In this document: one piece after another, positions 1 through 64,000 of the stretch
How the letters are laid out: each line of letters starts with the position of its first letter
Numbering within the stretch: the stretch's first letter is position 1
Virus record (IMG/VR): IMGVR_UViG_3300023110_002336
Span: 26,622-90,621 of that record
Source: a virus
Reading direction: 5' to 3' (one strand)
DNA: 64,000 nt
Program-made: the position numbers and the translations under genes
The notes under the pieces: generated by a model
The model's input: only the letters and a program-made list of their open reading frames with translations
Databases searched by the model: none
Told to the model about the DNA's origin: nothing

Positions 1-3000
1 GCCTTGTAGAGAACATCGGCTTCTAGCTTAACTAGTTCTACGAAGGAAAGGTAATCGTATGGCCAGTTGAACTGGAGGTATTCATCATCCTTGTCGGTCT
101 CGGGCTTATCGAGGTTGCTTGTGGGTCTCGCTGCCTTGACCTGTGGCGGGATGAGATCGTAGTAATCCTTTGTTGCCTTCTGCTTGACCTTGAAAACCAT
201 CCAACGTAGGTTGGGGTTATCCATCAAGTTACTTTCATCTAGAAGCTCGTTGTTCATTAGATCGTGAGCAACCTTTGCTTCTTGGAATGTAATCTTCTTG
301 TAGTCTCTCGGAGCAAGGTTCTGCCAGATGTAGGAGAGATCGTCCTTGTCAAACTCGTACTTGAACTCAAAGAAGTACATTACAATGGGATCAATTTCAT
401 CAAAATTGATGAAGTCGAATTGTGGTGGGAGAACGTAGCGCTTCATCTTCTGAACCATCTTACGGATGCTCTCGCCTGCTGCTTCTAGTGAATCGCCATC
501 TTGTGAGCCCTCACGTTCCTTTAGTGCCGCTCTAAAGCGCTGCCTTGGTATGTTTATAAACTTCTTGCGGTTCTTGTCATCGTCAGTCTTGGCATTTCCG
601 TAATCTTCGTTTGCTTCAAGAATGTAAGGAATTGCCACAACCGCTTCATATACCTCTCTCTTATCCGCAATTTCTCCAAGGCGTACCTTTGCGCTGTCTT
701 TTTTCTGAGAGCGTGAGAAGCCGAATAGGTCGCTTAATGACTGATAATCTAGGTAGGCTGTGGAGCCTGAGCCTAGTGGGTCGTTATTGTTGTATGATGA
801 ACTCATGTTGATCACATCATAGTGATATTTAAGCCAGTCGTTTGGAATATCACCAATTTCTAGGAACACGCCTGTATCTGGATCTGTCGGCATTTCGCCA
901 AACTGGTGCCACATACCACGGGGAACTGACTCGGAGAAGTTAGTTGGGTAGGTAATATTGTTGCTATCTTCTTTCACGTTCGCGAAATTAAGCATCGGGG
1001 TTTCCCACTTAGGCTGAATAACCCAGCGCTTGCCTGCGAGTTCGTTTTGATCTAGAATTGTGTTTCCGAATTTGTCTTTGCGCTTCTTGGGGACTCTCTC
1101 GACACCGAAGAGGTTGAGAGAAGAATCAAGTTGCATTGCGTTCTTGTTGATTACGCTTCCACCATAAATTGCCTGCTGACCAGAAATACCACTGCTGGCG
1201 TCATAGCCATGGTCTATGAGTGCTCTTTGAAGATTGGAGTAGCCGTCGAGGTTGCTGTCTGCGGTGCCTTCAATTATTCTGCCCGGATCAACGCGCCAGT
1301 ATATTGCCTCGGTTTCAGTAAGAATATCTTCAAGTGTATAAGTTTTGGTAGAATCTGGACGGAAAATAAAATCAACCCAAGACTCGCCGTGGTAATAAGG
1401 CGGCGTGTATGCCCAGTTGTATCCCTCTAGTGAGTCAAGAGTTCCACTTAAGAATGCATCTGCATGATTCTCAGAAGAATCAGAGTTTCTGCCACTGATA
1501 GATGGACCGAACGCAGTTGGACGAGAATACATTGTAAATGTTTCTTGAAACTCAGAATTGTGTGCAGGATCTTGGGGAATCGGGAATGAAGCACTCAAAG
1601 AGATCACATTGCTTCCGGTGCTGCGAGTTGCTAAAGCGCCATTTGTTGAGAAGTACTCATTATCTCCGGTGGAGCCAGATTCACTATTGTAGAACCTTTT
1701 ACCATTATGAGACTTTCTGATTTTTAGTCTCGCAGCAAAAACATCGCCATCTTTGAACTTGAGTCCATCTTGGATAAGATCAGACTCAATTTTGGTGTAA
1801 GAAGAGTTCTTCAAGAAGAAGTCGCCTGTCTGTCCAAAGAAGTTCTTTGCCATAAGTTCGTAAATTCCGTCTGAGACAGAAGTGTCAAGAGAAGCTGTTA
1901 TATTTATAGAAGCAGAAGGGTGTGGCTCAAAGTCTAAGAACTCAACTTTGTCTATGTATTTTCCGGGTTCGATCATAGTCTCGAATGGAACACGAAGGTC
2001 CCAATAAGAATTTTGCGGGTTATAATCATCCAAAGACACTTCCGAAGAAGTTATCGGAATTAACATGTAGTTTTCAGCGTCTGCATTAGAGCCGGTGAAG
2101 TTAAATGTTGAAATTTTCTTTTTGTTATTGACAACCGGATAATCAACAGCGATTCCAGATTTAATGGAGTTGTAGAGGATACCGGGAGAGAAAAGGGGCT
2201 GGATCACTGGTCTATAAATTCCAGACACAGAGCCATTAAATCCTCCAACAGTGTTGGTGCCTCCCCCTAATTTTGGATAAGTAGCACTAAATCCAGCAGC
2301 AAAAGAACTTGAGAACTGGCTTACCAAGTCAAGCGTTCTCTGTGCTGGGTAGAAGCCCTTGTAGGGATTGAAGCGAACTGCTGCCTTACAGGTCAACATT
2401 ATTTCTTTCGCATTTAGTCCGGACTTATCCTTGATGCTTGCGAACTCTCGCAAGAAGTCAGAGTTAGAATAGTCCTTGTAGAAGTTCTGCTGTGAACTGC
2501 TGATTGTTGTTCCGGGGATCTCAAATGTGTCGAAGTTAAACTTGTTGAAAGTTCCGCCCTTGACGTATTCGTTAATGTGTTCTGAGATTCTGAACTCTGG
2601 AATAATGGCGTAATCTCTCGCAGCAAGTTGCAACTCTTCGCGGAAGTCCCCATATTCATCGAACCAAGGCTCAGATCGGTAAGAAGAAGTTATGAAAGAA
2701 CTACCAGACTTGACGTTAATTGTGGCATAAGTTCCTGCTTCCCACAACGCCTCACCAGCACCAATTCCAATCTGATCTGTAAATGAATCAGGCGAACTAC
2801 TAGTTTTGGCAAAGCCTGTTCTTGAAACAACCGAGTTTGGTGAAGTCAAGTTCTGCTTTCTAGAATAAAGAGCAGATGCAGCATTTAGAATTGCTTTAGT
2901 AGAGTTAGTTGGGAGATAAATGGGTGTAGATGATTTTACATAAGCCATCAAGTAGAGGTTTTGTAGCTCTCCTGCATTGCCCTCTAGCGATGGAGAATCA

Positions 3001-6000
3001 TAGTTAGAAGCTGTCAAGTAATCTGTAAAGCTGGAGCCATTGAAGTTTCCTGTCAAGATTGCTGTTCTATCAATGAAGTTGTCAGGAGCATCCAAAATCC
3101 AACTACTTTGCGAGACAACAAGATTGAATGAGTTTGTAAATGAATTTCCTAGTTCTGCTCTATCGCTACGACTATCTCTCCAGAACTTGTTGTCGTAGCC
3201 AAGTCTCTCGCGTGAGCCGCTTGAGAATTCGTTTCTTGTGGACGGGAATAGGGTTTCAGAGTAATGGATCCAGTTTAGGCTAGAACCTTGCTGTTGAGAT
3301 ACTTCTAACAACTGGTCAAATGGGGTGAGTGTTGGATCTTCTTTCTCGAACACAAGGTCATTCAATTCGCGCTCGTTGAAGTAGATCTTCTCGTTGTTGT
3401 GTGTTGTCTTGAGGGAAACGTTTTGCCCGTCAACATCCATGTTGACCACAACTGGGCGACCACGGAGAGAAACCGGTGGTAGTCGGAACTCTCTGATTGT
3501 AGTTCCCTTGACTGCTGTGAGTAGGTTTTCTTTGTGTTCTCGGTCCAAGATCGGGTGATCTTTCTGGTGGAGGGCACGCCAGTTCCAGCCATATGTGTCA
3601 CCACGATGGATAAGCAAAGCGTTTAGTCTCTCGCCTTCTGCGGGTGTCTGTAGTGCGCCGCTGATTGTTGGCTCGCCAAGAGTGTTTATGGCAGAACCAG
3701 TCTTATCGAGAACAAGCAAGTCCAATCTTGTTGTGTTCTGGTAGATTCCAGATGTAGCAGCAGATGCTGACACATAATCAAAGAACGGGTAGTAGTTACC
3801 TGTGATCTCGTAGTAAGGTGCGATAGGCGAGTTTACCTGCATGAAGCCAGAGTAGCGTGGCTCGCAAGCACCTGTATGAGTAATTGAGTGTGCAAACCAA
3901 GAGTATTGGCGATCAGAGCGTGGGATCTGGTGGTGTAGATTTAGGTTGTCGTACTTTTGGTCGCAGACAACTTCTGTAAGTGTATTTGTAACAGTTTCAC
4001 TAAATGTATCAAAAGTCGATGCCGTGATTTGTAGCTGACCTGCTGTTGTGACCGCTGCTTCAAAGTCATTAATGCCGCCTACATCTACGACTGCATCACC
4101 GTCAGATAGATTACCTACTGATGCATCTCCAGTAGAATCACCCATTCTGAGATAGAAATACATGTCACTAGATTTTACAGAATCTGGATCCCTATCTATG
4201 TCGTAATACGAGCCAGAATTATACAAACTATCTTTGTTAGCATCCGAAAGTTGCCCATTCCAGAAGCCAAACTCATCAATTAGATAGTCTCTGCCTTGGT
4301 TGTTGACATTAGGGTTCCAAATTGTTCCCCTACCGATAGCGTGCCTATGGTTAGAGCCGTAAGTGATGTTAATTGGATCTGAGAAAGAACCGATTGGGGT
4401 TGAGTTACTTGCAGTATTGTTAATCCAAATCTCAGGCTTATTGCTTGAATCTCCGTCCCAACGTATAAAAATGTGGTTCCATTGATCTCTGGTAACTGTA
4501 TTAGCACTCAAGTATCTTATGTCGCTAGATTTTGAACTCTCATCAGCATCAGAAAAAGCAATTGCTATTTGAGAATCGGGACTGTTATTTGTTAGAGAAA
4601 TCTGGAGTGGTGAAAATTCATCATCTAATGAACCAGTAGGGACATTTAACGAGAAAATGTGCTTAACAACATTGCTACCGATTGTCTTATCATCATAAAT
4701 CCAGAAAGAAAAAGTCATCTCTCTAGAAGTTAAATCAAAGTTACGAGTAGATAAGCTTTTAGCGTCTGTTGTGTCTGTAAAACGTAAAGAATTTTGATTT
4801 TGATAGGTTGTGGTGGTAATTGTTTCTACTTCTCTAGCCTTTATGACATTGTTTCTATGAACTTTGTGGAATGATGGCGCTTCGGTAAACGCATCGTCAG
4901 CTTTTCCGGGAGAATTTAAGTCAGGGGTGTTTCTTGGCACGTTGGAGAAGTCAGTGTCGCTCTCAACGTGAGAATCACGGAAGAATCTAGTAGCATGACG
5001 TGCAGCCAAGTTTGTAAAACCAAAGTCTTTGCCAGTGTGATCGAAACTTCTAATTCCTGTTGTCTGAGAAACAATCGAAGAAGTTACGCCTTGGAATGGG
5101 CGACGTGAAGTAAGGTTTCTGTTGTTAATTGTGTTGTAGACTGAGAAGTCACCAGAACGGAAGTCCTTGAAGGCAGGAGTCATAGACTCGAAAGAGCCGG
5201 GAGATGAGAAGCGGTTGACTATGACAGTCTTATTTTTGTAGTCTCCGGACCCTGTTAGGTAGCCAGCGTTGTAGTCGTCAACGAATGTAAAGTGTCCGTT
5301 TTTCCCTCTTTCGATGTCAAGAATAGTCTTGACAACATCAGCGCCTTCTGCTACAGTCGGTAGTGTTGGCTGTTCGTCAATGAATGCTCTTGGGTTAGAG
5401 TAGCCGCCTACAATATGGACAACATCGTAGTTATGGTTGTAGTTGCCAAGAATGGTTGAACCAGTTCTGTGCTGAATGTTGCGAATGTTGACAGGGCGCT
5501 TGGCGGTTTCGTCGCGGAAGTAAGTTGCCTTCATAGCACCAGTCATGGGGTATGGTGTTTGCCCTTCTTCGTTGGCTTCGGGGTAAGGGTAATCTGCGCC
5601 GACCATGCCGATAGCACCGTCAGTGTTGGGGCACTTGCCTAGGGCAATCTTCCAAGCCTCAGGGCGGTTTAGGTAGTTGTCTCCACCAGTGTTAAGTTTG
5701 ATGTGACGAGATTGATGCCCACCAACAGCGTAGTTAGTGAACGGACCCTGCATTGGGCGTTCCATGTCGGGACCATAGACATCGTTGTGGAGGTTTGTGA
5801 TTTCAATGCTTGCTGTTGCTCTCGCGATAACATGCGCGTTGTAGCCAGAACGAACAGAGGAAGAGACGATGTTGAATGGGAATGCCTTTGATGATTTAAC
5901 GTTCTTGTAGCCGAGTCCATCTTCCCAATCGCGACCGTGTTGAACGAGAATGTTTCTCTTGACCTTAGCTGCTGGGTTCTCGGGAGGATCGCTTGTGTCT

Positions 6001-9000
6001 TCGAGAGCAACAAGATCATCTGTAAATCCGAGAAGAACGTTCTTTGGAATAAAGATGTTGTCGGTTTGGTTTATTGGACCTGCGGGATGTAGAGCGGTAT
6101 AGGTGTAGTGAATGTCCTTGTCGTCTGTAAAGTTGACGCCGCCCTTGATTTCTCTTATTCTCTTTGACTCGAACACTTGACCCTTGGATAGAGTGCGGTA
6201 CTTGAAGTTTGAGCGTGAGTATTTGACGCCTGCGTTAGTGAAACTTCTACCAACACCGCCATTAGTCTGGTTTGTGCTAACATTGCGAATCTGAGTTCTG
6301 TCGGAGTCCACAGCAGCATCACCAGAAGAAATTGTACCAGCACGCTCAGCACGCTCCTTCCACCAGTTTGAGTTATCGCGTTCTAATCCGCTTACGGGGG
6401 CGTGGTTTCTATCCCAGTTGTAGCGCAACTCTTCTGCACCGAAAGCAACGCCCTCGGTTGAAGAAGTGAAAGCCATCATCGGGATTCTGTGTTGGAACTT
6501 AGCACGCTCCAAAACGTGTGATTCTACTGTGTTTAGAATATCTGATGTGTATTCAGCAGACGCTGGGATAAGCTGCCCAATGATCTGAGATACAGCATCA
6601 TCGAACCACTTGTAGTAATCTACGAAACGTTCTACTTCTGTGACGTTTGTGACTCTGCGGAAGAAGACTTCTCTTAGCTTGTTGAGACCCTTGTACTCCA
6701 TCCTGTACATATGAACAGGGTGTCCAATTAGGTTATGGAAATCATTAACGCCTGCGAAGAAGTTTAACATCTCCTCGGAGATTGCGTTATACATACTCTT
6801 TTCAAGAACGTGGTGGTAGTTGGGAATTGTATCAACAGAATCAAAAAGTTTATCGTCATCTGTTCTGATCTGAACAAGATTGTCCCCGATTACCAACTCT
6901 GGGTTGATAAACTGATGCGTGTTGACTTCTTTTTTGAGAACAACGTCGGTTGCGTTAGCCTCGAAACCAAATCCAACGCCGGGGTATAGATAGCCAGAGA
7001 TGGCCCCTAGTTCTCCGTATTCTCCGCTTCTAGCCTCGGTAGATCCAGAACTGATATCTGTGACCGAGAAGCCGCCTGTTCCATCAGCGCCAGTTACGTT
7101 GCCGAACTCGTAGTTGAGAGCGAGCGTGTGACGGTTTAATGTTTTGTTGTTATCGTTGTCTAAAGCAGATAAATGTTGGCTGGCACTAACAATTCCATAA
7201 TTTTCAAAATCAAACGCATGTTGCTGTAAAGAAATTTCGTCAAGGTATTTCGTCCAGTATCTTGTAGCAGTTACAAGAACATCTGATTTGTATTGTAACG
7301 CACCTGTGACGTTTGTTCTATGAGCACCAACGAAGATTCTCTTTGGAGACTTGAGAAGATCTTCTGCACTTGTTGCTGAACCGGTTACCTTGAAGCTGTT
7401 TCTGATCTCTCCAAGCCTCTGATTGTATCCTGAGAATTCTAGGGTGTAACCAGAGGCTGCTACACCTTCAACAGAGCCTGTTAGTCCGAGACTATCCGGC
7501 TTGATACGAACTGAAAGATTCCAATCTTCATCATCATAGACGCCGTGGAAGAGGCTACTTGAGATTTCGCTTGTGAGCATAGAAGAAGAAAGAACAAATT
7601 TTACATTCTTTGAGTAGTTCTCGTCTCTCTCGGCATAAACGTAGAAGCTTGGGTCGTATACATCGGTCCCTGCTGTATCAGCACTAGCAGAGTGAAGACC
7701 GAATAGCGATACTCTTGTGAAATTGCGATCGAAAGTATCGATAAGCTTGATGAACTTGGGGAATATAACGTCAACTTCGTGGGTCAATCCGTAGCGAAGT
7801 TCGTGAGAATCCAATCCAGAGCCATAAATGTAGCCCAATTGTGTTGAATCAGTAGAACCAGACGAGTAAACAACCGCACCAAGATGGTCTTTGTTGTTGA
7901 AATTAACAGAAGACTTTTTCAAAGTTGTCTGTTTTAGATTATTTTCAAGTTCATATGTGAAGTTGTTAGCGTAAGTATTGAATCTTACTAGCTTATCATC
8001 GATGTTGAAAGCGCGAAGAACGTTTCTAACAGCCTTTTCGGTACCCTTTGACTTGAAAATGTAAGTTAAGTTGTTGTAAAGGTTAAGATAAATAAGGTTT
8101 TTAACTTCTTCTAGGTCATTCTCGAAGGCTTCGGATTCGTTTCTATTGAGAAATTTCTCCATAACAGTCGCATCTACGAAGATTTCTGGTGTTTCTAGAC
8201 CCAAAGAAGCTGGCATGTGCTTCGCAAATGGGATTGGTTTATAGGAGGAACTGGTGTAAATTGGTGATTTGAAAGTGGAAACAGCCTCGATTTGGAGGTA
8301 TAATTTGTCAAAATATGTACCAATTATATGACTTAGGTACTTGAAGTTGGTGTTTCCAAGGTCCTCGTGCTCTTCCATGATCCAACTTGGCATGAAAGTC
8401 GCAAAAGCCGCGTTATTGCGCATGTCATGGTCTGCACCCTTGCTTATGAGACTTGTTTTGAGACTAGATACGCTTGGATGGGTAGCATAAATGATAGGGT
8501 CAAGGTACTCGCTTGTAGCAGCGCTTGCGGATACAATTGCAGAACCAGTGTTACGAGTGCTTGTGGTGTAGCCGGTGAAGGTACCGTTAGAAATGCGACC
8601 AGAGTAGTCCAAAACTATCTTATCTGTCGCCTCTACGCCTGTTATGCCCTCGTTAAATTTGTAGTAGACCCCAAGGGTAGTGTTAGAAATGTCGGTGTTA
8701 GAACCGCCTCTGACTTGACCAAACCAGTTTCTACCGATCTCTTGTGCTGTTCTCTCAACTTTCCAGAAACGGAACTCGTCCATAGAACCTGAGAAATAAA
8801 GGTGCCCTTCATCATGAGAACCAGAGCCAATGTAAGCAAGGGTCTCTGGTTGTGTAAGAGTGTTTACACCGTCGGTACCAAGAGTTGTTGTCTGATCGAG
8901 AACACCATTGAGGTAGAACTTGGTTGTGATACCAGCACTTGCGCTCTTGAACGAGACAGCATAGTGATTCCAGTTTTCTATAGATGAGGTATCTGGAGTG

Positions 9001-9725
9001 GAACCAATTTGTTCATCTCCAAAAATATCAGAGTGCGAGGCGCTAAGAGTGGCAAAGAAAGGTGAGCCAGCAGAGTCAGAAAGATATAAGGTAAATTCGT
9101 CACCACCAGAAGAGTTGGTGAGATGAAAGATTGCTCTTTTTTCGCCAGCACCCAACTCATGATTCTTAAGCCAGAATTCAATAGTGACACCCTTTTGGAA
9201 ATCACACTTTAGGTTCGACTCTCTGGTTCCCTGACCGTAATCAGATGGCAAACCCTCAGTAGTGTATAAATCTTCATCGTAGATATTGGCAGTCTCTCTT
9301 TGGGAAGACTTTGGATCCTTAAACAGTCCCTTCGTAGAAGTCGAACTGATTGTGTGTGGACCGCCCTTGAAAGAGATGTAAGAGTTTGAAAAGTTGACGT
9401 ATCCGTTGGTGCGAGGATAGAGAGTATTGAATATAAATTTCTCAATATCCAGAGACTTGTTGTAAAACTCGTTGTATTCTGCGTCAGACCCGTCGTATGG
9501 ATAGAAATCAATGATACGATCGATAGCAGACTGGTAGTAAAGCTCGGCAGAACCAAAACGAGCAAAAGAGAGAGGATCATTGTAATCTATCTGTGGCTCG
9601 AAAGTATTCTGCTTTTCAGAGATAGCGGCTACGTTTCTTGACGACTCTGCGTCAGTAAAAGCATCTTTCTGGTTTGTGTCTGAAACGTAGTTTGTTGAAC
9701 GCTCGAATAAATCTCTAGTACTCAT
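1..9725 (-). CDS. Giant virion structural protein with two LamG-like domains (3' end beyond window)
   Basis: An uninterrupted frame begins at the ATG at 9725 and runs off the left edge, giving at least 3241 residues. I translated long stretches at both ends and in the middle and found no stop. A LamG/concanavalin-like domain is visible at residues ~175-360 (a TIEFW strand, then WNHYAVSF, FYLNG and MDEFRFW). A second copy lies at ~1680-1870 (WNHIFIRWDG, IDEFGFWNG). The rest is rich in S, T, N and aromatic residues, as in tail and baseplate proteins. It overlaps the upstream gene by 11 bases and lies downstream of the gp6-like and gp25-like genes, so it probably belongs to the baseplate periphery or host-contact apparatus. 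LamG-like folds often bind sugars; binding here is inference. The exact family is not recognised. Confidence 0.85.
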   Translation of the reverse strand, partial: MSTRDLFERSTNYVSDTNQKDAFTDAESSRNVAAISEKQNTFEPQIDYNDPLSFARFGSAELYYQSAIDRIIDFYPYDGSDAEYNEFYNKSLDIEKFIFNTLYPRTNGYVNFSNSYISFKGGPHTISSTSTKGLFKDPKSSQRETANIYDEDLYTTEGLPSDYGQGTRESNLKCDFQKGVTIEFWLKNHELGAGEKRAIFHLTNSSGGDEFTLYLSDSAGSPFFATLSASHSDIFGDEQIGSTPDTSSIENWNHYAVSFKSASAGITTKFYLNGVLDQTTTLGTDGVNTLTQPETLAYIGSGSHDEGHLYFSGSMDEFRFWKVERTAQEIGRNWFGQVRGGSNTDISNTTLGVYYKFNEGITGVEATDKIVLDYSGRISNGTFTGYTTSTRNTGSAIVSASAATSEYLDPIIYATHPSVSSLKTSLISKGADHDMRNNAAFATFMPSWIMEEHEDLGNTNFKYLSHIIGTYFDKLYLQIEAVSTFKSPIYTSSSYKPIPFAKHMPASLGLETPEIFVDATVMEKFLNRNESEAFENDLEEVKNLIYLNLYNNLTYIFKSKGTEKAVRNVLRAFNIDDKLVRFNTYANNFTYELENNLKQTTLKKSSVNFNNKDHLGAVVYSSGSTDSTQLGYIYGSGLDSHELRYGLTHEVDVIFPKFIKLIDTFDRNFTRVSLFGLHSASADTAGTDVYDPSFYVYAERDENYSKNVKFVLSSSMLTSEISSSLFHGVYDDEDWNLSVRIKPDSLGLTGSVEGVAASGYTLEFSGYNQRLGEIRNSFKVTGSATSAEDLLKSPKRIFVGAHRTNVTGALQYKSDVLVTATRYWTKYLDEISLQQHAFDFENYGIVSASQHLSALDNDNNKTLNRHTLALNYEFGNVTGADGTGGFSVTDISSGSTEARSGEYGELGAISGYLYPGVGFGFEANATDVVLKKEVNTHQFINPELVIGDNLVQIRTDDDKLFDSVDTIPNYHHVLEKSMYNAISEEMLNFFAGVNDFHNLIGHPVHMYRMEYKGLNKLREVFFRRVTNVTEVERFVDYYKWFDDAVSQIIGQLIPASAEYTSDILNTVESHVLERAKFQHRIPMMAFTSSTEGVAFGAEELRYNWDRNHAPVSGLERDNSNWWKERAERAGTISSGDAAVDSDRTQIRNVSTNQTNGGVGRSFTNAGVKYSRSNFKYRTLSKGQVFESKRIREIKGGVNFTDDKDIHYTYTALHPAGPINQTDNIFIPKNVLLGFTDDLVALEDTSDPPENPAAKVKRNILVQHGRDWEDGLGYKNVKSSKAFPFNIVSSSVRSGYNAHVIARATASIEITNLHNDVYGPDMERPMQGPFTNYAVGGHQSRHIKLNTGGDNYLNRPEAWKIALGKCPNTDGAIGMVGADYPYPEANEEGQTPYPMTGAMKATYFRDETAKRPVNIRNIQHRTGSTILGNYNHNYDVVHIVGGYSNPRAFIDEQPTLPTVAEGADVVKTILDIERGKNGHFTFVDDYNAGYLTGSGDYKNKTVIVNRFSSPGSFESMTPAFKDFRSGDFSVYNTINNRNLTSRRPFQGVTSSIVSQTTGIRSFDHTGKDFGFTNLAARHATRFFRDSHVESDTDFSNVPRNTPDLNSPGKADDAFTEAPSFHKVHRNNVIKAREVETITTTTYQNQNSLRFTDTTDAKSLSTRNFDLTSREMTFSFWIYDDKTIGSNVVKHIFSLNVPTGSLDDEFSPLQISLTNNSPDSQIAIAFSDADESSKSSDIRYLSANTVTRDQWNHIFIRWDGDSSNKPEIWINNTASNSTPIGSFSDPINITYGSNHRHAIGRGTIWNPNVNNQGRDYLIDEFGFWNGQLSDANKDSLYNSGSYYDIDRDPDSVKSSDMYFYLRMGDSTGDASVGNLSDGDAVVDVGGINDFEAAVTTAGQLQITASTFDTFSETVTNTLTEVVCDQKYDNLNLHHQIPRSDRQYSWFAHSITHTGACEPRYSGFMQVNSPIAPYYEITGNYYPFFDYVSASAATSGIYQNTTRLDLLVLDKTGSAINTLGEPTISGALQTPAEGERLNALLIHRGDTYGWNWRALHQKDHPILDREHKENLLTAVKGTTIREFRLPPVSLRGRPVVVNMDVDGQNVSLKTTHNNEKIYFNERELNDLVFEKEDPTLTPFDQLLEVSQQQGSSLNWIHYSETLFPSTRNEFSSGSRERLGYDNKFWRDSRSDRAELGNSFTNSFNLVVSQSSWILDAPDNFIDRTAILTGNFNGSSFTDYLTASNYDSPSLEGNAGELQNLYLMAYVKSSTPIYLPTNSTKAILNAASALYSRKQNLTSPNSVVSRTGFAKTSSSPDSFTDQIGIGAGEALWEAGTYATINVKSGSSFITSSYRSEPWFDEYGDFREELQLAARDYAIIPEFRISEHINEYVKGGTFNKFNFDTFEIPGTTISSSQQNFYKDYSNSDFLREFASIKDKSGLNAKEIMLTCKAAVRFNPYKGFYPAQRTLDLVSQFSSSFAAGFSATYPKLGGGTNTVGGFNGSVSGIYRPVIQPLFSPGILYNSIKSGIAVDYPVVNNKKKISTFNFTGSNADAENYMLIPITSSEVSLDDYNPQNSYWDLRVPFETMIEPGKYIDKVEFLDFEPHPSASINITASLDTSVSDGIYELMAKNFFGQTGDFFLKNSSYTKIESDLIQDGLKFKDGDVFAARLKIRKSHNGKRFYNSESGSTGDNEYFSTNGALATRSTGSNVISLSASFPIPQDPAHNSEFQETFTMYSRPTAFGPSISGRNSDSSENHADAFLSGTLDSLEGYNWAYTPPYYHGESWVDFIFRPDSTKTYTLEDILTETEAIYWRVDPGRIIEGTADSNLDGYSNLQRALIDHGYDASSGISGQQAIYGGSVINKNAMQLDSSLNLFGVERVPKKRKDKFGNTILDQNELAGKRWVIQPKWETPMLNFANVKEDSNNITYPTNFSESVPRGMWHQFGEMPTDPDTGVFLEIGDIPNDWLKYHYDVINMSSSYNNNDPLGSGSTAYLDYQSLSDLFGFSRSQKKDSAKVRLGEIADKREVYEAVVAIPYILEANEDYGNAKTDDDKNRKKFINIPRQRFRAALKEREGSQDGDSLEAAGESIRKMVQKMKRYVLPPQFDFINFDEIDPIVMYFFEFKYEFDKDDLSYIWQNLAPRDYKKITFQEAKVAHDLMNNELLDESNLMDNPNLRWMVFKVKQKATKDYYDLIPPQVKAARPTSNLDKPETDKDDEYLQFNWPYDYLSFVELVKLEADVLYK

Positions 9726-11133
9726 AATCTTCTACTCTGAATAGGAATTTCTGGTCTTGCTCAAGCCAGCTTTGGCGTTGAGAGTCATAGAACGCAAGCT
9801 TGATGCCATACTCATAGCCGGGCTCAAGCAAGGACATATCAAGGTTGAAATAATTTCCTGAGACATCGTAAGAAAGGAGTGTTTGAAGTTCTGATCCTGT
9901 GCCGTGTGGAATAGCATTGTAACCATCTAAGACTCTATAAACTCTGTATGATGCGCTAGGAATAATAGTATTTTCTATTTCACTTGACGCTACTGTGTAA
10001 ATAGTTGGGGACCAGTTTTTGCTTCGGACATAAACGTTGAAGCGTGCTTCCTCTTCAGAGAAGTATTTGTTTCTAAGATTCTTGATCTTTGTGATGTAAC
10101 GGTTGTTACCAGTTGATACAGCAGCAGCACCGAAGGTTTGAGGAGAAATTGTTCCCGTAAAGTATTCAGTGCCCTCAGAATACCAAACATCACGTAAGGT
10201 TGTGTAGGTTCCTGTGATACAAACTGAGCAAGAGTATATGCCTGTTGACACATAGCCGCCTGTTGCTGGTGTGTTGATTTCTTGCGTTAATGCGGTGCCG
10301 CCGAGGGTCTGGTAAAGATCGACGTAGATTTCTCCTGTGCCAATCGCTGGGATGTTGGTCAATTGGCCACGAACGTAGTTGTAAAGATAGAGTGTGTTGA
10401 GGTTGTCTGCTGCTGGTGCGAGAGAAGAAGACATGTAGAAGTCGCCTCTATCATCTTGTGTTGAAGAGTTCCAACGAGCTTCGATTACAGGCTTCTTGAA
10501 GAAGTATTGTGTGCCTCTCGCAAAGAAGCGCTTGGTGTAATACGATGTTGTGTCGCTTTCTACTGAGGAAGTAAGTCTTATACCGATACCATAGTTGTCT
10601 TTTGTGCCATCGATCCATTGTTCAACAAGATCAGAAATGTCTATTTCTAAATCCTCCAAACCGCTATCAAAAGTCTGAGTAAACACAGGAGTTTCATGAT
10701 AATCACCACCAGCCGAACTCCATGCAGTGGTAGTAGATGCTGAAACCCAGTTTGATTTACCAATGTCTTTGTAGTTCTCCAAATCTAAACCATCGCCCTC
10801 ATTCCAAGCTCTTGAAATTGCTTGTGCTACTACTGTGAAGTTTTTTGGGACAGTCTGAGAAGTTTCAGCATTGTATAGACGCAAGTAAAAACTCACACTG
10901 CCAGAAGCAGGAATTACACCGGCTGTTCTATCTGAAGATATTGTAGATACGCTGAATTGGGTAAGAACGCGAGAGAGTTCCGAAGAAGTCAAAGAAGCGC
11001 GTCCATAAATTGAAAAAACTTCACTAACATCTGCCTGACCCATGTTTGAGCCAGTTGCTCTTACTCCTAGCCCATCTTTGAAGGCATTTGTAATTGTATT
11101 ATCGGCACTTGCCACATAACGTCTAATAGCCAT
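9715..11133 (-). CDS. DNRLRE-like beta-rich structural protein
   Basis: A 472-residue protein with no signal peptide or membrane segment. Residues ~10-230 resemble the DNRLRE/disaggregatase-type beta-sandwich. They start with a variable strand region, continue with a segment ending in DLVEQWIDGT followed by NYGIGIRL, and close with a strand FKKPVIEARW. The remainder has alternating strands typical of tail proteins. Its ATG overlaps the stop of the gp6-like gene (TAATG) and its stop overlaps the start of the giant protein, so it is part of the baseplate operon. A role as a baseplate-attached connector or fibre base is inferred from position. The fold assignment is tentative. Confidence 0.7.
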   Translation of the reverse strand: MAIRRYVASADNTITNAFKDGLGVRATGSNMGQADVSEVFSIYGRASLTSSELSRVLTQFSVSTISSDRTAGVIPASGSVSFYLRLYNAETSQTVPKNFTVVAQAISRAWNEGDGLDLENYKDIGKSNWVSASTTTAWSSAGGDYHETPVFTQTFDSGLEDLEIDISDLVEQWIDGTKDNYGIGIRLTSSVESDTTSYYTKRFFARGTQYFFKKPVIEARWNSSTQDDRGDFYMSSSLAPAADNLNTLYLYNYVRGQLTNIPAIGTGEIYVDLYQTLGGTALTQEINTPATGGYVSTGIYSCSVCITGTYTTLRDVWYSEGTEYFTGTISPQTFGAAAVSTGNNRYITKIKNLRNKYFSEEEARFNVYVRSKNWSPTIYTVASSEIENTIIPSASYRVYRVLDGYNAIPHGTGSELQTLLSYDVSGNYFNLDMSLLEPGYEYGIKLAFYDSQRQSWLEQDQKFLFRVEDYEY

Positions 11134-12929
11134 TATCTTAACTTACCTTTGATGTCTACTTGGGGAAACTTAATTTCAAATATTGCATTCTTTGGGCAAA
11201 CCAAAGAATCTCCATCTGGTGACATATTTTCTGCTATTGAGAAAAATACGTTAGAATAATTTGATGATGTTTTATTTACAAACTGAACTTTAACAACATC
11301 ATTAACACCGGGCACGTTGTTCAAGACATTGAAAATTTTTGAGACTGAAAGAGGCTCGCCTACAAAGAGTGGTGTTGAAAACTCATTTGCTAATGCAGCT
11401 ACACAGTTATTTAGGACATCAAATTTATTTGCATTCATCTCTGGTTTAATCACAAAATTAATTCCAAGATTGATGATAAATGTGTCAAGAACATCAACTG
11501 TATCATTAATCATCCGATAATGATTAAGCCAAGTTTTTATATTTTCTTTAATTGTGTTATTTGTCTGTTCGAGTTTGCCTTCTGGATTTTCTGATATGAC
11601 ATACACATTAAGATTTCTTTTTTGTGAATCTGGATCCTTTTGAACTGAGCAACGCTTAATCGACCCAAAGCTAGATGGCATTCTATAAACTAGATTTTCA
11701 TAATCTCTTTGAGTTACGGCTCTGTTCTGAGTTGGAAATGTGTCATAAATTCTTTGTTTTATTTCTGCCGAACTGGGATTGGATACGTTTCCGGCAATTG
11801 GTGTTTCGTTATTTACTTCAAGGGAGGATCTAACTGATTGCACAACTGGTGCCGAAAGCACCGAAACATCTTCAAACTCTAGTATCCTGTTCCCTACTGT
11901 GTTAATTGAATTTGCTGCAACATTGGCGTTTGTTGGATTTGTTTGTCTATACAAAATTGTCAATGTTGTGTTTTGTGGAACTATACCATAATATTTATTT
12001 GATACTAGAGTGCTAGGATCAAAAGAAGTGTCTGTAACGTAAGACTTGCCAAATACATCTATAGCAAGACTTTGCGGCTCTGCCACAACATCACCTGCGT
12101 ATTCGTCCCCGCTACCAAACTGTAAAGAGACACCGTTGTTATCAAAAACAGTTACAAACTTTCGATTGACAAGAAGTGGCTTTAAGACAGATGGCACATT
12201 ATCATTTTTATAATTTTTATTTGTTAGTTTTTTAAATATCGTATCTTGAGAAAGATTTTCAACTTCAAAGTATTCATTACCGTCTGAATCTAAAACACTG
12301 ATTATTTCTGATACATTTAACTCTGATAACTGAACCCTTCTAAACCTCTGAAACGCACCAATTTCTACCGTCTCAGTGTTGAAAAACCCAGATACCACTT
12401 TTCCATATGACTTAATGGCGTAAAAAGTTGGAGCGCCTGTAGTTGGCTCTGTTCTAGCTACCACTATTGGGTTCGTGGTTTTTGCCATGTCTACATCATC
12501 AGTCAAAACAAATCCTAAGCCATTTGCAGAAGAAAAAGTTGTGCCTCGCTTTATGATTGGTATATATCTGTTGTCCGGACCTATACCACTTGTTGAGGCT
12601 GGGACTAGAACATAGATAGCAACCGTACCGTATGTCGAAGGGCGTCCTGAGTTTTTGTATCCCATTATTCTGCCATGGCGAATAATGTTGTTTAACTGAT
12701 AGGAGGTATCTAGAAATGACTCATTAACATTGTAATCTAGATAAAAAGAAAGCTGGTCACCAACATAAGCAACTGCATCCAGCATCATAGAGCCGAAAGA
12801 AGCCTCGCTAAAATCTTGAAATGTATCGGGATAGAATCGTTCTGCTATCTGATTCAAATCCTCTCTAATGCTCCCATAATCTCTATTAGTATAGTTTATA
12901 GAGGGCGTTTTGTTGTTATGCTTTGGCAT
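11133..12929 (-). CDS. Baseplate wedge protein, T4 gp6-like (baseplate J-like)
   Basis: A 598-residue protein. The N-terminus matches the pattern of gp6-like wedge proteins of marine T4-type phages: INYTNRDYGSIREDL, then DFSEASFGSMMLDAVAYVGDQLSFYLDYNVNESF in the first ~75 residues. The middle and C-terminal part (~390-560) holds the J-like region with ITQRDYENLV-type residues (here AVTQRDYENLVYR). In T4, gp6 dimers tie the wedges together around the hub. A GAGGT ribosome site lies 8 bases before the ATG. The gp25-like gene is immediately upstream, the same pairing as in T4-like phages. Confidence 0.9.
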   Translation of the reverse strand: MPKHNNKTPSINYTNRDYGSIREDLNQIAERFYPDTFQDFSEASFGSMMLDAVAYVGDQLSFYLDYNVNESFLDTSYQLNNIIRHGRIMGYKNSGRPSTYGTVAIYVLVPASTSGIGPDNRYIPIIKRGTTFSSANGLGFVLTDDVDMAKTTNPIVVARTEPTTGAPTFYAIKSYGKVVSGFFNTETVEIGAFQRFRRVQLSELNVSEIISVLDSDGNEYFEVENLSQDTIFKKLTNKNYKNDNVPSVLKPLLVNRKFVTVFDNNGVSLQFGSGDEYAGDVVAEPQSLAIDVFGKSYVTDTSFDPSTLVSNKYYGIVPQNTTLTILYRQTNPTNANVAANSINTVGNRILEFEDVSVLSAPVVQSVRSSLEVNNETPIAGNVSNPSSAEIKQRIYDTFPTQNRAVTQRDYENLVYRMPSSFGSIKRCSVQKDPDSQKRNLNVYVISENPEGKLEQTNNTIKENIKTWLNHYRMINDTVDVLDTFIINLGINFVIKPEMNANKFDVLNNCVAALANEFSTPLFVGEPLSVSKIFNVLNNVPGVNDVVKVQFVNKTSSNYSNVFFSIAENMSPDGDSLVCPKNAIFEIKFPQVDIKGKLR

Positions 12930-12944
12930 TCAGTTTACCTCAAC

Positions 12945-13313
12945 TTAAATAGTGAACTCCAGCAAATCTCTTGCAGCGATGTCAGGTATAATATATTCTA
13001 TTCTTAAGCCCAGACTGTTGTTTTCTATTTCCGCTACACCAAACTCAATGCTTGTTATCTCAATAACTGGTAAATATCTCTGTGTCTGATCTTTGATTCT
13101 TGAGTCTATTCTTGCGTAAACATCACTTTGAAAATTCTCGAATAAAAATAATTTTATTCCTACACCAAATTCTGGATCCATTACTCTCTCACCGGGATTT
13201 GTCAAAATTAACATTTTGAAATTTTGTTTAATAAGAGTTTTTAAAGTTTTTATCGATGTATAGCCATCTCCAGAATCCAAAGTAAGTGGAAGTTTAGGTG
13301 CCAAAGAAGCCAT
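12945..13313 (-). CDS. Baseplate wedge protein, T4 gp25-like
   Basis: A 122-residue protein, the usual length for the gp25/lysozyme-like wedge family. Diagnostic elements are NPGERVMDPEFGVGIKLFLFE (residues ~39-59), which contains the conserved turn and FG motif, and the following helix with DVYARIDSRI. In T4, gp25 joins the wedge to the tube and sheath and starts sheath assembly. A GAGGG site lies ~8 bases upstream. It lies 15 bases upstream of the gp6-like gene. Confident family call. Confidence 0.92.
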   Translation of the reverse strand: MASLAPKLPLTLDSGDGYTSIKTLKTLIKQNFKMLILTNPGERVMDPEFGVGIKLFLFENFQSDVYARIDSRIKDQTQRYLPVIEITSIEFGVAEIENNSLGLRIEYIIPDIAARDLLEFTI

Positions 13314-13334
13314 TAATTGTCCCTCACTTTATAA

Positions 13335-16300
13335 TTAGTCATCTTCTTTTCTCTCGCATAGTTGACCCTTGGCGTTAAATGGGTTACTGGTGCGACGATG
13401 CCACCAAGGCACAGTTCTCGCACCGGGAGCAAACTTAAATTTTTCTTTTAGATTTTGTATAGCGACCTGAGCACCAGTGGCATCTGGCTTCTCTTGCTTA
13501 CCAAATTCTCTAGAATAATAATATGATTTAAACATCTTCTTGAGGACAGTATCTGATTTTCGTAATGTCTCTTTTGACCACTCGTCCCAAGTAAGAACAA
13601 ACGGACTGAAACCTCCGCGCTCAGCCCTTGGTAACCAGCCGGGAGCACTTACAGAAGTTGTACCATCTTCTTCAACAGCCATACCCGGCTTATTAGTATT
13701 AGATGCAGTTCCATCACCAATTTCCCCACTCTTTTTGGCTCCACTGGTAAGTTCTCCAATAGAATTTAGATATGACACATCGTTGTAAATTGCAATTGCA
13801 GATAGAATCTGCTTGACTGGAATTGCATATTCCATAAATAATTTGTAATTTGGGTCGTCTATTAACTTGTTGATTAGGCAGAGCAGTTCTTTGCTGTTAC
13901 CCTCAAGTCCTTTGAGCAAGTTCAGAGGCAAGTCTAGTACATCAATTTCAGCAGTTGCTATCACGTCGCCAGAAGTAGTTGAGAACTCCAAACCATAGCG
14001 TAGACCAAGTTCACCTTGAAGACCAACGATAGGTCTACCGGGCGCATCAGGATCAAGTGCTACGCTTCCTTCTCTTGTCTTCTGTCCGTCATAGACATAC
14101 TGAAGAGTACCGGGATAAACTTCGGATACTAATCTATCTCCACCATCATTTCTTATTTGTTTTATAAGTTCGGTAGAATATTCTTCTGGTGCTCCAAGAT
14201 TCCTTCTAATGTACTTTCTGATCTTGAACGGAGCAGTTGGATCTCCACTTGCGCCGTCTATATCTCCAATTGGAACTATCACCTTGTTTGCGAATGGTCT
14301 CAAAAGCCTATCGTCGTCGCCGTGCTCTTCACCAACCATAAAGACCAGATCGCCTTCATCATCTTCCATAGCGTGGTAGTATCCAACGTATGGCGTTCCA
14401 TCTTCTAGAGCAAACTCGTCGCCGTCTGTGTAATCTGATTGACCAGCCGTGATTGGGGAAGCAACTTCTTCTCTCAATTCTTGATTCAGTTTTAACTGTG
14501 AGCCATATGTTAGTTCTGTCAATATATGATAGTGGATGTTAGTCACATAGTTATTCTTATCTATGAATTTTTCTTCAACCATGTTCTTATAAAATACGTT
14601 TGAAATAAAATTGACTTCTTCAATCATAAACTCTTTTAGTATTATTTTACAATCATCTTCTACAGATTTAACAGCAGCAAGATTTTCGTCTTCTCTATAC
14701 TGTGTAAGACCTTGGAGTAATGGTGCTTCTCCAAGTTTTTTAGCGTTCTTTAGATCTTTGCGATTAGGATACTTGTATCTGTTCTGGGCAGCAGCGATTC
14801 TCTCTAAAGCACTCTCAACATCTGTTGGTATATCTATAATTGAACCAGACTGTATTTTATTGAAATACGTTTGAACAGCTTGCTCCAAGAATGCATACCA
14901 AAATTCATCGTCTTTGAAAGGATTGAAAAGCTCAGCCAATTGACCTTGAGAGTCTTTCATATTCTTTTCCATATCCTCAAGAATAAAGGAGGCGTAAACT
15001 GAACTCAAAGTTGTATTAAAATCTGGTTTGAACATTGCAAAAGTATTGATTGTCTTAAGAAAGTGCATTGAAGCATAAATTCTACAAGCAGCGGAAATAG
15101 CTCCCTCAATACCAGCCTTTGATGATCGTCCAAGCACACGGTCAAAGGGTCTTTCTACAATACAATCAGGGTCGCCTGCTAATCTCGGATCATCAGGATA
15201 ATTGTTGTAACTTGTTGAGATCTTTGATGCTATGTCTCCAAAATCTACAAGATCTGTTCTGTATGGTTTACAAGGACTTAATTCAGGGAACATAACATTC
15301 ACAAGACCCAATATTCCTTCTGCATCAACTGGTTTAACGTATACTTTTGGATTGGTGTATGTTCCACCAAATTGTGCCGGGTCGAGATAAAATACCCTCG
15401 CATTATCTCCATTTTCATACTGGTCTCGACTCAAGCCCATTACTCCATCAGAATTTCTTAATGGCTGCTCGATGCCGTCTTCATCTGTAAATGTTGCCTC
15501 CGAATATGGTTTAAAGACTCCGTCTTGCTCAACACCGTATTCTGCCAACTCTGAAGTTAAAGAGTCTGGCTTGGCACCGTAGAGGAAAGAGGGATTATCG
15601 TTTGTGAATACTCTATTTCCAAAATTAGAAGCCAAGGTTTGGATTGTGTTTTGCCAATATGACCTCGCGGCGGGAGTGCCTATGTCAAGGATATCTGAAA
15701 CCATTAGAACCAATGGAGATTCATCTGATAGAGTTTGGAATGAAGCCTCAAAATTTGCAAATTTATTTCTATCTCCAGACATTCTACGAGCAGACTGTAA
15801 GAGTTCATCGATTCCAGAATCAATGCCAATAAATTCATAATTTTGATTCTCAATAATCGCGCTATCGGCTACGGGCTTGGCAGGTGCGGTCTCAGAGCCT
15901 TTAGAATTTTGATTATTAATAGTATCTGCAACATCTGCCGATAAATTGCCATAGTTCAGCAATTGAGTAATTTTTACTCTCACATTACTATTTTTTATAT
16001 TTATGCCATTACGAACTTCGCCAAAATAGAACTCGAATCTATCACCAATGCCCATTGAGTCTACAGTTCCATCAGAATTACCGTTACCTGCTCGATTGTC
16101 ACGATAGGTCATTGTAAGTTCTGGAATTGCTTTACGACGACGAGTAATAATGTTATAGCCATCCTCAACTGGTTCTATTCCTATGTTATATCCAAAATCT
16201 GGTAGTGCCGTTATATCATCTTTGCTTTCTACAAATTTTGTCTTTTTAGTTGTGATAGCGTTTGTTGGTTCATTTACGGTTAATTCTCCAGAGTTTATGC

Positions 16301-19300
16301 CCCAATAGGTGTTCTGCCACTCTCCAACATAAACCGGGAAAGCACCTCTTTGGCGCGCGGTCTTTGCATAATTAACGTCTTCGTCTCCGTCTGAACTGTC
16401 CTTATTATCAACATAGAAATCAACATATTTCTTAGCACCAAATATGGCGAACCTATTAACAAGTCTGGCATGGTTAGTAAAAGGTCTTGCCATCGTGTCA
16501 CAAAGAATCATATTGACGTAACCCCAGTTCTTTTCTCCGGGTCCGTTACCTAGCATGTCATACGAATAGGCTATTTTCAAATTATCTAAGTCTGCGGACA
16601 AGCCTGCTGATGCAGCTTGCTGTAATTCTTCCGGCTCATATGGAAACAGCCCATTGTTACAACCGGGATCAGACAATAGCGGCGGAAGGTTATTCATAAT
16701 TGTGGCTGGAATGCCATCTTGTAATACGTTATTAAGGGTCTCAAAATCATCTGTAGGACGAGTACAGAGAGTTGCAATCTGCTCGTCGGATGCTCTTCCT
16801 GCAAGGATTTCTGCACGTAGTGAACAGAACTCTTCTATTTGATCTGGAGTTGCACATAACGTGGGATTAGCCGGAAGATCAAGATTTTCATAAGTTTGAT
16901 TTGCTATGTTATCCAATTCATCTTTGACTTCTGACGGCAAAAGATTGCCGAAATTGGTAAAGAAAGAGCCAATCGCACTTCTATTTGGCATAGCCTCTCT
17001 GAAATCTGGGAACTGGACTTCTATAATTGTGTCAACTATGGATAGGAATTCTTGTGATGGGTTACCAAGTGAAGCATCAATAATTTCTTGTCTTGTTGAT
17101 GATGAAGCAATCGCCTCGTTAAGCTCTAGAACTCTATCTTTATTTGCAAGGTTGGCACCAGCACCACCAAGTGTCTCAAACATGGAAGCAATAGAATTGT
17201 CTACATCTTCATCCGAAGCATTGGGTCCACATATAGATTCTCTTACAATATCTCTAATCGTTGTATTACCTGTAACCAATCCCGGTAGGCTTCCAATAAT
17301 GTTGCCTGCTGTTTCAAGTGCTTTACAGATTGCCTCACCAAGAATCTCACAAATCTTAACCATTAACTTGATTAATATCTCTAGAACTGCTTGAATAATT
17401 GCTTCTTTGATAGCCTCAACTATTCTTTTAATAATTTCTGCAAAATTTATCTTTGGAATAAATAACTTTGGCAAAGCAATATCGCCTATGTTTCGACAGA
17501 ATGGAAGCTCGACATCCTTTAGGAAGTCCATTATACTCGGAGTGAATAGAGGCGGACGAGGACAATCAGCCACAGCAAGAATCTTACTGATAATTTCTGC
17601 ACCGGGAAATTCATTTAGCTTATCTACAAGATCTAACAATCTTCCTGAATAGTACTCAATCAATGCCAAAATGTATGCTTCCATTATGGAGTCAGCAGAG
17701 AATGTCTGTTCTGCTCTTTTTGCTACACTATTGATGGCATCTGCAGCGGGAGTTTGATTGCCGGATATTTGTTGCGGATTATCATATTCGGTTCCCAGCC
17801 TCGGGCGATGACCAAAGTTACTGCTCTGAGCTTCGTAAACACCTGTAGACACAGTTGTTCCCTCATAAGGACCGGGAGTGCGAGAGGCTCTTTCTTGTTC
17901 AAGCAAAACTGGATCTTCAAAGGGTTTTACAAAATTTACATCACCAAACACGCTTGCATCTGCATCAACAGAATTTCTTTCTTGATCTTGTGCTGCTGTT
18001 TGTCTTGTTCCAGCAGATTGTTTTGCCTCTGCCAATTTTCTCTTGACTAAGGCATCTAGTTCAGCTTGCTCTTCTGGTGGTAGCCCAGCAAAAAGGATAC
18101 CAAAATTTTCTATACCCATTGCCTTTAGGGCACTTGTCAAAGCAATTGTGAGGGCTTCTTCTAATTCCAAGCCTCCCCACAAACAGCCAAGAGCGTCAAG
18201 CAAGAAATCAAGAAGACCACAAAGTTTCATTCTATCAAAAGAACTATCCCATAAATCTCTCGCCGCAAACTTGCCACCTAAGCCTGACGCTCCTATGAGC
18301 ATTTCAGCACATAACTGAACAAACACATTTGGGTTTGTTTGTAGTTTTTCAAATGCCTGTTGGGTAGCCATTGCTTTCACAGCATTTCTACTACCCTTAC
18401 TGAAAATTGATTCCTTGCCTTTTTTCTTGCTTCCAAAAATGACAAGTTCCTCTACTGGCTTGTATCTTTCACCAAACTGATCAACTAGATCCTGCTGTTC
18501 TTCGTCATCTCTACACAATTGCTTGTGGAACTGGTATGCCAAAATGTCGCCAATACCCAAGACATCATTAACCAGTTCTTGACCAAGACCCTGTATGTTT
18601 TCTCTGATCTTATCAGCAACACAACTAGAATCGCCCTCTACTATCTCTTCTGCGTCTAGAAAAGCAACAGTAGGGTATGTGTAATCTTGAATAAAATCAA
18701 CAAAGTTTTTTGGATTACGTGCCGTGAGATCTCTTTCCATATCAGCTAATTGTGCGAAGTAAGCCATCGCTGTACGATCTTTGAATACATCGACCCTATT
18801 GAGCGCTGATAATTTATTTCCTTTGAAAACTTTTGGCTTTTCTCTACAGCCTAGCGAGAAGACTGATAACTTCCTTAGTTTAAAGTTTTTAGTAAATCCA
18901 AGTTTTAATTTTATAACTCTGTCTTTGCCAAAACCAAAACTACCTGCACCAACAATGTTGAATCCTCTACGATTCAAGAACTTATCCAACTCAATTAGGA
19001 CTCTAGCCATCTCGCTGCTTCTGCCAAATCCAGAGTCACCATATTTATCAATATTAAAAACTGAACGGGTTTCGTCAAACACAAGGCTTGCGCCTTTCAT
19101 GACTGATTCTACTTTGACATACCTAGAGTAAAGATTGATTCCTTTACGAACTCTTGTAAGCAAGACCGGCAACTCTGAGGCTAGGTAAGTAACCTCTATC
19201 GGCTCTCTTTCATCATCCTCTTCGTCGTCATCGTCATCTGCTTCCTCTAAGCCCCCAATGGCATCAAAGGGCACTGAATACAACAGAGATAAAGTAGAGT

Positions 19301-19691
19301 TTGCTCTTGCTTCAAGATCAAAATCTTTGTCAGAATCATAAGTTATTGCTTCACGCAAAGCCTCTATGTTTTCAAAACTGACTGCCTTCTGGTATTCATC
19401 CAGAAACAATTCAATCGCTTCTTCTTTGTAGGTTTCAAACCTGTCTACAATGCCTTCATTACCACCAGTATCATTGTGCGAAGTTTTAACGCCAACTTGA
19501 TATAAACAAAGTTTCTCATTGAGAAATGGTGTGTTTAGGCTTGTTTTCCAATTCTGGACTATTGCTTTTGGATTCGGTTTGCAATCGAGACATACTTTCT
19601 CGATTGGTCCGGGTAGATCTACTTCGCAATCATCAATTAGAAAATCGCCATTTTTATCCTGATAGCGCAGGAAAGGTGAAGGATTTGACAT
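13335..19691 (-). CDS. Very large baseplate/tail structural protein, family not recognised
   Basis: A 2118-residue protein. The N-terminus has three cysteines (C18, C34, C37) around a VCLDCKP stretch, then a strongly acidic run at ~150-165 (EEADDDDDEEDDE). A long stretch of hydrophobic helix lies at ~745-810 (for example KRIVEAIKEAIIQAVLEIL, then MVKICEILGEAICKALE). It has the look of amphipathic packing helices rather than a classical membrane span. Later regions are rich in aromatic and charged residues. It sits between the possible spike gene and the gp25-like gene, so a baseplate hub, wedge or tape-measure-like role is plausible. I see no enzymatic motif. Function is inferred from position only. 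Confidence 0.8.
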   Translation of the reverse strand: MSNPSPFLRYQDKNGDFLIDDCEVDLPGPIEKVCLDCKPNPKAIVQNWKTSLNTPFLNEKLCLYQVGVKTSHNDTGGNEGIVDRFETYKEEAIELFLDEYQKAVSFENIEALREAITYDSDKDFDLEARANSTLSLLYSVPFDAIGGLEEADDDDDEEDDEREPIEVTYLASELPVLLTRVRKGINLYSRYVKVESVMKGASLVFDETRSVFNIDKYGDSGFGRSSEMARVLIELDKFLNRRGFNIVGAGSFGFGKDRVIKLKLGFTKNFKLRKLSVFSLGCREKPKVFKGNKLSALNRVDVFKDRTAMAYFAQLADMERDLTARNPKNFVDFIQDYTYPTVAFLDAEEIVEGDSSCVADKIRENIQGLGQELVNDVLGIGDILAYQFHKQLCRDDEEQQDLVDQFGERYKPVEELVIFGSKKKGKESIFSKGSRNAVKAMATQQAFEKLQTNPNVFVQLCAEMLIGASGLGGKFAARDLWDSSFDRMKLCGLLDFLLDALGCLWGGLELEEALTIALTSALKAMGIENFGILFAGLPPEEQAELDALVKRKLAEAKQSAGTRQTAAQDQERNSVDADASVFGDVNFVKPFEDPVLLEQERASRTPGPYEGTTVSTGVYEAQSSNFGHRPRLGTEYDNPQQISGNQTPAADAINSVAKRAEQTFSADSIMEAYILALIEYYSGRLLDLVDKLNEFPGAEIISKILAVADCPRPPLFTPSIMDFLKDVELPFCRNIGDIALPKLFIPKINFAEIIKRIVEAIKEAIIQAVLEILIKLMVKICEILGEAICKALETAGNIIGSLPGLVTGNTTIRDIVRESICGPNASDEDVDNSIASMFETLGGAGANLANKDRVLELNEAIASSSTRQEIIDASLGNPSQEFLSIVDTIIEVQFPDFREAMPNRSAIGSFFTNFGNLLPSEVKDELDNIANQTYENLDLPANPTLCATPDQIEEFCSLRAEILAGRASDEQIATLCTRPTDDFETLNNVLQDGIPATIMNNLPPLLSDPGCNNGLFPYEPEELQQAASAGLSADLDNLKIAYSYDMLGNGPGEKNWGYVNMILCDTMARPFTNHARLVNRFAIFGAKKYVDFYVDNKDSSDGDEDVNYAKTARQRGAFPVYVGEWQNTYWGINSGELTVNEPTNAITTKKTKFVESKDDITALPDFGYNIGIEPVEDGYNIITRRRKAIPELTMTYRDNRAGNGNSDGTVDSMGIGDRFEFYFGEVRNGINIKNSNVRVKITQLLNYGNLSADVADTINNQNSKGSETAPAKPVADSAIIENQNYEFIGIDSGIDELLQSARRMSGDRNKFANFEASFQTLSDESPLVLMVSDILDIGTPAARSYWQNTIQTLASNFGNRVFTNDNPSFLYGAKPDSLTSELAEYGVEQDGVFKPYSEATFTDEDGIEQPLRNSDGVMGLSRDQYENGDNARVFYLDPAQFGGTYTNPKVYVKPVDAEGILGLVNVMFPELSPCKPYRTDLVDFGDIASKISTSYNNYPDDPRLAGDPDCIVERPFDRVLGRSSKAGIEGAISAACRIYASMHFLKTINTFAMFKPDFNTTLSSVYASFILEDMEKNMKDSQGQLAELFNPFKDDEFWYAFLEQAVQTYFNKIQSGSIIDIPTDVESALERIAAAQNRYKYPNRKDLKNAKKLGEAPLLQGLTQYREDENLAAVKSVEDDCKIILKEFMIEEVNFISNVFYKNMVEEKFIDKNNYVTNIHYHILTELTYGSQLKLNQELREEVASPITAGQSDYTDGDEFALEDGTPYVGYYHAMEDDEGDLVFMVGEEHGDDDRLLRPFANKVIVPIGDIDGASGDPTAPFKIRKYIRRNLGAPEEYSTELIKQIRNDGGDRLVSEVYPGTLQYVYDGQKTREGSVALDPDAPGRPIVGLQGELGLRYGLEFSTTSGDVIATAEIDVLDLPLNLLKGLEGNSKELLCLINKLIDDPNYKLFMEYAIPVKQILSAIAIYNDVSYLNSIGELTSGAKKSGEIGDGTASNTNKPGMAVEEDGTTSVSAPGWLPRAERGGFSPFVLTWDEWSKETLRKSDTVLKKMFKSYYYSREFGKQEKPDATGAQVAIQNLKEKFKFAPGARTVPWWHRRTSNPFNAKGQLCERKEDD

Positions 19692-19708
19692 TTTATGCTC
19701 TCAAATAA

Positions 19709-20722
19709 TTAGGTTGTCTTGACATTTCTACTTTCGATATAACGAAACCCAATTGGTTGTAAATAATTTATGTCAAATAGTGTGGCATCTATGTTGGCTC
19801 GCCACAAATCTATTGATGTGGTCACTTCTCTTGTGCTGTATAGAGCGAACGCTGCAGATATTAGAGGTCCTGCAATAGCAGGAGGTAAAGAGGCAGCAGC
19901 AGAAATTGCTATATTTAGAAGCTTTTGATTAGCTTTAGTTTTTCTTACAACACCAATGACATCTTGCAACAAGAACATCAAATCTTGAAATGCTTTTACT
20001 AGATTGTTGCCCATACCAACACCTTGTAGCGGATCATACATCTCGTCTTCGCCAAAGAAAGCACCCAAAGTTCCTGCTGCTGGTCGGGGCTCTGTGTTGT
20101 TTCCAGCAATTAGTTCGATAGTAGGAGCAGGAAGCATCTTACCTCCAAGAGAGTTCTTTTCATTAGTGGCTTGCATTCTGCCTGTAACTATTTTAACACC
20201 CTCTCGACCGATGATTCTCACACCATCAGCCTTGATACCAATACCAGAACGTTGTTCCATGTAACCAGATTTGCCCGGATCTATACCAAAGTTTGCATCA
20301 ATATCGGTAAGTTGTGAAATGTAAATTCTTGCAGCATCAGCCTGAAAGCTGTTGTCTGTATTTGTGCCATCATCAGGCTTACCCATAGATTGCCTCCCAA
20401 CCACTAAATCAATTCTATTAGCCCCCATAGCTCCTTTGCCACCGTAACCACTGGCAGTTCCCGTAGGTTTATCTGCTCCAAAAGTTATAAAAGCGCCTTT
20501 GTGCTGGATAACATGTTCGTTTGGGCTCGCTGCATAATAAACGTTAATGTCTAGCTTTTCAGTGTTTAGTAAGCCGCTTAGTCTTGGTACAAGAGGAGAA
20601 CCGCCAGCATCTTTGCTTTCCATATAGTCTTTTACTTCTCTCTGGATTCTTTTTGCCTCTTTACGACGAGTACCAGAAAACTTACTAGGATCTATTATGC
20701 TTTTAGTTCTTGATTGTGCCAT
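19709..20722 (-). CDS. Virion structural protein, possible baseplate spike component
   Basis: A 337-residue protein starting at an ATG with AAAGGA ~9 bases upstream. After a basic N-terminus (~1-35) there is a glycine-rich strand region (~85-200) with short repeated beta units such as GIGIKADGVRIIGREGVKIVTG. This resembles the repeating strands seen in spike and beta-helix proteins. The C-terminal third has small-residue helices (AISAAASLPPAIAGPLISAAF). It lies directly downstream of the M23 peptidase gene, the place where a spike or hub component is expected. No exact family is recognised. Confidence 0.6.
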   Translation of the reverse strand: MAQSRTKSIIDPSKFSGTRRKEAKRIQREVKDYMESKDAGGSPLVPRLSGLLNTEKLDINVYYAASPNEHVIQHKGAFITFGADKPTGTASGYGGKGAMGANRIDLVVGRQSMGKPDDGTNTDNSFQADAARIYISQLTDIDANFGIDPGKSGYMEQRSGIGIKADGVRIIGREGVKIVTGRMQATNEKNSLGGKMLPAPTIELIAGNNTEPRPAAGTLGAFFGEDEMYDPLQGVGMGNNLVKAFQDLMFLLQDVIGVVRKTKANQKLLNIAISAAASLPPAIAGPLISAAFALYSTREVTTSIDLWRANIDATLFDINYLQPIGFRYIESRNVKTT

Positions 20723-20739
20723 TGTTTTAATCCTTTAAA

Positions 20740-21927
20740 TTATGAGTGTTTTGAAGTTTGTTTAGCAGTCGCCGCAGATGATTCCACAACTGCAGAAGAC
20801 AGTTCGGCTTCTCTAGCGGCAGTTGCGGCAGCGTGAGCGGCTTCTCCAATGTGCCAAGCTGGATTTAGTTTATCACCATTGCTTCTATGTAACTGAAGGT
20901 GTAGGTGAGGACCAGAACTATTTCCTGTGTTTCCAGAGTATGCAATTATGTCTCCAGCCTTGACAAATACACCAGATTTTGCTGTCAACTCTTTTCCTGA
21001 AAGGTGCATATAAGATGTGAACCACCCATCTGGATGTGTAAGTCTTATAAAATTTCCTCCACGAGAGCCCTTGTAAGTGCCATCTGGCTGTTTACCACAG
21101 TCTTTTTCTGCTATTGCAACAAGTTTTCCATCCACAGATTTTAGATTAGAAAAATTGTCTTTGCAGTTTGAAGCTCTAATAGATACCGTACCATCGTGCA
21201 TTGCTCTAATCGGAGTTTCAACTTCCGCTCCTAGATCTAAACCTCCGTGAATACCACTACCTCTTTTATTATAAAAATTATCAGACACCGGATAACCACT
21301 CAAAGGATTTGATAATGGACCAATTGAAGGCTCAAAGTGTTCTTTGTAGCTTGTGCTTATACTACCAACACTAGTAAAGCTAACAGATTTAAATAAACTC
21401 TCCATAGAATCACAAACTTCTTTTTGTTTTTCATTCACGGGTTTAAAATCATTTTCAGATGTGTGTCTTACAATACCAAGATAAGATTTTGCTCTTCTGC
21501 AATTAAATTCATAATCTAGACCTGACTCAAGAGTTACTTTTACAATATCGCCTTTCTTTGGTCTAGCAAAATGATTTGTTATAACCCGACAAAGTTGTGT
21601 ATTTAAAGTATTTATTTGAGTTCTTTTTTCATCTGAATAAGTGGGATCGTCTTCACAGTCTTCTGCAAGGAATTTTTGAGGCTGATTACCTATTAATTTA
21701 ACGTAAAATTGATATTTTCTATCACCATCTTTTGGATTTGGATTTCTTGATTTTTTATATCCATCGCTCTCAAAATCAGCAGGAACATTTACAGGCGTTG
21801 TCATCACCTTAGCTTCAAACTCATTACTTCTTTTAACACCGGGATTAATCGTTTCTCGGGCTGCATTAACAAGTAGTTCCATACCAGCGCCCGGATAATT
21901 AATTTGATTGAAATCAATCCTCGCCAT
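20740..21927 (-). CDS. Tail-associated M23 peptidase with OB-like N-terminal domain
   Basis: A 395-residue protein. The C-terminal half is an M23 (lysostaphin-type) zinc endopeptidase, which cuts peptide bridges in peptidoglycan. The HxxxD metal motif is HGGLDLG near residue 227 and the HxH motif HLHLQ is near 340; strands GGNFIRLTH and KAGDIIAYSGNTG lie between them. The N-terminal half holds a KKGDIVKVTLESG strand pair (~125-140), typical of an OB barrel as in the T4 gp5 hub lysozyme. I infer a cell-puncturing hub enzyme with M23 in place of lysozyme. The AAGGAG site and a 1-base overlap with the upstream stop (TGATG) fix the start. Confidence 0.85.
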   Translation of the reverse strand: MARIDFNQINYPGAGMELLVNAARETINPGVKRSNEFEAKVMTTPVNVPADFESDGYKKSRNPNPKDGDRKYQFYVKLIGNQPQKFLAEDCEDDPTYSDEKRTQINTLNTQLCRVITNHFARPKKGDIVKVTLESGLDYEFNCRRAKSYLGIVRHTSENDFKPVNEKQKEVCDSMESLFKSVSFTSVGSISTSYKEHFEPSIGPLSNPLSGYPVSDNFYNKRGSGIHGGLDLGAEVETPIRAMHDGTVSIRASNCKDNFSNLKSVDGKLVAIAEKDCGKQPDGTYKGSRGGNFIRLTHPDGWFTSYMHLSGKELTAKSGVFVKAGDIIAYSGNTGNSSGPHLHLQLHRSNGDKLNPAWHIGEAAHAAATAAREAELSSAVVESSAATAKQTSKHS

Positions 21928-22214
21928 CAGGTTTCTCCTTGAATCATGTCAAAGAGGCTTGCCTTGTCCTCGTCAGACAAACCAACTTCTTTGGTTCTCT
22001 CCTTTTGCTTGAGGGTGAGAACCTTTACCAACTGTTCATTAGAGCGCTGCATGGTTTCAATGTGCTTTGCAGCGACGGGGGAAAGTGCTCGGTTGTTTTC
22101 TGCGTTTTGAGCGATTTGGTTGGCTAACTCATTCAAGAACTCGCGCGCAACCTTGCGGTCGTTGCGAATGTTCTCGATTGCTTCGTCCATCAAATCATCA
22201 AATTCATCGCTCAT
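21927..22214 (-). CDS. Small acidic helical protein, unknown function
   Basis: A 95-residue, largely helical protein with heptad-like spacing. It starts with an acidic segment (DEFDDLMDEAIENIR) and has no cysteines or membrane segments. It overlaps the sigma factor stop by 4 bases (ATGA) and the M23 gene by 1 base, so it is translated as part of this operon. Small helical proteins here can be chaperones or terminase small subunits, but nothing in the sequence decides this. Confidence 0.7.
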   Translation of the reverse strand: MSDEFDDLMDEAIENIRNDRKVAREFLNELANQIAQNAENNRALSPVAAKHIETMQRSNEQLVKVLTLKQKERTKEVGLSDEDKASLFDMIQGET

Positions 22215-22903
22215 ATTTTGCCATTCTCCCAGTCTGACTTGAAGTCACAGTATAGCTCTCTAAACTTGTTCAGAGAATTTACGACCTGCTTTGTATTGAG
22301 ACCTGTAATCTCTCGCAGATATAGGTAAATAGCTTTTTTATTAAAAATTTCTATGTCGTCTTTGCTCTCGAACAGAACGATGATTGCCTTGTATACGCGC
22401 TCATCATTGTCGCGCATGTCATTGAATTCCCAAGTCTTCATGTCTTCATAGAAGGATCTCCAGAATTCTCGTTGTAGTTGCTCAGTGACCCATGTCTCTT
22501 CTGTTGCCAGATACTCTTGCTCGTACTTCTTGGGAGCAGCATCGTAGTCTACCTCTCTTTGATTCTTGCGCTTTTGCTTCTTGACCTTATGGATAAACCA
22601 GTTTTTTGTGATCACAGAGAAGTAGGAGAATGCTTTGTGTCCTTTCTCGGGCTGGAACTTGTCAAGGATGGTCATTAACCATACCTTACACTCTTCTCTT
22701 AGGACATCGATGTTTGGAAGAGTCGTGAACTTGTATGTGTATACGATCTTGTCTACCATCTCACTGAACGCAGGCTGCAACATTGTTACATAGATCTCAG
22801 TCTTTCTCCTATTACAGTCTGTAGAGCAGTACTCAATAATTGCCTGTTCGTGCTCTTTGGTAAAATAGTGATTAGATTTCTTCGATCTGCTGCGTCTCGG
22901 CAT
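22211..22903 (-). CDS. Late-transcription sigma factor, T4 gp55-like
   Basis: A 230-residue protein from the ATG at 22903, which has GGAG 7 bases upstream; a longer reading from a TTG at 22936 lacks that support. The central segment (~90-125: KAFSYFSVITKNWFIHKVKKQKRK) has the pattern of sigma region 2 in gp55-like factors, where an F-x-YFS/YI helix is followed by a basic stretch. T4 gp55 directs host RNA polymerase to late promoters together with the sliding clamp. The basic N-terminus (PRRSRSKKS) and the length, somewhat above T4 gp55, are also consistent. It sits just upstream of the structural genes that it would be expected to turn on. Confidence 0.75.
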   Translation of the reverse strand: MPRRSRSKKSNHYFTKEHEQAIIEYCSTDCNRRKTEIYVTMLQPAFSEMVDKIVYTYKFTTLPNIDVLREECKVWLMTILDKFQPEKGHKAFSYFSVITKNWFIHKVKKQKRKNQREVDYDAAPKKYEQEYLATEETWVTEQLQREFWRSFYEDMKTWEFNDMRDNDERVYKAIIVLFESKDDIEIFNKKAIYLYLREITGLNTKQVVNSLNKFRELYCDFKSDWENGKI

Positions 22904-23201
22904 CTTCTTCTCCGTCTGGTATGTATATGAAGTCAAACTCGTCCATGTATTCTCGGAAGGAACGAGCGTGATCCATCAAAGCTTGCAGTGTCTGATCACC
23001 GTAGAACGCCTCTAGTTCGTACACCTTCTTTACATGCTCGGCAAAGCTTCCTGCTGCTGCTCGTAGATCATCAATCTCTTCTGAGATCATGACAAGCTTT
23101 TGTGCTACGTTGCGAGAATACACAAACAGCAGTGCATTGATCCCGAGAGACAACAACAGGATAAGTGATAGTATCATTTCTAGCCTACTCATAAAGTCCA
23201 T
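22872..23201 (-). CDS. Single-pass membrane protein, unknown function
   Basis: A 109-residue protein with one N-terminal hydrophobic helix (~6-28: MILSLILLLSLGINALLFVY) followed by a cytoplasmic-looking helical segment and an acidic tail. The soluble part contains VYELEAFYGDQTLQALMDH. It overlaps the sigma-factor gene by 32 bases. An AAGGAG site lies 10 bases before the ATG. Membrane location is a direct reading of hydrophobicity; the role is unknown. Confidence 0.7.
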   Translation of the reverse strand: MDFMSRLEMILSLILLLSLGINALLFVYSRNVAQKLVMISEEIDDLRAAAGSFAEHVKKVYELEAFYGDQTLQALMDHARSFREYMDEFDFIYIPDGEEDAETQQIEEI

Positions 23202-23439
23202 TATTTGCTTTCTCCTTCATCTCAGCCAGTAGCTCACGATTGGCTTCAATGTATTCGTTTGTGAGGGCACCAGTAGCCTTAGAATCTTCCTGTTTTTTGT
23301 TCAGGACTATCGGCTTACCCACCATTTTTGTAACGCTCTCGTGCCCACAGAGGTCGCAAGACTCCTTTTGCTCCGAGAACGAGTGAAAAGCCACGAAGTC
23401 TCCCTCGCAGCTTTCACATTTGTATCGATAACGCGGCAA
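23185..23439 (-). CDS. FmdB-like zinc-ribbon protein
   Basis: An 84-residue protein that begins MPRYRYKCESCEG, the hallmark start of FmdB-type CxxC zinc ribbons. Four cysteines (C8, C11, C28, C31) would bind one zinc ion. The C-terminal half is a charged helix. The start codon is TTG, placed right after the upstream TAA; no better start keeps the conserved N-terminus. FmdB-like ribbons are small regulatory or nucleic-acid-binding proteins; the target here is unknown. Confidence 0.75.
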   Translation of the reverse strand: MPRYRYKCESCEGDFVAFHSFSEQKESCDLCGHESVTKMVGKPIVLNKKQEDSKATGALTNEYIEANRELLAEMKEKANNGLYE

Positions 23440-23661
23440 TTAGTCGCCCGCCATGTTGAGCAAATCTTGCTCGGTAATTGGCTTGCTGTTGCTAACGCGG
23501 ACAGTTGGTGGATTCGTTACGACAAGACCTTCATCTCCTGTCTGTAGTTCAAAACCCTTGATGATTGGAACTATGTCCAATTCGTTTAGCAGTGACTCCT
23601 GAAGAGCCATCATTAGGGCACCTACTGCCTGATTTGATAGTTTGAATGTTCCGTTGCTCAT
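23440..23661 (-). CDS. Small conserved-type phage protein, unknown function
   Basis: A 73-residue protein from the ATG at 23661, which has a strong AAAGGAG 6 bases upstream; an upstream TTG reading is less likely. It starts MSNGTFKLSNQAVGALMMALQ and looks like a helix followed by two or three strands (IVPIIKGFELQ, LVVTNPPTVRV). It lies between the zinc-ribbon gene and the UDP-glucose dehydrogenase gene. No domain is recognised. Confidence 0.7.
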   Translation of the reverse strand: MSNGTFKLSNQAVGALMMALQESLLNELDIVPIIKGFELQTGDEGLVVTNPPTVRVSNSKPITEQDLLNMAGD

Positions 23662-23663
23662 TA

Positions 23664-24509
23664 TTACTCCTTTGAAACGGCGCGACCGGGCATGTTTTCC
23701 CAATCTCTGTTAATTCTCACCTTATTATTTTTCTCTCTAGTCGCTTCTAGAATTGTTGGCTCTAGTCCCAAACTTGATGCTACATAAATCATTGCATCTA
23801 AATCCTTTGGGAAACAATGCCCACCATACCCAAAATCTCCATCAGGTCCGGGGACAGCGAGGTGACTTCTTCCAATTCTTTGATCAAAAAGCGCATACTC
23901 AGTCACCTTATCATAATCAATTCCTAACTCATTGCAAATCTGGTACATTTCATTTGCAAACGACACCTTCGTTGATAAAAAGTTATTAATAAAATATTTT
24001 ACCATTTCTGCAGTTTGGTATCCTGTTTTAATAATAGGAATATACGGAAATGCTTTTCTAAACATTGTTTTTACTTGAGTTGTATAAGGTCTTGGTCCTC
24101 CAAGGATAATACGTGTCTGATTTTTAAAATCTTCTATTGAATTTGCTTCTGTAAGAAATTCTGGGCTAAATATAATATTTAAACTAATAAACGTATCATT
24201 TAGTCTTTCACAAGTACCGGGCGGGACCGTAGACTTTATAACAACGATAGGGGTGCGATTGAATTGTCTGGAAAGCTCATCTATGTTTTTTAAAGAGGCT
24301 TCTACGATTGTCAAATCGCATTCACCAGTTGAACGCATTGGTGTTGGCAAGCACTGAAAAATAATACCAGAATGTAAAACCAGCTTTTCAAGAGTGGAGT
24401 TAGATTTGGTTTCATTAATATCGTATGTTCTAATATTATAAAAGTTTTTCAAACCTTCATAGATAGCTGTACCCACAAAACCTTGTCCAATTATCCCTAC
24501 AGAACTCAC
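23664..24509 (-). CDS. UDP-glucose/GDP-mannose dehydrogenase family protein, short form
   Basis: A 281-residue NAD-dependent dehydrogenase that would oxidise a nucleotide sugar to the uronic acid. The Rossmann motif is GIIGQGFVGTA (~4-14), the substrate segment is STVPPGTCERL and FSPEFLTEA, and the catalytic cysteine is in GGHCFPKD (~235-242). The usual third (C-terminal UDP-binding) domain is missing: the protein ends ~40 residues after the cysteine, while full enzymes have over 400 residues. The start is GTG with AGGAG 6 bases upstream and a GTGA overlap with the upstream gene. Activity is uncertain because of the missing domain. Confidence 0.85.
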   Translation of the reverse strand: MSSVGIIGQGFVGTAIYEGLKNFYNIRTYDINETKSNSTLEKLVLHSGIIFQCLPTPMRSTGECDLTIVEASLKNIDELSRQFNRTPIVVIKSTVPPGTCERLNDTFISLNIIFSPEFLTEANSIEDFKNQTRIILGGPRPYTTQVKTMFRKAFPYIPIIKTGYQTAEMVKYFINNFLSTKVSFANEMYQICNELGIDYDKVTEYALFDQRIGRSHLAVPGPDGDFGYGGHCFPKDLDAMIYVASSLGLEPTILEATREKNNKVRINRDWENMPGRAVSKE

Positions 24510-25381
24510 TTAAGTCTCCTGAAGCAATCTGATATTCCTTCGTTTATTTCAATACCTGCTCGCCAGCCTAGTTCGGCAAGACCTGATACGTTTGCCTTTG
24601 TGGTCATTACATCGCCTTTTCTTGGCTCAGTATAATCAAAATTGACGTTTGGGAAATGCTCTTTTACTACCTGAGACATTTCATTTAGAGAAATATTGGC
24701 ACCTGTACCAACATCAAAAACAGATCCATTCAGCTTTTCTTCGTAGTTCATGCAAAAGATGTTAGCATTGACAACATCGTCAGCATTGACCATATCGCGG
24801 CGTTGTTCACCATCACCAGTAATGAATGGATTGATGCCTTCTCTAATACTCTTCATCCAGTTTGCAACAGCAGTAGCATATGGACCATCTGCTCGTTGGT
24901 CATGAGAATAAACATTGAAGTACCTAAGACTTACAGTATCTAAGCCATAAAGATGAGAATACATGGTAGTCTCAAGTTCTGTGGTAAACTTTTGTAGAGC
25001 ATAGGGGCTTGCAGGTCCATTTCCATTTCCAACCACAGATGAAGAACTAGAATAAATTACTCTCTTGACAGAGCCAACCTTTCTTGCAAAATTAAGAACA
25101 TTGGTTCCTGCAAGTACATTGTTCCTTGTTGTCTCAACAGGATGCTCCACACTATAGCCTACACGGGGAAGACATGCCATGTGAAAGACATATTCTGGCT
25201 GGAAATTAAAGAAATAAGGGTGAAACTTGCCATCGCTATCTTCTGCCAAGATCTTGTTGATATCTTTTGAGACTTCTTCGTTAAGATCAATACCAATAAC
25301 TTTGTGACCCAAAGACTGCAGTCTTGTAAAAAGCTTTGAGCCTATATATCCTTTGTGTCCTGTTACTAAACATCTAGCCAT
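24506..25381 (-). CDS. NAD-dependent nucleotide-sugar epimerase/dehydratase (extended SDR)
   Basis: A 291-residue extended short-chain dehydrogenase. It has the NAD motif GHKGYIGSKL (~8-17), a Ser-rich catalytic strand (VIYSSSSSVVG) and the YxxxK motif in SPYALQK (~126-132), as in UDP-glucose 4-epimerase and related enzymes. The RRDMVNADDVVNA segment (~195-207) is the usual substrate-side motif. It is tightly packed with its neighbours (8-base and 4-base overlaps) in the glycan operon. The precise sugar cannot be told from sequence. Confidence 0.85.
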   Translation of the reverse strand: MARCLVTGHKGYIGSKLFTRLQSLGHKVIGIDLNEEVSKDINKILAEDSDGKFHPYFFNFQPEYVFHMACLPRVGYSVEHPVETTRNNVLAGTNVLNFARKVGSVKRVIYSSSSSVVGNGNGPASPYALQKFTTELETTMYSHLYGLDTVSLRYFNVYSHDQRADGPYATAVANWMKSIREGINPFITGDGEQRRDMVNADDVVNANIFCMNYEEKLNGSVFDVGTGANISLNEMSQVVKEHFPNVNFDYTEPRKGDVMTTKANVSGLAELGWRAGIEINEGISDCFRRLK

Positions 25382-26378
25382 TCTTTTTCACCTGTTTTAG
25401 AATCCAATTATACGTCATTTCCATCCCTTCGTATAGGGGTTGTGATACTTCCCATCCTATTTTTTCACGATAAAGCGTGTTATCAGAGTTTCTTCCGTTA
25501 ACACCAATTGGGCACTTGTGCCCATACTTAGCTTCAAACTCCTCACCGTCAATGTTATAAAGTTCCAGATCCTTGCCAGAGATTTGTATTGCCATTCTGG
25601 CAAAATCGTTAATCGCGATCATTTCTTCGGAGCCAATGTTAACTGGTCCCGTAAAATCAGACTGCATCAAGCGGTAAGTGGCTTCAACACATTCATCAAC
25701 ATACAGGAAGGATCTAGTCTGAGTACCCGGTCCCCATACCTCAATCTTACTGCCTTCTGGAGCTTGTGCAACTTTACGACAGAAAGCAGCGGGAGCCTTT
25801 TCTCTACCACCTTCCCATGTTCCATATGGTCCAAAAATGTTGTGATACCTTGCCACACGCACTTCAAGTCCCTTGTTTCTCATGAAAGCCAAGAATAGTC
25901 TTTCTGAGAAAAGCTTCTCCCAACCATATTCCGAATCTGGATTTGCTGGATATGCAGAGTCTTCAACACAGTTTGGGTTATCGGGATCTAGTTGGTTGTG
26001 CTCTGGATACATACAAGCAGAAGAGGAGTAGAATACTCTCTTGACCTTCTTTTTGGCTGCTTCGTGCGCAACGTTTAGGTTGATCATGGCAGAATTATGC
26101 ATGATATCTGCATCATTCTCGCCAGTAAAAACAAATCCTGCTCCGCCCATATCAGCAGCAAGTTGATAGATTTCATCCATTTCTTCGTCAATCACGGCGG
26201 CGACAACATAAGGATCTCTCAGATCTCCAATAACAAAATGATCTGCTATCTCATCAACCTTATGAAATTCGTTGTATTTAAGATCAACACCGCGTACCCA
26301 GTAGCCTTTCGACTTTAGATACTTGACAAGATGACCACCGATGAAGCCACCCGCTCCACACACTAATGCTTTTTTCAT
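25374..26378 (-). CDS. GDP-mannose 3,5-epimerase-like protein
   Basis: A 334-residue extended SDR. It has the NAD motif CGAGGFIGGHL, catalytic SSSACMYPE, and Y-x-x-x-K in YGWEK. The segment FGPYGTWEGGREKAPAAFCRK, followed by VWGPGTQTRSFLYVDECVEA and VNIGSEEM, is close to plant and bacterial GDP-mannose 3,5-epimerases, which make GDP-L-galactose or GDP-L-gulose from GDP-mannose. The ATG at 26378 has GGAG 7 bases upstream and overlaps the sulfotransferase stop (ATGA); a TTG at 26399 is not needed. A phosphomannomutase at 43.5 kb could feed the same pathway. Confidence 0.88.
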   Translation of the reverse strand: MKKALVCGAGGFIGGHLVKYLKSKGYWVRGVDLKYNEFHKVDEIADHFVIGDLRDPYVVAAVIDEEMDEIYQLAADMGGAGFVFTGENDADIMHNSAMINLNVAHEAAKKKVKRVFYSSSACMYPEHNQLDPDNPNCVEDSAYPANPDSEYGWEKLFSERLFLAFMRNKGLEVRVARYHNIFGPYGTWEGGREKAPAAFCRKVAQAPEGSKIEVWGPGTQTRSFLYVDECVEATYRLMQSDFTGPVNIGSEEMIAINDFARMAIQISGKDLELYNIDGEEFEAKYGHKCPIGVNGRNSDNTLYREKIGWEVSQPLYEGMEMTYNWILKQVKKNG

Positions 26379-27001
26379 TTCACACTCCAAATTTTGCAAT
26401 CTTCAGCATTGTTTATTTTTTCTATGAAAGAAGAGTATCCAGAATTAAAGATTTTTATCTGTTCGCCTGTTAGGCTTTGTCTTAGGTTTTTAGATTCTCT
26501 AGTTTTACGCTCAGGGAGCCTAAAATCAAAATCTAGAAACTCAGAAATTTTATCTTCATTTTCCCATAGAGTTTCATACCTTAGACACATAATATCACAT
26601 GTTTGCGGTTTGTAAAATGAATCAAACATATTTTCTAGTTTTAGAACGTCTCGAATAAAAATATCTCCAAACTCTCCCCAATCAGCATCTAGGTTCTTGA
26701 AGTGAGCAGGACCCCAGTAGCCTTCAGTTTTACTTTTTCTAACAACCGACAATATAATATCCAAAGGATTACCAAAAGTAAAAATAACTTTGCAGTTGTC
26801 AGGATATTGAATTGGATATAGGTGTGTTTTGTGAACCACCCCGTTCTTGAATACACTAGGATATTCTCTTATAAAAGGTCTTGTCTTTTTTAAAAATTTC
26901 TTTTCGTGCTCCTGAAATCCCCATAAATGATTGTGTAAAGCCACCGTCATTAACTGAGAGCCGCATCGACCAAGCGAAGCTACAACATATGAATTATTCA
27001 T
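26375..27001 (-). CDS. Sulfotransferase-like protein
   Basis: A 208-residue protein. The N-terminal loop SLGRCGSQLM (~9-18) follows a beta strand and fits the 5'-phosphosulfate (PAPS) binding loop of sulfotransferases. VVHKTHLYP (~55-63) and GNPLDIILSVVRKS (~77-90) fit the later core and the 3'-phosphate-binding region with its Arg and Ser. The likely reaction is transfer of sulfate from PAPS to a sugar in the glycan made by this operon. The start is placed at the ATG overlapping the upstream TGA. The gene is AT-rich compared with the phage core genes. Confidence 0.7.
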   Translation of the reverse strand: MNNSYVVASLGRCGSQLMTVALHNHLWGFQEHEKKFLKKTRPFIREYPSVFKNGVVHKTHLYPIQYPDNCKVIFTFGNPLDIILSVVRKSKTEGYWGPAHFKNLDADWGEFGDIFIRDVLKLENMFDSFYKPQTCDIMCLRYETLWENEDKISEFLDFDFRLPERKTRESKNLRQSLTGEQIKIFNSGYSSFIEKINNAEDCKIWSVK

Positions 27002-27693
27002 TTTATCACGTATACCCAAGTTTCTGGCCAGTCAAAGCATGTTTCATAATAGCCGTAGTCTTTTAGCTGTGGCTTTACAGTAACATGTTGAAATTTCTTG
27101 GACCACTTATGCTCTTCAGCGTAATCAATCACATCTTGATGACTAATTTTTTGTGGATGAAAATCACCATCTATTTCATCTTTTGTATCAAACATTAAAA
27201 ACATGCTTTTTGAAACTCTCAAACACTCATCGATAGAAGCCTTCCAATCCCAACCATGATCGATAGAATTGTAACCAAAAAGAATGTCTAGCGAATTATC
27301 TTCTAGATGAATGTGTTCGGCGGGAGCATTAATGAAATGAGAATTAGAAGTCCAATTGACATAATTCATATCTTTGAAATCATCCATAAAAACATCAATA
27401 AAATATTTCTCTTTGCAATTCATTCCATAACACTCTATGATGCCTCCATAAGGTCCTACAGATATCTCCCCTATGATTTTATCTTTGACATTATCAAATG
27501 TGATGCCAGTAATACTTTTTATATCATTTAAGAAAAAATCGTAGTTCGCCTTTTTAGTTTCGGGCTTTTCTTTTGGATCGCTTTTTCCTACTCTTTTCCA
27601 CCAATTAATGTTGGTAGCCCTAATGTCATCCCAAGTCAAATTATTGTTCAAACCAAACATTTGCTCTTCTAAATTATATGGTTTTTTTAGCAT
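26998..27693 (-). CDS. Class I SAM-dependent methyltransferase-like protein
   Basis: A 231-residue protein. The fold order fits a type-11 methyltransferase: a glycine-containing first strand (GEISVGPYGGIIECYG, ~75-90), an acidic second strand end (FIDVFMDDF), AEHIHLEDNSLDILFGYNSIDHGWDWKA with the D/N-x-x-D strand-4 motif, then ECLRVSKS and a strand ending in LMFDTKDE. It probably methylates a sugar in the glycan pathway. It overlaps both neighbours by 4-7 bases. The exact substrate is unknown. Confidence 0.7.
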   Translation of the reverse strand: MLKKPYNLEEQMFGLNNNLTWDDIRATNINWWKRVGKSDPKEKPETKKANYDFFLNDIKSITGITFDNVKDKIIGEISVGPYGGIIECYGMNCKEKYFIDVFMDDFKDMNYVNWTSNSHFINAPAEHIHLEDNSLDILFGYNSIDHGWDWKASIDECLRVSKSMFLMFDTKDEIDGDFHPQKISHQDVIDYAEEHKWSKKFQHVTVKPQLKDYGYYETCFDWPETWVYVIK

Positions 27694-28487
27694 ATTTCAA
27701 CCTCCGCTGTTGCTCCTCCTAACCACCATGCTACTTCTGTATAAGTACTAAGATAAGTTCCTATAATTGTTTTGTTCTTGGACAGTAAAAGCATTTCAAT
27801 GAAGTCTTCTTTGATTCCTTCCCCATGAAAACGACTTGTTGCTATGTCTGTCTCTCTGTCATAAACCAGTACTCTGTTTCCGTATCTTGTCTTAAATAAA
27901 TTTTTGACATAATCAGAATCTGACGTAAGATATATATTACCATCCGTAGTATTATTCAAATTAGACTTAACACTGGCAAAAAAGTTTTCTAATCTGTGAA
28001 AGCTATCTTTTCTCTCGATATCGTCCGACCAAGAACGTATGTGTACTGATATGGTCTCATCGTTGAAATTGCTTGAGAATCTTTCGACTTTTTCTAAAAT
28101 CTCTGGATTTATGATTAGGTCATTGAATTTACTAACACATTCAGATCTTACAGCTTCAGGTATTCTTGAAAATTCTAAATCAATGTTTCGTAATCTAGGA
28201 CAAGTAAAACTAAATCTATTACCAGCCATATCTCTGTCTGCTGTAATCTTGGTGAAACCATTAGGTATTGGGTCTGTGTCTAAAATAGCCAGTCGCCATG
28301 AAGGGTAAGTTTTAGCACCTGATGGGATTGATTTCACCTCTACATCATTTAGAAATAAATCAGAAAATTCACAAGTCAAATCCTTATTTTTAGTCCAGTG
28401 GACACGGTAATCACTGTCAAGCCTCATGGCAGAAACAATCGATTTCATTCTGTTACCCAACCCTGACTTATTGTTGGCTACTATCAT
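27687..28487 (-). CDS. Fucosyltransferase-like glycosyltransferase (NodZ/GT23-like)
   Basis: A 266-residue GT-B type protein. The N-terminus has GLGNRMKSIVSAMRL (~9-23), the nucleotide-sugar loop of fucosyltransferases of the NodZ/POFUT kind. HIRSWSDD (~148-155) matches the conserved HxRxxD-like motif, and the C-terminus has KTIIGTYLSTYTEVAWWLGG, comparable to the conserved S-x-F/Y-S/T-E-x-A segment. It would transfer fucose or a related 6-deoxy-sugar from a GDP-sugar. With the GDP-mannose epimerase this suggests GDP-sugar use. Moderately confident family call. Confidence 0.72.
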   Translation of the reverse strand: MIVANNKSGLGNRMKSIVSAMRLDSDYRVHWTKNKDLTCEFSDLFLNDVEVKSIPSGAKTYPSWRLAILDTDPIPNGFTKITADRDMAGNRFSFTCPRLRNIDLEFSRIPEAVRSECVSKFNDLIINPEILEKVERFSSNFNDETISVHIRSWSDDIERKDSFHRLENFFASVKSNLNNTTDGNIYLTSDSDYVKNLFKTRYGNRVLVYDRETDIATSRFHGEGIKEDFIEMLLLSKNKTIIGTYLSTYTEVAWWLGGATAEVEIC

Positions 28488-29887
28488 CTTAGTGCTTCCT
28501 CTATTTCAGACCAGTTGTTATTGTATCTAATGAAAGGTATATTGAAATAAATCAATTTCTTGACATTATCTTTCTTTACTTCAATATTATCAGTATGATG
28601 TCCTCTTGTTAAGTCATCTATGAACAAATGAGTTCTATGATCTGATTTTAGTATCTCTAATTTTTGCTCAAAGTTATCAACAATTATTATCTGGTCATAA
28701 TGAAAGTTATTTTTGATAAGCCAGTCTCTAGTAGAGAGATAGGGATTATTGAATTTACCCCTAGCTGTTATAAAAACAATTCTATACTTTTCTTTTGCAT
28801 AATTGAGAATTTCTCTTGCTTGCTCATTGGCAGGATCGAGCATAATCTCATCATAATCTCCATATCTTTGGTCTATAGAGCCATCTGAACTTGTCCATTT
28901 TTTCACCCTAGGTACATGGTCATTAATCGTGTAGTCAATATCACAATAGATTACTGGCTTTTCACTTTCCGACTTCAAAAATTGAATTACTTTTTTATAA
29001 AAGTCTAATTGTATTTGTCTTTCTTTTACTTTGAACTCAGCAGTTCCTTTGAAAGATTTGTATGCAGAGCCAACAGGACCCGGAACATTCATACTAAAGA
29101 TTGGGGAAACTTCAAAAAAATGTGGTTCTACTGTCAAATCATCATTTTCCCAAGCAACATCACACGCTCCTATATTTATATTTGTAAGCTTTCTAAACTT
29201 CTTTATGTGTTTTGACATCTCTTTTAGATCAATATCAAAATCACAAACAGAACCAAAACGAGTAGAACCAGAAAGTGAATCTTGGTCTTTCTTGATTCTA
29301 AAGTAGCCATGCACCACTTCATCGCCAACAAAAGTCAATCTTGCTTCTTTTGTGAACATTATCTTTTGCTGCACTATGCATCCCGAAGATACATTGAAGA
29401 TTTTTCTAACCTTATCTCTGTATTCCTCTATATTTTTAGCCTGCTCCATGAAGTTGCTAGCGCACGAATAAGGGTGTTTTATGACGACCGGGAATGGTAT
29501 TTTAGTGTTTAATGCTTCTTCAGGATTATCAAAAAACCAAGTTTGTGGTTGTTTTACTCCGCATTTATCAAATAAGAAAAATATGTTTTTCTTGTTTTCA
29601 TACAGCCTGTAAAGATAAGAACTAGGAAATATTGAACTTCTCTTGTTTTCAAAGTGTAGAGCTATCTCTTCTAGTTTTTTGGATAATTTTTCAGAATTCT
29701 TGTAACCAGCATCATGGTTGAGTCTTGTTAAATAAAATAAAGTTTCTTCATCTACAAGAGACGGGTTGTCAATAAAATCTAATTCTAAACCTAGAATACC
29801 AATTGCCTCTTTCATCCTATTTGTCCAATCACAATTTTGCCAACCGCTTGGGTGAAAACGATTTTTCAAAACTCCAATCTTACTCAT
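28484..29887 (-). CDS. ATP-grasp ligase fused to a HAD-type phosphatase
   Basis: A 467-residue two-domain protein. Residues ~80-310 look like an ATP-grasp domain: FPVVIKHPYSCAS is the lysine-containing ATP loop, and GACDVAWEND followed by FFEVSP carries the metal-binding acidic residues. Residues ~312-467 form a HAD phosphohydrolase: CDIDYTIND (motif I DxDxT), FITARG (motif II) and LFIDDLTRGH (motif IV). The fusion suggests ligation or phosphorylation followed by dephosphorylation of a linked product, in a glycan-modification step. GGAG is 6 bases before the ATG. The substrate is unknown. Confidence 0.78.
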   Translation of the reverse strand: MSKIGVLKNRFHPSGWQNCDWTNRMKEAIGILGLELDFIDNPSLVDEETLFYLTRLNHDAGYKNSEKLSKKLEEIALHFENKRSSIFPSSYLYRLYENKKNIFFLFDKCGVKQPQTWFFDNPEEALNTKIPFPVVIKHPYSCASNFMEQAKNIEEYRDKVRKIFNVSSGCIVQQKIMFTKEARLTFVGDEVVHGYFRIKKDQDSLSGSTRFGSVCDFDIDLKEMSKHIKKFRKLTNINIGACDVAWENDDLTVEPHFFEVSPIFSMNVPGPVGSAYKSFKGTAEFKVKERQIQLDFYKKVIQFLKSESEKPVIYCDIDYTINDHVPRVKKWTSSDGSIDQRYGDYDEIMLDPANEQAREILNYAKEKYRIVFITARGKFNNPYLSTRDWLIKNNFHYDQIIIVDNFEQKLEILKSDHRTHLFIDDLTRGHHTDNIEVKKDNVKKLIYFNIPFIRYNNNWSEIEEALR

Positions 29888-29922
29888 CTACATCTCCAAA
29901 ATATTCTGATATTATTTCTTTT

Positions 29923-30687
29923 TTACTTTCTGATATATTCATTGACCTTCTCTATAACATGTTTAGAATTTCTAAATCTGTTTATTCTGCCAGAGAAGTC
30001 TGTTTTCTGTCCAGTACCCTTGAAGTGAACTATCTTTGTATTTTCATCTGAGAAAAAACTTTCCTCTTCACAAGCAACATCAGCAGTAAACACATCTCCT
30101 ATATTAAATTCTCCGTGTTTACCTTGTCTAATTTCATTAAGCAATAAATTCAAGGAATGAGATTCAAACCAGCCGCGATGTGGCTGTTCTTCCATTAGCC
30201 TCTTCATTCTACCAATCCAAGAATTCAAAAATCTTATACCTTCATCTGGATTGTTTACAACAAAAAAAGAAGCAATCCAGTTATCATCTTCTTTATAACT
30301 TCTATTGCAAACTAAAATATCCTTATCTTGTTCTATCACTTCTGTTACATCGCCTAAAAACATACAATCTGAATCGACCATAATCAATGGACTGCTGTGG
30401 ATCTTTAGTGCCACTTTACAAAATTTAGTTTTTCTGAGAACATGTTGTAGCCAATTTGAATTTCGTGGAAGAGCATCAGAAGTGTCTGTAAGATTCAAGT
30501 CACTTTGTAGAATACTGACTTTGCTGAAGCTCTTGAGATATTCAACCTCTTCATCTTTCAAACCCGTATCTAAGATTATTATATTATCAATTTTGTCGTC
30601 GGGGACTTCCTCTAATAATGAAAGAAGCCAAATTTTTCCAAAAATCATATAAGCAGAGTTGAGAACTGTAAAGAAATTGTACTTCAT
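29923..30687 (-). CDS. GT-A glycosyltransferase, GT8-like
   Basis: A 254-residue protein with a nucleotide-diphospho-sugar transferase layout. The metal-binding DxD motif is DSD within LIMVDSDCMFLGDV (~101-114). WFESHSLNLLLNEIR and KIVHFKGTGQKTD near the C-terminus fit the conserved helix and the H-x-x-G strand seen in GT8-like enzymes. It overlaps the upstream fucosyltransferase-like gene by 4 bases (ATGA). Donor and acceptor are unknown. Confidence 0.78.
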   Translation of the reverse strand: MKYNFFTVLNSAYMIFGKIWLLSLLEEVPDDKIDNIIILDTGLKDEEVEYLKSFSKVSILQSDLNLTDTSDALPRNSNWLQHVLRKTKFCKVALKIHSSPLIMVDSDCMFLGDVTEVIEQDKDILVCNRSYKEDDNWIASFFVVNNPDEGIRFLNSWIGRMKRLMEEQPHRGWFESHSLNLLLNEIRQGKHGEFNIGDVFTADVACEEESFFSDENTKIVHFKGTGQKTDFSGRINRFRNSKHVIEKVNEYIRK

Positions 30688-31598
30688 GATTTTATTCCAT
30701 ACTTTTTAAAGTAAAGAGCATCAGCACCACCCCATGAAAACCAACCATCAAAATTGGTTCTTCCAAGGTTTCTTCTAAGATTGGGAGGCTTAGCAATCTT
30801 CCAAGGATTAAAAATTGCTACTTGCGATGCTCCACTTAAAGTAGCTGCCCACCAAGAAAATGTACTGTTATGTACAATAACTTTATCAAAACTTCTCAAA
30901 AGATTGAAATCATCAATGAAGCTGCCTCGCAGCCCACCAGTACCTCCCATCATTTCAGCCCCATTACAGTGAATAATTGGGTCTAGAGGTGTCAATTCCT
31001 CAACAAGATGATTCATGTATTCTAAAGACTGCTCAGTAGAAACCCATGGGGCTGTTCGATTGGGTCCTACTCTGATTTGATCTTGTATCTTTTTAATATC
31101 AGAAATAGTATATGGTTCCCACTTTTCAGCATCAGTGACAATGTGAAGTCTTTCAAAACTCATCTTGTTTAAAACTTCTTTTATAGAATCTGCAGTGATG
31201 TGATTTTTGTGATGAGACTCTTGTATCAATCTATTTTGCAAACGAAGGTGTAAGATAACATCCTTTCTATTTGTTATTTCAGATGGTGTATACCAAGTTC
31301 TTATTTCGTCAATATATGGTTTTATGATTTTATAATCTTCAAAGTAACCATTGATAACAAAATTTTGTTCTAAATTGATATCAGAGTTTAGACATTGTTT
31401 GTAGTTTGAATCGTTGATATAAAATACTGGAAGTTGTCTATTTGCAAAAGCTGTTTGCTCGGGAATACCAAGCTCAGGTATTGCTCTATGTAAAAGCTTG
31501 AGACCATTTTTTTCAGCAAATAATCTACCACATGCATATTGAAATAGGTTGTTTCCAAAACCAATTGTAAAATTTATTTGTACTACGCCTTTATTCAT
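30684..31598 (-). CDS. Alpha-1,2-fucosyltransferase-like protein (GT11)
   Basis: A 304-residue protein. Diagnostic elements are GFGNNLFQYACGRLFAEKNG at the N-terminus (~13-32), the HLRL segment in place of the HxRxxD motif (~116), and HNSTFSWWAATLSGA near residue 245. That last motif is the conserved S/T-x-F-S/WW-A-A-x-L segment of GT11. It would add fucose or a related sugar to a terminal hexose. Similar genes occur in O-antigen clusters, so the phage may alter or imitate host surface glycans. Confidence 0.82.
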   Translation of the reverse strand: MNKGVVQINFTIGFGNNLFQYACGRLFAEKNGLKLLHRAIPELGIPEQTAFANRQLPVFYINDSNYKQCLNSDINLEQNFVINGYFEDYKIIKPYIDEIRTWYTPSEITNRKDVILHLRLQNRLIQESHHKNHITADSIKEVLNKMSFERLHIVTDAEKWEPYTISDIKKIQDQIRVGPNRTAPWVSTEQSLEYMNHLVEELTPLDPIIHCNGAEMMGGTGGLRGSFIDDFNLLRSFDKVIVHNSTFSWWAATLSGASQVAIFNPWKIAKPPNLRRNLGRTNFDGWFSWGGADALYFKKYGIKS

Positions 31599-32695
31599 CT
31601 TCTCTCCACATAAGCAAATAAATCATCATATATTTTTTTTAGATTTTGTATTACTTCTTCGGATTCTTCAATTGTAACCTTGACTCCATTTTTTGCCAGT
31701 GCATGAGCGAACCTTAGCTGCTGAGATTCTTCTAAAATTACTGTTCCTTTTTTGTATGTCACTGAATCTGTGAAGTATTCAGATTGTCCAGAGCTTAAAA
31801 ATTGCTCTACCTGAAAATCTAAATGTTTGCCATTGATATCAGTAGAAGCTTCGCACATGTCAAAAGGCATATCATTGTTCTTGGCAAGGCGCATGTAGGC
31901 TCTTGTGTCTCTAGGGAAACACGGACCACCCCACCCAAAGCCATATCTAAAAAACTTATTGTTTATTCGACTATCTGAGCCAACTGCGTGTAAAACTTTG
32001 TCAGGATTAGCCCCTATCTTTGTGGCTAGATCACCAACCATATTGGCGAAAGAAATCTTGCAAGTTAAGTAGCAATTGAGGGATACCTTCGTAAGCTCAG
32101 CACTTAGTCTATCCATAATGTGTATGGAGGGAGTATTAGTACAAGCATTTTTGTAAACAGATACAATCTCCTGTGCAAGTTCATCCGTATCGCTGCCTAT
32201 GTAAACACAATCTGGCTCAGATTGATTTTTTAGAATTGTTCCTTGAGCTATTGTTTCTGGATTAAAACTAACATTCCAGTTATATTCCCGTAATCTCTTG
32301 TATACAGTATCTGAATAACCGGGATTAACATTTGTGCAAACTACTAAATGCTTAGTATCTTTTTGCTTGCCAAGTTTCACTAGAGTATCTACAACAGAAT
32401 CGACTTGAGAAACATCGTATTGACCGTCTGGCTCTGAAAAAGATGCTACAGTAACGAAAAGAATATCCGAATGTGACACACAATCAGCAGCATCCGATGT
32501 GGCTCTAAAATTTTTTGACTTTGATAAGAGTTTATTTACTCCGGGCTCATGAGAAAAGAATGCTTTTTTATTGATTTCGTTTACATAATTTTCGATTATG
32601 TCATAGCCAACAACATTGTATCCAGCCTTTTCTAATGTTAGGCAGAAACAAAGACCGAGGCGACCGATTCCAATTACACTTATATTGTTTTTCAT
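31595..32695 (-). CDS. UDP-glucose 6-dehydrogenase family protein
   Basis: A 366-residue protein with the domain order of the UDP-glucose/GDP-mannose dehydrogenase family: Rossmann motif GIGRLGLCF (~8-16), strand TNVNPGYSDT, NPETIAQGT, and the catalytic cysteine in GWGGPCFPRD (~256-265). A shortened C-terminal domain follows. It would oxidise a nucleotide-hexose to the uronate. It is a second, divergent copy of the family in this operon; the first lies at 23.7-24.5 kb. The ATG at 32695 overlaps the upstream TGA (ATGA); the TTG before it is ignored. Confidence 0.85.
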   Translation of the reverse strand: MKNNISVIGIGRLGLCFCLTLEKAGYNVVGYDIIENYVNEINKKAFFSHEPGVNKLLSKSKNFRATSDAADCVSHSDILFVTVASFSEPDGQYDVSQVDSVVDTLVKLGKQKDTKHLVVCTNVNPGYSDTVYKRLREYNWNVSFNPETIAQGTILKNQSEPDCVYIGSDTDELAQEIVSVYKNACTNTPSIHIMDRLSAELTKVSLNCYLTCKISFANMVGDLATKIGANPDKVLHAVGSDSRINNKFFRYGFGWGGPCFPRDTRAYMRLAKNNDMPFDMCEASTDINGKHLDFQVEQFLSSGQSEYFTDSVTYKKGTVILEESQQLRFAHALAKNGVKVTIEESEEVIQNLKKIYDDLFAYVERR

Positions 32696-33309
32696 CAATA
32701 GTCCTTCATTTTATCTCTGATGATAGATACTATATCATCATTTTTCTGTGGAAGGTATTCCGTAAATCTATACAAATTTATATCATTTTCTTTTAGTAGT
32801 GTGTAGTAGGCATCGACTTTATCCTCAAGTTCTGATACCTTTTCTACATCGTGACCTTGCCCACAATATACATCAATGTGTTTATGTACTCCAGAATTTA
32901 CAAGATCATTAAACAAATACCACTCTGAGCCTTCAATGTTAACCTTTAAAATATTAAAAGCAATTTTGTGTGCTTTTACATTCTCTTTAATCCACTCTGA
33001 AAACACGATACCTTCAACTTCTTCATAGTTTTTGGATACGTTTCTTTTTGTTGAAAAAACAGAGTGACCGACGTGATTTGGGGCATGATAAAGCCTAACC
33101 ATTCGCGGAGTGTCAACTACAGCTTTGTTAATAATTTCAACCCGATCATTATCCTTGTACTTATTTTTTAAGGCATCAGCGTAATCCTTACAAGCCTCAA
33201 AACCATATACTTTATAGTCTGTGATATTGAGAGCAGGGAAGACATGATTGACCATCCAGTGTATCTCTGTTCCCTTCCATAATCCAAAATCATAGTAGTA
33301 AACTTTCAT
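32695..33309 (-). CDS. FkbM-family-like methyltransferase
   Basis: A 204-residue SAM-dependent methyltransferase-like protein. The N-terminal strand YYDFGLWKGTEI (~5-16) fits the SAM-binding loop, VYGFEACKDYADAL (~34-47) fits the acidic strand-2 motif (GFEA) of the FkbM type, and LKVNIEGSEWYLFNDL (~121-136) is the typical FkbM D/N-x-E-G-x-E segment. It probably O-methylates a sugar. It overlaps the next gene by one base. Confidence 0.78.
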   Translation of the reverse strand: MKVYYYDFGLWKGTEIHWMVNHVFPALNITDYKVYGFEACKDYADALKNKYKDNDRVEIINKAVVDTPRMVRLYHAPNHVGHSVFSTKRNVSKNYEEVEGIVFSEWIKENVKAHKIAFNILKVNIEGSEWYLFNDLVNSGVHKHIDVYCGQGHDVEKVSELEDKVDAYYTLLKENDINLYRFTEYLPQKNDDIVSIIRDKMKDY

Positions 33310-34209
33310 TTAATCTTCCTTTAAAAAATTTAAGTATTTTTTGGCAACGATAGCCATTGATATTTTTGAATCAAAAGAGTTGCCAGTTATGTTGTTAAAC
33401 TCAAGGGCTGGAGGCTCGGGGCTCTCCAAAAAACTATAATCCCATTCTGGTTCGTTAACAATTGTTGCGCCTAAGCCTGCTATTTCTCGTGTTCCACCTG
33501 CAGATGAGCAAATGATATTACACCCGCAGGCGCGAGCGTCAATAACAACATTTGGACAGTGATCTAGATAAGCCAAATGAATAAAGTATTTTGAAATTTT
33601 ATATACCGACATGAGTTCAGATATTGATAGGTCACCAACGTAAAATATTCTTGGGTGCTCAATCACATAGTCAGGATTATTTCCACATACTATCAGACAA
33701 TCATTATCACCCGCAAAATTCAAGAAATACTTTACATTTTCTTTCAGTCTCTTGAAGGCGTGCCAGCTAGCAGCACAACTCCAAACATTATCAAAAGAAC
33801 TGTATCTGTTCTTTATTTGTTCTGATATCTCAAAATCAGATATTGATAATACATCGGCTCCATTATTTATGATGGCATAATTTGAATGTGAACCAAACCA
33901 TTTAAAAATCAATTCTTTATTGAAATTTGTTTGAAAGATCACACCTTTAGCATCATGATAGCTAGCTTTTATATTATGGTTCATTCTCTCGCAATCAAAA
34001 CCAGAATTGAAATATATACCATCTAATCTAAGATACATGTCCAAGTCCTTTCTTTGACCACTTGACTGTATAAAAGTAAGCTTCTTGTCGTAAGGAATCG
34101 AATTACTGAATTGTACTCCACGTAAACTAAGGTATTTTACTAACTTTTGTCCAAAATGATTAGGTCCAGAAGTCGATCTAAGATTAACGTTTTCTAGCAG
34201 AATATTCAT
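33310..34209 (-). CDS. GT4-like glycosyltransferase
   Basis: A 299-residue GT-B protein, shorter than usual GT4 enzymes. The C-terminal donor-binding half is recognisable: KYFIHLAYLDHCPNVVIDARACGCNIICSSAGGTREIAG (~207-245) carries the E/D-x(7)-C-G-type motif and the glycine loop. The N-terminal half is reduced. It overlaps the GT2 gene by 4 bases (ATGA). Strongly AT-rich: 33781-33840 has 17 G+C in 60 bases. Confidence 0.78.
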   Translation of the reverse strand: MNILLENVNLRSTSGPNHFGQKLVKYLSLRGVQFSNSIPYDKKLTFIQSSGQRKDLDMYLRLDGIYFNSGFDCERMNHNIKASYHDAKGVIFQTNFNKELIFKWFGSHSNYAIINNGADVLSISDFEISEQIKNRYSSFDNVWSCAASWHAFKRLKENVKYFLNFAGDNDCLIVCGNNPDYVIEHPRIFYVGDLSISELMSVYKISKYFIHLAYLDHCPNVVIDARACGCNIICSSAGGTREIAGLGATIVNEPEWDYSFLESPEPPALEFNNITGNSFDSKISMAIVAKKYLNFLKED

Positions 34210-34940
34210 AGTTTTTCTAATCTATCGTATGGTTTTATTTGTCTTATAAGTTTTTCTGTTAAAAGTTGATCATTTCTATTAACCCTATCATCTGACAATG
34301 GGTTTTTTCTATTGTAGCAGTATAACACTTCGTTTATCGAACGATGGTGTTCTGGTCCTGCCATCTCAGCCATAGGCCACATTATTGCTTGGTCACTTGT
34401 CGTAGCCCAGTATAGACCAGACGAATTCATTAGGTGCTTCTTTTTTATTCTATCATACAATTTCTTCTTAAAAGTTCCAAGATGAGAGAACTCCCAACTT
34501 TTTTGTCTTATGTTCCCAGACCAATAGTCATTGTTTAATCTTGGCTTAACCACAAAACCGTGTGGTTCAATAACATAAGAGCCATTTGTCATCCAAACAT
34601 TTGAATCTTGATAAATTTGATTTAAAAAACCAAGGACCTCTTTATTGTAGAACCAATCATCACCATCTAGAATTACTGTAATTGTGTCTTCAGGTAAAGA
34701 CTCATTTACAATCTCTAAGTTCTCCATTTTGCCTTTGTTGAAAGAGTTAAAAAATGTTACTATCTTATCGCTCTTGAAAGAAGAAACAATATCCACAGTT
34801 TTGTCTGTAGAGCAATCATCAACATAGTAAATTGTATAATTGTCGTATGATTGCCCTAAGACAGAACCTAAGTTTTTCTCAACCCATTCTTCGCAATTAT
34901 ATGAAGGAATGACAACAGAAAAATGATTATCTAACTTCAT
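34206..34940 (-). CDS. GT2 family glycosyltransferase
   Basis: A 244-residue GT-A enzyme. It has the usual start VVIPSYNCEEWVEKNL (~9-24), then YYVDDCSTDKTVD (~38-50) and the metal-binding DGDDWF (~92-97). The C-terminus contains the conserved W-A-T/T-x-D-Q pattern (LYWATTSDQAIMWP). It transfers a sugar from a nucleotide donor onto the growing glycan. It overlaps the following GT4 gene by 14 bases. Confidence 0.85.
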   Translation of the reverse strand: MKLDNHFSVVIPSYNCEEWVEKNLGSVLGQSYDNYTIYYVDDCSTDKTVDIVSSFKSDKIVTFFNSFNKGKMENLEIVNESLPEDTITVILDGDDWFYNKEVLGFLNQIYQDSNVWMTNGSYVIEPHGFVVKPRLNNDYWSGNIRQKSWEFSHLGTFKKKLYDRIKKKHLMNSSGLYWATTSDQAIMWPMAEMAGPEHHRSINEVLYCYNRKNPLSDDRVNRNDQLLTEKLIRQIKPYDRLEKL

Positions 34941-36972
34941 CCCAGAATACTTCCTTTCGATTCAACAGGTAACTCTTGATATCTTCTAAATTATCTGTAT
35001 TGAACCAATCCTCATTAGCGTGCTGAACATGCTCGTTTAGATGTAGTTCACATCCCAATAACTTAGCCTCAATAACAAATCTTGGACAAGTATCATAGCC
35101 TGTTGGCAAGAAGCATACACCCTTTGCCTTTGACATCCGTTCCAGCACCTCTTCTGGCTTAAGACCTGAAATCACTTCATAATCTAGATTGTTATCTTTG
35201 CACCACTTTTCAGATTGATTGCTTCCCTTAACCCAAGAACGAGAACCTAGCACAAGCCACTTATCAGTCTTCTCGTTTGAAGAATACTTCTCAAGATTTT
35301 CAAAGAAATCCGTGTTGAATGTGGAAGATAATACGACTAAGTTGTCACCAGTTAGGCTCTTCAAATCAGCAGCATGGATATCACGCTGAGCTTGTGACAT
35401 ATAGAAGGTCTTTATTGAGTTGTTGATAAACTTAGAAATTAACTTACCTCTTGGGGTTTCGCTATATTCACACTTTTCATCTTCAAGGAACTCATAAAGA
35501 ACTGGGTTCCTGTACTCACAGTACTTGTAATCATACTCGATAAAGTAGTAATTTGTAAGATTCTCGGCTGCAAAAGAAATAAGTTCTTCTGGTAACTGAG
35601 CTATATTACCAAATATCCATGTCTTATCCTTATTTAAGGAAAGCATGAGTTCAGAAACATTGGCTGAATTTACACGGGTAAAAGTTTTAGATTCAGGTAT
35701 TGAATCAATCAAGGTCTGTAAGCTCAGTTCAGCACCACCGATATACTGCTCTTGAAACATATCACTTACAAAAATACAGTCTTGTTCTATTACTATTCCA
35801 GCAAAGCCCATGGTTTTTACAAACTTTTCATACATCGCCTGCTCAGAGAAACGTTCGTGTAGTTGCTGAGCGTACTCATCGCGTCTCGTATTATTCTCAA
35901 AACAAGCACGCATCTGTTCCTTCGCAGAGCCCTCGCGAGCAAACGCCCACATGGAATCAGGGACTATGACCCCATCCCAAACAACCTCTTTCTGGACCGG
36001 CTGTAGATCGAAGGCGACGTTGTAAAATTGTTCCTTGCCCTCAGCATCAACCAAGAAATCTAACTGCCCAGACCAGCCTGTAGCGACTACAGGGAGATCT
36101 GAGTAAGCAGCTTCAAAGAGTGGAAGACCAAAGCCTTCGCCGTGGGGGAGAGAGACAAATGCATTGATTTGAGGATCACGATACAAGGAGTGCATTTCGG
36201 CGTCAGTCATGTCGCCGTGTAGGAGGAATACTTTGCACTGTCTCTCTCCCTGTTGACGAAGGAAGTTAGCAAGATCTACCATCAAGCGCTTGCGATCCAT
36301 CAAACAGTTCTTTGCAATGTTAGACTTAACTACAAGACCTACATCCTCATTGCGGAACTCTTCAATAAACCACTTAATGGTGTTTAGAAGGTTCTTTCTT
36401 GGCCCGAACTGAGCAACAGTAAGGAAGTTGAATGAAGTAGGTAAGTCTAGACCTAACTCTGGTAGAGTCTCGAAAGTCTTGACTGGGTATCCGACTGCTT
36501 CTATGGGGGTCTGGTTTCGTAGAGTTACCTGCTCACCAGTCTGCTGGTTTACTGCCTTATACTCGGTGCTCTCGAATACTTGCTTAGAGTGATTAGATAC
36601 AACTATAACCTTGTCCATCTCATTTGACTTCTGAAGCCACTGGTGAGCGATCTTGGTGGTCTCAATACCAGCAGTATATCCAATGTTTACCGGAGCAAGC
36701 TTCTGAAATTCATTTGGAATCGTTACTTGTAGAGAAATGTCGAACTGACCTCCCTGCTGAATGTAACCAATCGTCTTCTCAATAGTCTGGTCAATCCAAA
36801 TGCGCTCTTCATTCATTTCAGAAGTCCAAGATGTCTGCCCCCACTGGATGGGCTGAATGAAAACTTCAAAAAGGTCTTCGCGAGAACGCAAAGAACGAAG
36901 AGCAAAACGAGCCTGCTCGCCATAACCAGAGCGGGTTAGAAGCGGACCCTTGAGTAGAACTTTCTTTTTCAT
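34927..36972 (-). CDS. Two-part GT4 glycosyltransferase with AT-rich C-terminal extension
   Basis: A 681-residue protein from the ATG at 36972, which has GGAGG 4 bases upstream; an in-frame ATG at 36993 is less likely. Residues ~1-395 are a GT4 enzyme: TRSGYGEQARFALRSL at the start, and FVSLPHGEGFGLPLFEAAYSDLPVVATGWSG in the donor site (E-x(7)-E type). Residues ~400-681 are a second, weaker GT-B-like domain (KWLVLGSRSWVKGS, GVCFLPTGYDTCPRFVIEAKLLGCELHL). Base composition drops within the gene: 36121-36180 has 31 G+C of 60, 35281-35340 has 19 of 60. This suggests that the C-terminal part was joined on later. Confidence 0.82.
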   Translation of the reverse strand: MKKKVLLKGPLLTRSGYGEQARFALRSLRSREDLFEVFIQPIQWGQTSWTSEMNEERIWIDQTIEKTIGYIQQGGQFDISLQVTIPNEFQKLAPVNIGYTAGIETTKIAHQWLQKSNEMDKVIVVSNHSKQVFESTEYKAVNQQTGEQVTLRNQTPIEAVGYPVKTFETLPELGLDLPTSFNFLTVAQFGPRKNLLNTIKWFIEEFRNEDVGLVVKSNIAKNCLMDRKRLMVDLANFLRQQGERQCKVFLLHGDMTDAEMHSLYRDPQINAFVSLPHGEGFGLPLFEAAYSDLPVVATGWSGQLDFLVDAEGKEQFYNVAFDLQPVQKEVVWDGVIVPDSMWAFAREGSAKEQMRACFENNTRRDEYAQQLHERFSEQAMYEKFVKTMGFAGIVIEQDCIFVSDMFQEQYIGGAELSLQTLIDSIPESKTFTRVNSANVSELMLSLNKDKTWIFGNIAQLPEELISFAAENLTNYYFIEYDYKYCEYRNPVLYEFLEDEKCEYSETPRGKLISKFINNSIKTFYMSQAQRDIHAADLKSLTGDNLVVLSSTFNTDFFENLEKYSSNEKTDKWLVLGSRSWVKGSNQSEKWCKDNNLDYEVISGLKPEEVLERMSKAKGVCFLPTGYDTCPRFVIEAKLLGCELHLNEHVQHANEDWFNTDNLEDIKSYLLNRKEVFWDEVR

Positions 36973-38237
36973 GCTACCTCCATTAAATGCCATCTATCGT
37001 AACCAGTCCTTGTTTCCCAAGAACCCATTTCGGCAGTGACCTTATCCATTAGCTCAATCCAAGACTTTTCAAAAGTCTCAAAGTTGTAAGATTTTAGCAC
37101 ATGCCTACGACCATGTGAAGCCATTTGGCGATATTTCTTGGTTGGATTCTTGAGCGCAGAAGTAAGCGCCTTATCAAAATCTCTTTGTGAGATTCTGTCC
37201 TCGTAGATGTATGGAACCTGTAGAGAGCCAATAACTGTCTTTGAGGAAGGTTCGATGCCAAAGCCAAACCAGTTCTTGCCGTCAGTTACCTGCTCTTGTA
37301 GACCGCCTGTCATGTTAACAATGATGGGAGTACCACAAGAAAGTGACTCAAGAGTTGCTAAACCAAAGCCCTCAGCATCAGAAATGTTGATGGTGTAATC
37401 AGCCATTCGGTAAAGATTAGCAAGCTCTTGTGGGTTCACTTTCGTTGTCGAAAGCAGAACTTGGCCTTGGTCCAGCCCAAGATGCTGAATAAGATGTGGT
37501 AGATCTTGTCCGTGCGGATCTCGTGGATCTGTGTGCATTAGGAGCATAGCCTTATCATGGCCAACCTTATCTAACCACTCTTTGAACCACCAGATGAGAG
37601 TACCGCTCTGCTTACGACGGGCATTACGGTTGTTCCAGAAAAAGATCTTCTTTTTTGTCTTACCCTGTGTTACTCTCTCGCGGAGTGACTCAGCAGCACG
37701 TTCTTCCTCTTCGTTTGAAGCTGGGTGGAAGAAAGTTTCATTTACTGCATGGGGTAGGTAACAAGACTGAACATCAGGCGCAACCTGCTCAACAATTGCA
37801 TGTGTAACCTTTGAAATACAAGCAACAACATCTGTAGAGTTGTAAAAGTCAGCATTGAACTTGGGTGCCGGGAAGTTATCCCAAACATGGTAATAAACCA
37901 TTGGAATATTCGCACGAACCTCATTCTCTATCTCCCATAGCCAGCCATAGAATCGTGGGTCGGTCATAAACCAGAGAACGTCAGGGCGCTCCTTTTGAAG
38001 AATGGAGCGAATAATCTCATGGTTTCCATAACCATCGATCGGGAAGATGCGCCAGTCATCACCCCAAGGATCTACTCTCTGGGGGGTGTAATCCTTATGC
38101 TTGACAGCCCCGCCAAGACAAACGAACTGGTAGCGTCCGGTCTTCAGCAGGGCTTCTATCATATACTTAGTCTGTGTCCCAACACCAGATGGGGACAGTG
38201 GATGGTCTGATAAGACCAAAACCTTTTTCTTTGTCAT
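36969..38237 (-). CDS. GT4 family glycosyltransferase
   Basis: A 422-residue GT-B protein with the complete GT4 layout: SDHPLSPSGVGTQTKYM at the N-terminus (acceptor-side glycine loop), the linker KKKIFFWNNRNARRKQ, and YTINISDAEGFGLATLESLSCGTPIIVNMTGG (~275-306) with the E-G-F-G-L-x-x-L-E donor motif. GAGGAAT lies just before the ATG. It overlaps the next GT by 4 bases. Its composition resembles the phage core rather than the AT-rich stretch that follows. Confidence 0.87.
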   Translation of the reverse strand: MTKKKVLVLSDHPLSPSGVGTQTKYMIEALLKTGRYQFVCLGGAVKHKDYTPQRVDPWGDDWRIFPIDGYGNHEIIRSILQKERPDVLWFMTDPRFYGWLWEIENEVRANIPMVYYHVWDNFPAPKFNADFYNSTDVVACISKVTHAIVEQVAPDVQSCYLPHAVNETFFHPASNEEEERAAESLRERVTQGKTKKKIFFWNNRNARRKQSGTLIWWFKEWLDKVGHDKAMLLMHTDPRDPHGQDLPHLIQHLGLDQGQVLLSTTKVNPQELANLYRMADYTINISDAEGFGLATLESLSCGTPIIVNMTGGLQEQVTDGKNWFGFGIEPSSKTVIGSLQVPYIYEDRISQRDFDKALTSALKNPTKKYRQMASHGRRHVLKSYNFETFEKSWIELMDKVTAEMGSWETRTGYDRWHLMEVA

Positions 38238-38245
38238 TTATTCCT

Positions 38246-39004
38246 CTATCGACAATGTTCCGTTTTGTTAAAAACACAAAACTTGCAAGAAAGTCTGTTC
38301 TTAATGTACCGCTTGTTCTTGATATTGTATAGTGCTTTTTTCAACAATTTTAGAGCGTTCTCTGTCTTACGTGGTCCGGAGGTCACTCTAAAGAATTCTA
38401 CACGATCCTTCTTGGATGTTCTCTTAAGTAGTGCAAAATGAGTTTCAATGTTCTTTGGATCGATATCCATCTTCTGAGCAAAGTAATGCTTGTATAGAGT
38501 TAGCTGGTATGTGGTCATAGGTGCATTACGACGCTTGGCATCCCAACCCCAAGAACAAGTCTTCCAGTCGAAGATGTGTACCTTGCCATCAGGTGTGGCC
38601 ACAACACCATCGATAAAGCCCTTGAAGACATACTCGTCTTCGTCTTCAATCTTCTCGTCAAGAGGAATCTCAGAGCCTAGGACTTCGTATTCTCCGAAGT
38701 AATCTGCAAGCGCATCTTCAATCTCAGGCAGAATAGCCTTGCCCTGCGAGCGCATTTCCTCAACCAGTTTAGCGTCCTGCTCTTCGTCAAGTTCGCCAAG
38801 AAAGTGCTCAAAGCGTCGGATAAACAGATCATTCTCATCTACCTCTTCTTTTAGAAGTTTCTTCTCGCAGACTTCGTGGATGGCGTTACCGAAGGCAGTG
38901 TAGGCGTTGCCTTCAAATCCTCCGATGTTATCGATGCGAGTTAGCTTGTGGTACCAAGCGCAAAAGTTCCAGTCCTTCAATGCCGAAAATGAAATGTGAG
39001 GCAT
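38246..39004 (-). CDS. Cas4/RecB-like PD-(D/E)XK exonuclease with four cysteines
   Basis: A 252-residue nuclease-like protein from the ATG at 39004 with AAGGAG 7 bases upstream. Catalytic residues of the PD-(D/E)XK fold are visible: H in NAIHEVCEKKL (~43), D in FKGFIDGVV (~137) and DWK in HIFDWKTCSW (~149-152). A QLTLYKHYFA helix fits the QxxxY motif. One N-terminal cysteine (C15) and three C-terminal ones (SCKFCVFNKTEHC) would hold an iron-sulfur cluster as in Cas4 and AddB. No Cas1/Cas2 genes or repeat array are present, so a DNA-repair or host-DNA-degradation role is likelier. A sigma70-like promoter lies at 39025-39053. Confidence 0.82.
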   Translation of the reverse strand: MPHISFSALKDWNFCAWYHKLTRIDNIGGFEGNAYTAFGNAIHEVCEKKLLKEEVDENDLFIRRFEHFLGELDEEQDAKLVEEMRSQGKAILPEIEDALADYFGEYEVLGSEIPLDEKIEDEDEYVFKGFIDGVVATPDGKVHIFDWKTCSWGWDAKRRNAPMTTYQLTLYKHYFAQKMDIDPKNIETHFALLKRTSKKDRVEFFRVTSGPRKTENALKLLKKALYNIKNKRYIKNRLSCKFCVFNKTEHCR

Positions 39005-39024
39005 AATAATCTCCTTATGCCTAT

Positions 39025-39053
39025 AATATAACACCCCACACGGATGCTGTCAA
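39025..39053 (-). promoter_or_regulatory. Sigma70-like promoter for the Cas4-like nuclease and glycan operon
   Basis: Read on the minus strand: TTGACA at 39053-39048, a 17-base spacer, and TATATT at 39030-39025, preceded by TGT. It lies directly upstream of the AAGGAG site and ATG of the nuclease gene. The tightly packed glycan genes downstream could be read from it. Confidence 0.65.
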
Positions 39054-39742
39054 GTCTGATCGAGCTTATGAAGCTGAACTAATTTTTTGTATAGCTCTGG
39101 AGATGTCTTCTGGAGGTAATTGTGGCTGTCAGGATAAAGATAAAATTCTGTAAAGCCTGTTGCAAAATACTCTCGCAAAGACGTGGCAGCGTATGGCGTG
39201 ACCATGATTCCCTTCAAAATCTCTGACAACTTGTCGTACCCAATATCATCTAGAAGAAATTGGTCAAATTCTTGGTCATACTCTGTATCGAAGAACATTT
39301 CTCGTGGAGCCTTGAAACCCATGTTCCATAGGACGTTGTAAAGGTGCATTCTCTTTCTCAAGAATTCATCCTTGAGTTCTTGGTCTCCGTAGATCTCCAT
39401 TCCGTACTGCTCTTCGACGGAGTGGGCTGTCTCATGGACCAGATCATCCAGAAGGTCATCGTTGTCGCTCTGGATATTTGAGACGTAGAGGGCACCGTCT
39501 TTGTAAAATGCATTGATGTCGCGCTCTTCAAACTCATCAAAGCTACCAATAATAATCATCTCTATACCATCACGAATGTGGTCAGGTAGCTTTGCTTCGA
39601 GATTGGCAATCACAGCCTCAAGATCTACGAGGTCATTCATCATCGCGTCTTTGGTAAAGACGTGTATACCATTAGGGGTATAAAAATTATTTGACTCTTC
39701 AAGCATCTTCTGGCGCTGTTGTATGTAATTTACTAGCATCAT
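39050..39742 (-). CDS. HExxH zinc metallopeptidase-like protein
   Basis: A 230-residue protein. The zinc motif is HETAH at residues 103-107 inside LVHETAHSVEEQYG. A second conserved block REYFATGFTEFYLYP (~190-204) supplies the likely third ligand (E191 or E199), a layout similar to ATLF-like and related gluzincins in which the E-x-F-A-x-x-F segment follows at a distance. There is no signal peptide, so it would act inside the host cell or virion. AAGGA lies 4-7 bases before two adjacent ATG codons. It overlaps the next gene upstream by 44 bases. Substrate unknown. Confidence 0.72.
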   Translation of the reverse strand: MMLVNYIQQRQKMLEESNNFYTPNGIHVFTKDAMMNDLVDLEAVIANLEAKLPDHIRDGIEMIIIGSFDEFEERDINAFYKDGALYVSNIQSDNDDLLDDLVHETAHSVEEQYGMEIYGDQELKDEFLRKRMHLYNVLWNMGFKAPREMFFDTEYDQEFDQFLLDDIGYDKLSEILKGIMVTPYAATSLREYFATGFTEFYLYPDSHNYLQKTSPELYKKLVQLHKLDQT

Positions 39743-39962
39743 CTAGTCCTTGTTGGTAGCCTCTAATCCAGTTTTCCTCAGCCATAATCATAACGAACTC
39801 TGGAAATTCGTGGGCAAGAGTGTCTACAATCATTTGGACTGTGACTTCAAACTCACCTTCATCTTCTTCTGTCGCAAACTTGTTTCCCACATACTCTAGT
39901 AGCATTTGCTTCAGTGGATTTTCTGGGGCAACTGCGACCGCTGCAAGGTTTTCTGTATTCAT
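39699..39962 (-). CDS. Small protein, unknown function
   Basis: An 87-residue acidic, helical protein with GGAG 7 bases before its ATG. Residues ~40-75 form a hydrophobic helix with aromatic residues (MIVDTLAHEFPEFVMIMAEENWIRGYQQG). It overlaps both neighbours: 44 bases with the metallopeptidase, and ~104 bases with the C-terminal end of the hydroxylase gene. No domain is recognised. Confidence 0.6.
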   Translation of the reverse strand: MNTENLAAVAVAPENPLKQMLLEYVGNKFATEEDEGEFEVTVQMIVDTLAHEFPEFVMIMAEENWIRGYQQGLDDASKLHTTAPEDA

Positions 39963-40389
39963 ATTTTCTCCGTGTTCTTAGTAAGTAATCCGCTAAGGGA
40001 TGAACTACACACCAGTTCTTGTCTTGGTCTTTGCCCATGTGGTGGTCGTAATGCCACCGCAAGTACTTGTAACACCAATCAGGATTCTTGTGTGCGTAAC
40101 TGTGAATAACTAAATAGAACATAGCATGTAGAAACATTCCTGTGTAGGCTATGGGTGAAACGAACATTATTGGAGATAACAAGAAACATAAGAAAAAGAC
40201 CCCAACGACTTCTCTTAAAGAGACTTTGGGATCTAGGAATTTGTTTTTTCTTGCCTCGCGATGATGGACGCCCCAGTGAAATGAGAACACGGACGCCTTC
40301 TTCTTACCGAGATCATGTAAAAAGAATTTATGAACAATCCACTCTAGAAAGTTCCCGAGAAATAAACCTAGAATGAATTGCCAAACCAT
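39859..40389 (-). CDS. Membrane fatty-acid hydroxylase/desaturase-like protein
   Basis: A 176-residue membrane protein of the fatty-acid hydroxylase superfamily, which uses a di-iron centre held by histidines to oxidise lipids. Histidine boxes are visible: HKFFLHD (~20-26), HWGVHHRE (~38-45), HSYAH (~96-100), and HYDHH followed by HPLADY (~114-136). Two hydrophobic stretches lie at ~3-18 and ~61-95. The length fits the short bacterial carotenoid-hydroxylase/sterol-desaturase-like forms. The last ~35 residues overlap another gene and look unlike the family, so the working protein probably ends near YLLRTRRKYEY or carries a non-homologous tail. Confidence 0.75.
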   Translation of the reverse strand: MVWQFILGLFLGNFLEWIVHKFFLHDLGKKKASVFSFHWGVHHREARKNKFLDPKVSLREVVGVFFLCFLLSPIMFVSPIAYTGMFLHAMFYLVIHSYAHKNPDWCYKYLRWHYDHHMGKDQDKNWCVVHPLADYLLRTRRKYEYRKPCSGRSCPRKSTEANATRVCGKQVCDRRR

Positions 40390-41720
40390 TAGAGCACCTT
40401 GGACGCTAGGGTAGCAACTTCGGAGCGCTCGCCTCTTGTGAAGGTAACGTGACCCGCAATTGGATAATTCTTGAATTTTTCAACAGCATGAGCGAGACCA
40501 TTAGAGGTCTCATTTACATAAACGTTGTCGATCTGCTCTACGTCACCTGTAAGGACAATCTTTGTTCCTTCACCAACACGAGTCATAATGGTCTTGATTT
40601 CGTGTGCTGTCAAGTTCTGAGCCTCATCAATAATAATGAAAGCATTTGCAATTGAGCGACCACGAATGTAAGTCAGAGCTTCTATTTCTATCTTACCCTT
40701 TTCCATGTACATTTGTAAAGTTTTCTTGTCGCCTCCGACCAAAAATTGTAGGTTGTCTTGAATAGGCATCAACCAAGGAAGCATCTTCTCTTCCATAGTT
40801 CCGGGTAAGAAACCTATGTCTTTACCAAGTGGTTGAACTGGTCGTGACACTATCATTCGGTCATAGTGGTTGTTGCCACGCAAACCAATTGTTTGCTGTA
40901 ATCCAGCAGCAATCGCACAAAGAGTTTTACCAGAGCCAGCACGACCGACCAAGGACACAACCTTTACAGACGGATCTAAAAGTAGGTCAATAGCGAACGC
41001 CTGTTCCTTGTTCCTTGATGAGATTTTCCAATCGGGAATCTTGTCATTAGTAATTTTTTTCAAGGGCTGGAAATGGCTGTAAAACCTCGCTATACAGGTT
41101 TTCTTCTCATTGGCATTGGATACCATAAGCACATACTGGTTTGGATACCATCGAGATTTAACTTCATCTTCACTTATTGTAATTTCGTCACCAGCATAGA
41201 AGCGGTCAATAACTTGATCATCAACAAGGTGAGCAGCAAGTCCAGAGTACAATTCATCTGAAGAAGTAACAACCTTCTCGGTTGTATAGTCTTCTGCTAT
41301 CAGCCCAATTGAATCACAGATGACACGCATGTTGATATCACGAGAAACTACACAGGTTTTACGTGTTGAGTCTTCCCTCACTGCCATAGCGGTCGCGATG
41401 ATCATGTGGTCTGGTATTCTTAGGTCGAGATCAGAAGGAAAAACAACATTCTTGAGAACCTCATAGGAAACAACCTTGAGCATTCCCTTACCCTTGTCTA
41501 TTCTAACGCCTTTTTGTAGATTGCCCTTTGCTCTCATCTCATCAAGTGTTCTGATGATCTTGCGAGCATTGATTCCTACGGAATCCTGACGCTTCTTGTG
41601 CTTATCGATCTCTTCAAGAACCTTGAGAGGAATGAAGATGTCGTGATTGTCAAACTTGAAAAGAGCGTCCGCATCAGTAAGGTAGACACTTGTGTCAAGA
41701 ATGTAGTTCTTTTTAGCCAT
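40389..41720 (-). CDS. phoH: PIN-PhoH ATPase
   Basis: A 443-residue protein with the PhoH2 layout: an N-terminal PIN ribonuclease domain (~1-150; LDTSVYLTD, acidic cluster, SRDINMR) joined to a PhoH P-loop ATPase. Walker A is VGRAGSGKT (~257-265) and Walker B is FIIIDEAQN (~358-366). LTGDVEQID and a C-terminal F-T-R-G-x-R-S segment are also typical. PIN-PhoH proteins act as RNA helicase/ribonucleases; phoH-like genes are very common in marine phages. AGGAG lies 6 bases upstream. It is the first gene after a hairpin at 41750-41770. Confidence 0.92.
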   Translation of the reverse strand: MAKKNYILDTSVYLTDADALFKFDNHDIFIPLKVLEEIDKHKKRQDSVGINARKIIRTLDEMRAKGNLQKGVRIDKGKGMLKVVSYEVLKNVVFPSDLDLRIPDHMIIATAMAVREDSTRKTCVVSRDINMRVICDSIGLIAEDYTTEKVVTSSDELYSGLAAHLVDDQVIDRFYAGDEITISEDEVKSRWYPNQYVLMVSNANEKKTCIARFYSHFQPLKKITNDKIPDWKISSRNKEQAFAIDLLLDPSVKVVSLVGRAGSGKTLCAIAAGLQQTIGLRGNNHYDRMIVSRPVQPLGKDIGFLPGTMEEKMLPWLMPIQDNLQFLVGGDKKTLQMYMEKGKIEIEALTYIRGRSIANAFIIIDEAQNLTAHEIKTIMTRVGEGTKIVLTGDVEQIDNVYVNETSNGLAHAVEKFKNYPIAGHVTFTRGERSEVATLASKVL

Positions 41721-41749
41721 TTAAACTCCTATGACTAACGTAAATAGTA

Positions 41750-41770
41750 AGCCCACCATTTAGGCGGGCT
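41750..41770 (-). terminator. Terminator-like hairpin after the RNA methylase gene
   Basis: An 8-bp stem (one G-T pair) with a 5-base loop, AGCCCGCC on one arm and GGTGGGCT on the other. It begins 3 bases after the methylase stop and is preceded by AAAAG. Only a weak T-rich tail follows on the minus strand, so termination may be partial; it could also work as a processing or mRNA-stability hairpin before phoH. Confidence 0.45.
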
Positions 41771-41773
41771 CTT

Positions 41774-42337
41774 TTAGGTTAGCATTGCATATCTTTGATT
41801 GTTTATCGAATTAAAGAAATTTTCTTTTTTCTTGTATTGCTTCACTGCTTCGTAGAGCATAATGTTGGCTGCCTGTGCGGTGTTTAGGCAGAAGCCTACG
41901 CCGGGCATCTCAATGTTTACAACGTCGCTATTTACGAGGATCTGCGTTGGAACACCTGTCGTTTCGTTGCCGACAATGATGCTCGTCTTTCTCTTGGGGT
42001 CAAACGAGTAGCGTTCGAGATTGACTGAATCGCTTGTTAGTTCTGCTGAGACAAGGTGAATGCCCTCTGCCCGAGAATAATCCAAAAACTCTTCTGGATT
42101 GGAGAACTGGTTGATTTGGACATAATCTACAAGGGAACCTGATAGTGCTCTTAGTTCGCTTCTCTCTGGAATGCAACCAATCACGTTCACGCTATCAGCA
42201 CCAAAGCAAGCAGCAGAACGAATAAGATAGCCTAGGTTCTCGTCACAACGAAAGTTGATTGCTGTTAGACTAACTGGGAATGTCCTTGCTTCTGATAGTT
42301 TGTTATCATAACGCTCTCTTCTAGTCTTGTCTCTCAT
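41774..42337 (-). CDS. SpoU/TrmH-family RNA 2'-O-methyltransferase
   Basis: A 187-residue SPOUT enzyme. The three family motifs are present: motif 1 NFRCDENLGYLIRSA (~28-42), motif 2 SIIVGNETTGVP (~117-128), and motif 3 IEMPGVGFCLNTAQAANIMLYEA (~140-162), which forms the SAM knot. It methylates ribose in tRNA or rRNA. GGAGG lies 5 bases before the ATG. It sits next to the phage tRNA-Thr, so modification of that tRNA is a reasonable guess. Confidence 0.88.
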   Translation of the reverse strand: MRDKTRRERYDNKLSEARTFPVSLTAINFRCDENLGYLIRSAACFGADSVNVIGCIPERSELRALSGSLVDYVQINQFSNPEEFLDYSRAEGIHLVSAELTSDSVNLERYSFDPKRKTSIIVGNETTGVPTQILVNSDVVNIEMPGVGFCLNTAQAANIMLYEAVKQYKKKENFFNSINNQRYAMLT

Positions 42338-42353
42338 TTTGCCTCCAAAAAGG

Positions 42354-42429
42354 TGGTGCCTGAGGAGGGACTCGAACCCCCAACCCTCGACTTACAAAAT
42401 CGACGCTCTGCCAATTGAGCCACACAGGC
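42354..42429 (-). tRNA. tRNA-Thr (anticodon TGT)
   Basis: On the minus strand the sequence folds into a 76-base cloverleaf: acceptor GCCTGTG/CTCAGGC (one T-T mismatch), D arm GCTC/GAGC, anticodon stem TCGAT/GTCGA with loop TTTGTAA (anticodon TGT, reads ACA), and a T arm with TTCGAGT. The discriminator A is followed by an encoded CCA. It lies between the methylase gene and a structured segment downstream of the HNH gene, and is probably cut from their shared transcript. Confidence 0.93.
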
Positions 42430-42523
42430 ATGTTCGGTTTTAGTCTAGAACAAGGATAACCGAAAACCTCTGCCTACGTTTGGGTCGGGCAGCCCCCTAC
42501 CGTTATTACCGACGATACAGCGG
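42430..42523 (-). ncRNA. Candidate structured RNA between HNH gene and tRNA-Thr
   Basis: This 94-base segment has no reading frame of note but is dense in complementary pairs: CTGCC (42470-42474) with GGCAG (42488-42492), GTCG (42484-42487) with CGAC (42510-42513), which crosses the first pair as a pseudoknot, and TTCGGTT (42433-42439) with AACCGAA (42458-42464), which ends just before the tRNA 5' end. It may be a processing leader or a separate RNA. The pairing is seen directly; function is unknown. Confidence 0.4.
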
Positions 42524-43027
42524 TTACCAAAGATAATCTTCCCAAATGTCCTCAGCGTATCTTCTGAATTTGAAAGAGATGCTCTTTGGCTTTGTTGGTT
42601 GTCGTAGTAATGTCATACTTGCTTCTTCAGGAGTCTTGCTTCCCTTCTTCTGATTACATTTTTTACAACAAGCAACAAGGTTATTCCACTCGTTTTTGCC
42701 GCCTCTAGAGCGGGGCATAACATGGTCTATTGTTAGCTCAATCAAAGGCAACTTTTTAGCGCAATACTGACAAGTGTTATCATCTCTAATGCAAACGTTT
42801 TTTCTATTTGGACTGAAGCCTGAAAAGACGTACTTTACAACCCTATTGACAACAATGACCGAGGGAAGTTTGAAGCTGTTTGAGACAGAGTTTATCTCTA
42901 CATCGTGCTCTTCAATTGCTTTTGCTTTTCCAACGATACAAAGTACCAAAGCTTCTATCGCTTCGATAACTGCAATAGGCTTGTAGGCGGCATCTAACTT
43001 TAGAGCCATTATGTTTGATGATTCCAT
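42524..43027 (-). CDS. HNH endonuclease
   Basis: A 167-residue protein of the cyanobacterial/phage HNH type. A zinc-binding CxxC (C86, C89) precedes the active site IDHVMPRSRGGKNEWNNLVACCKKCN, in which D101-H102 and N116 are catalytic and C121 and C124 complete the zinc site. The N-terminal ~75 residues are a beta-rich domain common in this subfamily. The ATG at 43027 has GGAGG 6 bases upstream and sits below a consensus promoter. It could be a homing enzyme or a packaging-related nuclease; no intron is visible. Confidence 0.88.
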   Translation of the reverse strand: MESSNIMALKLDAAYKPIAVIEAIEALVLCIVGKAKAIEEHDVEINSVSNSFKLPSVIVVNRVVKYVFSGFSPNRKNVCIRDDNTCQYCAKKLPLIELTIDHVMPRSRGGKNEWNNLVACCKKCNQKKGSKTPEEASMTLLRQPTKPKSISFKFRRYAEDIWEDYLW

Positions 43028-43043
43028 CAAAGCCTCCAGCTAT

Positions 43044-43072
43044 ATTATAACTAGAGAGATCCCGCCTGTCAA
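43044..43072 (-). promoter_or_regulatory. Consensus sigma70 promoter upstream of the HNH gene and tRNA-Thr
   Basis: Both boxes match the bacterial consensus exactly on the minus strand: TTGACA at 43072-43067, a 17-base spacer, TATAAT at 43049-43044. It sits in the short gap before the HNH gene and could also express the tRNA and RNA methylase. Confidence 0.8.
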
Positions 43073-43073
43073 G

Positions 43074-43526
43074 TCATCTCTCAGATTGTTTCGGGCTTCT
43101 GCGATCGGGTGCTTGCACACGTTTAACGAGTTCTGAGGATGAGTCTCTTTTATCGTCTCCGCCTACTGACCAAAGCATTTCAACCCCCAACTCTTCACAA
43201 ACAGATTGCTCGGGAGTGTTATTGCGACCTCTATCGCCTCCGTTAGCAAAGTAGGTGGGCTTGTGACGGCGAATGGCATCGCAAACTGTTCCATCTGTGT
43301 CGTCAACAGAATCAACCAAAATTACACCCTTGATTGCTTGTAGAATCTCTGCTCTCTGGTCGAAATCCATAAATACGAATCCCTTCTTCTCAAATAGCCA
43401 GCGGTCGGAGTTTGCGATTACAATCACGTCGCCCCACTTTCCTGCGTCGATAATCATTCGGATGTGTCCTGCGTGGACGGGATCAAAGCCGCCAGACACC
43501 ATTACTGTTGGTCTTTCTTCACTCAT
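43074..43526 (-). CDS. Cytidylyltransferase-like nucleotidyltransferase
   Basis: A 150-residue protein of the HxGH nucleotidyltransferase superfamily. The signature is SGGFDPVHAGHIRMI (~11-25). ANSDRWL, FMDFDQRAEIL and a late SSSELVKR (replacing S-T-x-x-x-x-R) follow in the expected order. The size fits the glycerol-3-phosphate or sugar-phosphate cytidylyl/adenylyltransferase group. It overlaps the phosphomannomutase-like gene by 8 bases, so it may activate a sugar phosphate in the same pathway. Confidence 0.85.
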   Translation of the reverse strand: MSEERPTVMVSGGFDPVHAGHIRMIIDAGKWGDVIVIANSDRWLFEKKGFVFMDFDQRAEILQAIKGVILVDSVDDTDGTVCDAIRRHKPTYFANGGDRGRNNTPEQSVCEELGVEMLWSVGGDDKRDSSSELVKRVQAPDRRSPKQSER

Positions 43527-44340
43527 CTAGTGCTCCTATTAGTTTGTGTAGATGTAAGTCAATGATTTCAATGGTTTCCTCTGGATCAGAAGTCTCAAAG
43601 GATCTCCCAAGTGGCGAGAGTGCTTCAAAAATTTCAAAGTCATTACCATTTGGAGAGCATCTGTCTCCAACGAAGAAGCAATCCCACTGGTCGTCTGGAA
43701 AATGTTTTAGGGCATAGGTCTTGTCCCAGCCATCGGGATAGATGTCGAATGATGTGTCTCCACCAAGTTTGATAGTAACATCTTCTATGGCTTCCTCAAG
43801 CATCCTCTTTCTGAACTCATGAATAAAATTATTTCTAATTCCATAGATCTTATCCATAGCCATGAACTGCTGGCGTTCTCCTTGGTTTGCGTTTCTACCA
43901 ATAGGAGACCAGTTTATCATTGAGCCTCTGTTCTGAAAATGATGCCCTGAGAATGAGATGTCGTAATCAGCCTCCGCAATCTGTGCTTGGAGAATCATTA
44001 TGGTTTTCATAATTGTATTGAACTTCTCAAAACCAAGTTTCTGGAACATAGAGATAGTGTGAATCTCTATGAAGTTACCCGGTGCATCTGGATTTGGAAT
44101 GTAATACTCCGTTCCGTTACACGGCAAGATGTGGCAGTTGAGGCTCAACTCTTGGTCAGCCAACAATGGCCAGAGTTGCTCCTTGATGTAATCCAAGCCA
44201 GAGCCAGTCAGCAAACCAATCTCGGTTGTGAATGAGAGTTCTCTAAGAACATCTAGCATTGGTTTGTCTATTCTTCTTCTAGACTGAGTTAGCGTTCCAT
44301 CTACATCAAAGAGACAAATTGAATTTTTTGGGTTTTCCAT
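43519..44340 (-). CDS. Eukaryote-type phosphomannomutase (HAD superfamily)
   Basis: A 273-residue protein that matches the alpha-phosphomannomutase family known from eukaryotes rather than the usual bacterial type. Motifs: FDVDGTLT (D12, D14), LTGSG, WSPIGRN (144-150), GGDTSFDIYPDGWDKT (193-208) and FFVGDRCSPNGNDFEIF (222-238). It converts mannose-6-phosphate to mannose-1-phosphate for GDP-mannose synthesis. This would feed the GDP-mannose 3,5-epimerase-like and fucosyltransferase-like genes at 25-31 kb. No GDP-mannose pyrophosphorylase is visible in the window, so the host enzyme may be used. Confidence 0.87.
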   Translation of the reverse strand: MENPKNSICLFDVDGTLTQSRRRIDKPMLDVLRELSFTTEIGLLTGSGLDYIKEQLWPLLADQELSLNCHILPCNGTEYYIPNPDAPGNFIEIHTISMFQKLGFEKFNTIMKTIMILQAQIAEADYDISFSGHHFQNRGSMINWSPIGRNANQGERQQFMAMDKIYGIRNNFIHEFRKRMLEEAIEDVTIKLGGDTSFDIYPDGWDKTYALKHFPDDQWDCFFVGDRCSPNGNDFEIFEALSPLGRSFETSDPEETIEIIDLHLHKLIGALDE

Positions 44341-44950
44341 TATCCTTCTCGGGTGGTCTTACACCAGATGCTAACACAATTTGACAAATGTGTTCAACTC
44401 TTTCTATGTGTTCAAACGCTTCCCAAGGATTTTTGCCTACGGCAGTGACGCCATGATTCTTTTGACCTACAATGTCAAACTCCCGAATTCCATTTTGAAT
44501 TCCAAGATTTCTACAGGTGTGTTCTGCTAACTGCTGCGATAGAGCATCCCAAGCAGCAACGTTAGGTCCAACGCGAGTGTAGCGATAGACCTCTGGAAAT
44601 GGCTTTACCATCTCGTTTAGATCCCAGCCAGCAAACATAGCAGCAACTATGCTGGGTGGATGTAGATGAACCGAACTAAGTGTTGTCTTGGCTTCTTTGA
44701 GAATTAGATAGTGCATCTCCCATTCGCCCGTTGGTTGGTAGTTGTGAGAACTGAAAAAATCAATTCCACCATCGTCCAACATAATTCCATTTATTATGTT
44801 CTCTGGCACAATAAGTTTCTTGTTGAATCCAGAAGGAGTAAAGTAAATTTTATTTTTGTCTTTGATTCTCACAGCAACGTTGCCATCGCGCGTCGTAATC
44901 CAGTTGCGCTTGTAGGCTTCGCGCATTACATCGCCCATCTGTGTCTTCAT
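44306..44950 (-). CDS. Class II aldolase/adducin-family protein
   Basis: A 214-residue protein with the family elements: TTRDGNVAVR (19-28) as the phosphate loop, E76/E78 in PTGEWEMH, the zinc ligands H95 and H97 in VHLHPPSIVAA, and H166 in KNHGVTAVGKNPWEA. Relatives include L-fuculose-1-phosphate aldolase, methylthioribulose dehydratase and ribulose-5-phosphate epimerase. Which reaction applies is not clear. It overlaps the phosphomannomutase gene by 35 bases and starts on the stop of the vWA gene (TAATG). Confidence 0.85.
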   Translation of the reverse strand: MKTQMGDVMREAYKRNWITTRDGNVAVRIKDKNKIYFTPSGFNKKLIVPENIINGIMLDDGGIDFFSSHNYQPTGEWEMHYLILKEAKTTLSSVHLHPPSIVAAMFAGWDLNEMVKPFPEVYRYTRVGPNVAAWDALSQQLAEHTCRNLGIQNGIREFDIVGQKNHGVTAVGKNPWEAFEHIERVEHICQIVLASGVRPPEKDNGKPKKFNLSL

Positions 44951-45900
44951 TATCTTACCAGTGAATCGTAACCAACTTTGATTGCTGCCCCGTCATTCAT
45001 AGGGAACTCAAAGTAAACTGTGTTCGTAGTTCTCAAGTAGTACCATGCTGTTTCCTCGACGCCATCTTGATAAACTACAATAGAGTCCTCAACTGGAACA
45101 CGAGATAATCTCAAGTGGGTGGTCTGAGAAAACAAGAAACTGCTATCAGCAAGAGCTAACTGCCAATCACCGCAAAAGTCTACAACCGTCTTATTGTAGT
45201 AGTCCATAAGGTCTTGGTATTTATGTCCGACATTAAACTCGCCGTAGAGACAATCAGGATCAGATGAAGGTAGCATCGCAATAGATACCACATCATACTG
45301 AACGTTTTCGTGATACTCTACCAACCATTCGTTAAATACTGAAACAGGTACAATACTTTGCTCGTCTTCATCACTGATGTAAAAGATTAGCTTGTCTACA
45401 CCGGGTCTCAAAAATTCAGAACCCTCAGAGGTCTGTGTAGCAAAACGATAATGAGATTCAAATGCTTGTTCTCTGTAATCTGGGTGCAGTAAGGATGGTG
45501 CTAGAATCAAATCTATTGTACTAGTGTCTTTATCAAAAGGTCCAACAAAGTAAGGTCTGCCAGCACTGTCAACCAAAGAGGAATTGATGATAGCCAACTG
45601 ATAATCGTCAGTCAGTAACTCAATGTCGGTTCTCAATAGGTCCATTCCAATTGAAACTTTTTCGTAGTCGTCTCGCATAGAACAAGAGGTGTCGAGAACA
45701 AGCAAAACATCCAAACTCACTGGCTTGGTTGGCTGCTCGAAATAATCAATGATTACCTCGGTCTCGGGTGGGTCTGCGTAGACAGGAGGTCCAGAGTCTT
45801 CTACGACGACCTCAACTTCTACTACTTTGTGCGGACTTATTAGAAAGTCGTTTCCGCATGAGAACAAAAACAAAAATAATAAACTAATAGTCTTGATCAT
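44950..45900 (-). CDS. Putative lipoprotein with von Willebrand factor A domain
   Basis: A 316-residue protein from the ATG at 45900. The first ~16 residues form a lipoprotein signal (MIKTISLLFLFLFSCG) with a lipobox cysteine. After a Val/Glu/Pro-rich linker, a vWA domain starts with VSLDVLLVLDTSCSM, giving the D-x-S-x-S metal-binding (MIDAS) motif. YQLAIINSS and KLIFYISDEDE follow as later strands. It would sit on the outer or inner membrane of the infected cell, or on the virion. The start has no clear ribosome site; a small overlapping Cys-rich frame just upstream could couple translation. A role in superinfection blocking or adhesion is only a guess. Confidence 0.72.
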   Translation of the reverse strand: MIKTISLLFLFLFSCGNDFLISPHKVVEVEVVVEDSGPPVYADPPETEVIIDYFEQPTKPVSLDVLLVLDTSCSMRDDYEKVSIGMDLLRTDIELLTDDYQLAIINSSLVDSAGRPYFVGPFDKDTSTIDLILAPSLLHPDYREQAFESHYRFATQTSEGSEFLRPGVDKLIFYISDEDEQSIVPVSVFNEWLVEYHENVQYDVVSIAMLPSSDPDCLYGEFNVGHKYQDLMDYYNKTVVDFCGDWQLALADSSFLFSQTTHLRLSRVPVEDSIVVYQDGVEETAWYYLRTTNTVYFEFPMNDGAAIKVGYDSLVR

Positions 45901-45976
45901 AACAGTCACAAGGGTCGCACTCACAGATGGGGCACGGACAAAAGTAACTAGTCAATAGGTTCAAGATTCTCAGCAT
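45884..45976 (-). CDS. Possible 30-residue cysteine-rich micropeptide
   Basis: An ATG at 45976 (AAGGA ~9 bases upstream) opens a 30-residue frame: a hydrophobic start (MLRILNLLTSYF) followed by CPCPICECDPCDC, six cysteines in CxC and CxxC spacing. It overlaps the end of the upstream gene and the first 17 bases of the vWA lipoprotein gene. The spacing suits metal binding or disulfides. It is short, so it may be chance; the ribosome site and the lack of one for the vWA gene argue for it. Confidence 0.4.
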   Translation of the reverse strand: MLRILNLLTSYFCPCPICECDPCDCYDQDY

Positions 45977-46151
45977 TTACGATCTTCCTTCTCCATTTAT
46001 CATCGATTTTTGGGTCGTCTATGTAAATCTCATAATAGTCGTTTGGTAGTCTATCAAGTATAACAGCTTTCTTTCCCTTTCTCAGATTTTCGCTTTGAGC
46101 ATCTGGAAACTGCCGATACATAACCCATTCGTCTATTCTAAATCTATGCAT
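45948..46151 (-). CDS. Small SH3/KOW-like protein
   Basis: A 67-residue protein from the ATG at 46151; a GTG at 46193 would add 14 residues, and neither has a good ribosome site. The pattern is a small beta barrel: FRIDEWVMYRQ, KGKKAVILDRL, YYEIYIDD, WRRKIVNAENLEPID. It belongs to the set of tiny barrel-like proteins scattered over 45.9-57.8 kb. It is directly downstream of a candidate structured RNA, which could control its translation. Confidence 0.65.
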   Translation of the reverse strand: MHRFRIDEWVMYRQFPDAQSENLRKGKKAVILDRLPNDYYEIYIDDPKIDDKWRRKIVNAENLEPID

Positions 46152-46218
46152 TTTACAAAAAGAAGAAAGGTCCGGTGCGGATCTCTTGCTCACCGCAGCT
46201 AGCCTACAGTTTAATTAC

Positions 46219-46288
46219 GGGTTCAGATGCCGACAGGTCGTGATAGGCATGGACCTGATTACCATAAGCTCCCCGCCGAACCTCGGGG
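46219..46288 (-). ncRNA. Candidate double-pseudoknot RNA
   Basis: The 106-base gap between genes holds a dense set of perfect complementary segments: GGTTC (46220-46224) with GAACC (46278-46282); ATGCC (46227-46231) with GGCAT (46246-46250); CAGGTC (46234-46239) with GACCTG (46252-46257); CCCCG (46271-46275) with CGGGG (46284-46288). The second and third pairs cross, as do the first and fourth, giving two pseudoknots. It lies in the 5' leader of the next small gene, so a cis-regulatory role is likeliest. The strand cannot be proven from pairing alone; minus is chosen from gene direction. Confidence 0.55.
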
Positions 46289-46299
46289 CAGAACACTTT

Positions 46300-46548
46300 T
46301 TATAACTTGTTGATTGTACTAATTAGCCCTTCTTTGCTAAAAAAGGAAACCTTATCAACTCTTAGCCATTCGCTGTACTTGTCATAGCCTCGCAGTTCCA
46401 TGACTCTCTGACGATCCATCTCAAATGCTTCATCGTCAACCCAATCTACACGGACCTCAGCCCATCCGTTCTGAATTCTCTCTTCTACTACCTTCCCAAA
46501 ACGAAGGCAGTGGTCTCCAAACTTAGTCCAAACGTTCTTGCCAATCAT
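46300..46548 (-). CDS. Small SH3/KOW-like protein
   Basis: An 82-residue protein with an AGGAGG site 6 bases before the ATG. The first ~50 residues alternate strands and turns in the KOW/SH3 style (KNVWTKFGD, RFGKVVEERI, WAEVRVDWVDDE), followed by a short C-terminal extension. No catalytic motif. One of about nine similar small proteins in this island. Confidence 0.7.
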   Translation of the reverse strand: MIGKNVWTKFGDHCLRFGKVVEERIQNGWAEVRVDWVDDEAFEMDRQRVMELRGYDKYSEWLRVDKVSFFSKEGLISTINKL

Positions 46549-46556
46549 AGAACCTC

Positions 46557-47249
46557 CTAGTAAAATTCTTTGTCTAGTTTCTCGGCTGGAACCTTACGCC
46601 ACAGTGCGACAATTTGATTGTCTTGTTGGTTGCTCTGTGGGTAAATGAATCCTATACTATTATAACGTTCTTCGGCTAGGTTGGCAACCATTTCGTATGT
46701 GTTTGGCTTTAAATGATGGAACCTAGGATTATCAACCATGAGAGTGTCACCTGCATGACGCTCTTTTGTGTAGTAGAGCCCATCTGAATCTTCTGTCTTG
46801 GTACAGATGTGCCATTCATTGTAGCGCTCACTGACGGAACACTTTTCGGCTGTCTTCATCTTCTCAGCAAATTCTGGAATGTTTGCTTCCATCCAGTTCT
46901 GCTGTTCTTGCTTTGAGGATAAACCTGCTGGGTCATCCATGACTGGATAGAGTTGGTTTGGTCTCAGCCTAACACGATAGGGGACACCTTCAATTCTTCC
47001 AATGCCTGTGTCTTCTTGTCCGAGACGAGTAAAAAAGAAAACTCTTGGTCTATCCCAACTTCTGTATTCTTGCTGAGTGTAATTCTTAAGATTTCTTGCA
47101 GCAATGTCAGGGTCTAGTTCTTCAATGTCTTCTACACTAGAAACGTGATAAAGAATAATGTTACCCTCATCATCTTGTTCTAATGGAATCTCAGAAATAA
47201 AATTTTGTTCTGTCAAGAACCTTCTGAAGTTTTCAATTATTAATTTCAT
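46557..47249 (-). CDS. Tagged protein, possible ADP-ribosyltransferase-like fold
   Basis: A 230-residue protein from the ATG at 47249 with GGAG 8 bases upstream. It begins with the shared island tag MKLIIENFRRFLTE, which ends in L-T-E. The body has ILYHVSSVEDIEELDPDIAA (~33-52), then PRVFFFTR (~69-76) and VPYRVRLRPNQLYPV. The order LYHxS, FFFT, then a later strand is reminiscent of ART-type toxins and DarT/PARP-like cores, but the call is weak. It is inferred to be packaged and delivered to the host because of the tag. Confidence 0.6.
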   Translation of the reverse strand: MKLIIENFRRFLTEQNFISEIPLEQDDEGNIILYHVSSVEDIEELDPDIAARNLKNYTQQEYRSWDRPRVFFFTRLGQEDTGIGRIEGVPYRVRLRPNQLYPVMDDPAGLSSKQEQQNWMEANIPEFAEKMKTAEKCSVSERYNEWHICTKTEDSDGLYYTKERHAGDTLMVDNPRFHHLKPNTYEMVANLAEERYNSIGFIYPQSNQQDNQIVALWRKVPAEKLDKEFY

Positions 47250-47580
47250 CAAAGAACTCCTGCAAGTCGTACTCTCTAACTAGTTTATGCAGAGTTTCAT
47301 AGTCAGTTCCAAGAAACCTAGCAGCATCCATCTTAGAGTCAGTAGCACTGATAGCAAACTTTATGATTGCTTCTTTAACTAGTTTCTTTGTGTTTGACAA
47401 CAAGTTGAAAGCATAAAGTTTATTATTTATGTGTCTTGCTGAGAGTTCTAATTTAACAGCAATCAAATCTTCTAATGAAAGACTATCAATGAATGTTAAA
47501 TTACTTTCATTTATGATATTATTATTTAATAATTTATTAATAATACTTTTGTGTTTGTACTTTGATCTTCTCTTCTTCAT
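47233..47580 (-). CDS. Fis-like helix-turn-helix protein
   Basis: A 115-residue protein. The start is very basic (MKKRRSKYKHKS). Residues ~69-107 match the Fis-type DNA-binding helix bundle: KEAIIKFAISATDSKMDAARFLGTDYETLHKLVREYDL, read as a helix, the A-A-R-x-L-G turn and a recognition helix. It is likely a transcription regulator of phage or host genes. A sigma70-like promoter places +1 at about its ATG (47580), so the mRNA may be leaderless. Confidence 0.7.
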   Translation of the reverse strand: MKKRRSKYKHKSIINKLLNNNIINESNLTFIDSLSLEDLIAVKLELSARHINNKLYAFNLLSNTKKLVKEAIIKFAISATDSKMDAARFLGTDYETLHKLVREYDLQEFFDEINN

Positions 47581-47586
47581 AGATAG

Positions 47587-47614
47587 ATCATAACACAAGA
47601 TCGTCAGTTGTCAA
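47587..47614 (-). promoter_or_regulatory. Sigma70-like promoter for the Fis-like gene, probably leaderless
   Basis: Minus strand: TTGACA at 47614-47609, 16-base spacer, TATGAT at 47592-47587 preceded by TGT. Only 6 bases separate the -10 box from the ATG at 47580, so transcription would start at or next to the start codon. Confidence 0.65.
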
Positions 47615-48376
47615 TCAGATTTCTAGATCTAATTGTTCTCCACCGTCAACAGGCTGTTCTTGCTTAGCCGTGTCGTAGGCTTGGTTGGTAGGTTCTTCAA
47701 CATTAGGCTGGATCTCACCTTCAAACTTATCAAAGTAGAGTTTAAGGTTGGCAATTAGGTAGTCAAAGAAAATTTCTTGATCTTCGGGATTAGAGAGCAT
47801 GTCGTAAGCATCAATGATTTGAGATTCAATTTTCTTGAAAGTTGTATACGCCATGTTACGACCTGTGGTATCTTTACCTTCGATGCCGAAAGCGTCCCTT
47901 GGATCCTCTTCTTCTTCTTTTTCCTTGGGTTTTTCGGGATTGATGTCAATGAACATGTCATCTTCGCCCTCATCGTCGGAGATCTGAACATCAACTTCTT
48001 CATCAAGTTCGCCTTGTGGGGCGTCTTCTGGTGCATCGTTGTTGAGTTCAACAGGTGTAAGGGTCTGAACAGTAGCCTGAATGATGTGAGCGCGGTAAGA
48101 CTCACGCTGCTCTTCAGAAGTGGTGAGAAGCTTATAGTCATCTTCAATTTGTGGAACAATCTTCTTTAGAAGGTCTTCCAGCACATTGATTCCAGTAGAC
48201 TTGTGTGGTGCAGGATCATTGTCGGGAGTTGAAGCCTCTTTGAGTTCGTGCTTCAAAAATTCTCTAATGATCTGACGTAGTTGTGTTTCTTCAGAGACTT
48301 TATTCTTGTTTCTTTTCTTGACAAGAGAGATCAAATCTCTTACATTCTCTCTAAGCAAATCTTCTGGGGTCTTCAT
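47615..48376 (-). CDS. Acidic protein with internal KQIIKEEL-type motif
   Basis: A 253-residue, highly acidic protein. The N-terminal helix (PEDLLRENVRDLISLVKKR) is followed by TQLRQIIREFLKHELKEA (~32-49), the same kind of amphipathic motif that starts two other island proteins. The middle (~115-165) is a low-complexity acidic stretch (DEEVDVQISDDEGEDD, KEKEEEEDP). The C-terminal part is helical with aromatic residues. It could be a scaffold or a virion cargo adaptor; nothing shows enzymatic activity. It overlaps the next gene upstream by 4 bases (ATGA). Confidence 0.65.
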   Translation of the reverse strand: MKTPEDLLRENVRDLISLVKKRNKNKVSEETQLRQIIREFLKHELKEASTPDNDPAPHKSTGINVLEDLLKKIVPQIEDDYKLLTTSEEQRESYRAHIIQATVQTLTPVELNNDAPEDAPQGELDEEVDVQISDDEGEDDMFIDINPEKPKEKEEEEDPRDAFGIEGKDTTGRNMAYTTFKKIESQIIDAYDMLSNPEDQEIFFDYLIANLKLYFDKFEGEIQPNVEEPTNQAYDTAKQEQPVDGGEQLDLEI

Positions 48377-49152
48377 TTGACTAATCCTTCCTTCATAAGT
48401 AGTTTCAAGACTTCTTTGTATAAGTATAACTCATTGTACTCACTTTGTTTCTTCTTTCTTTTTCTCGCTCCAAGCGGCGCTCCGTATCCTTGGACGGCAC
48501 CACCAGCCATAGCAGACATCTCTTCGATCTGTGAGTCTAGACCAAGCACAGCCCTCACAGAATCAGTTCTGCCGTCTCCAAAAAACTCATCAGCGTTCTC
48601 GCCCTGCTCTAACATTTTACGAGCGTCAGTAGCGCTGAACGGCTCTCCAGAGGGTCTTTTGGCTGGGACGACGGCTGTCTCTTCTGGTGGTAGTAGGTTG
48701 ACGCCGGGTTTGATGTATTTTGCGGCAGTCTTCCAACGTTTGAAATCACCACCTTTCTGGCTAGCACCCAAGACGACGTTTGTTCCGGGCTCTAATGGAC
48801 CTTCTTCTCCGACAAACTCAAATGTGGCTTGGACAGGGGAAGGCTTAGGGGAAACCTCAAGTCTTACATTAGGTAACCCCGCATCGTCAAGGAGCATTTC
48901 CCAGATTTCCATAGACTGCCTAGCAGTGATTGGCTTACCGCCAACACCCCTGCTTGCCTTGAGAGGAGAAGAAATAAGAACAATCACCTCGTCTGCTTGT
49001 TGGGCATACTGGCGAACCATGTCCAAATGCCCCAAATGTGGTGGTTTGAAAGCACCGGGTACAATAGCGATAGTCCGACCCCCTACAGGATCGGAATCTT
49101 CGTCTTCTAACTCTAAAACGAGTTCTTCTATGCTGTTGTATAATTCAGACAT
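48373..49152 (-). CDS. Cytidylyltransferase/NMNAT-like nucleotidyltransferase
   Basis: A 259-residue protein with an HxGH nucleotidyltransferase domain at ~25-210: VPGAFKPPHLGHLDMV is the nucleotide site, and FSATDARKML (~177-186) takes the place of the ISS-T-x-x-R motif. The C-terminal ~60 residues form a tail: EEMSAMAGGAVQGYGA, a basic patch (RKRKKK) and a last helix LYLYKEVLKLLMKEGL, loosely like the other amphipathic motifs of the island. The substrate may be a nucleotide (NAD salvage) or a sugar phosphate. AGGAG lies 6 bases upstream. Confidence 0.82.
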   Translation of the reverse strand: MSELYNSIEELVLELEDEDSDPVGGRTIAIVPGAFKPPHLGHLDMVRQYAQQADEVIVLISSPLKASRGVGGKPITARQSMEIWEMLLDDAGLPNVRLEVSPKPSPVQATFEFVGEEGPLEPGTNVVLGASQKGGDFKRWKTAAKYIKPGVNLLPPEETAVVPAKRPSGEPFSATDARKMLEQGENADEFFGDGRTDSVRAVLGLDSQIEEMSAMAGGAVQGYGAPLGARKRKKKQSEYNELYLYKEVLKLLMKEGLVK

Positions 49153-49160
49153 TAGAACTC

Positions 49161-49406
49161 CTATAGATCGAGGTCTTCTTCCAGAATTGAAACCTTTTTG
49201 TTGAGAACTTCATTTGTGTGCTTCATTTCTCTCGCTTTGAGTTTTATCTCAGAGAGAACATCACAAATGGCTTGAAGCCTAGCCTCTTCACTTAGAGACT
49301 TAGGCTTTGCCTTTAACAACTTTAGTTCTTGTTGTGCTTCCTCGATAAGACTCTCAAGATCTTCTTTTCTTGGAACCCCGTCAAGGAAATCGCGCCACTT
49401 AGACAT
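49161..49406 (-). CDS. Small coiled-coil protein
   Basis: An 81-residue protein from the ATG at 49406; upstream GTG and ATG options exist. It starts MSKWRDFLDGVP, then is almost entirely helical with heptad spacing (LESLIEEAQQELKLLKAK, AICDVLSEIKLKAREMKH, NKKVSILEEDL). Its ATG overlaps the stop of the 52-residue gene just upstream, so translation is probably coupled. The KWRDFL start is loosely like the island tag, but lacks the rest. Function unknown. Confidence 0.6.
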   Translation of the reverse strand: MSKWRDFLDGVPRKEDLESLIEEAQQELKLLKAKPKSLSEEARLQAICDVLSEIKLKAREMKHTNEVLNKKVSILEEDLDL

Positions 49407-49557
49407 CTTCATTCTCACTTTGGGCTTGGTCTAATAAAAATCCTTGTGATTTCAAAAATTCTATCATTTCAGAATTAGAAATACCATTTTTATGAGAAAA
49501 ATGTGTTTTTTCTTGTTCTTTATTTTGAACTGGTATTTTCTTATATTCTTTTGACAT
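49399..49557 (-). CDS. Small protein of 52 residues, unknown function
   Basis: A short frame from ATG 49557 to TAA 49401-49399. Its start overlaps the stop of the metallopeptidase gene (TAATG), and its stop overlaps the ATG of the coiled-coil gene. The protein begins MSKEYKKIPVQNKEQEKTHF and ends in a helix (NSEMIEFLKSQGFLLDQ). The close packing supports a real gene. No domain is recognised. Confidence 0.55.
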   Translation of the reverse strand: MSKEYKKIPVQNKEQEKTHFSHKNGISNSEMIEFLKSQGFLLDQAQSENEDV

Positions 49558-50627
49558 TATCTAGACACTTTTTTATTCATAGCTTCTTTGACTAATTTGC
49601 GGATTAGGTTACGAATCTGTGCTTCGTCCATCTTTTCTTTCTTGTCTTGGTCCTTGCAAGGAACGTGATCGCACTTTTCGTCCTTGCCGTCGCCATCATC
49701 ATACTTACCTTTTTCTTCTGCCTCTTCCATCGGGCGAGCACGCTTCTGTGAAGAACGGCGGTCGTCATTCTGCTCGCGGTCAGCAGTCAATTCACGACCT
49801 GAAGAAGAAGCGCCTTCCTCGATCTCTTCTGATTCTGCGTAGAGACCCTGAGCCATCACGGCTGCATCTATGCACTTTTGGGAACCTTCTTCTGCTCCGC
49901 CGCGACGGCATTCTGGCGGCAAGAATCTTTCGTCGCCTTCCTCTTCAAGATGCTTGCGATAGTCCTTCTCACCGTAGTATCCCTTTATGGCGTCTTCATA
50001 ACGGTCACGATCCCGCGCCGTTTTTATCTTTTTCTTGGCGGCAGCCACACTATTCGGGAGATCTTCGTCGTCTCCGGTGCGTCCTTTGAAGACACCCTCT
50101 TCAACAGCTTCTTCCTCCTGAGACTCAGTAAGAAGATTAAATGAGAAACCCCATTTCTCTGTTAGGAGAGTTGGTAACTCTCTGTTTTTCCAATCTTTAA
50201 TAGACATGTCTTTTTTTGCTCCTTTCTGCAAAGATTCATTGTAAATAGTGCCCTTTATGCTATCTTCCCAATCACGAAAACACAAATTGCCTTTCTCGTA
50301 GGCTTGCCTCTCCATTTCGCGTAGGTGAGCGTCATTTTGGGCATAGCCCTCACCCATTTCACCTACGTCGTTGAACTGACCATTACAATTCTGTGTGTGA
50401 TGCACCAGTTCGTGAGATAGGGAACGCATAACGTCTTTCGGATGTCTCCCATTTATGTAAAGAGTGACCGACATCTTCTCTGGGTCATAGTAAGCGGTCT
50501 TGCCTAATGGATTCTGTGCGTTCTCGGGATCATCACGCAAAAACACACGCGGTGGCTTCTGAAAGCCCATTCGCTTCTGAGCGAACGGCATGAACTGATT
50601 GAACAGCGGCTGTAGAATGTCTTTCAT
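49557..50627 (-). CDS. HExxH metallopeptidase with C-terminal amphipathic motif
   Basis: A 356-residue protein. The zinc site is HELVHHTQ (72-79), and HLREMERQAYEKG (~101-113) provides an E-x-x-x-A third-ligand segment. The N-terminal 120 residues thus form a compact zincin. The rest is low-complexity and charged, with two L-L-T-E sites (~154-170: LPTLLTEKW, FNLLTES) that look like prohead-protease cleavage sites, and repeated acidic segments. The C-terminus carries AQIRNLIRKLVKEAMNKK, related to the KQIIKEEL motif. I infer a virion-processed protein. It overlaps the VOC gene by 4 bases. Confidence 0.78.
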   Translation of the reverse strand: MKDILQPLFNQFMPFAQKRMGFQKPPRVFLRDDPENAQNPLGKTAYYDPEKMSVTLYINGRHPKDVMRSLSHELVHHTQNCNGQFNDVGEMGEGYAQNDAHLREMERQAYEKGNLCFRDWEDSIKGTIYNESLQKGAKKDMSIKDWKNRELPTLLTEKWGFSFNLLTESQEEEAVEEGVFKGRTGDDEDLPNSVAAAKKKIKTARDRDRYEDAIKGYYGEKDYRKHLEEEGDERFLPPECRRGGAEEGSQKCIDAAVMAQGLYAESEEIEEGASSSGRELTADREQNDDRRSSQKRARPMEEAEEKGKYDDGDGKDEKCDHVPCKDQDKKEKMDEAQIRNLIRKLVKEAMNKKVSR

Positions 50628-50956
50628 TTGAGGAAGGTCTCACTTTGCTTTGGAGAATACCAAATATACTCTAAGTAGTTGCCAAATGGGTCTTTGACAT
50701 AGACGCCGACTGTGCCATCCCGATGATGAACTCTCACTCCATCTTCTGGAAGGTCATCGTATTCCTCCACCAGCACCCCAATGTGTTCATAGGGGTAGTA
50801 TTCTTCATTTATAAGGGCTATGTTGGTGTTTCCTACCTTTAGGCGAATGTATTTGTGGTCCTTGTAGGTAATTTCAGCACTAAGATGCCCCAAATACCAT
50901 GATTCTGCGATTTCTAGGTCGCTTACTTTGATTGCTATGTGGTCTATAATGTTCAT
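50624..50956 (-). CDS. Glyoxalase/bleomycin-resistance (VOC) family protein
   Basis: A 110-residue single VOC module: start IDHIAIKVSDLEIAESWYLGHL, mid strand YIRLKVGNTNIALIN, HIGVLVEEYDDL, and the closing block VYVKDPFGNYLEYIWY. The likely metal ligands are H6, H58 and the late E. VOC proteins open epoxides, isomerise or bind small molecules. A job in this phage is not apparent. It starts one base after the upstream stop. Confidence 0.85.
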   Translation of the reverse strand: MNIIDHIAIKVSDLEIAESWYLGHLSAEITYKDHKYIRLKVGNTNIALINEEYYPYEHIGVLVEEYDDLPEDGVRVHHRDGTVGVYVKDPFGNYLEYIWYSPKQSETFLK

Positions 50957-50957
50957 T

Positions 50958-51218
50958 TTATACCTCTTTTTCGTCTGCTGAAGACACTAGTTTTAGTGAA
51001 AAAGTGAACAATTCTACCGGTATTTTCGGCTCTTTCATGGGTAAAACGGTGGTTACACACACCATTCTATCAGAAAAAATGGTGTTTTTTACCTCTAAAA
51101 CGACTCCAAGGTGTTGAATCCAGTCAGAATTGTCAGAATTCCACTTAGACCAAGCAACAATGTCACCGATTTTGATGTTTTCAGCCGCTAACTCACCGAA
51201 ATTGTTCTTTTCTTCCAT
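50958..51218 (-). CDS. Small SH3/KOW-like protein
   Basis: An 86-residue protein from the ATG at 51218; a TTG at 51299 would add a non-matching 27 residues. ENIKIGDIVAWSKW, HLGVVLEVKN, MVCVTTVLPM and VELFTFSLKLV show the five-strand barrel pattern with the typical I-G-D-I-V opening. The ribosome site is weak. Same island family as the other small barrel proteins. Confidence 0.62.
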   Translation of the reverse strand: MEEKNNFGELAAENIKIGDIVAWSKWNSDNSDWIQHLGVVLEVKNTIFSDRMVCVTTVLPMKEPKIPVELFTFSLKLVSSADEKEV

Positions 51219-51253
51219 CTCACGAGAGTAAATAGCGCCCAAAGCGGTCTTTA

Positions 51254-51406
51254 TTAGACCAAATGTTGGGATTTGGACCAAAACTGTCCCAAAATACAAC
51301 CAATTCCTGTTATAACTGTAATTTCATAGCCAAAAAATGCATAAAATAGCCAAAAACAAACTACAGTCAATGTAATTTTTGGTATTTTGCCAAAAGTAAG
51401 CATCAT
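51254..51406 (-). CDS. Small membrane protein of 50 residues
   Basis: A frame from ATG 51406 to TAA at 51256-51254, one base after the stop of the upstream gene. The first ATG is followed directly by a second. Residues ~11-45 are strongly hydrophobic (ITLTVVCFWLFYAFFG, ITVITGIGCILG), enough for one or two membrane spans. It fills an otherwise empty 190-base gap. It could be a holin- or inhibitor-like peptide; only the membrane character is visible. Confidence 0.5.
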   Translation of the reverse strand: MMLTFGKIPKITLTVVCFWLFYAFFGYEITVITGIGCILGQFWSKSQHLV

Positions 51407-51407
51407 A

Positions 51408-51695
51408 TTAATTAAAACCTATCTCTTCTATGTCATCTGGGTGGATAGCAAGTAGATTGAAGCCATCATACACCAAGATTCTGTCTTTTTCATCCATTTC
51501 GTAACTGATTACATAGACTTGGATGCCTCTATTGACTTTCAGGAGTGTTTTCTTAGTCGGAGCCCATAGATAGAGGACACCAGTGCCCTTGATCATTGCG
51601 GGATTGACTAATTCCTTGGTTTTATCAATCTTTTTGCCAGTTATCTGGCGGATAACTTGCTCAACTCTATCAGCTTCAAGTTCATCCCACGCCAT
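51408..51695 (-). CDS. Small protein, unknown function
   Basis: A 95-residue protein from the ATG at 51695 (AGGTG 5 bases upstream). A helical N-terminus (AWDELEADRVEQVIRQITG) is followed by strands (GVLYLWAPTK, GIQVYVISYEM, RILVYDGFNLLAIHPDDIEEI). The C-terminal strands may form a barrel like its neighbours. It overlaps the upstream gene by 14 bases. No domain is recognised. Confidence 0.62.
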   Translation of the reverse strand: MAWDELEADRVEQVIRQITGKKIDKTKELVNPAMIKGTGVLYLWAPTKKTLLKVNRGIQVYVISYEMDEKDRILVYDGFNLLAIHPDDIEEIGFN

Positions 51696-51945
51696 TTGCA
51701 CCTGCTTTACTTAAGATAACGATGTCTGTTTGGTCATTTGTCCTAGCATAAGACATCTTCGTTAGTAAATAGCGCCGGTTTAGATCTTCAAATACATCAC
51801 CCTTGAATTCTAAGAAAAAATGCTTGTTGTAACTGAGCCACTGGACCACAAAAGAGTCACTTTTGGACTGAACAACAATCCCTCTTTTTAAATAACACTC
51901 GTCAATTGGGTGCTTTTGTTCTACATAATCGCCAAGTTCTATCAT
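51682..51945 (-). CDS. Small SH3/KOW-like protein
   Basis: An 87-residue protein, AGGAG 6-7 bases before the ATG. The opening IELGDYVEQKHPIDE and the strands LKRGIVVQSKSD, FVVQWLSYN, HFFLEFKGDVFEDLNRRYL fit the barrel pattern (G-D-x-V then G-x-V). A sigma70-like promoter lies 20 bases upstream, so it starts a transcription unit. Confidence 0.68.
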   Translation of the reverse strand: MIELGDYVEQKHPIDECYLKRGIVVQSKSDSFVVQWLSYNKHFFLEFKGDVFEDLNRRYLLTKMSYARTNDQTDIVILSKAGANGVG

Positions 51946-51963
51946 AATGGCTCCTATGTAACT

Positions 51964-51991
51964 AAAATAACACGCTTTTTGTGATTGTCAA
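51964..51991 (-). promoter_or_regulatory. Sigma70-like promoter upstream of the small barrel-protein unit
   Basis: Minus strand: TTGACA at 51991-51986, 16-base spacer, TATTTT at 51969-51964 preceded by TGT. The -10 box is imperfect. It is located in a 53-base gap before the ATG at 51945. Confidence 0.5.
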
Positions 51992-51998
51992 ATAAATT

Positions 51999-52319
51999 TT
52001 AGCCTATTGGACCCATCAACTTGCTTAGAAGAACTAAAACTGCCATTGCAAACTGGACAACAGCGAAGATTGTGATTGCTTTTGTCTTGAAATTATTTAA
52101 TTCTTCTACATCTTTAACTAATTTGGCTAGCTGGGGCGGCGAGATCACATCATCAATCTTTCCTTTCCATTCTCTCAACTCAACAACTTTGTCTTCTTTG
52201 GCTTTGAGTTCAGTTAGTTCTTGCTTTACTGTTTGAAGATCAACTCTAAGTGCCTCAATACCCTGTGATAATGCCTGGAGTTGGGCTAAAACTAGTTGAT
52301 TATAATTTTGTTCAGGCAT
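51999..52319 (-). CDS. Coiled-coil protein with C-terminal membrane anchor (XhlA/holin-like)
   Basis: A 106-residue protein. Residues ~8-50 are a coiled coil (LVLAQLQALSQGIEALRVDLQTVKQELTELK). A VVELREWKGKIDDVISPPQLAKLVKDV linker leads to one membrane helix at ~83-103 (TIFAVVQFAMAVLVLLSKL). This layout resembles XhlA-type cell-lysis helpers and tail-anchored phage membrane proteins. AAGGAGGG lies 7 bases before the ATG. A lysis role is inferred. Confidence 0.65.
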   Translation of the reverse strand: MPEQNYNQLVLAQLQALSQGIEALRVDLQTVKQELTELKAKEDKVVELREWKGKIDDVISPPQLAKLVKDVEELNNFKTKAITIFAVVQFAMAVLVLLSKLMGPIG

Positions 52320-52348
52320 TTAGAGCCCTCCTTACGTTAGTTAATTAG

Positions 52349-53497
52349 TCAAGACTTGTAGTCACCGCCACGTTTCTGTCTTTTGCAGTATTGTTTTTGG
52401 CTAAAACCCTTTGGAGATGAGCAATTTATGCTTCTTTTATACTTTTGCGACCACTTCTTGGCTTCTTCGTCGATTGTTTCTTCGCCAATAAGGCGTTTTC
52501 TCTGATCTTTACACAAGAATTTACCGCTAAGAGGGATGATGTCCTTGTTCTGACGCCAGAAATCTTCCAATTCTACCGGGATGTGCCCACATTGATCACC
52601 AGTTACAGGATCTTTATTGCCTCTCGTGCTATCAAGAATCTTTAGATAGTAACGATAGACATCATTTTTGTCTTCTTCGGACAAACTAGCCTCAATCCAG
52701 TTGTAGAGGCTGTTGAAGTTACGCATTTCTTCAACCGAGATAGGTGTCCTATAGATTTTTTCAATCAGTTCTAGAGCCTCCTGCGGGCTTGAAACGACCT
52801 TTTCCTTTGTGCCCTTGCGATAGATTCCCTTCGCGTGCTGGAATGAGTAGTCTTTTACTCCGAGAAGAGATAAAATCAACTGAGTTCTGTGCAGACCCTT
52901 CAGCATTTCTTGATCTTTTGATGGAGCATCCGAGAAATAAGCAAAGGTAAGCCAATCTAAGTTACCAAGCATCCAGTCGATCTGGATTCCAACGTCTTGT
53001 TGCTCTCCAGAGTCCGAGATCTGAGGAAATAAAGAGAACATACTGTTTGATGTAATCTTCTTTAGATCTGTTTTGATCAATTGAGAGTTCTGGTCGATGT
53101 ATTTTGCTAGCTCTTGTAAGAACGCACGAAGATCTAACTCTTCATTTGTAGCATTCTTTGATCGTTTAGCAAACTTTTGTCTTGTCTCAGCCCAAGTTTG
53201 TGGGTCAAGATTCCAACTCTGCAACATAGCGTCATCAATCTTCTTGCTAGGCACTAATCTGGGCACATCTACGGCGAGGTCGATGTCGCCAGATCTAGCT
53301 TTCTTACCTACAGAACCAACTGGTTCAAAAGTTTGGAATAGTTCTGAGTGCTCTGGAAATAAGCGAGCAAGTTCTTCGTAGTAGTGCTCAAGCGTTGGCT
53401 GGATAAATTCCAGAGGAATAGGACCAACGGCTTCGCCTTTGAAGACATTTCCACCTTCATTGACGAACCTACGCCAGTTTTCCATCAAAAGTTTCAT
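52349..53497 (-). CDS. Tagged Pol-beta-superfamily nucleotidyltransferase
   Basis: A 382-residue protein that opens with the island tag MKLLMENWRRFVNE. The nucleotidyltransferase core shows EPVGSVGKKARSGDIDLAVD (58-77): G61-S62 with D71 and D73 as metal ligands, and D174 in GIQIDWMLG as the third. A helical part follows (~180-300). The C-terminal tail has INCSSPKGFSQKQYCKRQKRG, two cysteines in a basic segment. Such enzymes add nucleotides to RNA, proteins or small molecules. With the tag, delivery into the host cell is inferred. The start overlaps the upstream stop by one base. Confidence 0.78.
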   Translation of the reverse strand: MKLLMENWRRFVNEGGNVFKGEAVGPIPLEFIQPTLEHYYEELARLFPEHSELFQTFEPVGSVGKKARSGDIDLAVDVPRLVPSKKIDDAMLQSWNLDPQTWAETRQKFAKRSKNATNEELDLRAFLQELAKYIDQNSQLIKTDLKKITSNSMFSLFPQISDSGEQQDVGIQIDWMLGNLDWLTFAYFSDAPSKDQEMLKGLHRTQLILSLLGVKDYSFQHAKGIYRKGTKEKVVSSPQEALELIEKIYRTPISVEEMRNFNSLYNWIEASLSEEDKNDVYRYYLKILDSTRGNKDPVTGDQCGHIPVELEDFWRQNKDIIPLSGKFLCKDQRKRLIGEETIDEEAKKWSQKYKRSINCSSPKGFSQKQYCKRQKRGGDYKS

Positions 53498-54501
53498 CAG
53501 TTTAATTCTTCAGTGTCTTTCTTGAGGGTTTGTGCATTCTGACGTGCTCGCAATGCGGAGTCCTTAGCCTCTGGTGCTCCCAAGTAGTATTCATTAACGT
53601 TCTTTGATAAAAGGTCAAGTTGCTGATAGATTTCAACAAGAACAGAGCCAAGCCTCGCGGTGTATAATTCGGCTAGCTTTCTCATTTCTTCGCGAGAACC
53701 ACCAAGATTCAAATTACCAATGAAATATTTTGGCTTCATTATGTAAGCTATGCCTAGACCATTGCCAGTTTTGTTTTTAGCAGATGTTACAAATTTTTTA
53801 GCGCCCTTGGTTTTCTTTCCAAGATCTTTGGCTGTAAAGTTGCCACGTATACTACGGTGACCAACAGTAAATTGATAAAAATCTATACTCATAACATTGT
53901 TGCTTGAGTCTCTGTTCTTGATTGCTACGACATATGTCATTGGAACTTGGTATTGTTCTATACTAGCAACCAAATTATTGTAAGAAGCTGTCACATAAGC
54001 AGATGCTCCAGAAAAGAAAAACTTCAAACTCATTGGATTACCTTTATCATCAACAATATCAGTAACGTCTTGATTTCTTCCACCTATAGTCTCAATTTGT
54101 TCTGCATCTCCACCAAAGAGTGCTGCAAGCAGTGACTCAAATAAAAACCCGCCAGTTTTGTCATTGAAGTCGTAGATGACTGATGAAAGGGAATCTAGAA
54201 AAACGAGGTTTGCGAGAATTTCAGAAACATCTTTTTGGGCTGCACATCCTGCATCGCACTCAGCGACAAAAGAATTTAAAGATTCAATCTTTGCAGCAAG
54301 AGAATCGCCAGCAATCTTAGAGGTAAACATCTCAATGATTTTTCTGTCGTCACTGCCGGGTGTTCCCCACTGTTCAGAAATTCTGAACTTGGGTAGACGA
54401 AGAACCATTTCTTCCCCACCACCTGCGGCAATATCAACTGCTCGCGTTGGCATTTCTTCTGCAATTAGGAATTTATTCCAATGTTCAAATAACTCTTTCA
54501 T
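53497..54501 (-). CDS. Tagged protein with PD-(D/E)XK-nuclease-like motif
   Basis: A 334-residue protein starting MKELFEHWNKFLIAEE, a variant of the island tag. Residues 117-162 read GGFLFESLLAALFGGD, NQDVTDIVDD and MSLKFFFS, giving the pattern E122...D145/D148...K160 of restriction-endonuclease-like folds. The remaining part is mixed helix and strand (TYVVAIKNRDSSNN, IDFYQFTVG). The nuclease call is an inference from these residues and was not confirmed by structure. The ATG lies in a TGA overlap with a frame that extends the kinase gene. Confidence 0.62.
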   Translation of the reverse strand: MKELFEHWNKFLIAEEMPTRAVDIAAGGGEEMVLRLPKFRISEQWGTPGSDDRKIIEMFTSKIAGDSLAAKIESLNSFVAECDAGCAAQKDVSEILANLVFLDSLSSVIYDFNDKTGGFLFESLLAALFGGDAEQIETIGGRNQDVTDIVDDKGNPMSLKFFFSGASAYVTASYNNLVASIEQYQVPMTYVVAIKNRDSSNNVMSIDFYQFTVGHRSIRGNFTAKDLGKKTKGAKKFVTSAKNKTGNGLGIAYIMKPKYFIGNLNLGGSREEMRKLAELYTARLGSVLVEIYQQLDLLSKNVNEYYLGAPEAKDSALRARQNAQTLKKDTEELN

Positions 54502-54572
54502 TTCAATGACTCCATGTACTTAACTAGTCTTTCAGCTTCACCATCGCTTAGAATCCAATTGTAAGATGGTTT
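54498..54572 (-). other. In-frame 24-codon extension after the kinase stop
   Basis: Directly after the kinase TGA (54575-54573) the same frame stays open for 24 codons (KPSYNWILSDGEAERLV..., ending ESLK) and then stops at TGA 54500-54498. That second TGA makes the usual ATGA overlap with the next gene. The peptide reads like protein. Either the first TGA is a recent mutation or sequencing error, or it is read through. Confidence 0.5.
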
Positions 54573-55721
54573 TCATGTGTTGAATCTTCCGAGATCAACA
54601 ATAACAATATCATTCGTGCCGGGACGCATCATAACGTTACCAGCGTGAACATCAAAAGGTCTAAACTCGCGGTCAGCAAACCTTTTCATCGCATCGCGGA
54701 CAAACATAATCTCTGGGAACTCTTGTTCTAGTTCGTCTTCTTGCCCGTAGAACTGGTCCATACCACGGAGAGCGGAGTCTTGTGATAATTCTCGTCCTTC
54801 TGCTCCAGAAACCAGAGGCTTTTGATATGCTTTTTCAAAACCAATAATTAGTGATTCTTTCATGTGTTGCTTATATTGTTCTATTACTTCTCTGTGTGCT
54901 TCACTTCTAGCATGATTTAGCATCTCTTTGTAACTTATTTGAACGTAGAGCATCATGAGCTTCTTACCTAAGTCGCTCATCGCCATTCTTCTTATGTAAG
55001 GATCGGGACGCACAGCAGGTATAGTGCCTGAGAAGAATTGTTCCATAATTTTTTTCTCTGCGGCTTCTTGTGCTTTCACGGTTAGATAATTACCTTGTTC
55101 TCCCATCAAACTCCAAGCAATATTCAAAAGCGAAGAGACGAGCTTGGGATTCTTGAGAAGTCGCTTGTCTCTAATTTCTCTTGCTCTTTTGTTTCTGTCT
55201 GAGTTGCCAAGAGCAGCAAACATTGATCTGGCAACATCTGTCGGTAATGGCTCTAGTTGTTCCATAACAATAAAGCCATGTTTCTTCTTTGTGCCGTCTG
55301 CACCTTCACCTTCAACTGGAATGTCTTCCATTGAGGCTTCATAGACGACGGGTAGATACTTCTTGTAGGCTCTAAAAGAATTGTAGTTATCTTTCACAAA
55401 CTTGTAGTTTTTTACCTCTCTCTCGGCAGAAGCACCACCACCTTGGTCAGCATCGATAGTCTTGATGGCCACAGTCTGACCAGTTTTCTTGTTTGTTGCT
55501 TTATAAACCTTGCCGTCCATACCAGAACCCAGTAGTTTATCTAGATAGTAGCCCTTCTCTGATAGGAAAAGTTTCAAGCCTGTAAGGGCACGGCGCTCGG
55601 GTTGTGGATCTGGTTTTGTTGGCTCATCGTTAAGAGCAAATGTAGGCTCTGCATCTCTGACTGTAGGACCAGCGAGTGGATTTTGCTCTAGCAAGAATTG
55701 ATTCCAAAATTTATTATACAT
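54573..55721 (-). CDS. Tagged Ser/Thr-kinase-like protein
   Basis: A 382-residue protein kinase-like enzyme that starts MYNKFWNQFLLEQ, the most divergent island tag. The glycine loop is LGSGMDGKVYKA (64-75), the ATP lysine is in VAIK (K87), and the helix glutamate follows in AEREV. The catalytic loop is FDVHAGN (D357, N362) and the metal site DLG (D376). The end comes only four residues after DLG, which is unusual; a 24-codon in-frame extension lies after the stop. It would phosphorylate host proteins after delivery. The start overlaps the upstream stop (TAATG). Confidence 0.8.
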   Translation of the reverse strand: MYNKFWNQFLLEQNPLAGPTVRDAEPTFALNDEPTKPDPQPERRALTGLKLFLSEKGYYLDKLLGSGMDGKVYKATNKKTGQTVAIKTIDADQGGGASAEREVKNYKFVKDNYNSFRAYKKYLPVVYEASMEDIPVEGEGADGTKKKHGFIVMEQLEPLPTDVARSMFAALGNSDRNKRAREIRDKRLLKNPKLVSSLLNIAWSLMGEQGNYLTVKAQEAAEKKIMEQFFSGTIPAVRPDPYIRRMAMSDLGKKLMMLYVQISYKEMLNHARSEAHREVIEQYKQHMKESLIIGFEKAYQKPLVSGAEGRELSQDSALRGMDQFYGQEDELEQEFPEIMFVRDAMKRFADREFRPFDVHAGNVMMRPGTNDIVIVDLGRFNT

Positions 55722-55888
55722 TATTTTCTACCTGTTATCAAGAAATACAACGAAAAACACGCAACGTTAAATAGTGTTAGAAGTTGTAATTGGGGTTGTT
55801 CCGAGATAACAGCAAAAAGAAAAAGCCCAATGTTTATCGCAATACATGTCATTGACATGGTTTCGATAAAACGATTGGACTGATTCAT
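55721..55888 (-). CDS. Small membrane protein with two spans
   Basis: A 55-residue protein from the ATG at 55888 with GAGG 9 bases upstream. Two hydrophobic helices are visible (TCIAINIGLFLFAVI at ~12-26 and LLTLFNVACFSLYFLI at ~36-51) joined by a short polar turn. It overlaps the kinase start by one base. The small size suits a holin- or inhibitor-like peptide; function unknown. Confidence 0.58.
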   Translation of the reverse strand: MNQSNRFIETMSMTCIAINIGLFLFAVISEQPQLQLLTLFNVACFSLYFLITGRK

Positions 55889-55917
55889 TCGTGAGCCCTC
55901 TACCAATAAGTAGAGTG

Positions 55918-56148
55918 TTAGTCGTCTATGTTTGAGATAATGTCAATTTCAGAAGGCTGTAGCCACCTCTTTGAGTTTGTCCTAAACATAAATACTTCTA
56001 TAAATAAAGCACTCTCTGGTTTTTTAGGAACCCCTGTTACGATTCCAACATCTCCTGCCTTATTTAGAACATCTATTTGAGAGAGCTTTCTAATTCTTAC
56101 TAGGTCTCCGGGTTTGTGCGCGAAATACCAATCTGACTTTCCATCCAT
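55918..56148 (-). CDS. Small SH3/KOW-like protein
   Basis: A 76-residue protein with GGAGG 7 bases before the ATG. HKPGDLVRIRKLS, KAGDVGIVTGVPKK, LFIEVFMFRTN and WLQPSEIDII show the complete KOW-like barrel: G-D-L-V start, G-x-V/I-x-G turn, and a closing helix-strand. It overlaps the next upstream gene by 49 bases. Confidence 0.7.
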   Translation of the reverse strand: MDGKSDWYFAHKPGDLVRIRKLSQIDVLNKAGDVGIVTGVPKKPESALFIEVFMFRTNSKRWLQPSEIDIISNIDD

Positions 56149-56558
56149 GCGACAGCCTCCTCTCTAGTCTCAAGCTTATCAGATAGACACCCGATAAACC
56201 TGTGTGTTCCTCCTTCGGCAACACACCAAGCCCATTTCCATTCTGTGTCCTCGTTACACATAAGACAAGTAATGGAAGAACTCTGACTTAGAGCAGGGAA
56301 CTCCTGCGCTACGAGTTTTGATAGAAGGTTGTTCCTCTTCTTGGCGAACATGTCTTCTTTCTCGTTTCTGATCTCGGCTGCTCGCTCCTGCGGTGCGTCT
56401 TCGGGAATGACGACCCACTCTGCGTTTTGGAACTTCTTGTCTAGTGTAGGCAGAACGTCCGAGAAGAAAAATTCTTTTTTATCTGCCTCAAATGTTGTGA
56501 TTGGGGTCTTTGCCCTCTTGCCATTTTTGAAAATTTTATAAGCATTCCAGTTACTCAC
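56100..56558 (-). CDS. Protein with CxxC motif, unknown function
   Basis: A 152-residue protein that starts at a GTG with AGGAGG 5 bases upstream. It has a basic N-terminus, a middle helical charged part, and cysteines in SITCLMCNEDTEWKWAWCVAEGG (~95-118), which could bind zinc. The C-terminal end is a helix (REEAVAWMESQIG). The stop of the upstream gene overlaps this start by 8 bases. Not recognised. Confidence 0.6.
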   Translation of the reverse strand: MSNWNAYKIFKNGKRAKTPITTFEADKKEFFFSDVLPTLDKKFQNAEWVVIPEDAPQERAAEIRNEKEDMFAKKRNNLLSKLVAQEFPALSQSSSITCLMCNEDTEWKWAWCVAEGGTHRFIGCLSDKLETREEAVAWMESQIGISRTNPET

Positions 56559-56829
56559 TCGTGCCTCCTGCTTTGTGAATTTGGATTGTTCCTACAATGA
56601 TAGACATTTTTAGCCCTTCTTCTTCCATGAATGGAATGTTATTGAAATGATTGAACTTTTCTGTTTGGTGAAACCAAGTGATTTTCCAAACATAGATGTC
56701 ATCGTGGGCGATGTCTATTCTTCTCTCACGCTCAGACAGGAACCCTTTGGAGCCTGTGCTAACGTCTATTATCATATCTCCTACAGATAATGTAACACAC
56801 TGCGACAAATCTCGCAAGTCATTCATCAT
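56551..56829 (-). CDS. Small barrel-like protein, paralog of the next gene upstream
   Basis: A 92-residue protein. LSVGDMIIDVSTGSKGFLSERERRIDI, DDIYVWKITWFH and NIPFMEEEGL match the adjacent upstream gene almost block by block (G-x-L/M...D...GFL-x-ER, IWVWD/IYVWK-x-W, IPF-x-EE). The pair is therefore a tandem duplication. It starts at one of two adjacent ATG codons and overlaps the upstream stop by 11 bases. Confidence 0.66.
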   Translation of the reverse strand: MMNDLRDLSQCVTLSVGDMIIDVSTGSKGFLSERERRIDIAHDDIYVWKITWFHQTEKFNHFNNIPFMEEEGLKMSIIVGTIQIHKAGGTSE

Positions 56830-57073
56830 CTTTCTCTACTATGTTCCATTCTCCTGCGTTGAGAAGCGAAAGCAGAGCCTCTTCTATGAATGGGATCATA
56901 CAGTTTTCAAAGTCAGTCGTTGGTCCAGCCCAATACATGTCCCAGACCCAAATCTCTTCGTGCTCCCAGCCTTTCATTATGTCGAATCTTTCAACCAAGA
57001 ATCCTAAATCATTTGTAACTGGATCCTTGACTAACAAGCCGGGTTTTAGGTCATTTTTCCTGTAGTACCTCAT
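56819..57073 (-). CDS. Small barrel-like protein, tandem paralog
   Basis: An 84-residue protein from the ATG at 57073; a longer start within the previous gene is not needed. DLKPGLLVKDPVTNDLGFLVERFDI, EEIWVWDMYWAG and CMIPFIEEALLSLL define it, and it is a clear relative of the gene just downstream. The SH3-like character is inferred from the strand pattern. Confidence 0.64.
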   Translation of the reverse strand: MRYYRKNDLKPGLLVKDPVTNDLGFLVERFDIMKGWEHEEIWVWDMYWAGPTTDFENCMIPFIEEALLSLLNAGEWNIVEKDDE

Positions 57074-57350
57074 GCTTATAACTAGCTTGCTCTTCGTTGA
57101 TGAGTAGCCAGTTTTCATGGGACTTGATGCAGGCAGCAGCAAATTCGCGCATTTTCTCACTATCGATCTCGGAAGTAGCCTTTAACACGCACACGCTACC
57201 GGGCATGTAAATAGCTTTTCCTGTTGTAGCAATACTTTCAACCTTGACGCGCTCAACTTCGCTGCCAATAACATTCAGCTTGTGATGTAGTGAGAATGCA
57301 GTAGCACAGCCACTTAGCATAAACAAACCAATAATAAATTCGTTTTTCAT
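57051..57350 (-). CDS. Small putative lipoprotein
   Basis: A 99-residue protein. The start MKNEFIIGLFMLSGCATAF has a hydrophobic core and a lipobox-like L-S-G-C (cleavage before C15). The rest is a soluble domain with two further cysteines. AGGAG lies 6 bases before the ATG. Its location would be the membrane of the infected cell; a lysis (spanin-like) or exclusion role is possible but unproven. Confidence 0.62.
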   Translation of the reverse strand: MKNEFIIGLFMLSGCATAFSLHHKLNVIGSEVERVKVESIATTGKAIYMPGSVCVLKATSEIDSEKMREFAAACIKSHENWLLINEEQASYKHEVLQEK

Positions 57351-57358
57351 GTTGTCTC

Positions 57359-57544
57359 CTATTCTACTGGTTCAACTAGATTAATAGACAGCCTCCCTGA
57401 CCTTCTTACCCTGATCCAGTAGACCTCGACATAATTGTCATCGAGAATTTTTAAAACCAATCCCAAGTCTCCAACTACAATTCCAAAAGAGTGTAGCCAA
57501 ATAGGATAGATTGAATTTAGCCTAACTAGATCGCCTACATTCAT
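57359..57544 (-). CDS. Small SH3/KOW-like protein
   Basis: A 61-residue protein, the shortest and clearest of the family: NVGDLVRLN, SFGIVVGDLGLVLKIL, YVEVYWIRVRRSGRLSINLVEPV. The G-D-L-V start, G-x-V turn and closing strand fit a single barrel. It starts within a 4-base ATGA overlap with the upstream stop. Confidence 0.7.
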   Translation of the reverse strand: MNVGDLVRLNSIYPIWLHSFGIVVGDLGLVLKILDDNYVEVYWIRVRRSGRLSINLVEPVE

Positions 57545-57756
57545 AAAACCTTGTATTGACCATTGTTTTTTTTAGTAAACCACCTTTCTTCGGCATTGTC
57601 AAAGCACAATACTTTCATGAATTTAGTTTTATGATCAACGTCTATAACTAGTGCCAATAACTTACGAGGATAGTCTTTGCAGTTGTAGTAAATCCAATCT
57701 CCCTCTTTGGCTTGCGGAAACTGGGCTGACCAAGGGTCGTCTTTTGGGTCTGTCAT
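57541..57756 (-). CDS. Small barrel-like protein with probable leaderless start
   Basis: A 71-residue protein. After MTDPKDDPWSAQFPQ come strands KEGDWIYYNCKD, KLLALVIDVDHKTKFMKVLCFDN and ERWFTKKNNGQYKVL. There is no ribosome site because a promoter -10 box lies only 6 bases before the ATG. It probably has a leaderless mRNA. Function unknown. Confidence 0.64.
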   Translation of the reverse strand: MTDPKDDPWSAQFPQAKEGDWIYYNCKDYPRKLLALVIDVDHKTKFMKVLCFDNAEERWFTKKNNGQYKVL

Positions 57757-57762
57757 GTAGAT

Positions 57763-57791
57763 AATATAACGCTAGAGCTTGATCCTGTCAA
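57763..57791 (-). promoter_or_regulatory. Sigma70-like promoter, probably for a leaderless mRNA
   Basis: Minus strand: TTGACA at 57791-57786, 17-base spacer, TATATT at 57768-57763. Six bases follow before the ATG at 57756-57754, so +1 falls at the start codon. The -35 box lies inside the end of the 625-residue gene. Confidence 0.68.
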
Positions 57792-59649
57792 TGATGTAGG
57801 GGTGTTCTAGTGACAAGTCCTTGTAAAGCTTCTTCATGATTTTCTTGACGACATCGGCAACTTGCTCTTTGGTGTCCTTCGCCTTTAGCTGCTTCTGGAC
57901 CTCTTTCTCAATCATCTTCTTGATTTCTGACTTGTCCTCGGAGGATAGTTTCTCAACGATCAACTTAACACGACGAGCGCGATGCTCCGTGAAGTAGTCC
58001 TTGGAAGCAGTAGCCTGCGGGTCGAAGCGACCGAGAATGTAATCGACTGCCTTTTGCTTTGAGAAATCATCAGAGAGGTAAAGCATAATGGAGTCGTAAA
58101 GGTTGTTGAACTTACCAGTAGGCATCTGGATTACGTTGTTCATAACCCACCAAGTGGCCAAATCAGAGTATTTTGGATCTTGATAAGGTTTCATTTCCTT
58201 TGGCTTGGGAGCAGGCTTTGGTCCTCTTGGTTTCTTTGGACCTTTTACCTTTGGCTCTTTGGGTGGAGTTGGGAAATAGTCAAACATTGCACCCTTCTTG
58301 CCGCGAGAGGTAATAGAACGAACGCCTTGTCCCTTCTCAAGAACATAACGACCAGCTTCTTCAAAGCCTTGTCCGTCAATAGTCGAAAGAATTGTTCCAA
58401 GCCAGTCTTGCTCTTCAAGTTGCTTGAGGGTTGCTAGATCGTCCTTGATTGTAGCAACGTTTGTGATAGCATCTCTAATCTGGTTGTAAGCAAACTGAGT
58501 TGTAACACCCAAGCCAGCCTCGCCAGTCTGCTTAATCTGAGAAGCAACCCAGATAAGAGCCTGCAACTCGTGTGGTAGAAGACCTAGCTTCTTTGCTTCG
58601 GAAGCAACGAGACGAGCCATATAGCGATAGGAAACGACGTTACCCATCATCTTACCCTTGATAGTCTCCCACTCTTTCGATGTGGACGCCTTTCTCAAAG
58701 AGGGGTAAAAAGCATCAATCATCCAAGTGTCGATTGTAGAGTTCCACTCGTACATATCGTCATAAGACATCTCACCACCTTCGCTACGCTTACCTGCGAG
58801 TTCAGGTGCAATTAGATTGAGAGTGAAGTTGGGAACCTTGTGTGCGTTTGTGAAGCCTCTGGATTCACCGGGGGCTCTTTTCTCTGCACCGGGGAAAGTC
58901 TCAAGGTATTCTTTTAGTTCCGGACCCTTGCCATCAGCAACATCCTTCTGGATAGCCTTGAACATAAAGACGGCTTCAGCAAGATTGAGAGCAAACTTTG
59001 CTCTTGGAGAGTAAGTTGCAATTAGAAGACCAAGTAGGGTTGCATCTTTGTCGTTCCCTGTCTCTTTATCAAGGAGACCACGGATGTTATGATACCAATC
59101 CCTCGCTTCTTCAAAAAGACCATCGACCTCTTTGGTGTCTTCAACAAGCTGTCTAAATGATTCGAGAACCTCGTCAGGAACAGGAATAACGATGTCTGCC
59201 TCTTCAAAGTCTCCAGCAGACATAGTACCGAGACCTTTCTCAAGACCTCTAACTGCTTTTGGACCTCTCTTGGCTACATCGCCTTCTGAGCCATAGTATT
59301 GACGACGAAGAGCCAACTGCTCGGGAGTAGCAGCACGTAACTGCGCTACGGTAATACCAAGCGCCTCTGCTTCTGCCTTTTCCTCTTCTGTTGCGTCATC
59401 GACCTCTTCGGCAACCATACGCATTTCTGGCTCTGCGAAAGAGCCGTCTAGCTGAGGAATTTCACCTTCTGCTCCAAGAACCTTCTTAGCAGTTCCAACG
59501 ATCTTGGCGATTGAATCGTTTACTTGATCTAATTCTGATGCGGTAAAAGTGTAGTCTTTAGACCCGCTCTTCTTTTGAGAGCCGGGAAAAGGAATTACTT
59601 GAGCATCTTCAGTTACATACTTTCGCCAGTTTTCAAATAAAAGCTTCAT
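57772..59649 (-). CDS. Tagged 625-residue protein, unknown enzyme or structural role
   Basis: It starts with the island tag MKLLFENWRKYVTED. Residues ~95-130 are charged helices. The segment WYHNIRGLLDKETGNDKDATLLGLLIATYSPRAKFALNLAEAVFMFKA (~190-240) and later WMIDAFYPSL and ELQALIWVASQIKQTGEAGLG (~355-380) form a helical core that I do not recognise. A Pro/Lys-rich linker lies at ~462-490 (KEPKVKGPKKPRGPKP), followed by a helical C-terminus ending in SLEHPYIIDRIKL. No catalytic motif is evident. It is the largest of the tagged proteins. Confidence 0.7.
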   Translation of the reverse strand: MKLLFENWRKYVTEDAQVIPFPGSQKKSGSKDYTFTASELDQVNDSIAKIVGTAKKVLGAEGEIPQLDGSFAEPEMRMVAEEVDDATEEEKAEAEALGITVAQLRAATPEQLALRRQYYGSEGDVAKRGPKAVRGLEKGLGTMSAGDFEEADIVIPVPDEVLESFRQLVEDTKEVDGLFEEARDWYHNIRGLLDKETGNDKDATLLGLLIATYSPRAKFALNLAEAVFMFKAIQKDVADGKGPELKEYLETFPGAEKRAPGESRGFTNAHKVPNFTLNLIAPELAGKRSEGGEMSYDDMYEWNSTIDTWMIDAFYPSLRKASTSKEWETIKGKMMGNVVSYRYMARLVASEAKKLGLLPHELQALIWVASQIKQTGEAGLGVTTQFAYNQIRDAITNVATIKDDLATLKQLEEQDWLGTILSTIDGQGFEEAGRYVLEKGQGVRSITSRGKKGAMFDYFPTPPKEPKVKGPKKPRGPKPAPKPKEMKPYQDPKYSDLATWWVMNNVIQMPTGKFNNLYDSIMLYLSDDFSKQKAVDYILGRFDPQATASKDYFTEHRARRVKLIVEKLSSEDKSEIKKMIEKEVQKQLKAKDTKEQVADVVKKIMKKLYKDLSLEHPYIIDRIKL

Positions 59650-59873
59650 CGCTTACACTCGCCCTCTTTGGTGCTCTTGATTGCATCATCACCAATGTCG
59701 TGCTTCTTCTTGATCTTTCTCTCGGCAACACCACCAGCATCAGCGTAAACACGCTCGTGGTGCATCTCGCCGTCTTTCTCGAAGCCAACACACCAAGCCT
59801 TCTCAACGCCCTCTAGGACATTCTCAAGCTCTTCCTTGATAATCTGCTTTAGTCTTGCTCTAGTAATCGTCAT
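59646..59873 (-). CDS. Small protein with N-terminal RLKQIIKEEL motif
   Basis: A 75-residue protein from the ATG at 59873; the in-frame ATG at 59885 would add four residues. It starts MTITRARLKQIIKEELENVLE, almost the same as the start of the gene at 63.4-63.7 kb. A short domain follows (AWCVGFEKDGEMHHERVYAD and a basic helix). Its stop overlaps the start of the 625-residue gene by 4 bases. Function unknown. Confidence 0.62.
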   Translation of the reverse strand: MTITRARLKQIIKEELENVLEGVEKAWCVGFEKDGEMHHERVYADAGGVAERKIKKKHDIGDDAIKSTKEGECKR

Positions 59874-60420
59874 AGTAGTAATCATCCTCTTCGTAACTAA
59901 GTAGATCGGTCGCTAACTGAATGTCTGTTGCTTTGGGTGCGAGAGTCCAAGCACGACCATCTGGATACGCACCATAAATAGCATCGTAGGGAGTTCCTTC
60001 CAACTCGTAATCGGTGAAGAACTCAACCTCTTTTGGAACTTGGTTCATCGGAATGCGGACTAGCAGCAGGTTCTCGTTGATGCCCTTTTCTTTGTCTTCA
60101 TCAGAAAAGTCACCAACAATTGCTTCCAACTCTTGCGTGTCGGACATCATAGCAGCCTTAGCGTCATCGCCAGAACCAAAAAAATAAATCCTATGCTCTG
60201 GGTTGCCATCAGAATTTAGATAGGGCTGTGAGTCATCTGCGGACCTATCACGGGACCTTATGACCTTAGTTCCCTTCCGGAAGCGTTCGTAGTTGTCGCC
60301 CTTGTCTCCATAGCGCTTGGAGATGCGGTAAAGGTCTCTGCCTACATCGTCAATAGTTCCGATGTATTCGCCTTGTTCTTCGGTCAAGAACTTGCGCCAG
60401 TTTTCAATAATCAGTTCCAT
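59860..60420 (-). CDS. Tagged protein, possible ADP-ribosyltransferase-like fold
   Basis: A 186-residue protein beginning with the tag MELIIENWRKFLTEEQ (GGAG 8 bases upstream). The body has DLYRISKRYG (~29-38), HRIYFFGSGDDAKAAM (~76-91), NLLLVRIP and VEFFTDYELEGTPYDAIYGAY. The order Y-R-I-S, then a Y-F-F strand with a helix, then acidic strands is similar to the other tagged protein at 46.6-47.2 kb and resembles ART-type folds. The C-terminus is very acidic and Tyr-rich (SYEEDDYYYDDY). The call is tentative. Confidence 0.6.
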   Translation of the reverse strand: MELIIENWRKFLTEEQGEYIGTIDDVGRDLYRISKRYGDKGDNYERFRKGTKVIRSRDRSADDSQPYLNSDGNPEHRIYFFGSGDDAKAAMMSDTQELEAIVGDFSDEDKEKGINENLLLVRIPMNQVPKEVEFFTDYELEGTPYDAIYGAYPDGRAWTLAPKATDIQLATDLLSYEEDDYYYDDY

Positions 60421-61130
60421 CTCTTTTCTCCAGTCATATCTGAGAACACAGAAGCATCGAGAACCTTTAGAGTGTGGTCTTTCATATCTACGCCAACATT
60501 ACCTTCAGCAATATCACCACCCTCTACGCCATATCTCTTCATAGCCTTTGATAGTTGTCTAAACCAAGGCTCGTTGGCCAAACCAAATTCTTGGATCTGT
60601 CGGAATATGCTTGTAGTCTGATTATCTGCATAATTCAAAGGACGAGCAGCAACAGTTATGAAGCGAAGGATCTCGAAAGGCTCTATATCGTCTTCTACAA
60701 AGTTCGCTTGTTCCGAGAGCAACTTAACAACAAATTCATAAAGCTTGGGCATAGTAGCAACAAAGGCTTCCTCAAGCATCTCTCTGTTTCTAACTGAGAT
60801 GGGAGTAACCCTATCAGCCACAATCCAGTGATAGTCGGGCGAGTGTGCATAAACCCTAGGGAACACATCGGGGTATTCATCACCAAGTATCTTCTCGATC
60901 TTGTTCATAAAAGAGTCTGATTCGCCATAGCGAATAATTTTTACAACATAGTCCGGGTCTTCATCAGGGATGATAGTAGTTCTAAACGAACCAGAGCCAC
61001 CAAAGCCGCCTTTTCCGTGTTGGTCTTGGATGAACTTAGTTGGATTGGAATAAAGATCCTCAATCCAAGGAAAGTAGGTGCTTTGATCTTCGGTGAGGAA
61101 TCGCTTCCAGTTTTCAATAATAAGTTTCAT
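60411..61130 (-). CDS. Tagged kinase-like protein (compact)
   Basis: A 239-residue protein from the ATG at 61130. The tag is MKLIIENWKRFLTEDQ. The glycine loop is GGFGGSGSF (41-49), the ATP lysine is in YVVKII (K64), WIVADRV follows as a hinge, and the catalytic loop is GDIAEGN (D206, N211) with the metal site in VLDAS (D225). Like the larger kinase-like protein, it ends soon after the metal motif. The start overlaps the upstream stop by one base (TAATG). It probably acts on host targets. Confidence 0.76.
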   Translation of the reverse strand: MKLIIENWKRFLTEDQSTYFPWIEDLYSNPTKFIQDQHGKGGFGGSGSFRTTIIPDEDPDYVVKIIRYGESDSFMNKIEKILGDEYPDVFPRVYAHSPDYHWIVADRVTPISVRNREMLEEAFVATMPKLYEFVVKLLSEQANFVEDDIEPFEILRFITVAARPLNYADNQTTSIFRQIQEFGLANEPWFRQLSKAMKRYGVEGGDIAEGNVGVDMKDHTLKVLDASVFSDMTGEKRWN

Positions 61131-61645
61131 TATTCTAAATTGTGTCCATTGGGTGCATAAGGATTGTAAAATAAGTAGCCCAATCCATTTGATTCCCATG
61201 TAACAGAATCAGTGCTCCATTCGAGAGTCAAAGTGCCGGGCCCTGTATTATTACCAACTACAACAGCAAAAGGATATAGAATTCCATTTGTCAGGCTTAT
61301 ATTGTTGCTTGTTCTGGTTTGGGTACCATGCAACCCACCATTATCTACAACAGCGTTGTCAGTATCGAGCGCAGTATCTACCGCTGTAGAGTTAGAACCA
61401 ATCCAAACATAAGAAGCATCGTCAGAGTTAGTGCGAAACTGCCAAGTTGTGGACGTAGTATCAGCACGAAAGTAACCCCTGAACAGCCAAGTGTCTGTTT
61501 CGCCAACATCATAGGAACTAAGCTGAGTGCTAACATCACTATTTGTAGGAGTAGTCAAATTGCCCATGTTGTCAGCAAAGTAGGTATTGAAATATCTACC
61601 AAAAAGGCCAGCTTGTAGTCTTCTTTTTTTAAGGATGATTGCCAC
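61130..61645 (-). CDS. PA14/GLEYA-like carbohydrate-binding structural protein
   Basis: A 171-residue protein with a GTG start (AGGAG 9 bases upstream; it overlaps the upstream TAG). RGYFRADTTSTTWQFRTNSDDASYVWIG (~56-83) and ISLTNGILYPFAVVVGNNTGPGTLTLEWS (~115-143) are the core strands of PA14/GLEYA domains, including the paired aspartates (S-D-D). These domains often bind sugars. It lies directly upstream of the tagged kinase-like gene and downstream of the fibre-like gene, so it is likely a head or tail decoration protein. Confidence 0.78.
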   Translation of the reverse strand: MAIILKKRRLQAGLFGRYFNTYFADNMGNLTTPTNSDVSTQLSSYDVGETDTWLFRGYFRADTTSTTWQFRTNSDDASYVWIGSNSTAVDTALDTDNAVVDNGGLHGTQTRTSNNISLTNGILYPFAVVVGNNTGPGTLTLEWSTDSVTWESNGLGYLFYNPYAPNGHNLE

Positions 61646-62487
61646 TAGATGTTTCTCCTGAAGTACAGGGATGCTCGCAAACCTTGTGCGTCAGCAGGCG
61701 TGGCTGTGATAGCAAACGTAATTACATCACCTGTATCACAGGAAGCGTTGGAAACGGTTGTTGTACTACCACCAAGACTCGTGCCAGCCAAAGAAAGTGT
61801 AATCATCGTGTTTGCGTCAGTTGTGTTGGTTACTGTAACGGTAACATCGCCACTTGTTGTATGCTGGTCTAGTCCCAATCCAAGTGCCGTAACTGTGAGA
61901 CCATAAGGACAGTTGAATCTAAAAGCATTGGTATCGGTCTGAAGATCAACGCCGGGTATACTCAATTCAGCCATGATAATGTCTTCAAATGAGAATGAGC
62001 CACTTACTGTAGCATTTTCCTGCACAACCGCAGAACTAGAAACAAATAACCCACCACCAACATCAAGTGTGTCAGTTGGAGATTCTTCAAAAATTCCTAT
62101 TCTAGATGTAGCGCCTTTTGCACGAAGGACATTTGTTGAGCCGACTCTTAGAGCTAAGTCATTAGAAGGATCTGCTTGTTGTACAAACAACACCTCAGCA
62201 GAGTTGAAATAAATTCCGCCAATGTCGTTACCATTATTTTCAAAAACAATTTCTCTGAAATCATCATCAGTTTTGGAGATTCTTATCACCTCTGTACCGC
62301 TTGGGTTTTGGAAATCAGCAGTTCCAGTTACATGCATACCCGCATTTGTGATAGCAACCCTTTGAGTATCTCCAGTTACAAATTTTATTTGATTATCCTC
62401 AAAATCTATTTTAGTGTCTCTCTCAGCATCATCGGCAGCAGTAAGGTCACCGATTACTTGCCCCCCTCTTGAATAATTGTAAGCCAT
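61645..62487 (-). CDS. Fibre-like virion structural protein
   Basis: A 280-residue protein, AAGGAG 9 bases before the ATG. The N-terminal ~170 residues have the look of fibre-shaft proteins: short repeated strand units such as QIKFVTGDTQRVAIT, GGIYFNSAEVLFV, ALRVGSTNVLRA, and RIGIFEESPTDTLDVGGG, the I-G-I-x-x-x-x-P-x-x-x-L-D-V motif common in phage fibre and decoration proteins. The C-terminal part (~170-280) is Thr/Val-rich and beta-like. It is a likely head or tail fibre. Confidence 0.72.
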   Translation of the reverse strand: MAYNYSRGGQVIGDLTAADDAERDTKIDFEDNQIKFVTGDTQRVAITNAGMHVTGTADFQNPSGTEVIRISKTDDDFREIVFENNGNDIGGIYFNSAEVLFVQQADPSNDLALRVGSTNVLRAKGATSRIGIFEESPTDTLDVGGGLFVSSSAVVQENATVSGSFSFEDIIMAELSIPGVDLQTDTNAFRFNCPYGLTVTALGLGLDQHTTSGDVTVTVTNTTDANTMITLSLAGTSLGGSTTTVSNASCDTGDVITFAITATPADAQGLRASLYFRRNI

Positions 62488-62609
62488 AATATAATCTCCT
62501 TCAGAGTAATTAGTTTCTTTTATGGGTCTCGGAGCGAAAAACCGCCATTTTTTCTCGCGCTAAAAGTTTCCGCACTCAACACACGAAAACCCGCATAACC
62601 ACCGCACTC
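62488..62609 (-). other. Noncoding gap with hairpins
   Basis: No credible gene here. A 6-bp hairpin ACTCTC/GAGAGT (62606-62620) sits on the lipoprotein stop codon. A second, longer A/T-rich hairpin (GCGA...TCGC arms) follows. Neither has a T-run, so they are not clear terminators. The AAGGAG site of the fibre gene is at the low end. Confidence 0.5.
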
Positions 62610-62933
62610 TCAACGAGAGTAGTGGATTGACCCGCGCAATTCCTTCGCGTTACAACGCAAATCTTCAACGTGTGTGTCTACACTCCATACGTCACCAGCA
62701 TTGATAATGCCGTCCTCCCATTGTAGGGGAACTTCCCAGCGGTCTTCCGCAGTTCTAATCACAAGCGAAACGTCCGAAGGATTCATTTCCGTGTAGTAGA
62801 AGGCTTTAACTCGTGCTCCGCTCCGTGTATCTTCACACACCCATTGCTCGTCACGATTGTTTTCAAAAGTTTTTGTGGTCCAGAACAGGGCGCAGCCTGT
62901 CAAAAAAACGGGGATTATCAGTAGTTTGTTCAT
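62610..62933 (-). CDS. Putative lipoprotein, paralog of the next gene upstream
   Basis: A 107-residue protein. The signal MNKLLIIPVFLTGCALF has a lipobox L-T-G-C (C14). The mature part has one Cys near the start (QWVCED) and one near the end (LRCNAKELRGSIHY), with strands between. The upstream gene has the same length and spacing. The start is preceded by AGGAGGG, part of a hairpin that could hide it. Candidates for the role are superinfection exclusion or lysis, both unproven. Confidence 0.68.
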   Translation of the reverse strand: MNKLLIIPVFLTGCALFWTTKTFENNRDEQWVCEDTRSGARVKAFYYTEMNPSDVSLVIRTAEDRWEVPLQWEDGIINAGDVWSVDTHVEDLRCNAKELRGSIHYSR

Positions 62934-62938
62934 AAATC

Positions 62939-62957
62939 ACCCTCCTTATGCGAGGGT
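62939..62957 (-). promoter_or_regulatory. Hairpin covering the ribosome site of the second lipoprotein
   Basis: ACCCTC and GAGGGT pair perfectly over a 7-base loop in the gap between the two lipoprotein genes. The downstream arm includes most of the ribosome site (AGGAGGG) for the ATG at 62933. Folding would lower translation unless it is opened by ribosomes or a factor. Confidence 0.5.
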
Positions 62958-62963
62958 AATTAG

Positions 62964-63278
62964 TCAATCCTGTTCGTTATAGACGAAATCGCCTCCAAGG
63001 TCGTCCGAGTAGCAGTCCAATTCCATCAGGTTTGCTTCCGCACGCCATAGACCATCTCCATAATCATAAAGTTCTAGTTCGTGAAACTGATCGTTGTCGT
63101 AAATCATGAACTGAATAGACGACCAATCTTCAGAGGTGGTTGCTTCCGCAACGACAAAAGCCGAAAACTGCGTCTCTACATGTTCACAGGACCACCAGTC
63201 TCCTTCAGGACTGGTAGAATCCCCCATAGGCGAGCTACAAGCCCCCATGAAGGCAAATAAAAAAACTTTCGGTATCAT
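62964..63278 (-). CDS. Putative lipoprotein
   Basis: A 104-residue protein from the ATG at 63278 (GGAG 6 bases upstream); an ATG at 63314 would add a 12-residue non-signal leader. The signal MIPKVFLFAFMGACSSPMG has a lipobox G-A-C (C14) followed by Ser. The soluble part has WWSCEHVETQFSAFVVAEA and ends with LMELDCYSDDLGGDFVY, matching its downstream paralog in the positions of W-x-C and L-x-C-x-x-x-x-L-x-G. It is strongly acidic. Promoter and terminator are just upstream. Confidence 0.68.
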   Translation of the reverse strand: MIPKVFLFAFMGACSSPMGDSTSPEGDWWSCEHVETQFSAFVVAEATTSEDWSSIQFMIYDNDQFHELELYDYGDGLWRAEANLMELDCYSDDLGGDFVYNEQD

Positions 63279-63323
63279 GTGTGCTCCATAAATGTAGGAT
63301 GCATTACGGGGCATCCTATCCCT

Positions 63324-63352
63324 ATTATAACACGCGCGTGCGCGGGGCGCAA
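63324..63352 (-). promoter_or_regulatory. Sigma70-like promoter for the lipoprotein unit
   Basis: Minus strand: TTGCGC at 63352-63347 (3 of 6 matches), 17-base spacer, then TATAAT at 63329-63324 preceded by TGT. The perfect -10 box and its position just after a terminator support it. Confidence 0.6.
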
Positions 63353-63353
63353 C

Positions 63354-63384
63354 AAAAAACCCAGCCCCGTGGTGGGAGGCTGGG
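63354..63384 (-). terminator. Rho-independent terminator
   Basis: Minus strand: a 7-bp stem CCCAGCC/GGCTGGG with an 11-base loop followed directly by six T (63359-63354). It ends the transcript of the RLKQIIKEEL-type gene at 63.4-63.7 kb. A new promoter starts 2 bases later. Confidence 0.85.
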
Positions 63385-63425
63385 AATCTTTGTGTTCTCG
63401 ACCTATGGGTGTTGAACTATCTTTA

Positions 63426-63713
63426 TCAAACGTCTAGTGCGTCTACGACAGAACGAGCAGCATGGGTGCCCTCGAACTTGGAGCCCTTTAGGGCATCGCG
63501 AGCATCGGCAGTAACCTTTCCTCTTGCTAGTCCGCCTCTATCGTCAAGGATGCCTTTTCCTTTTAGGAACTTTTTAACATCCTCGCGGGAAGCTTCTACT
63601 TCTTTAGAGGGCTTGTCTGCACTGATTGTGCCTGTCTTCGCATCTACTTTCTCGTTCATCAAGGCTAGTTCTTCCTTGATGATCTGCTTTAGTCTTTCTT
63701 TTGTTAGTTTCAT
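63426..63713 (-). CDS. Small protein with N-terminal RLKQIIKEEL motif
   Basis: A 95-residue, charged protein. It starts MKLTKERLKQIIKEELALMNE, nearly the same as the gene at 59.6-59.9 kb. The C-terminal ~50 residues (REDVKKFLKGKGILDDRGGLARGKV) look like a small helical domain. AGGAG lies 6 bases before the ATG, and the gene is followed by a strong terminator. The shared start suggests a common destination, such as the capsid. Function unknown. Confidence 0.68.
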   Translation of the reverse strand: MKLTKERLKQIIKEELALMNEKVDAKTGTISADKPSKEVEASREDVKKFLKGKGILDDRGGLARGKVTADARDALKGSKFEGTHAARSVVDALDV

Positions 63714-64000
63714 GTTAGTCTCCTGCCTTATTGGCTACGATGTAAATAGTTTTTGTTTTGTTCTCGGTCACAAATCTGGGAAATTTTTTGGCGGTGTTTT
63801 TTGCATAACCCGTTTTGTGGGGGTGTGCAAGCGAATTCTGGAAATTTTGGCGCGGTATTGTGAATGTACCTGCGCCGCCACGGCGATAACCCGCCTTCAT
63901 AGGGACATACCCTCCGGGGGGGGAGGGGGGAGGGGGGTACCCCCAACGCAAACTAACGATCCCACAAACAAACGCACGCAACGGAACGCCCGCCAGTGCG
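63714..64000 (-). other. Right-end region with G tract, no convincing gene
   Basis: This 287-base end segment has no reading frame that looks like protein. It contains a G-rich tract on the plus strand at 63916-63937 (runs of 8, 6 and 6 G separated by single A) followed by CCCCC, and a GC-rich stretch with self-complementary GGCGG/CCGCC. Only weak promoter-like matches are seen before the 63713 start. A gene may begin to the right of the window. Confidence 0.45.

What the first reader, a model, noticed from the sequence alone, without database searches (positions are those of the whole stretch)
46557..61130. Seven unrelated proteins share one N-terminal tag: a possible capsid-targeted, injected enzyme set
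Seven genes start with the same ~14-residue pattern: MKLIIENFRRFLTE (46557-47249), MKLLMENWRRFVNE (52349-53497), MKELFEHWNKFLIAE (53497-54501), MYNKFWNQFLLEQ (54573-55721), MKLLFENWRKYVTE (57772-59649), MELIIENWRKFLTE (59860-60420), MKLIIENWKRFLTE (60411-61130). The bodies behind the tag are different: two kinase-like proteins, a Pol-beta-type nucleotidyltransferase, a nuclease-like protein, two possible ART-like proteins and one unknown. In T4, internal proteins and Alt carry a ~10-residue capsid-targeting sequence that the prohead protease gp21 cuts after L/I-x-E. The tag here has the same place and length, and most copies end in L/V-x-E. I infer that these proteins are packed in the head and injected with the DNA to act on the host.
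Basis: partly seen in the sequence, partly recalled or inferred. Interest (0 to 1): 0.88.

Follow-up and report, generated by a model that had tools for sequence, protein, structure and literature searches.

The report
Shared head-packing tag on phage enzymes
A large T4-like virus of bacteria puts the same 14-residue, probably cut-off address label on at least eight unrelated proteins, most likely so that they are packed inside the virus head and delivered with its DNA at infection; related viruses carry the same label on well over a hundred other protein families.

Summary
All seven ORFs exist at the stated coordinates with the stated N-termini; an eighth (MKLIMESWRGYLKE) lies in the same 90.6-kb record outside the window. 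In related phage contigs the leader M-K-L-[LI]-[FM]-E-N-W-R-K-[YF]-[LIV]-x-E precedes 174 unrelated body clusters. Conservation stops right after E14, which is E in 138/174 when only residues 1-8 are used to find the set (background 9%). The best reading is a lineage-specific form of the T4 capsid-targeting sequence: its last seven residues match T4 IPIII's targeting/processing positions, and a profile trained on the tags alone picks IPII/IPIII first among 58 T4 N-termini and the known gp23 cleavage site (E65) first within gp23. A gp21-family (S77) protease occurs in 15 of 15 tag-bearing records of 150 kb or more. Homologous bodies occur untagged or with other leaders, one beginning exactly after E14. 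Packaging, cleavage and injection are inferred; no virion was analysed. Two bodies are kinase-like and one has a nucleotidyltransferase motif; nuclease and ART calls are unconfirmed.

The parts
47208..47249 (-). type-1 leader MKLIIENFRRFLTE
   Evidence: orthologs at 79-89% identity keep it
46557..47207 (-). body 1, 216 aa, function unknown (reader: ART-like); conserved ILYHVS motif
   Evidence: no Pfam/PHROG/NCBIfam/PDB match; AF2 model too poor to use
53456..53497 (-). type-1 leader MKLLMENWRRFVNE
52349..53455 (-). body 2, Pol-beta-type nucleotidyltransferase-like (GSVG..SGDIDLA motif); homology starts at GGNVF directly after E14
   Evidence: no library match
54457..54501 (-). leader variant MKELFEHWNKFLIAE
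   Evidence: ortholog L231 has MNLLFENWNKFLSE
53497..54456 (-). body 3, possible PD-(D/E)XK-like nuclease; also occurs untagged
   Evidence: Foldseek not significant
55686..55721 (-). short leader variant MYNKFWNQFLLE
   Evidence: ortholog in G028 MYQKFWNQFLVE
54573..55685 (-). body 4, protein-kinase-like; homologs in other phages carry the canonical tag
   Evidence: PF00069 E=1.7e-5, below the curated cutoff; PHROG kinase 6e-7
59608..59649 (-). type-1 leader MKLLFENWRKYVTE
57772..59607 (-). body 5, 611 aa, weak DUF7178 match; residues about 560-625 are a separate module found elsewhere on small ORFs
60379..60420 (-). type-1 leader MELIIENWRKFLTE (first six residues resemble T4 Alt MELITE)
59860..60378 (-). 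body 6, 172 aa, unknown (reader: ART-like); G028 homolog at 73% is tagged
61089..61130 (-). type-1 leader MKLIIENWKRFLTE
60411..61088 (-). body 7, 225 aa, divergent kinase-like
   Evidence: PHROG kinase E=1e-4
59646..59885 (-). small ORF with the second-kind leader MTITRARLKQIIKEELENVLE, between two tagged genes

Best explanation
The 14-residue leader is a lineage-specific capsid-targeting sequence (CTS) of the T4 type. Inferred mechanism: during late infection the leader's amphipathic helix (aromatic W8 and Y/F11 as the main contacts) docks the protein on the prohead core built by the gp22-like scaffold; the shell closes around the core; the S77 prohead protease then cuts after [LIV]-x-E14, and possibly first after [LI]-x-E6, as T4 Alt is cut at ITE-6. 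The leader leaves the head and the mature enzyme stays with the packaged DNA and is ejected into the next host. Shown here: the tag, its exact boundary, its reuse on unrelated bodies, body homologs that lack it (one starting right after E14), the presence of protease, scaffold-like and gp23-like genes in relatives, and the match to T4 CTS and gp21 sites. Inferred: docking, cleavage, packaging, ejection and action on the host.
For: Boundary: per-column information falls from 1.4-5.9 bits in the tag to 0.1-0.4 by the second residue after E14; E14 in 138/174 body clusters with no constraint placed on it. T4 match: same spacing aromatic-x-x-aromatic-[LI]-x-E as IPIII Y4, F7, I8, E10, where positions 4/7 govern targeting and 8/10 processing (PMC9026906). 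The tag-trained profile ranks IPIII and IPII (identical tags) 1-2 of 58 T4 N-termini and gp23 FGSFLTE-65 as best of all sites in gp23; gp23 loses a 65-residue propeptide and gp21 cuts at L/I-X-E (PMC9026906). Protease PF03420 over cutoff in 15/15 tag-bearing records of 150 kb or more, in the portal-protease-scaffold-MCP gene neighbourhood. Relatives' protease carries LLTE near its N-terminus and LLNE near its C-terminus, the MCPs carry [LI][LIV]xE. Modularity: the same nucleotidyltransferase body begins M-GGNVF in phage immuto, MRFAELLE-GGNVF in L101 and MKLLMENWRRFVNE-GGNVF here. Tagged genes turn over while the backbone is conserved.
Against: No virion proteomics and no cleavage or packaging assay. 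The record ends inside the portal gene, so this phage's own protease, scaffold and MCP were not seen. T4 IPI and Alt do not match the 7-column profile (ranks 20 and 50 of 58), and internal T4 stretches reach the IPIII score in 5 of 272 cases, so the T4 match rests on IPII/IPIII, the gp23 site and residue spacing. The tag is four residues longer than the T4 CTS.
Confidence: 0.85

Rival explanations
1. The tag puts proteins into the prohead core only as assembly helpers or filler; they are structural or morphogenetic and do not act in the host.
For: Tag-like leaders also occur on genes at the portal-protease-scaffold position (G028 148102-148560 MSKKMKVIMESWDKFVLQE; G001 170064 FHDSWKNYLVE).
Against: Many tagged bodies look like enzymes rather than core proteins (Nudix, HD, kinase, GNAT, HAD, NT5C, ClpP, transglutaminase) and their set turns over between close relatives.
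Confidence: 0.1
2. The leader addresses proteins to another place (membrane, tail, replication compartment) and the likeness to the T4 CTS is convergence.
For: A short amphipathic N-terminal helix with basic and aromatic residues could bind a membrane or another partner; the target was not tested.
Against: The [LIV]-x-E end, sharp boundary, a homolog starting after E14 and consistent presence of the S77 protease are all explained by a cut leader and not by a retained anchor.
Confidence: 0.06
3. It is a translation-start or other DNA/RNA-level element, or a recently duplicated 5' end, rather than a functional peptide.
For: It always lies at the start codon.
Against: Upstream DNA is not conserved (0.27 identity), synonymous codons differ within a genome in 36% of comparisons, and residue classes ([LIV], [FY]) are kept rather than bases.
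Confidence: 0.02

Closest known systems
T4 capsid-targeting sequence of internal proteins IPII/IPIII (MKTYQEFIAE)
   Same: N-terminal, short, shared by otherwise unrelated proteins; same spacing aromatic-x-x-aromatic-[LI]-x-E; in T4 it targets to the prohead core and is cut by gp21 (PMC9026906, PMC3012670)
   Different: 14 rather than 10 residues, with an extra conserved KLL(F/M)EN block; on many enzyme-like bodies and many more families than the three T4 IPs; function untested
T4 Alt propeptide (MELITE-6, plus LTE-619 at the C-terminus)
   Same: Six-residue start M[EK]L[IL]xE with E6 conserved, as in MELIIE of window 59860-60420; in T4 it sits on an injected enzyme (PMC5694885)
   Different: Conservation here runs on to E14; Alt has no W..FL.E part and no ADP-ribosyltransferase body was confirmed here
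Propeptides of phiKZ-like giant phage head and ejection proteins (phiKZ, SPN3US, 201phi2-1)
   Same: Head proteins trimmed after x-x-E by a T4 gp21-related protease (PMC5694885, PMC9026906)
   Different: Those propeptides are usually much longer and cut at S/A/G-X-E or A-X-E; here the tag is short and ends [LIV]-x-E

Membership tests
T4-type capsid-targeting sequence | N-terminal leader of about 10-19 residues shared by otherwise unrelated proteins | tested here: met
   14 residues, 174 body clusters, boundary at E14
T4-type capsid-targeting sequence | ends in the gp21 cleavage motif L/I-X-E | tested here: met
   [LIVMA]-x-E at positions 12-14 in 137/174 clusters
T4-type capsid-targeting sequence | aromatic targeting positions equivalent to IPIII residues 4 and 7 | tested here: met
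   W8 in most copies (92/96) and F/Y11 in 154/174 clusters at the same spacing; IPII/IPIII rank 1-2 of 58 T4 N-termini
T4-type capsid-targeting sequence | phage encodes a gp21-family (Peptidase_S77) prohead protease | tested here: met
   met in relatives including syntenic G028 and nearest-portal contig L005; not visible in this record, which ends in the portal gene
T4-type capsid-targeting sequence | body is a separable module that can occur without the leader | tested here: met
   nucleotidyltransferase body starts M-GGNVF in immuto; nuclease-like body without the tag in L232/L233
T4-type capsid-targeting sequence | protein is packaged in the head and the leader is removed | not testable with these tools
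   needs virion mass spectrometry
T4 Alt-type ADP-ribosyltransferase (bodies 46557 and 59860) | recognisable ART family or fold | tested here: inconclusive
   no Pfam, PHROG or NCBIfam match for either; for 46557 also no PDB-sequence match and AF2 mean pLDDT 36
Protein-kinase fold (54573, 60411) | kinase family match | tested here: met
   PHROG kinase 6e-7 and 1e-4; Pfam Pkinase 1.7e-5 for 54573, below its curated cutoff
PD-(D/E)XK nuclease (53497) | nuclease fold match | tested here: inconclusive
   D..SLK-like motif; Foldseek hits include HincII and DpnI but none is significant

The most novel reading that the evidence does not exclude
One uncultured T4-like phage clade runs a general delivery system: a short two-site leader ([LI]-x-E6 and [LIV]-x-E14) that has been put on well over a hundred unrelated proteins (kinases, Nudix, HD, GNAT, HAD, ClpP, transglutaminase, nucleotidyltransferase), so that each virion arrives with a swappable set of pre-made enzymes to disarm or reprogram the host before any phage gene is expressed.
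Probability: 0.65. Interest if true: 0.86.

Novelty: new variant of a known kind. Interest (0 to 1): 0.74.

Why it matters
In T4 the set of CTS-tagged proteins is small and, apart from Alt, not known for enzymes. Here a tag readable from sequence alone predicts, across an uncultured group of large T4-like phages, which proteins are packed and injected. Most of these are unknown accessory genes, and they are candidates for counter-defence and host takeover. The list can be checked directly by virion proteomics, and the tag-protease pair could serve as a packaging tool outside T4.

Tried and rejected
AlphaFold2 on body 46557 was too poor to use. The body 53497 model was moderate and Foldseek gave no significant match. 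PDB sequence searches for bodies 1, 2 and 7 found nothing meaningful. A scan of bacterial and archaeal genome contigs for the tag found nothing, so there is no host clue. T4-type late promoters (TATAAATA) are almost absent, so expression timing could not be inferred. I considered that the tag copies the MCP's own LLxKW propeptide segment; spacing differs by one residue and the profile score there is near zero, so I dropped it. A C-terminal PKGFSQ module of body 2 was followed but is not widely shared. The idea that all bodies are one fast-evolving family was rejected by 174 clusters and several distinct Pfam families. A search of open-access papers for the tag sequences found none. Microcystis phage Mel-JY01, a distant isolate, has a prohead protease but shows no clear tag-like leader by the profile.

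Full report
What was checked. The window is bases 26,622-90,621 of a 90,621-base IMG/VR phage record. Nearly all genes lie on the minus strand. The seven ORFs exist at the stated coordinates with the stated N-termini. An eighth tagged ORF, MKLIMESWRGYLKE (208 aa; best PHROG match phrog_2859 of unknown function, E=2e-16, with a weaker ParB-like match), lies near the terminase at record position 6,226-6,852. The record ends inside a T4 gp20-like portal gene, so protease, scaffold and major capsid genes are cut off.

Is it more than chance? Yes. In 9,784 distinct ORFs of the window and related loci the full motif occurs 156 times at a start Met, 4 times a few residues further in, never elsewhere and never in reversed proteins. 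In the two records G000 and G028, 17 of 383 ORF starts pass a 7-column profile against 2 of 1,357 internal Met positions. Copies within the record share residues but not upstream DNA (0.27 identity) and often not codons, so selection acts on the peptide.

How wide is it? Related contigs were fetched by portal, by four of the tagged bodies and by two degenerate tag patterns. The pattern scans select for the tag, so totals are not frequencies. With only residues 1-8 as the seed there are 369 distinct ORFs in 174 body clusters. Position 14 is E in 138 of 174 (background 9%), and 137 of these have [LIVMA]-x-E. The two pattern scans did require an E codon at position 14, so the cleaner version of this test is the comparison made before the second scan (131 of 168), which still includes the first scan; contigs fetched only by portal or body show the same end. 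On one representative per cluster in the first set, information falls to background within two residues after E14. A 90-sequence alignment gives the consensus MKLLFENWRKYLxE followed by nothing. Whole relatives carry several copies each; the nearest whole relative, G028 (191 kb), has nine in 262 genes.

Match to T4. IPII and IPIII begin MKTYQEFIAE and Alt begins MELITELFDE. IPIII residues 4 and 7 govern targeting and 8 and 10 processing, and gp21 cuts at L/I-X-E (PMC9026906). These positions line up with W8, Y/F11, L12 and E14 of the tag at identical spacing. A profile of the last seven tag columns, trained without T4, ranks IPIII and IPII first among 58 T4 N-termini, and its best site in gp23 is FGSFLTE ending at residue 65, the end of the 65-residue gp23 propeptide (PMC9026906). 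IPI and Alt are not found by it. Alt is instead cut at ITE-6 (PMC5694885); the tag has a matching [LIVM]-x-E6 in 90 of 94 representatives, so it may hold two cut sites.

Protease and head genes. Peptidase_S77 (T4 gp21 family, PF03420) is present over cutoff in all 15 tag-bearing records of 150 kb or more that were searched, and in most shorter ones. It lies a few genes after the portal, with a gp22-like acidic protein and a gp23-type capsid protein further on. L005, whose portal is 95% identical, carries it too. The proteases themselves have LLTE near the N-terminus and LLNE near the C-terminus, the motif that ends the tags.

Modularity. The nucleotidyltransferase body starts M-GGNVF in Flavobacterium phage immuto, MRFAELLE-GGNVF in L101 and MKLLMENWRRFVNE-GGNVF here, so homology begins exactly at residue 15. 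Homologs of the kinase 54573 carry the canonical tag in other phages. The nuclease-like body has the tag in L231 but another start in L232/L233. Between G000 and G028 many backbone genes are 75-95% identical while tagged genes are replaced, missing or only 33-82% alike.

What are the bodies? 54573 and 60411 are kinase-like. 52349 has a GSVG..SGDIDLA nucleotidyltransferase motif. 53497 may be a PD-(D/E)XK nuclease but this is not established. 57772 has a weak DUF7178 match. 46557 and 59860 have no match, and the ART idea remains open. Across representatives Pfam finds Nudix, HD, kinase, GNAT, HAD, NT5C, ClpP, DnaJ, transglutaminase and others, each family in one member.

Judgement. The leader works like a T4 capsid-targeting sequence and meets every sequence-level criterion that could be tested. 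Packaging, cleavage and ejection remain inferred. The principle is known from T-even phages, whose diverse internal proteins share a CTS (PMC3012670). The consensus, the two-site layout, the enzyme-like cargo and the scale appear undescribed in the papers searched.

Noticed in passing
window 59646-59885, 63426-63713; L002 3991-4608, 7054-7575, 7572-8147, 12635-13603: A second recurring N-terminal leader, MK[IL]TKxxLKQIIKEE[LI]ExVLxE, on many unrelated small proteins of the same phages (283 ORFs, 211 body-distinct with a loose seed); it often also ends in [LIV]-x-E and may be another core-directed leader.
   Followed up: partly
L242:1803-2318; L238:13807-14355, 27632-28633, 28633-28932: The cultured Flavobacterium phage immuto has its own shared leader, MENFDLKKFLVENKLTxNSxLLxE or close variants, on four proteins, suggesting that each T4-like lineage has its own version.
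   Followed up: partly
window 57772-57970 (C-terminal about 65 residues of the 625-aa protein): C-terminal module also found on small separate ORFs in L094, L095, L096 and L117, some with second-kind leaders; in G028 only this part of the protein remains.
   Followed up: no
G028 148102-148560 (L252); G001 170064-170957 (L121/L122): Genes between portal and protease, or just after the protease, begin with tag-like leaders (MSKKMKVIMESWDKFVLQE; FHDSWKNYLVE), at the place of the T4 core genes.
   Followed up: no
window 49161-49418: Weak tag-like start MRMKMSKWRDFLDG without the final E; probably not functional or a decayed copy.
   Followed up: no
window 24506-38237: Long block of sugar-epimerase, glycosyltransferase and methyltransferase-like genes on the minus strand, judged by eye from the ORF starts.
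   Followed up: no
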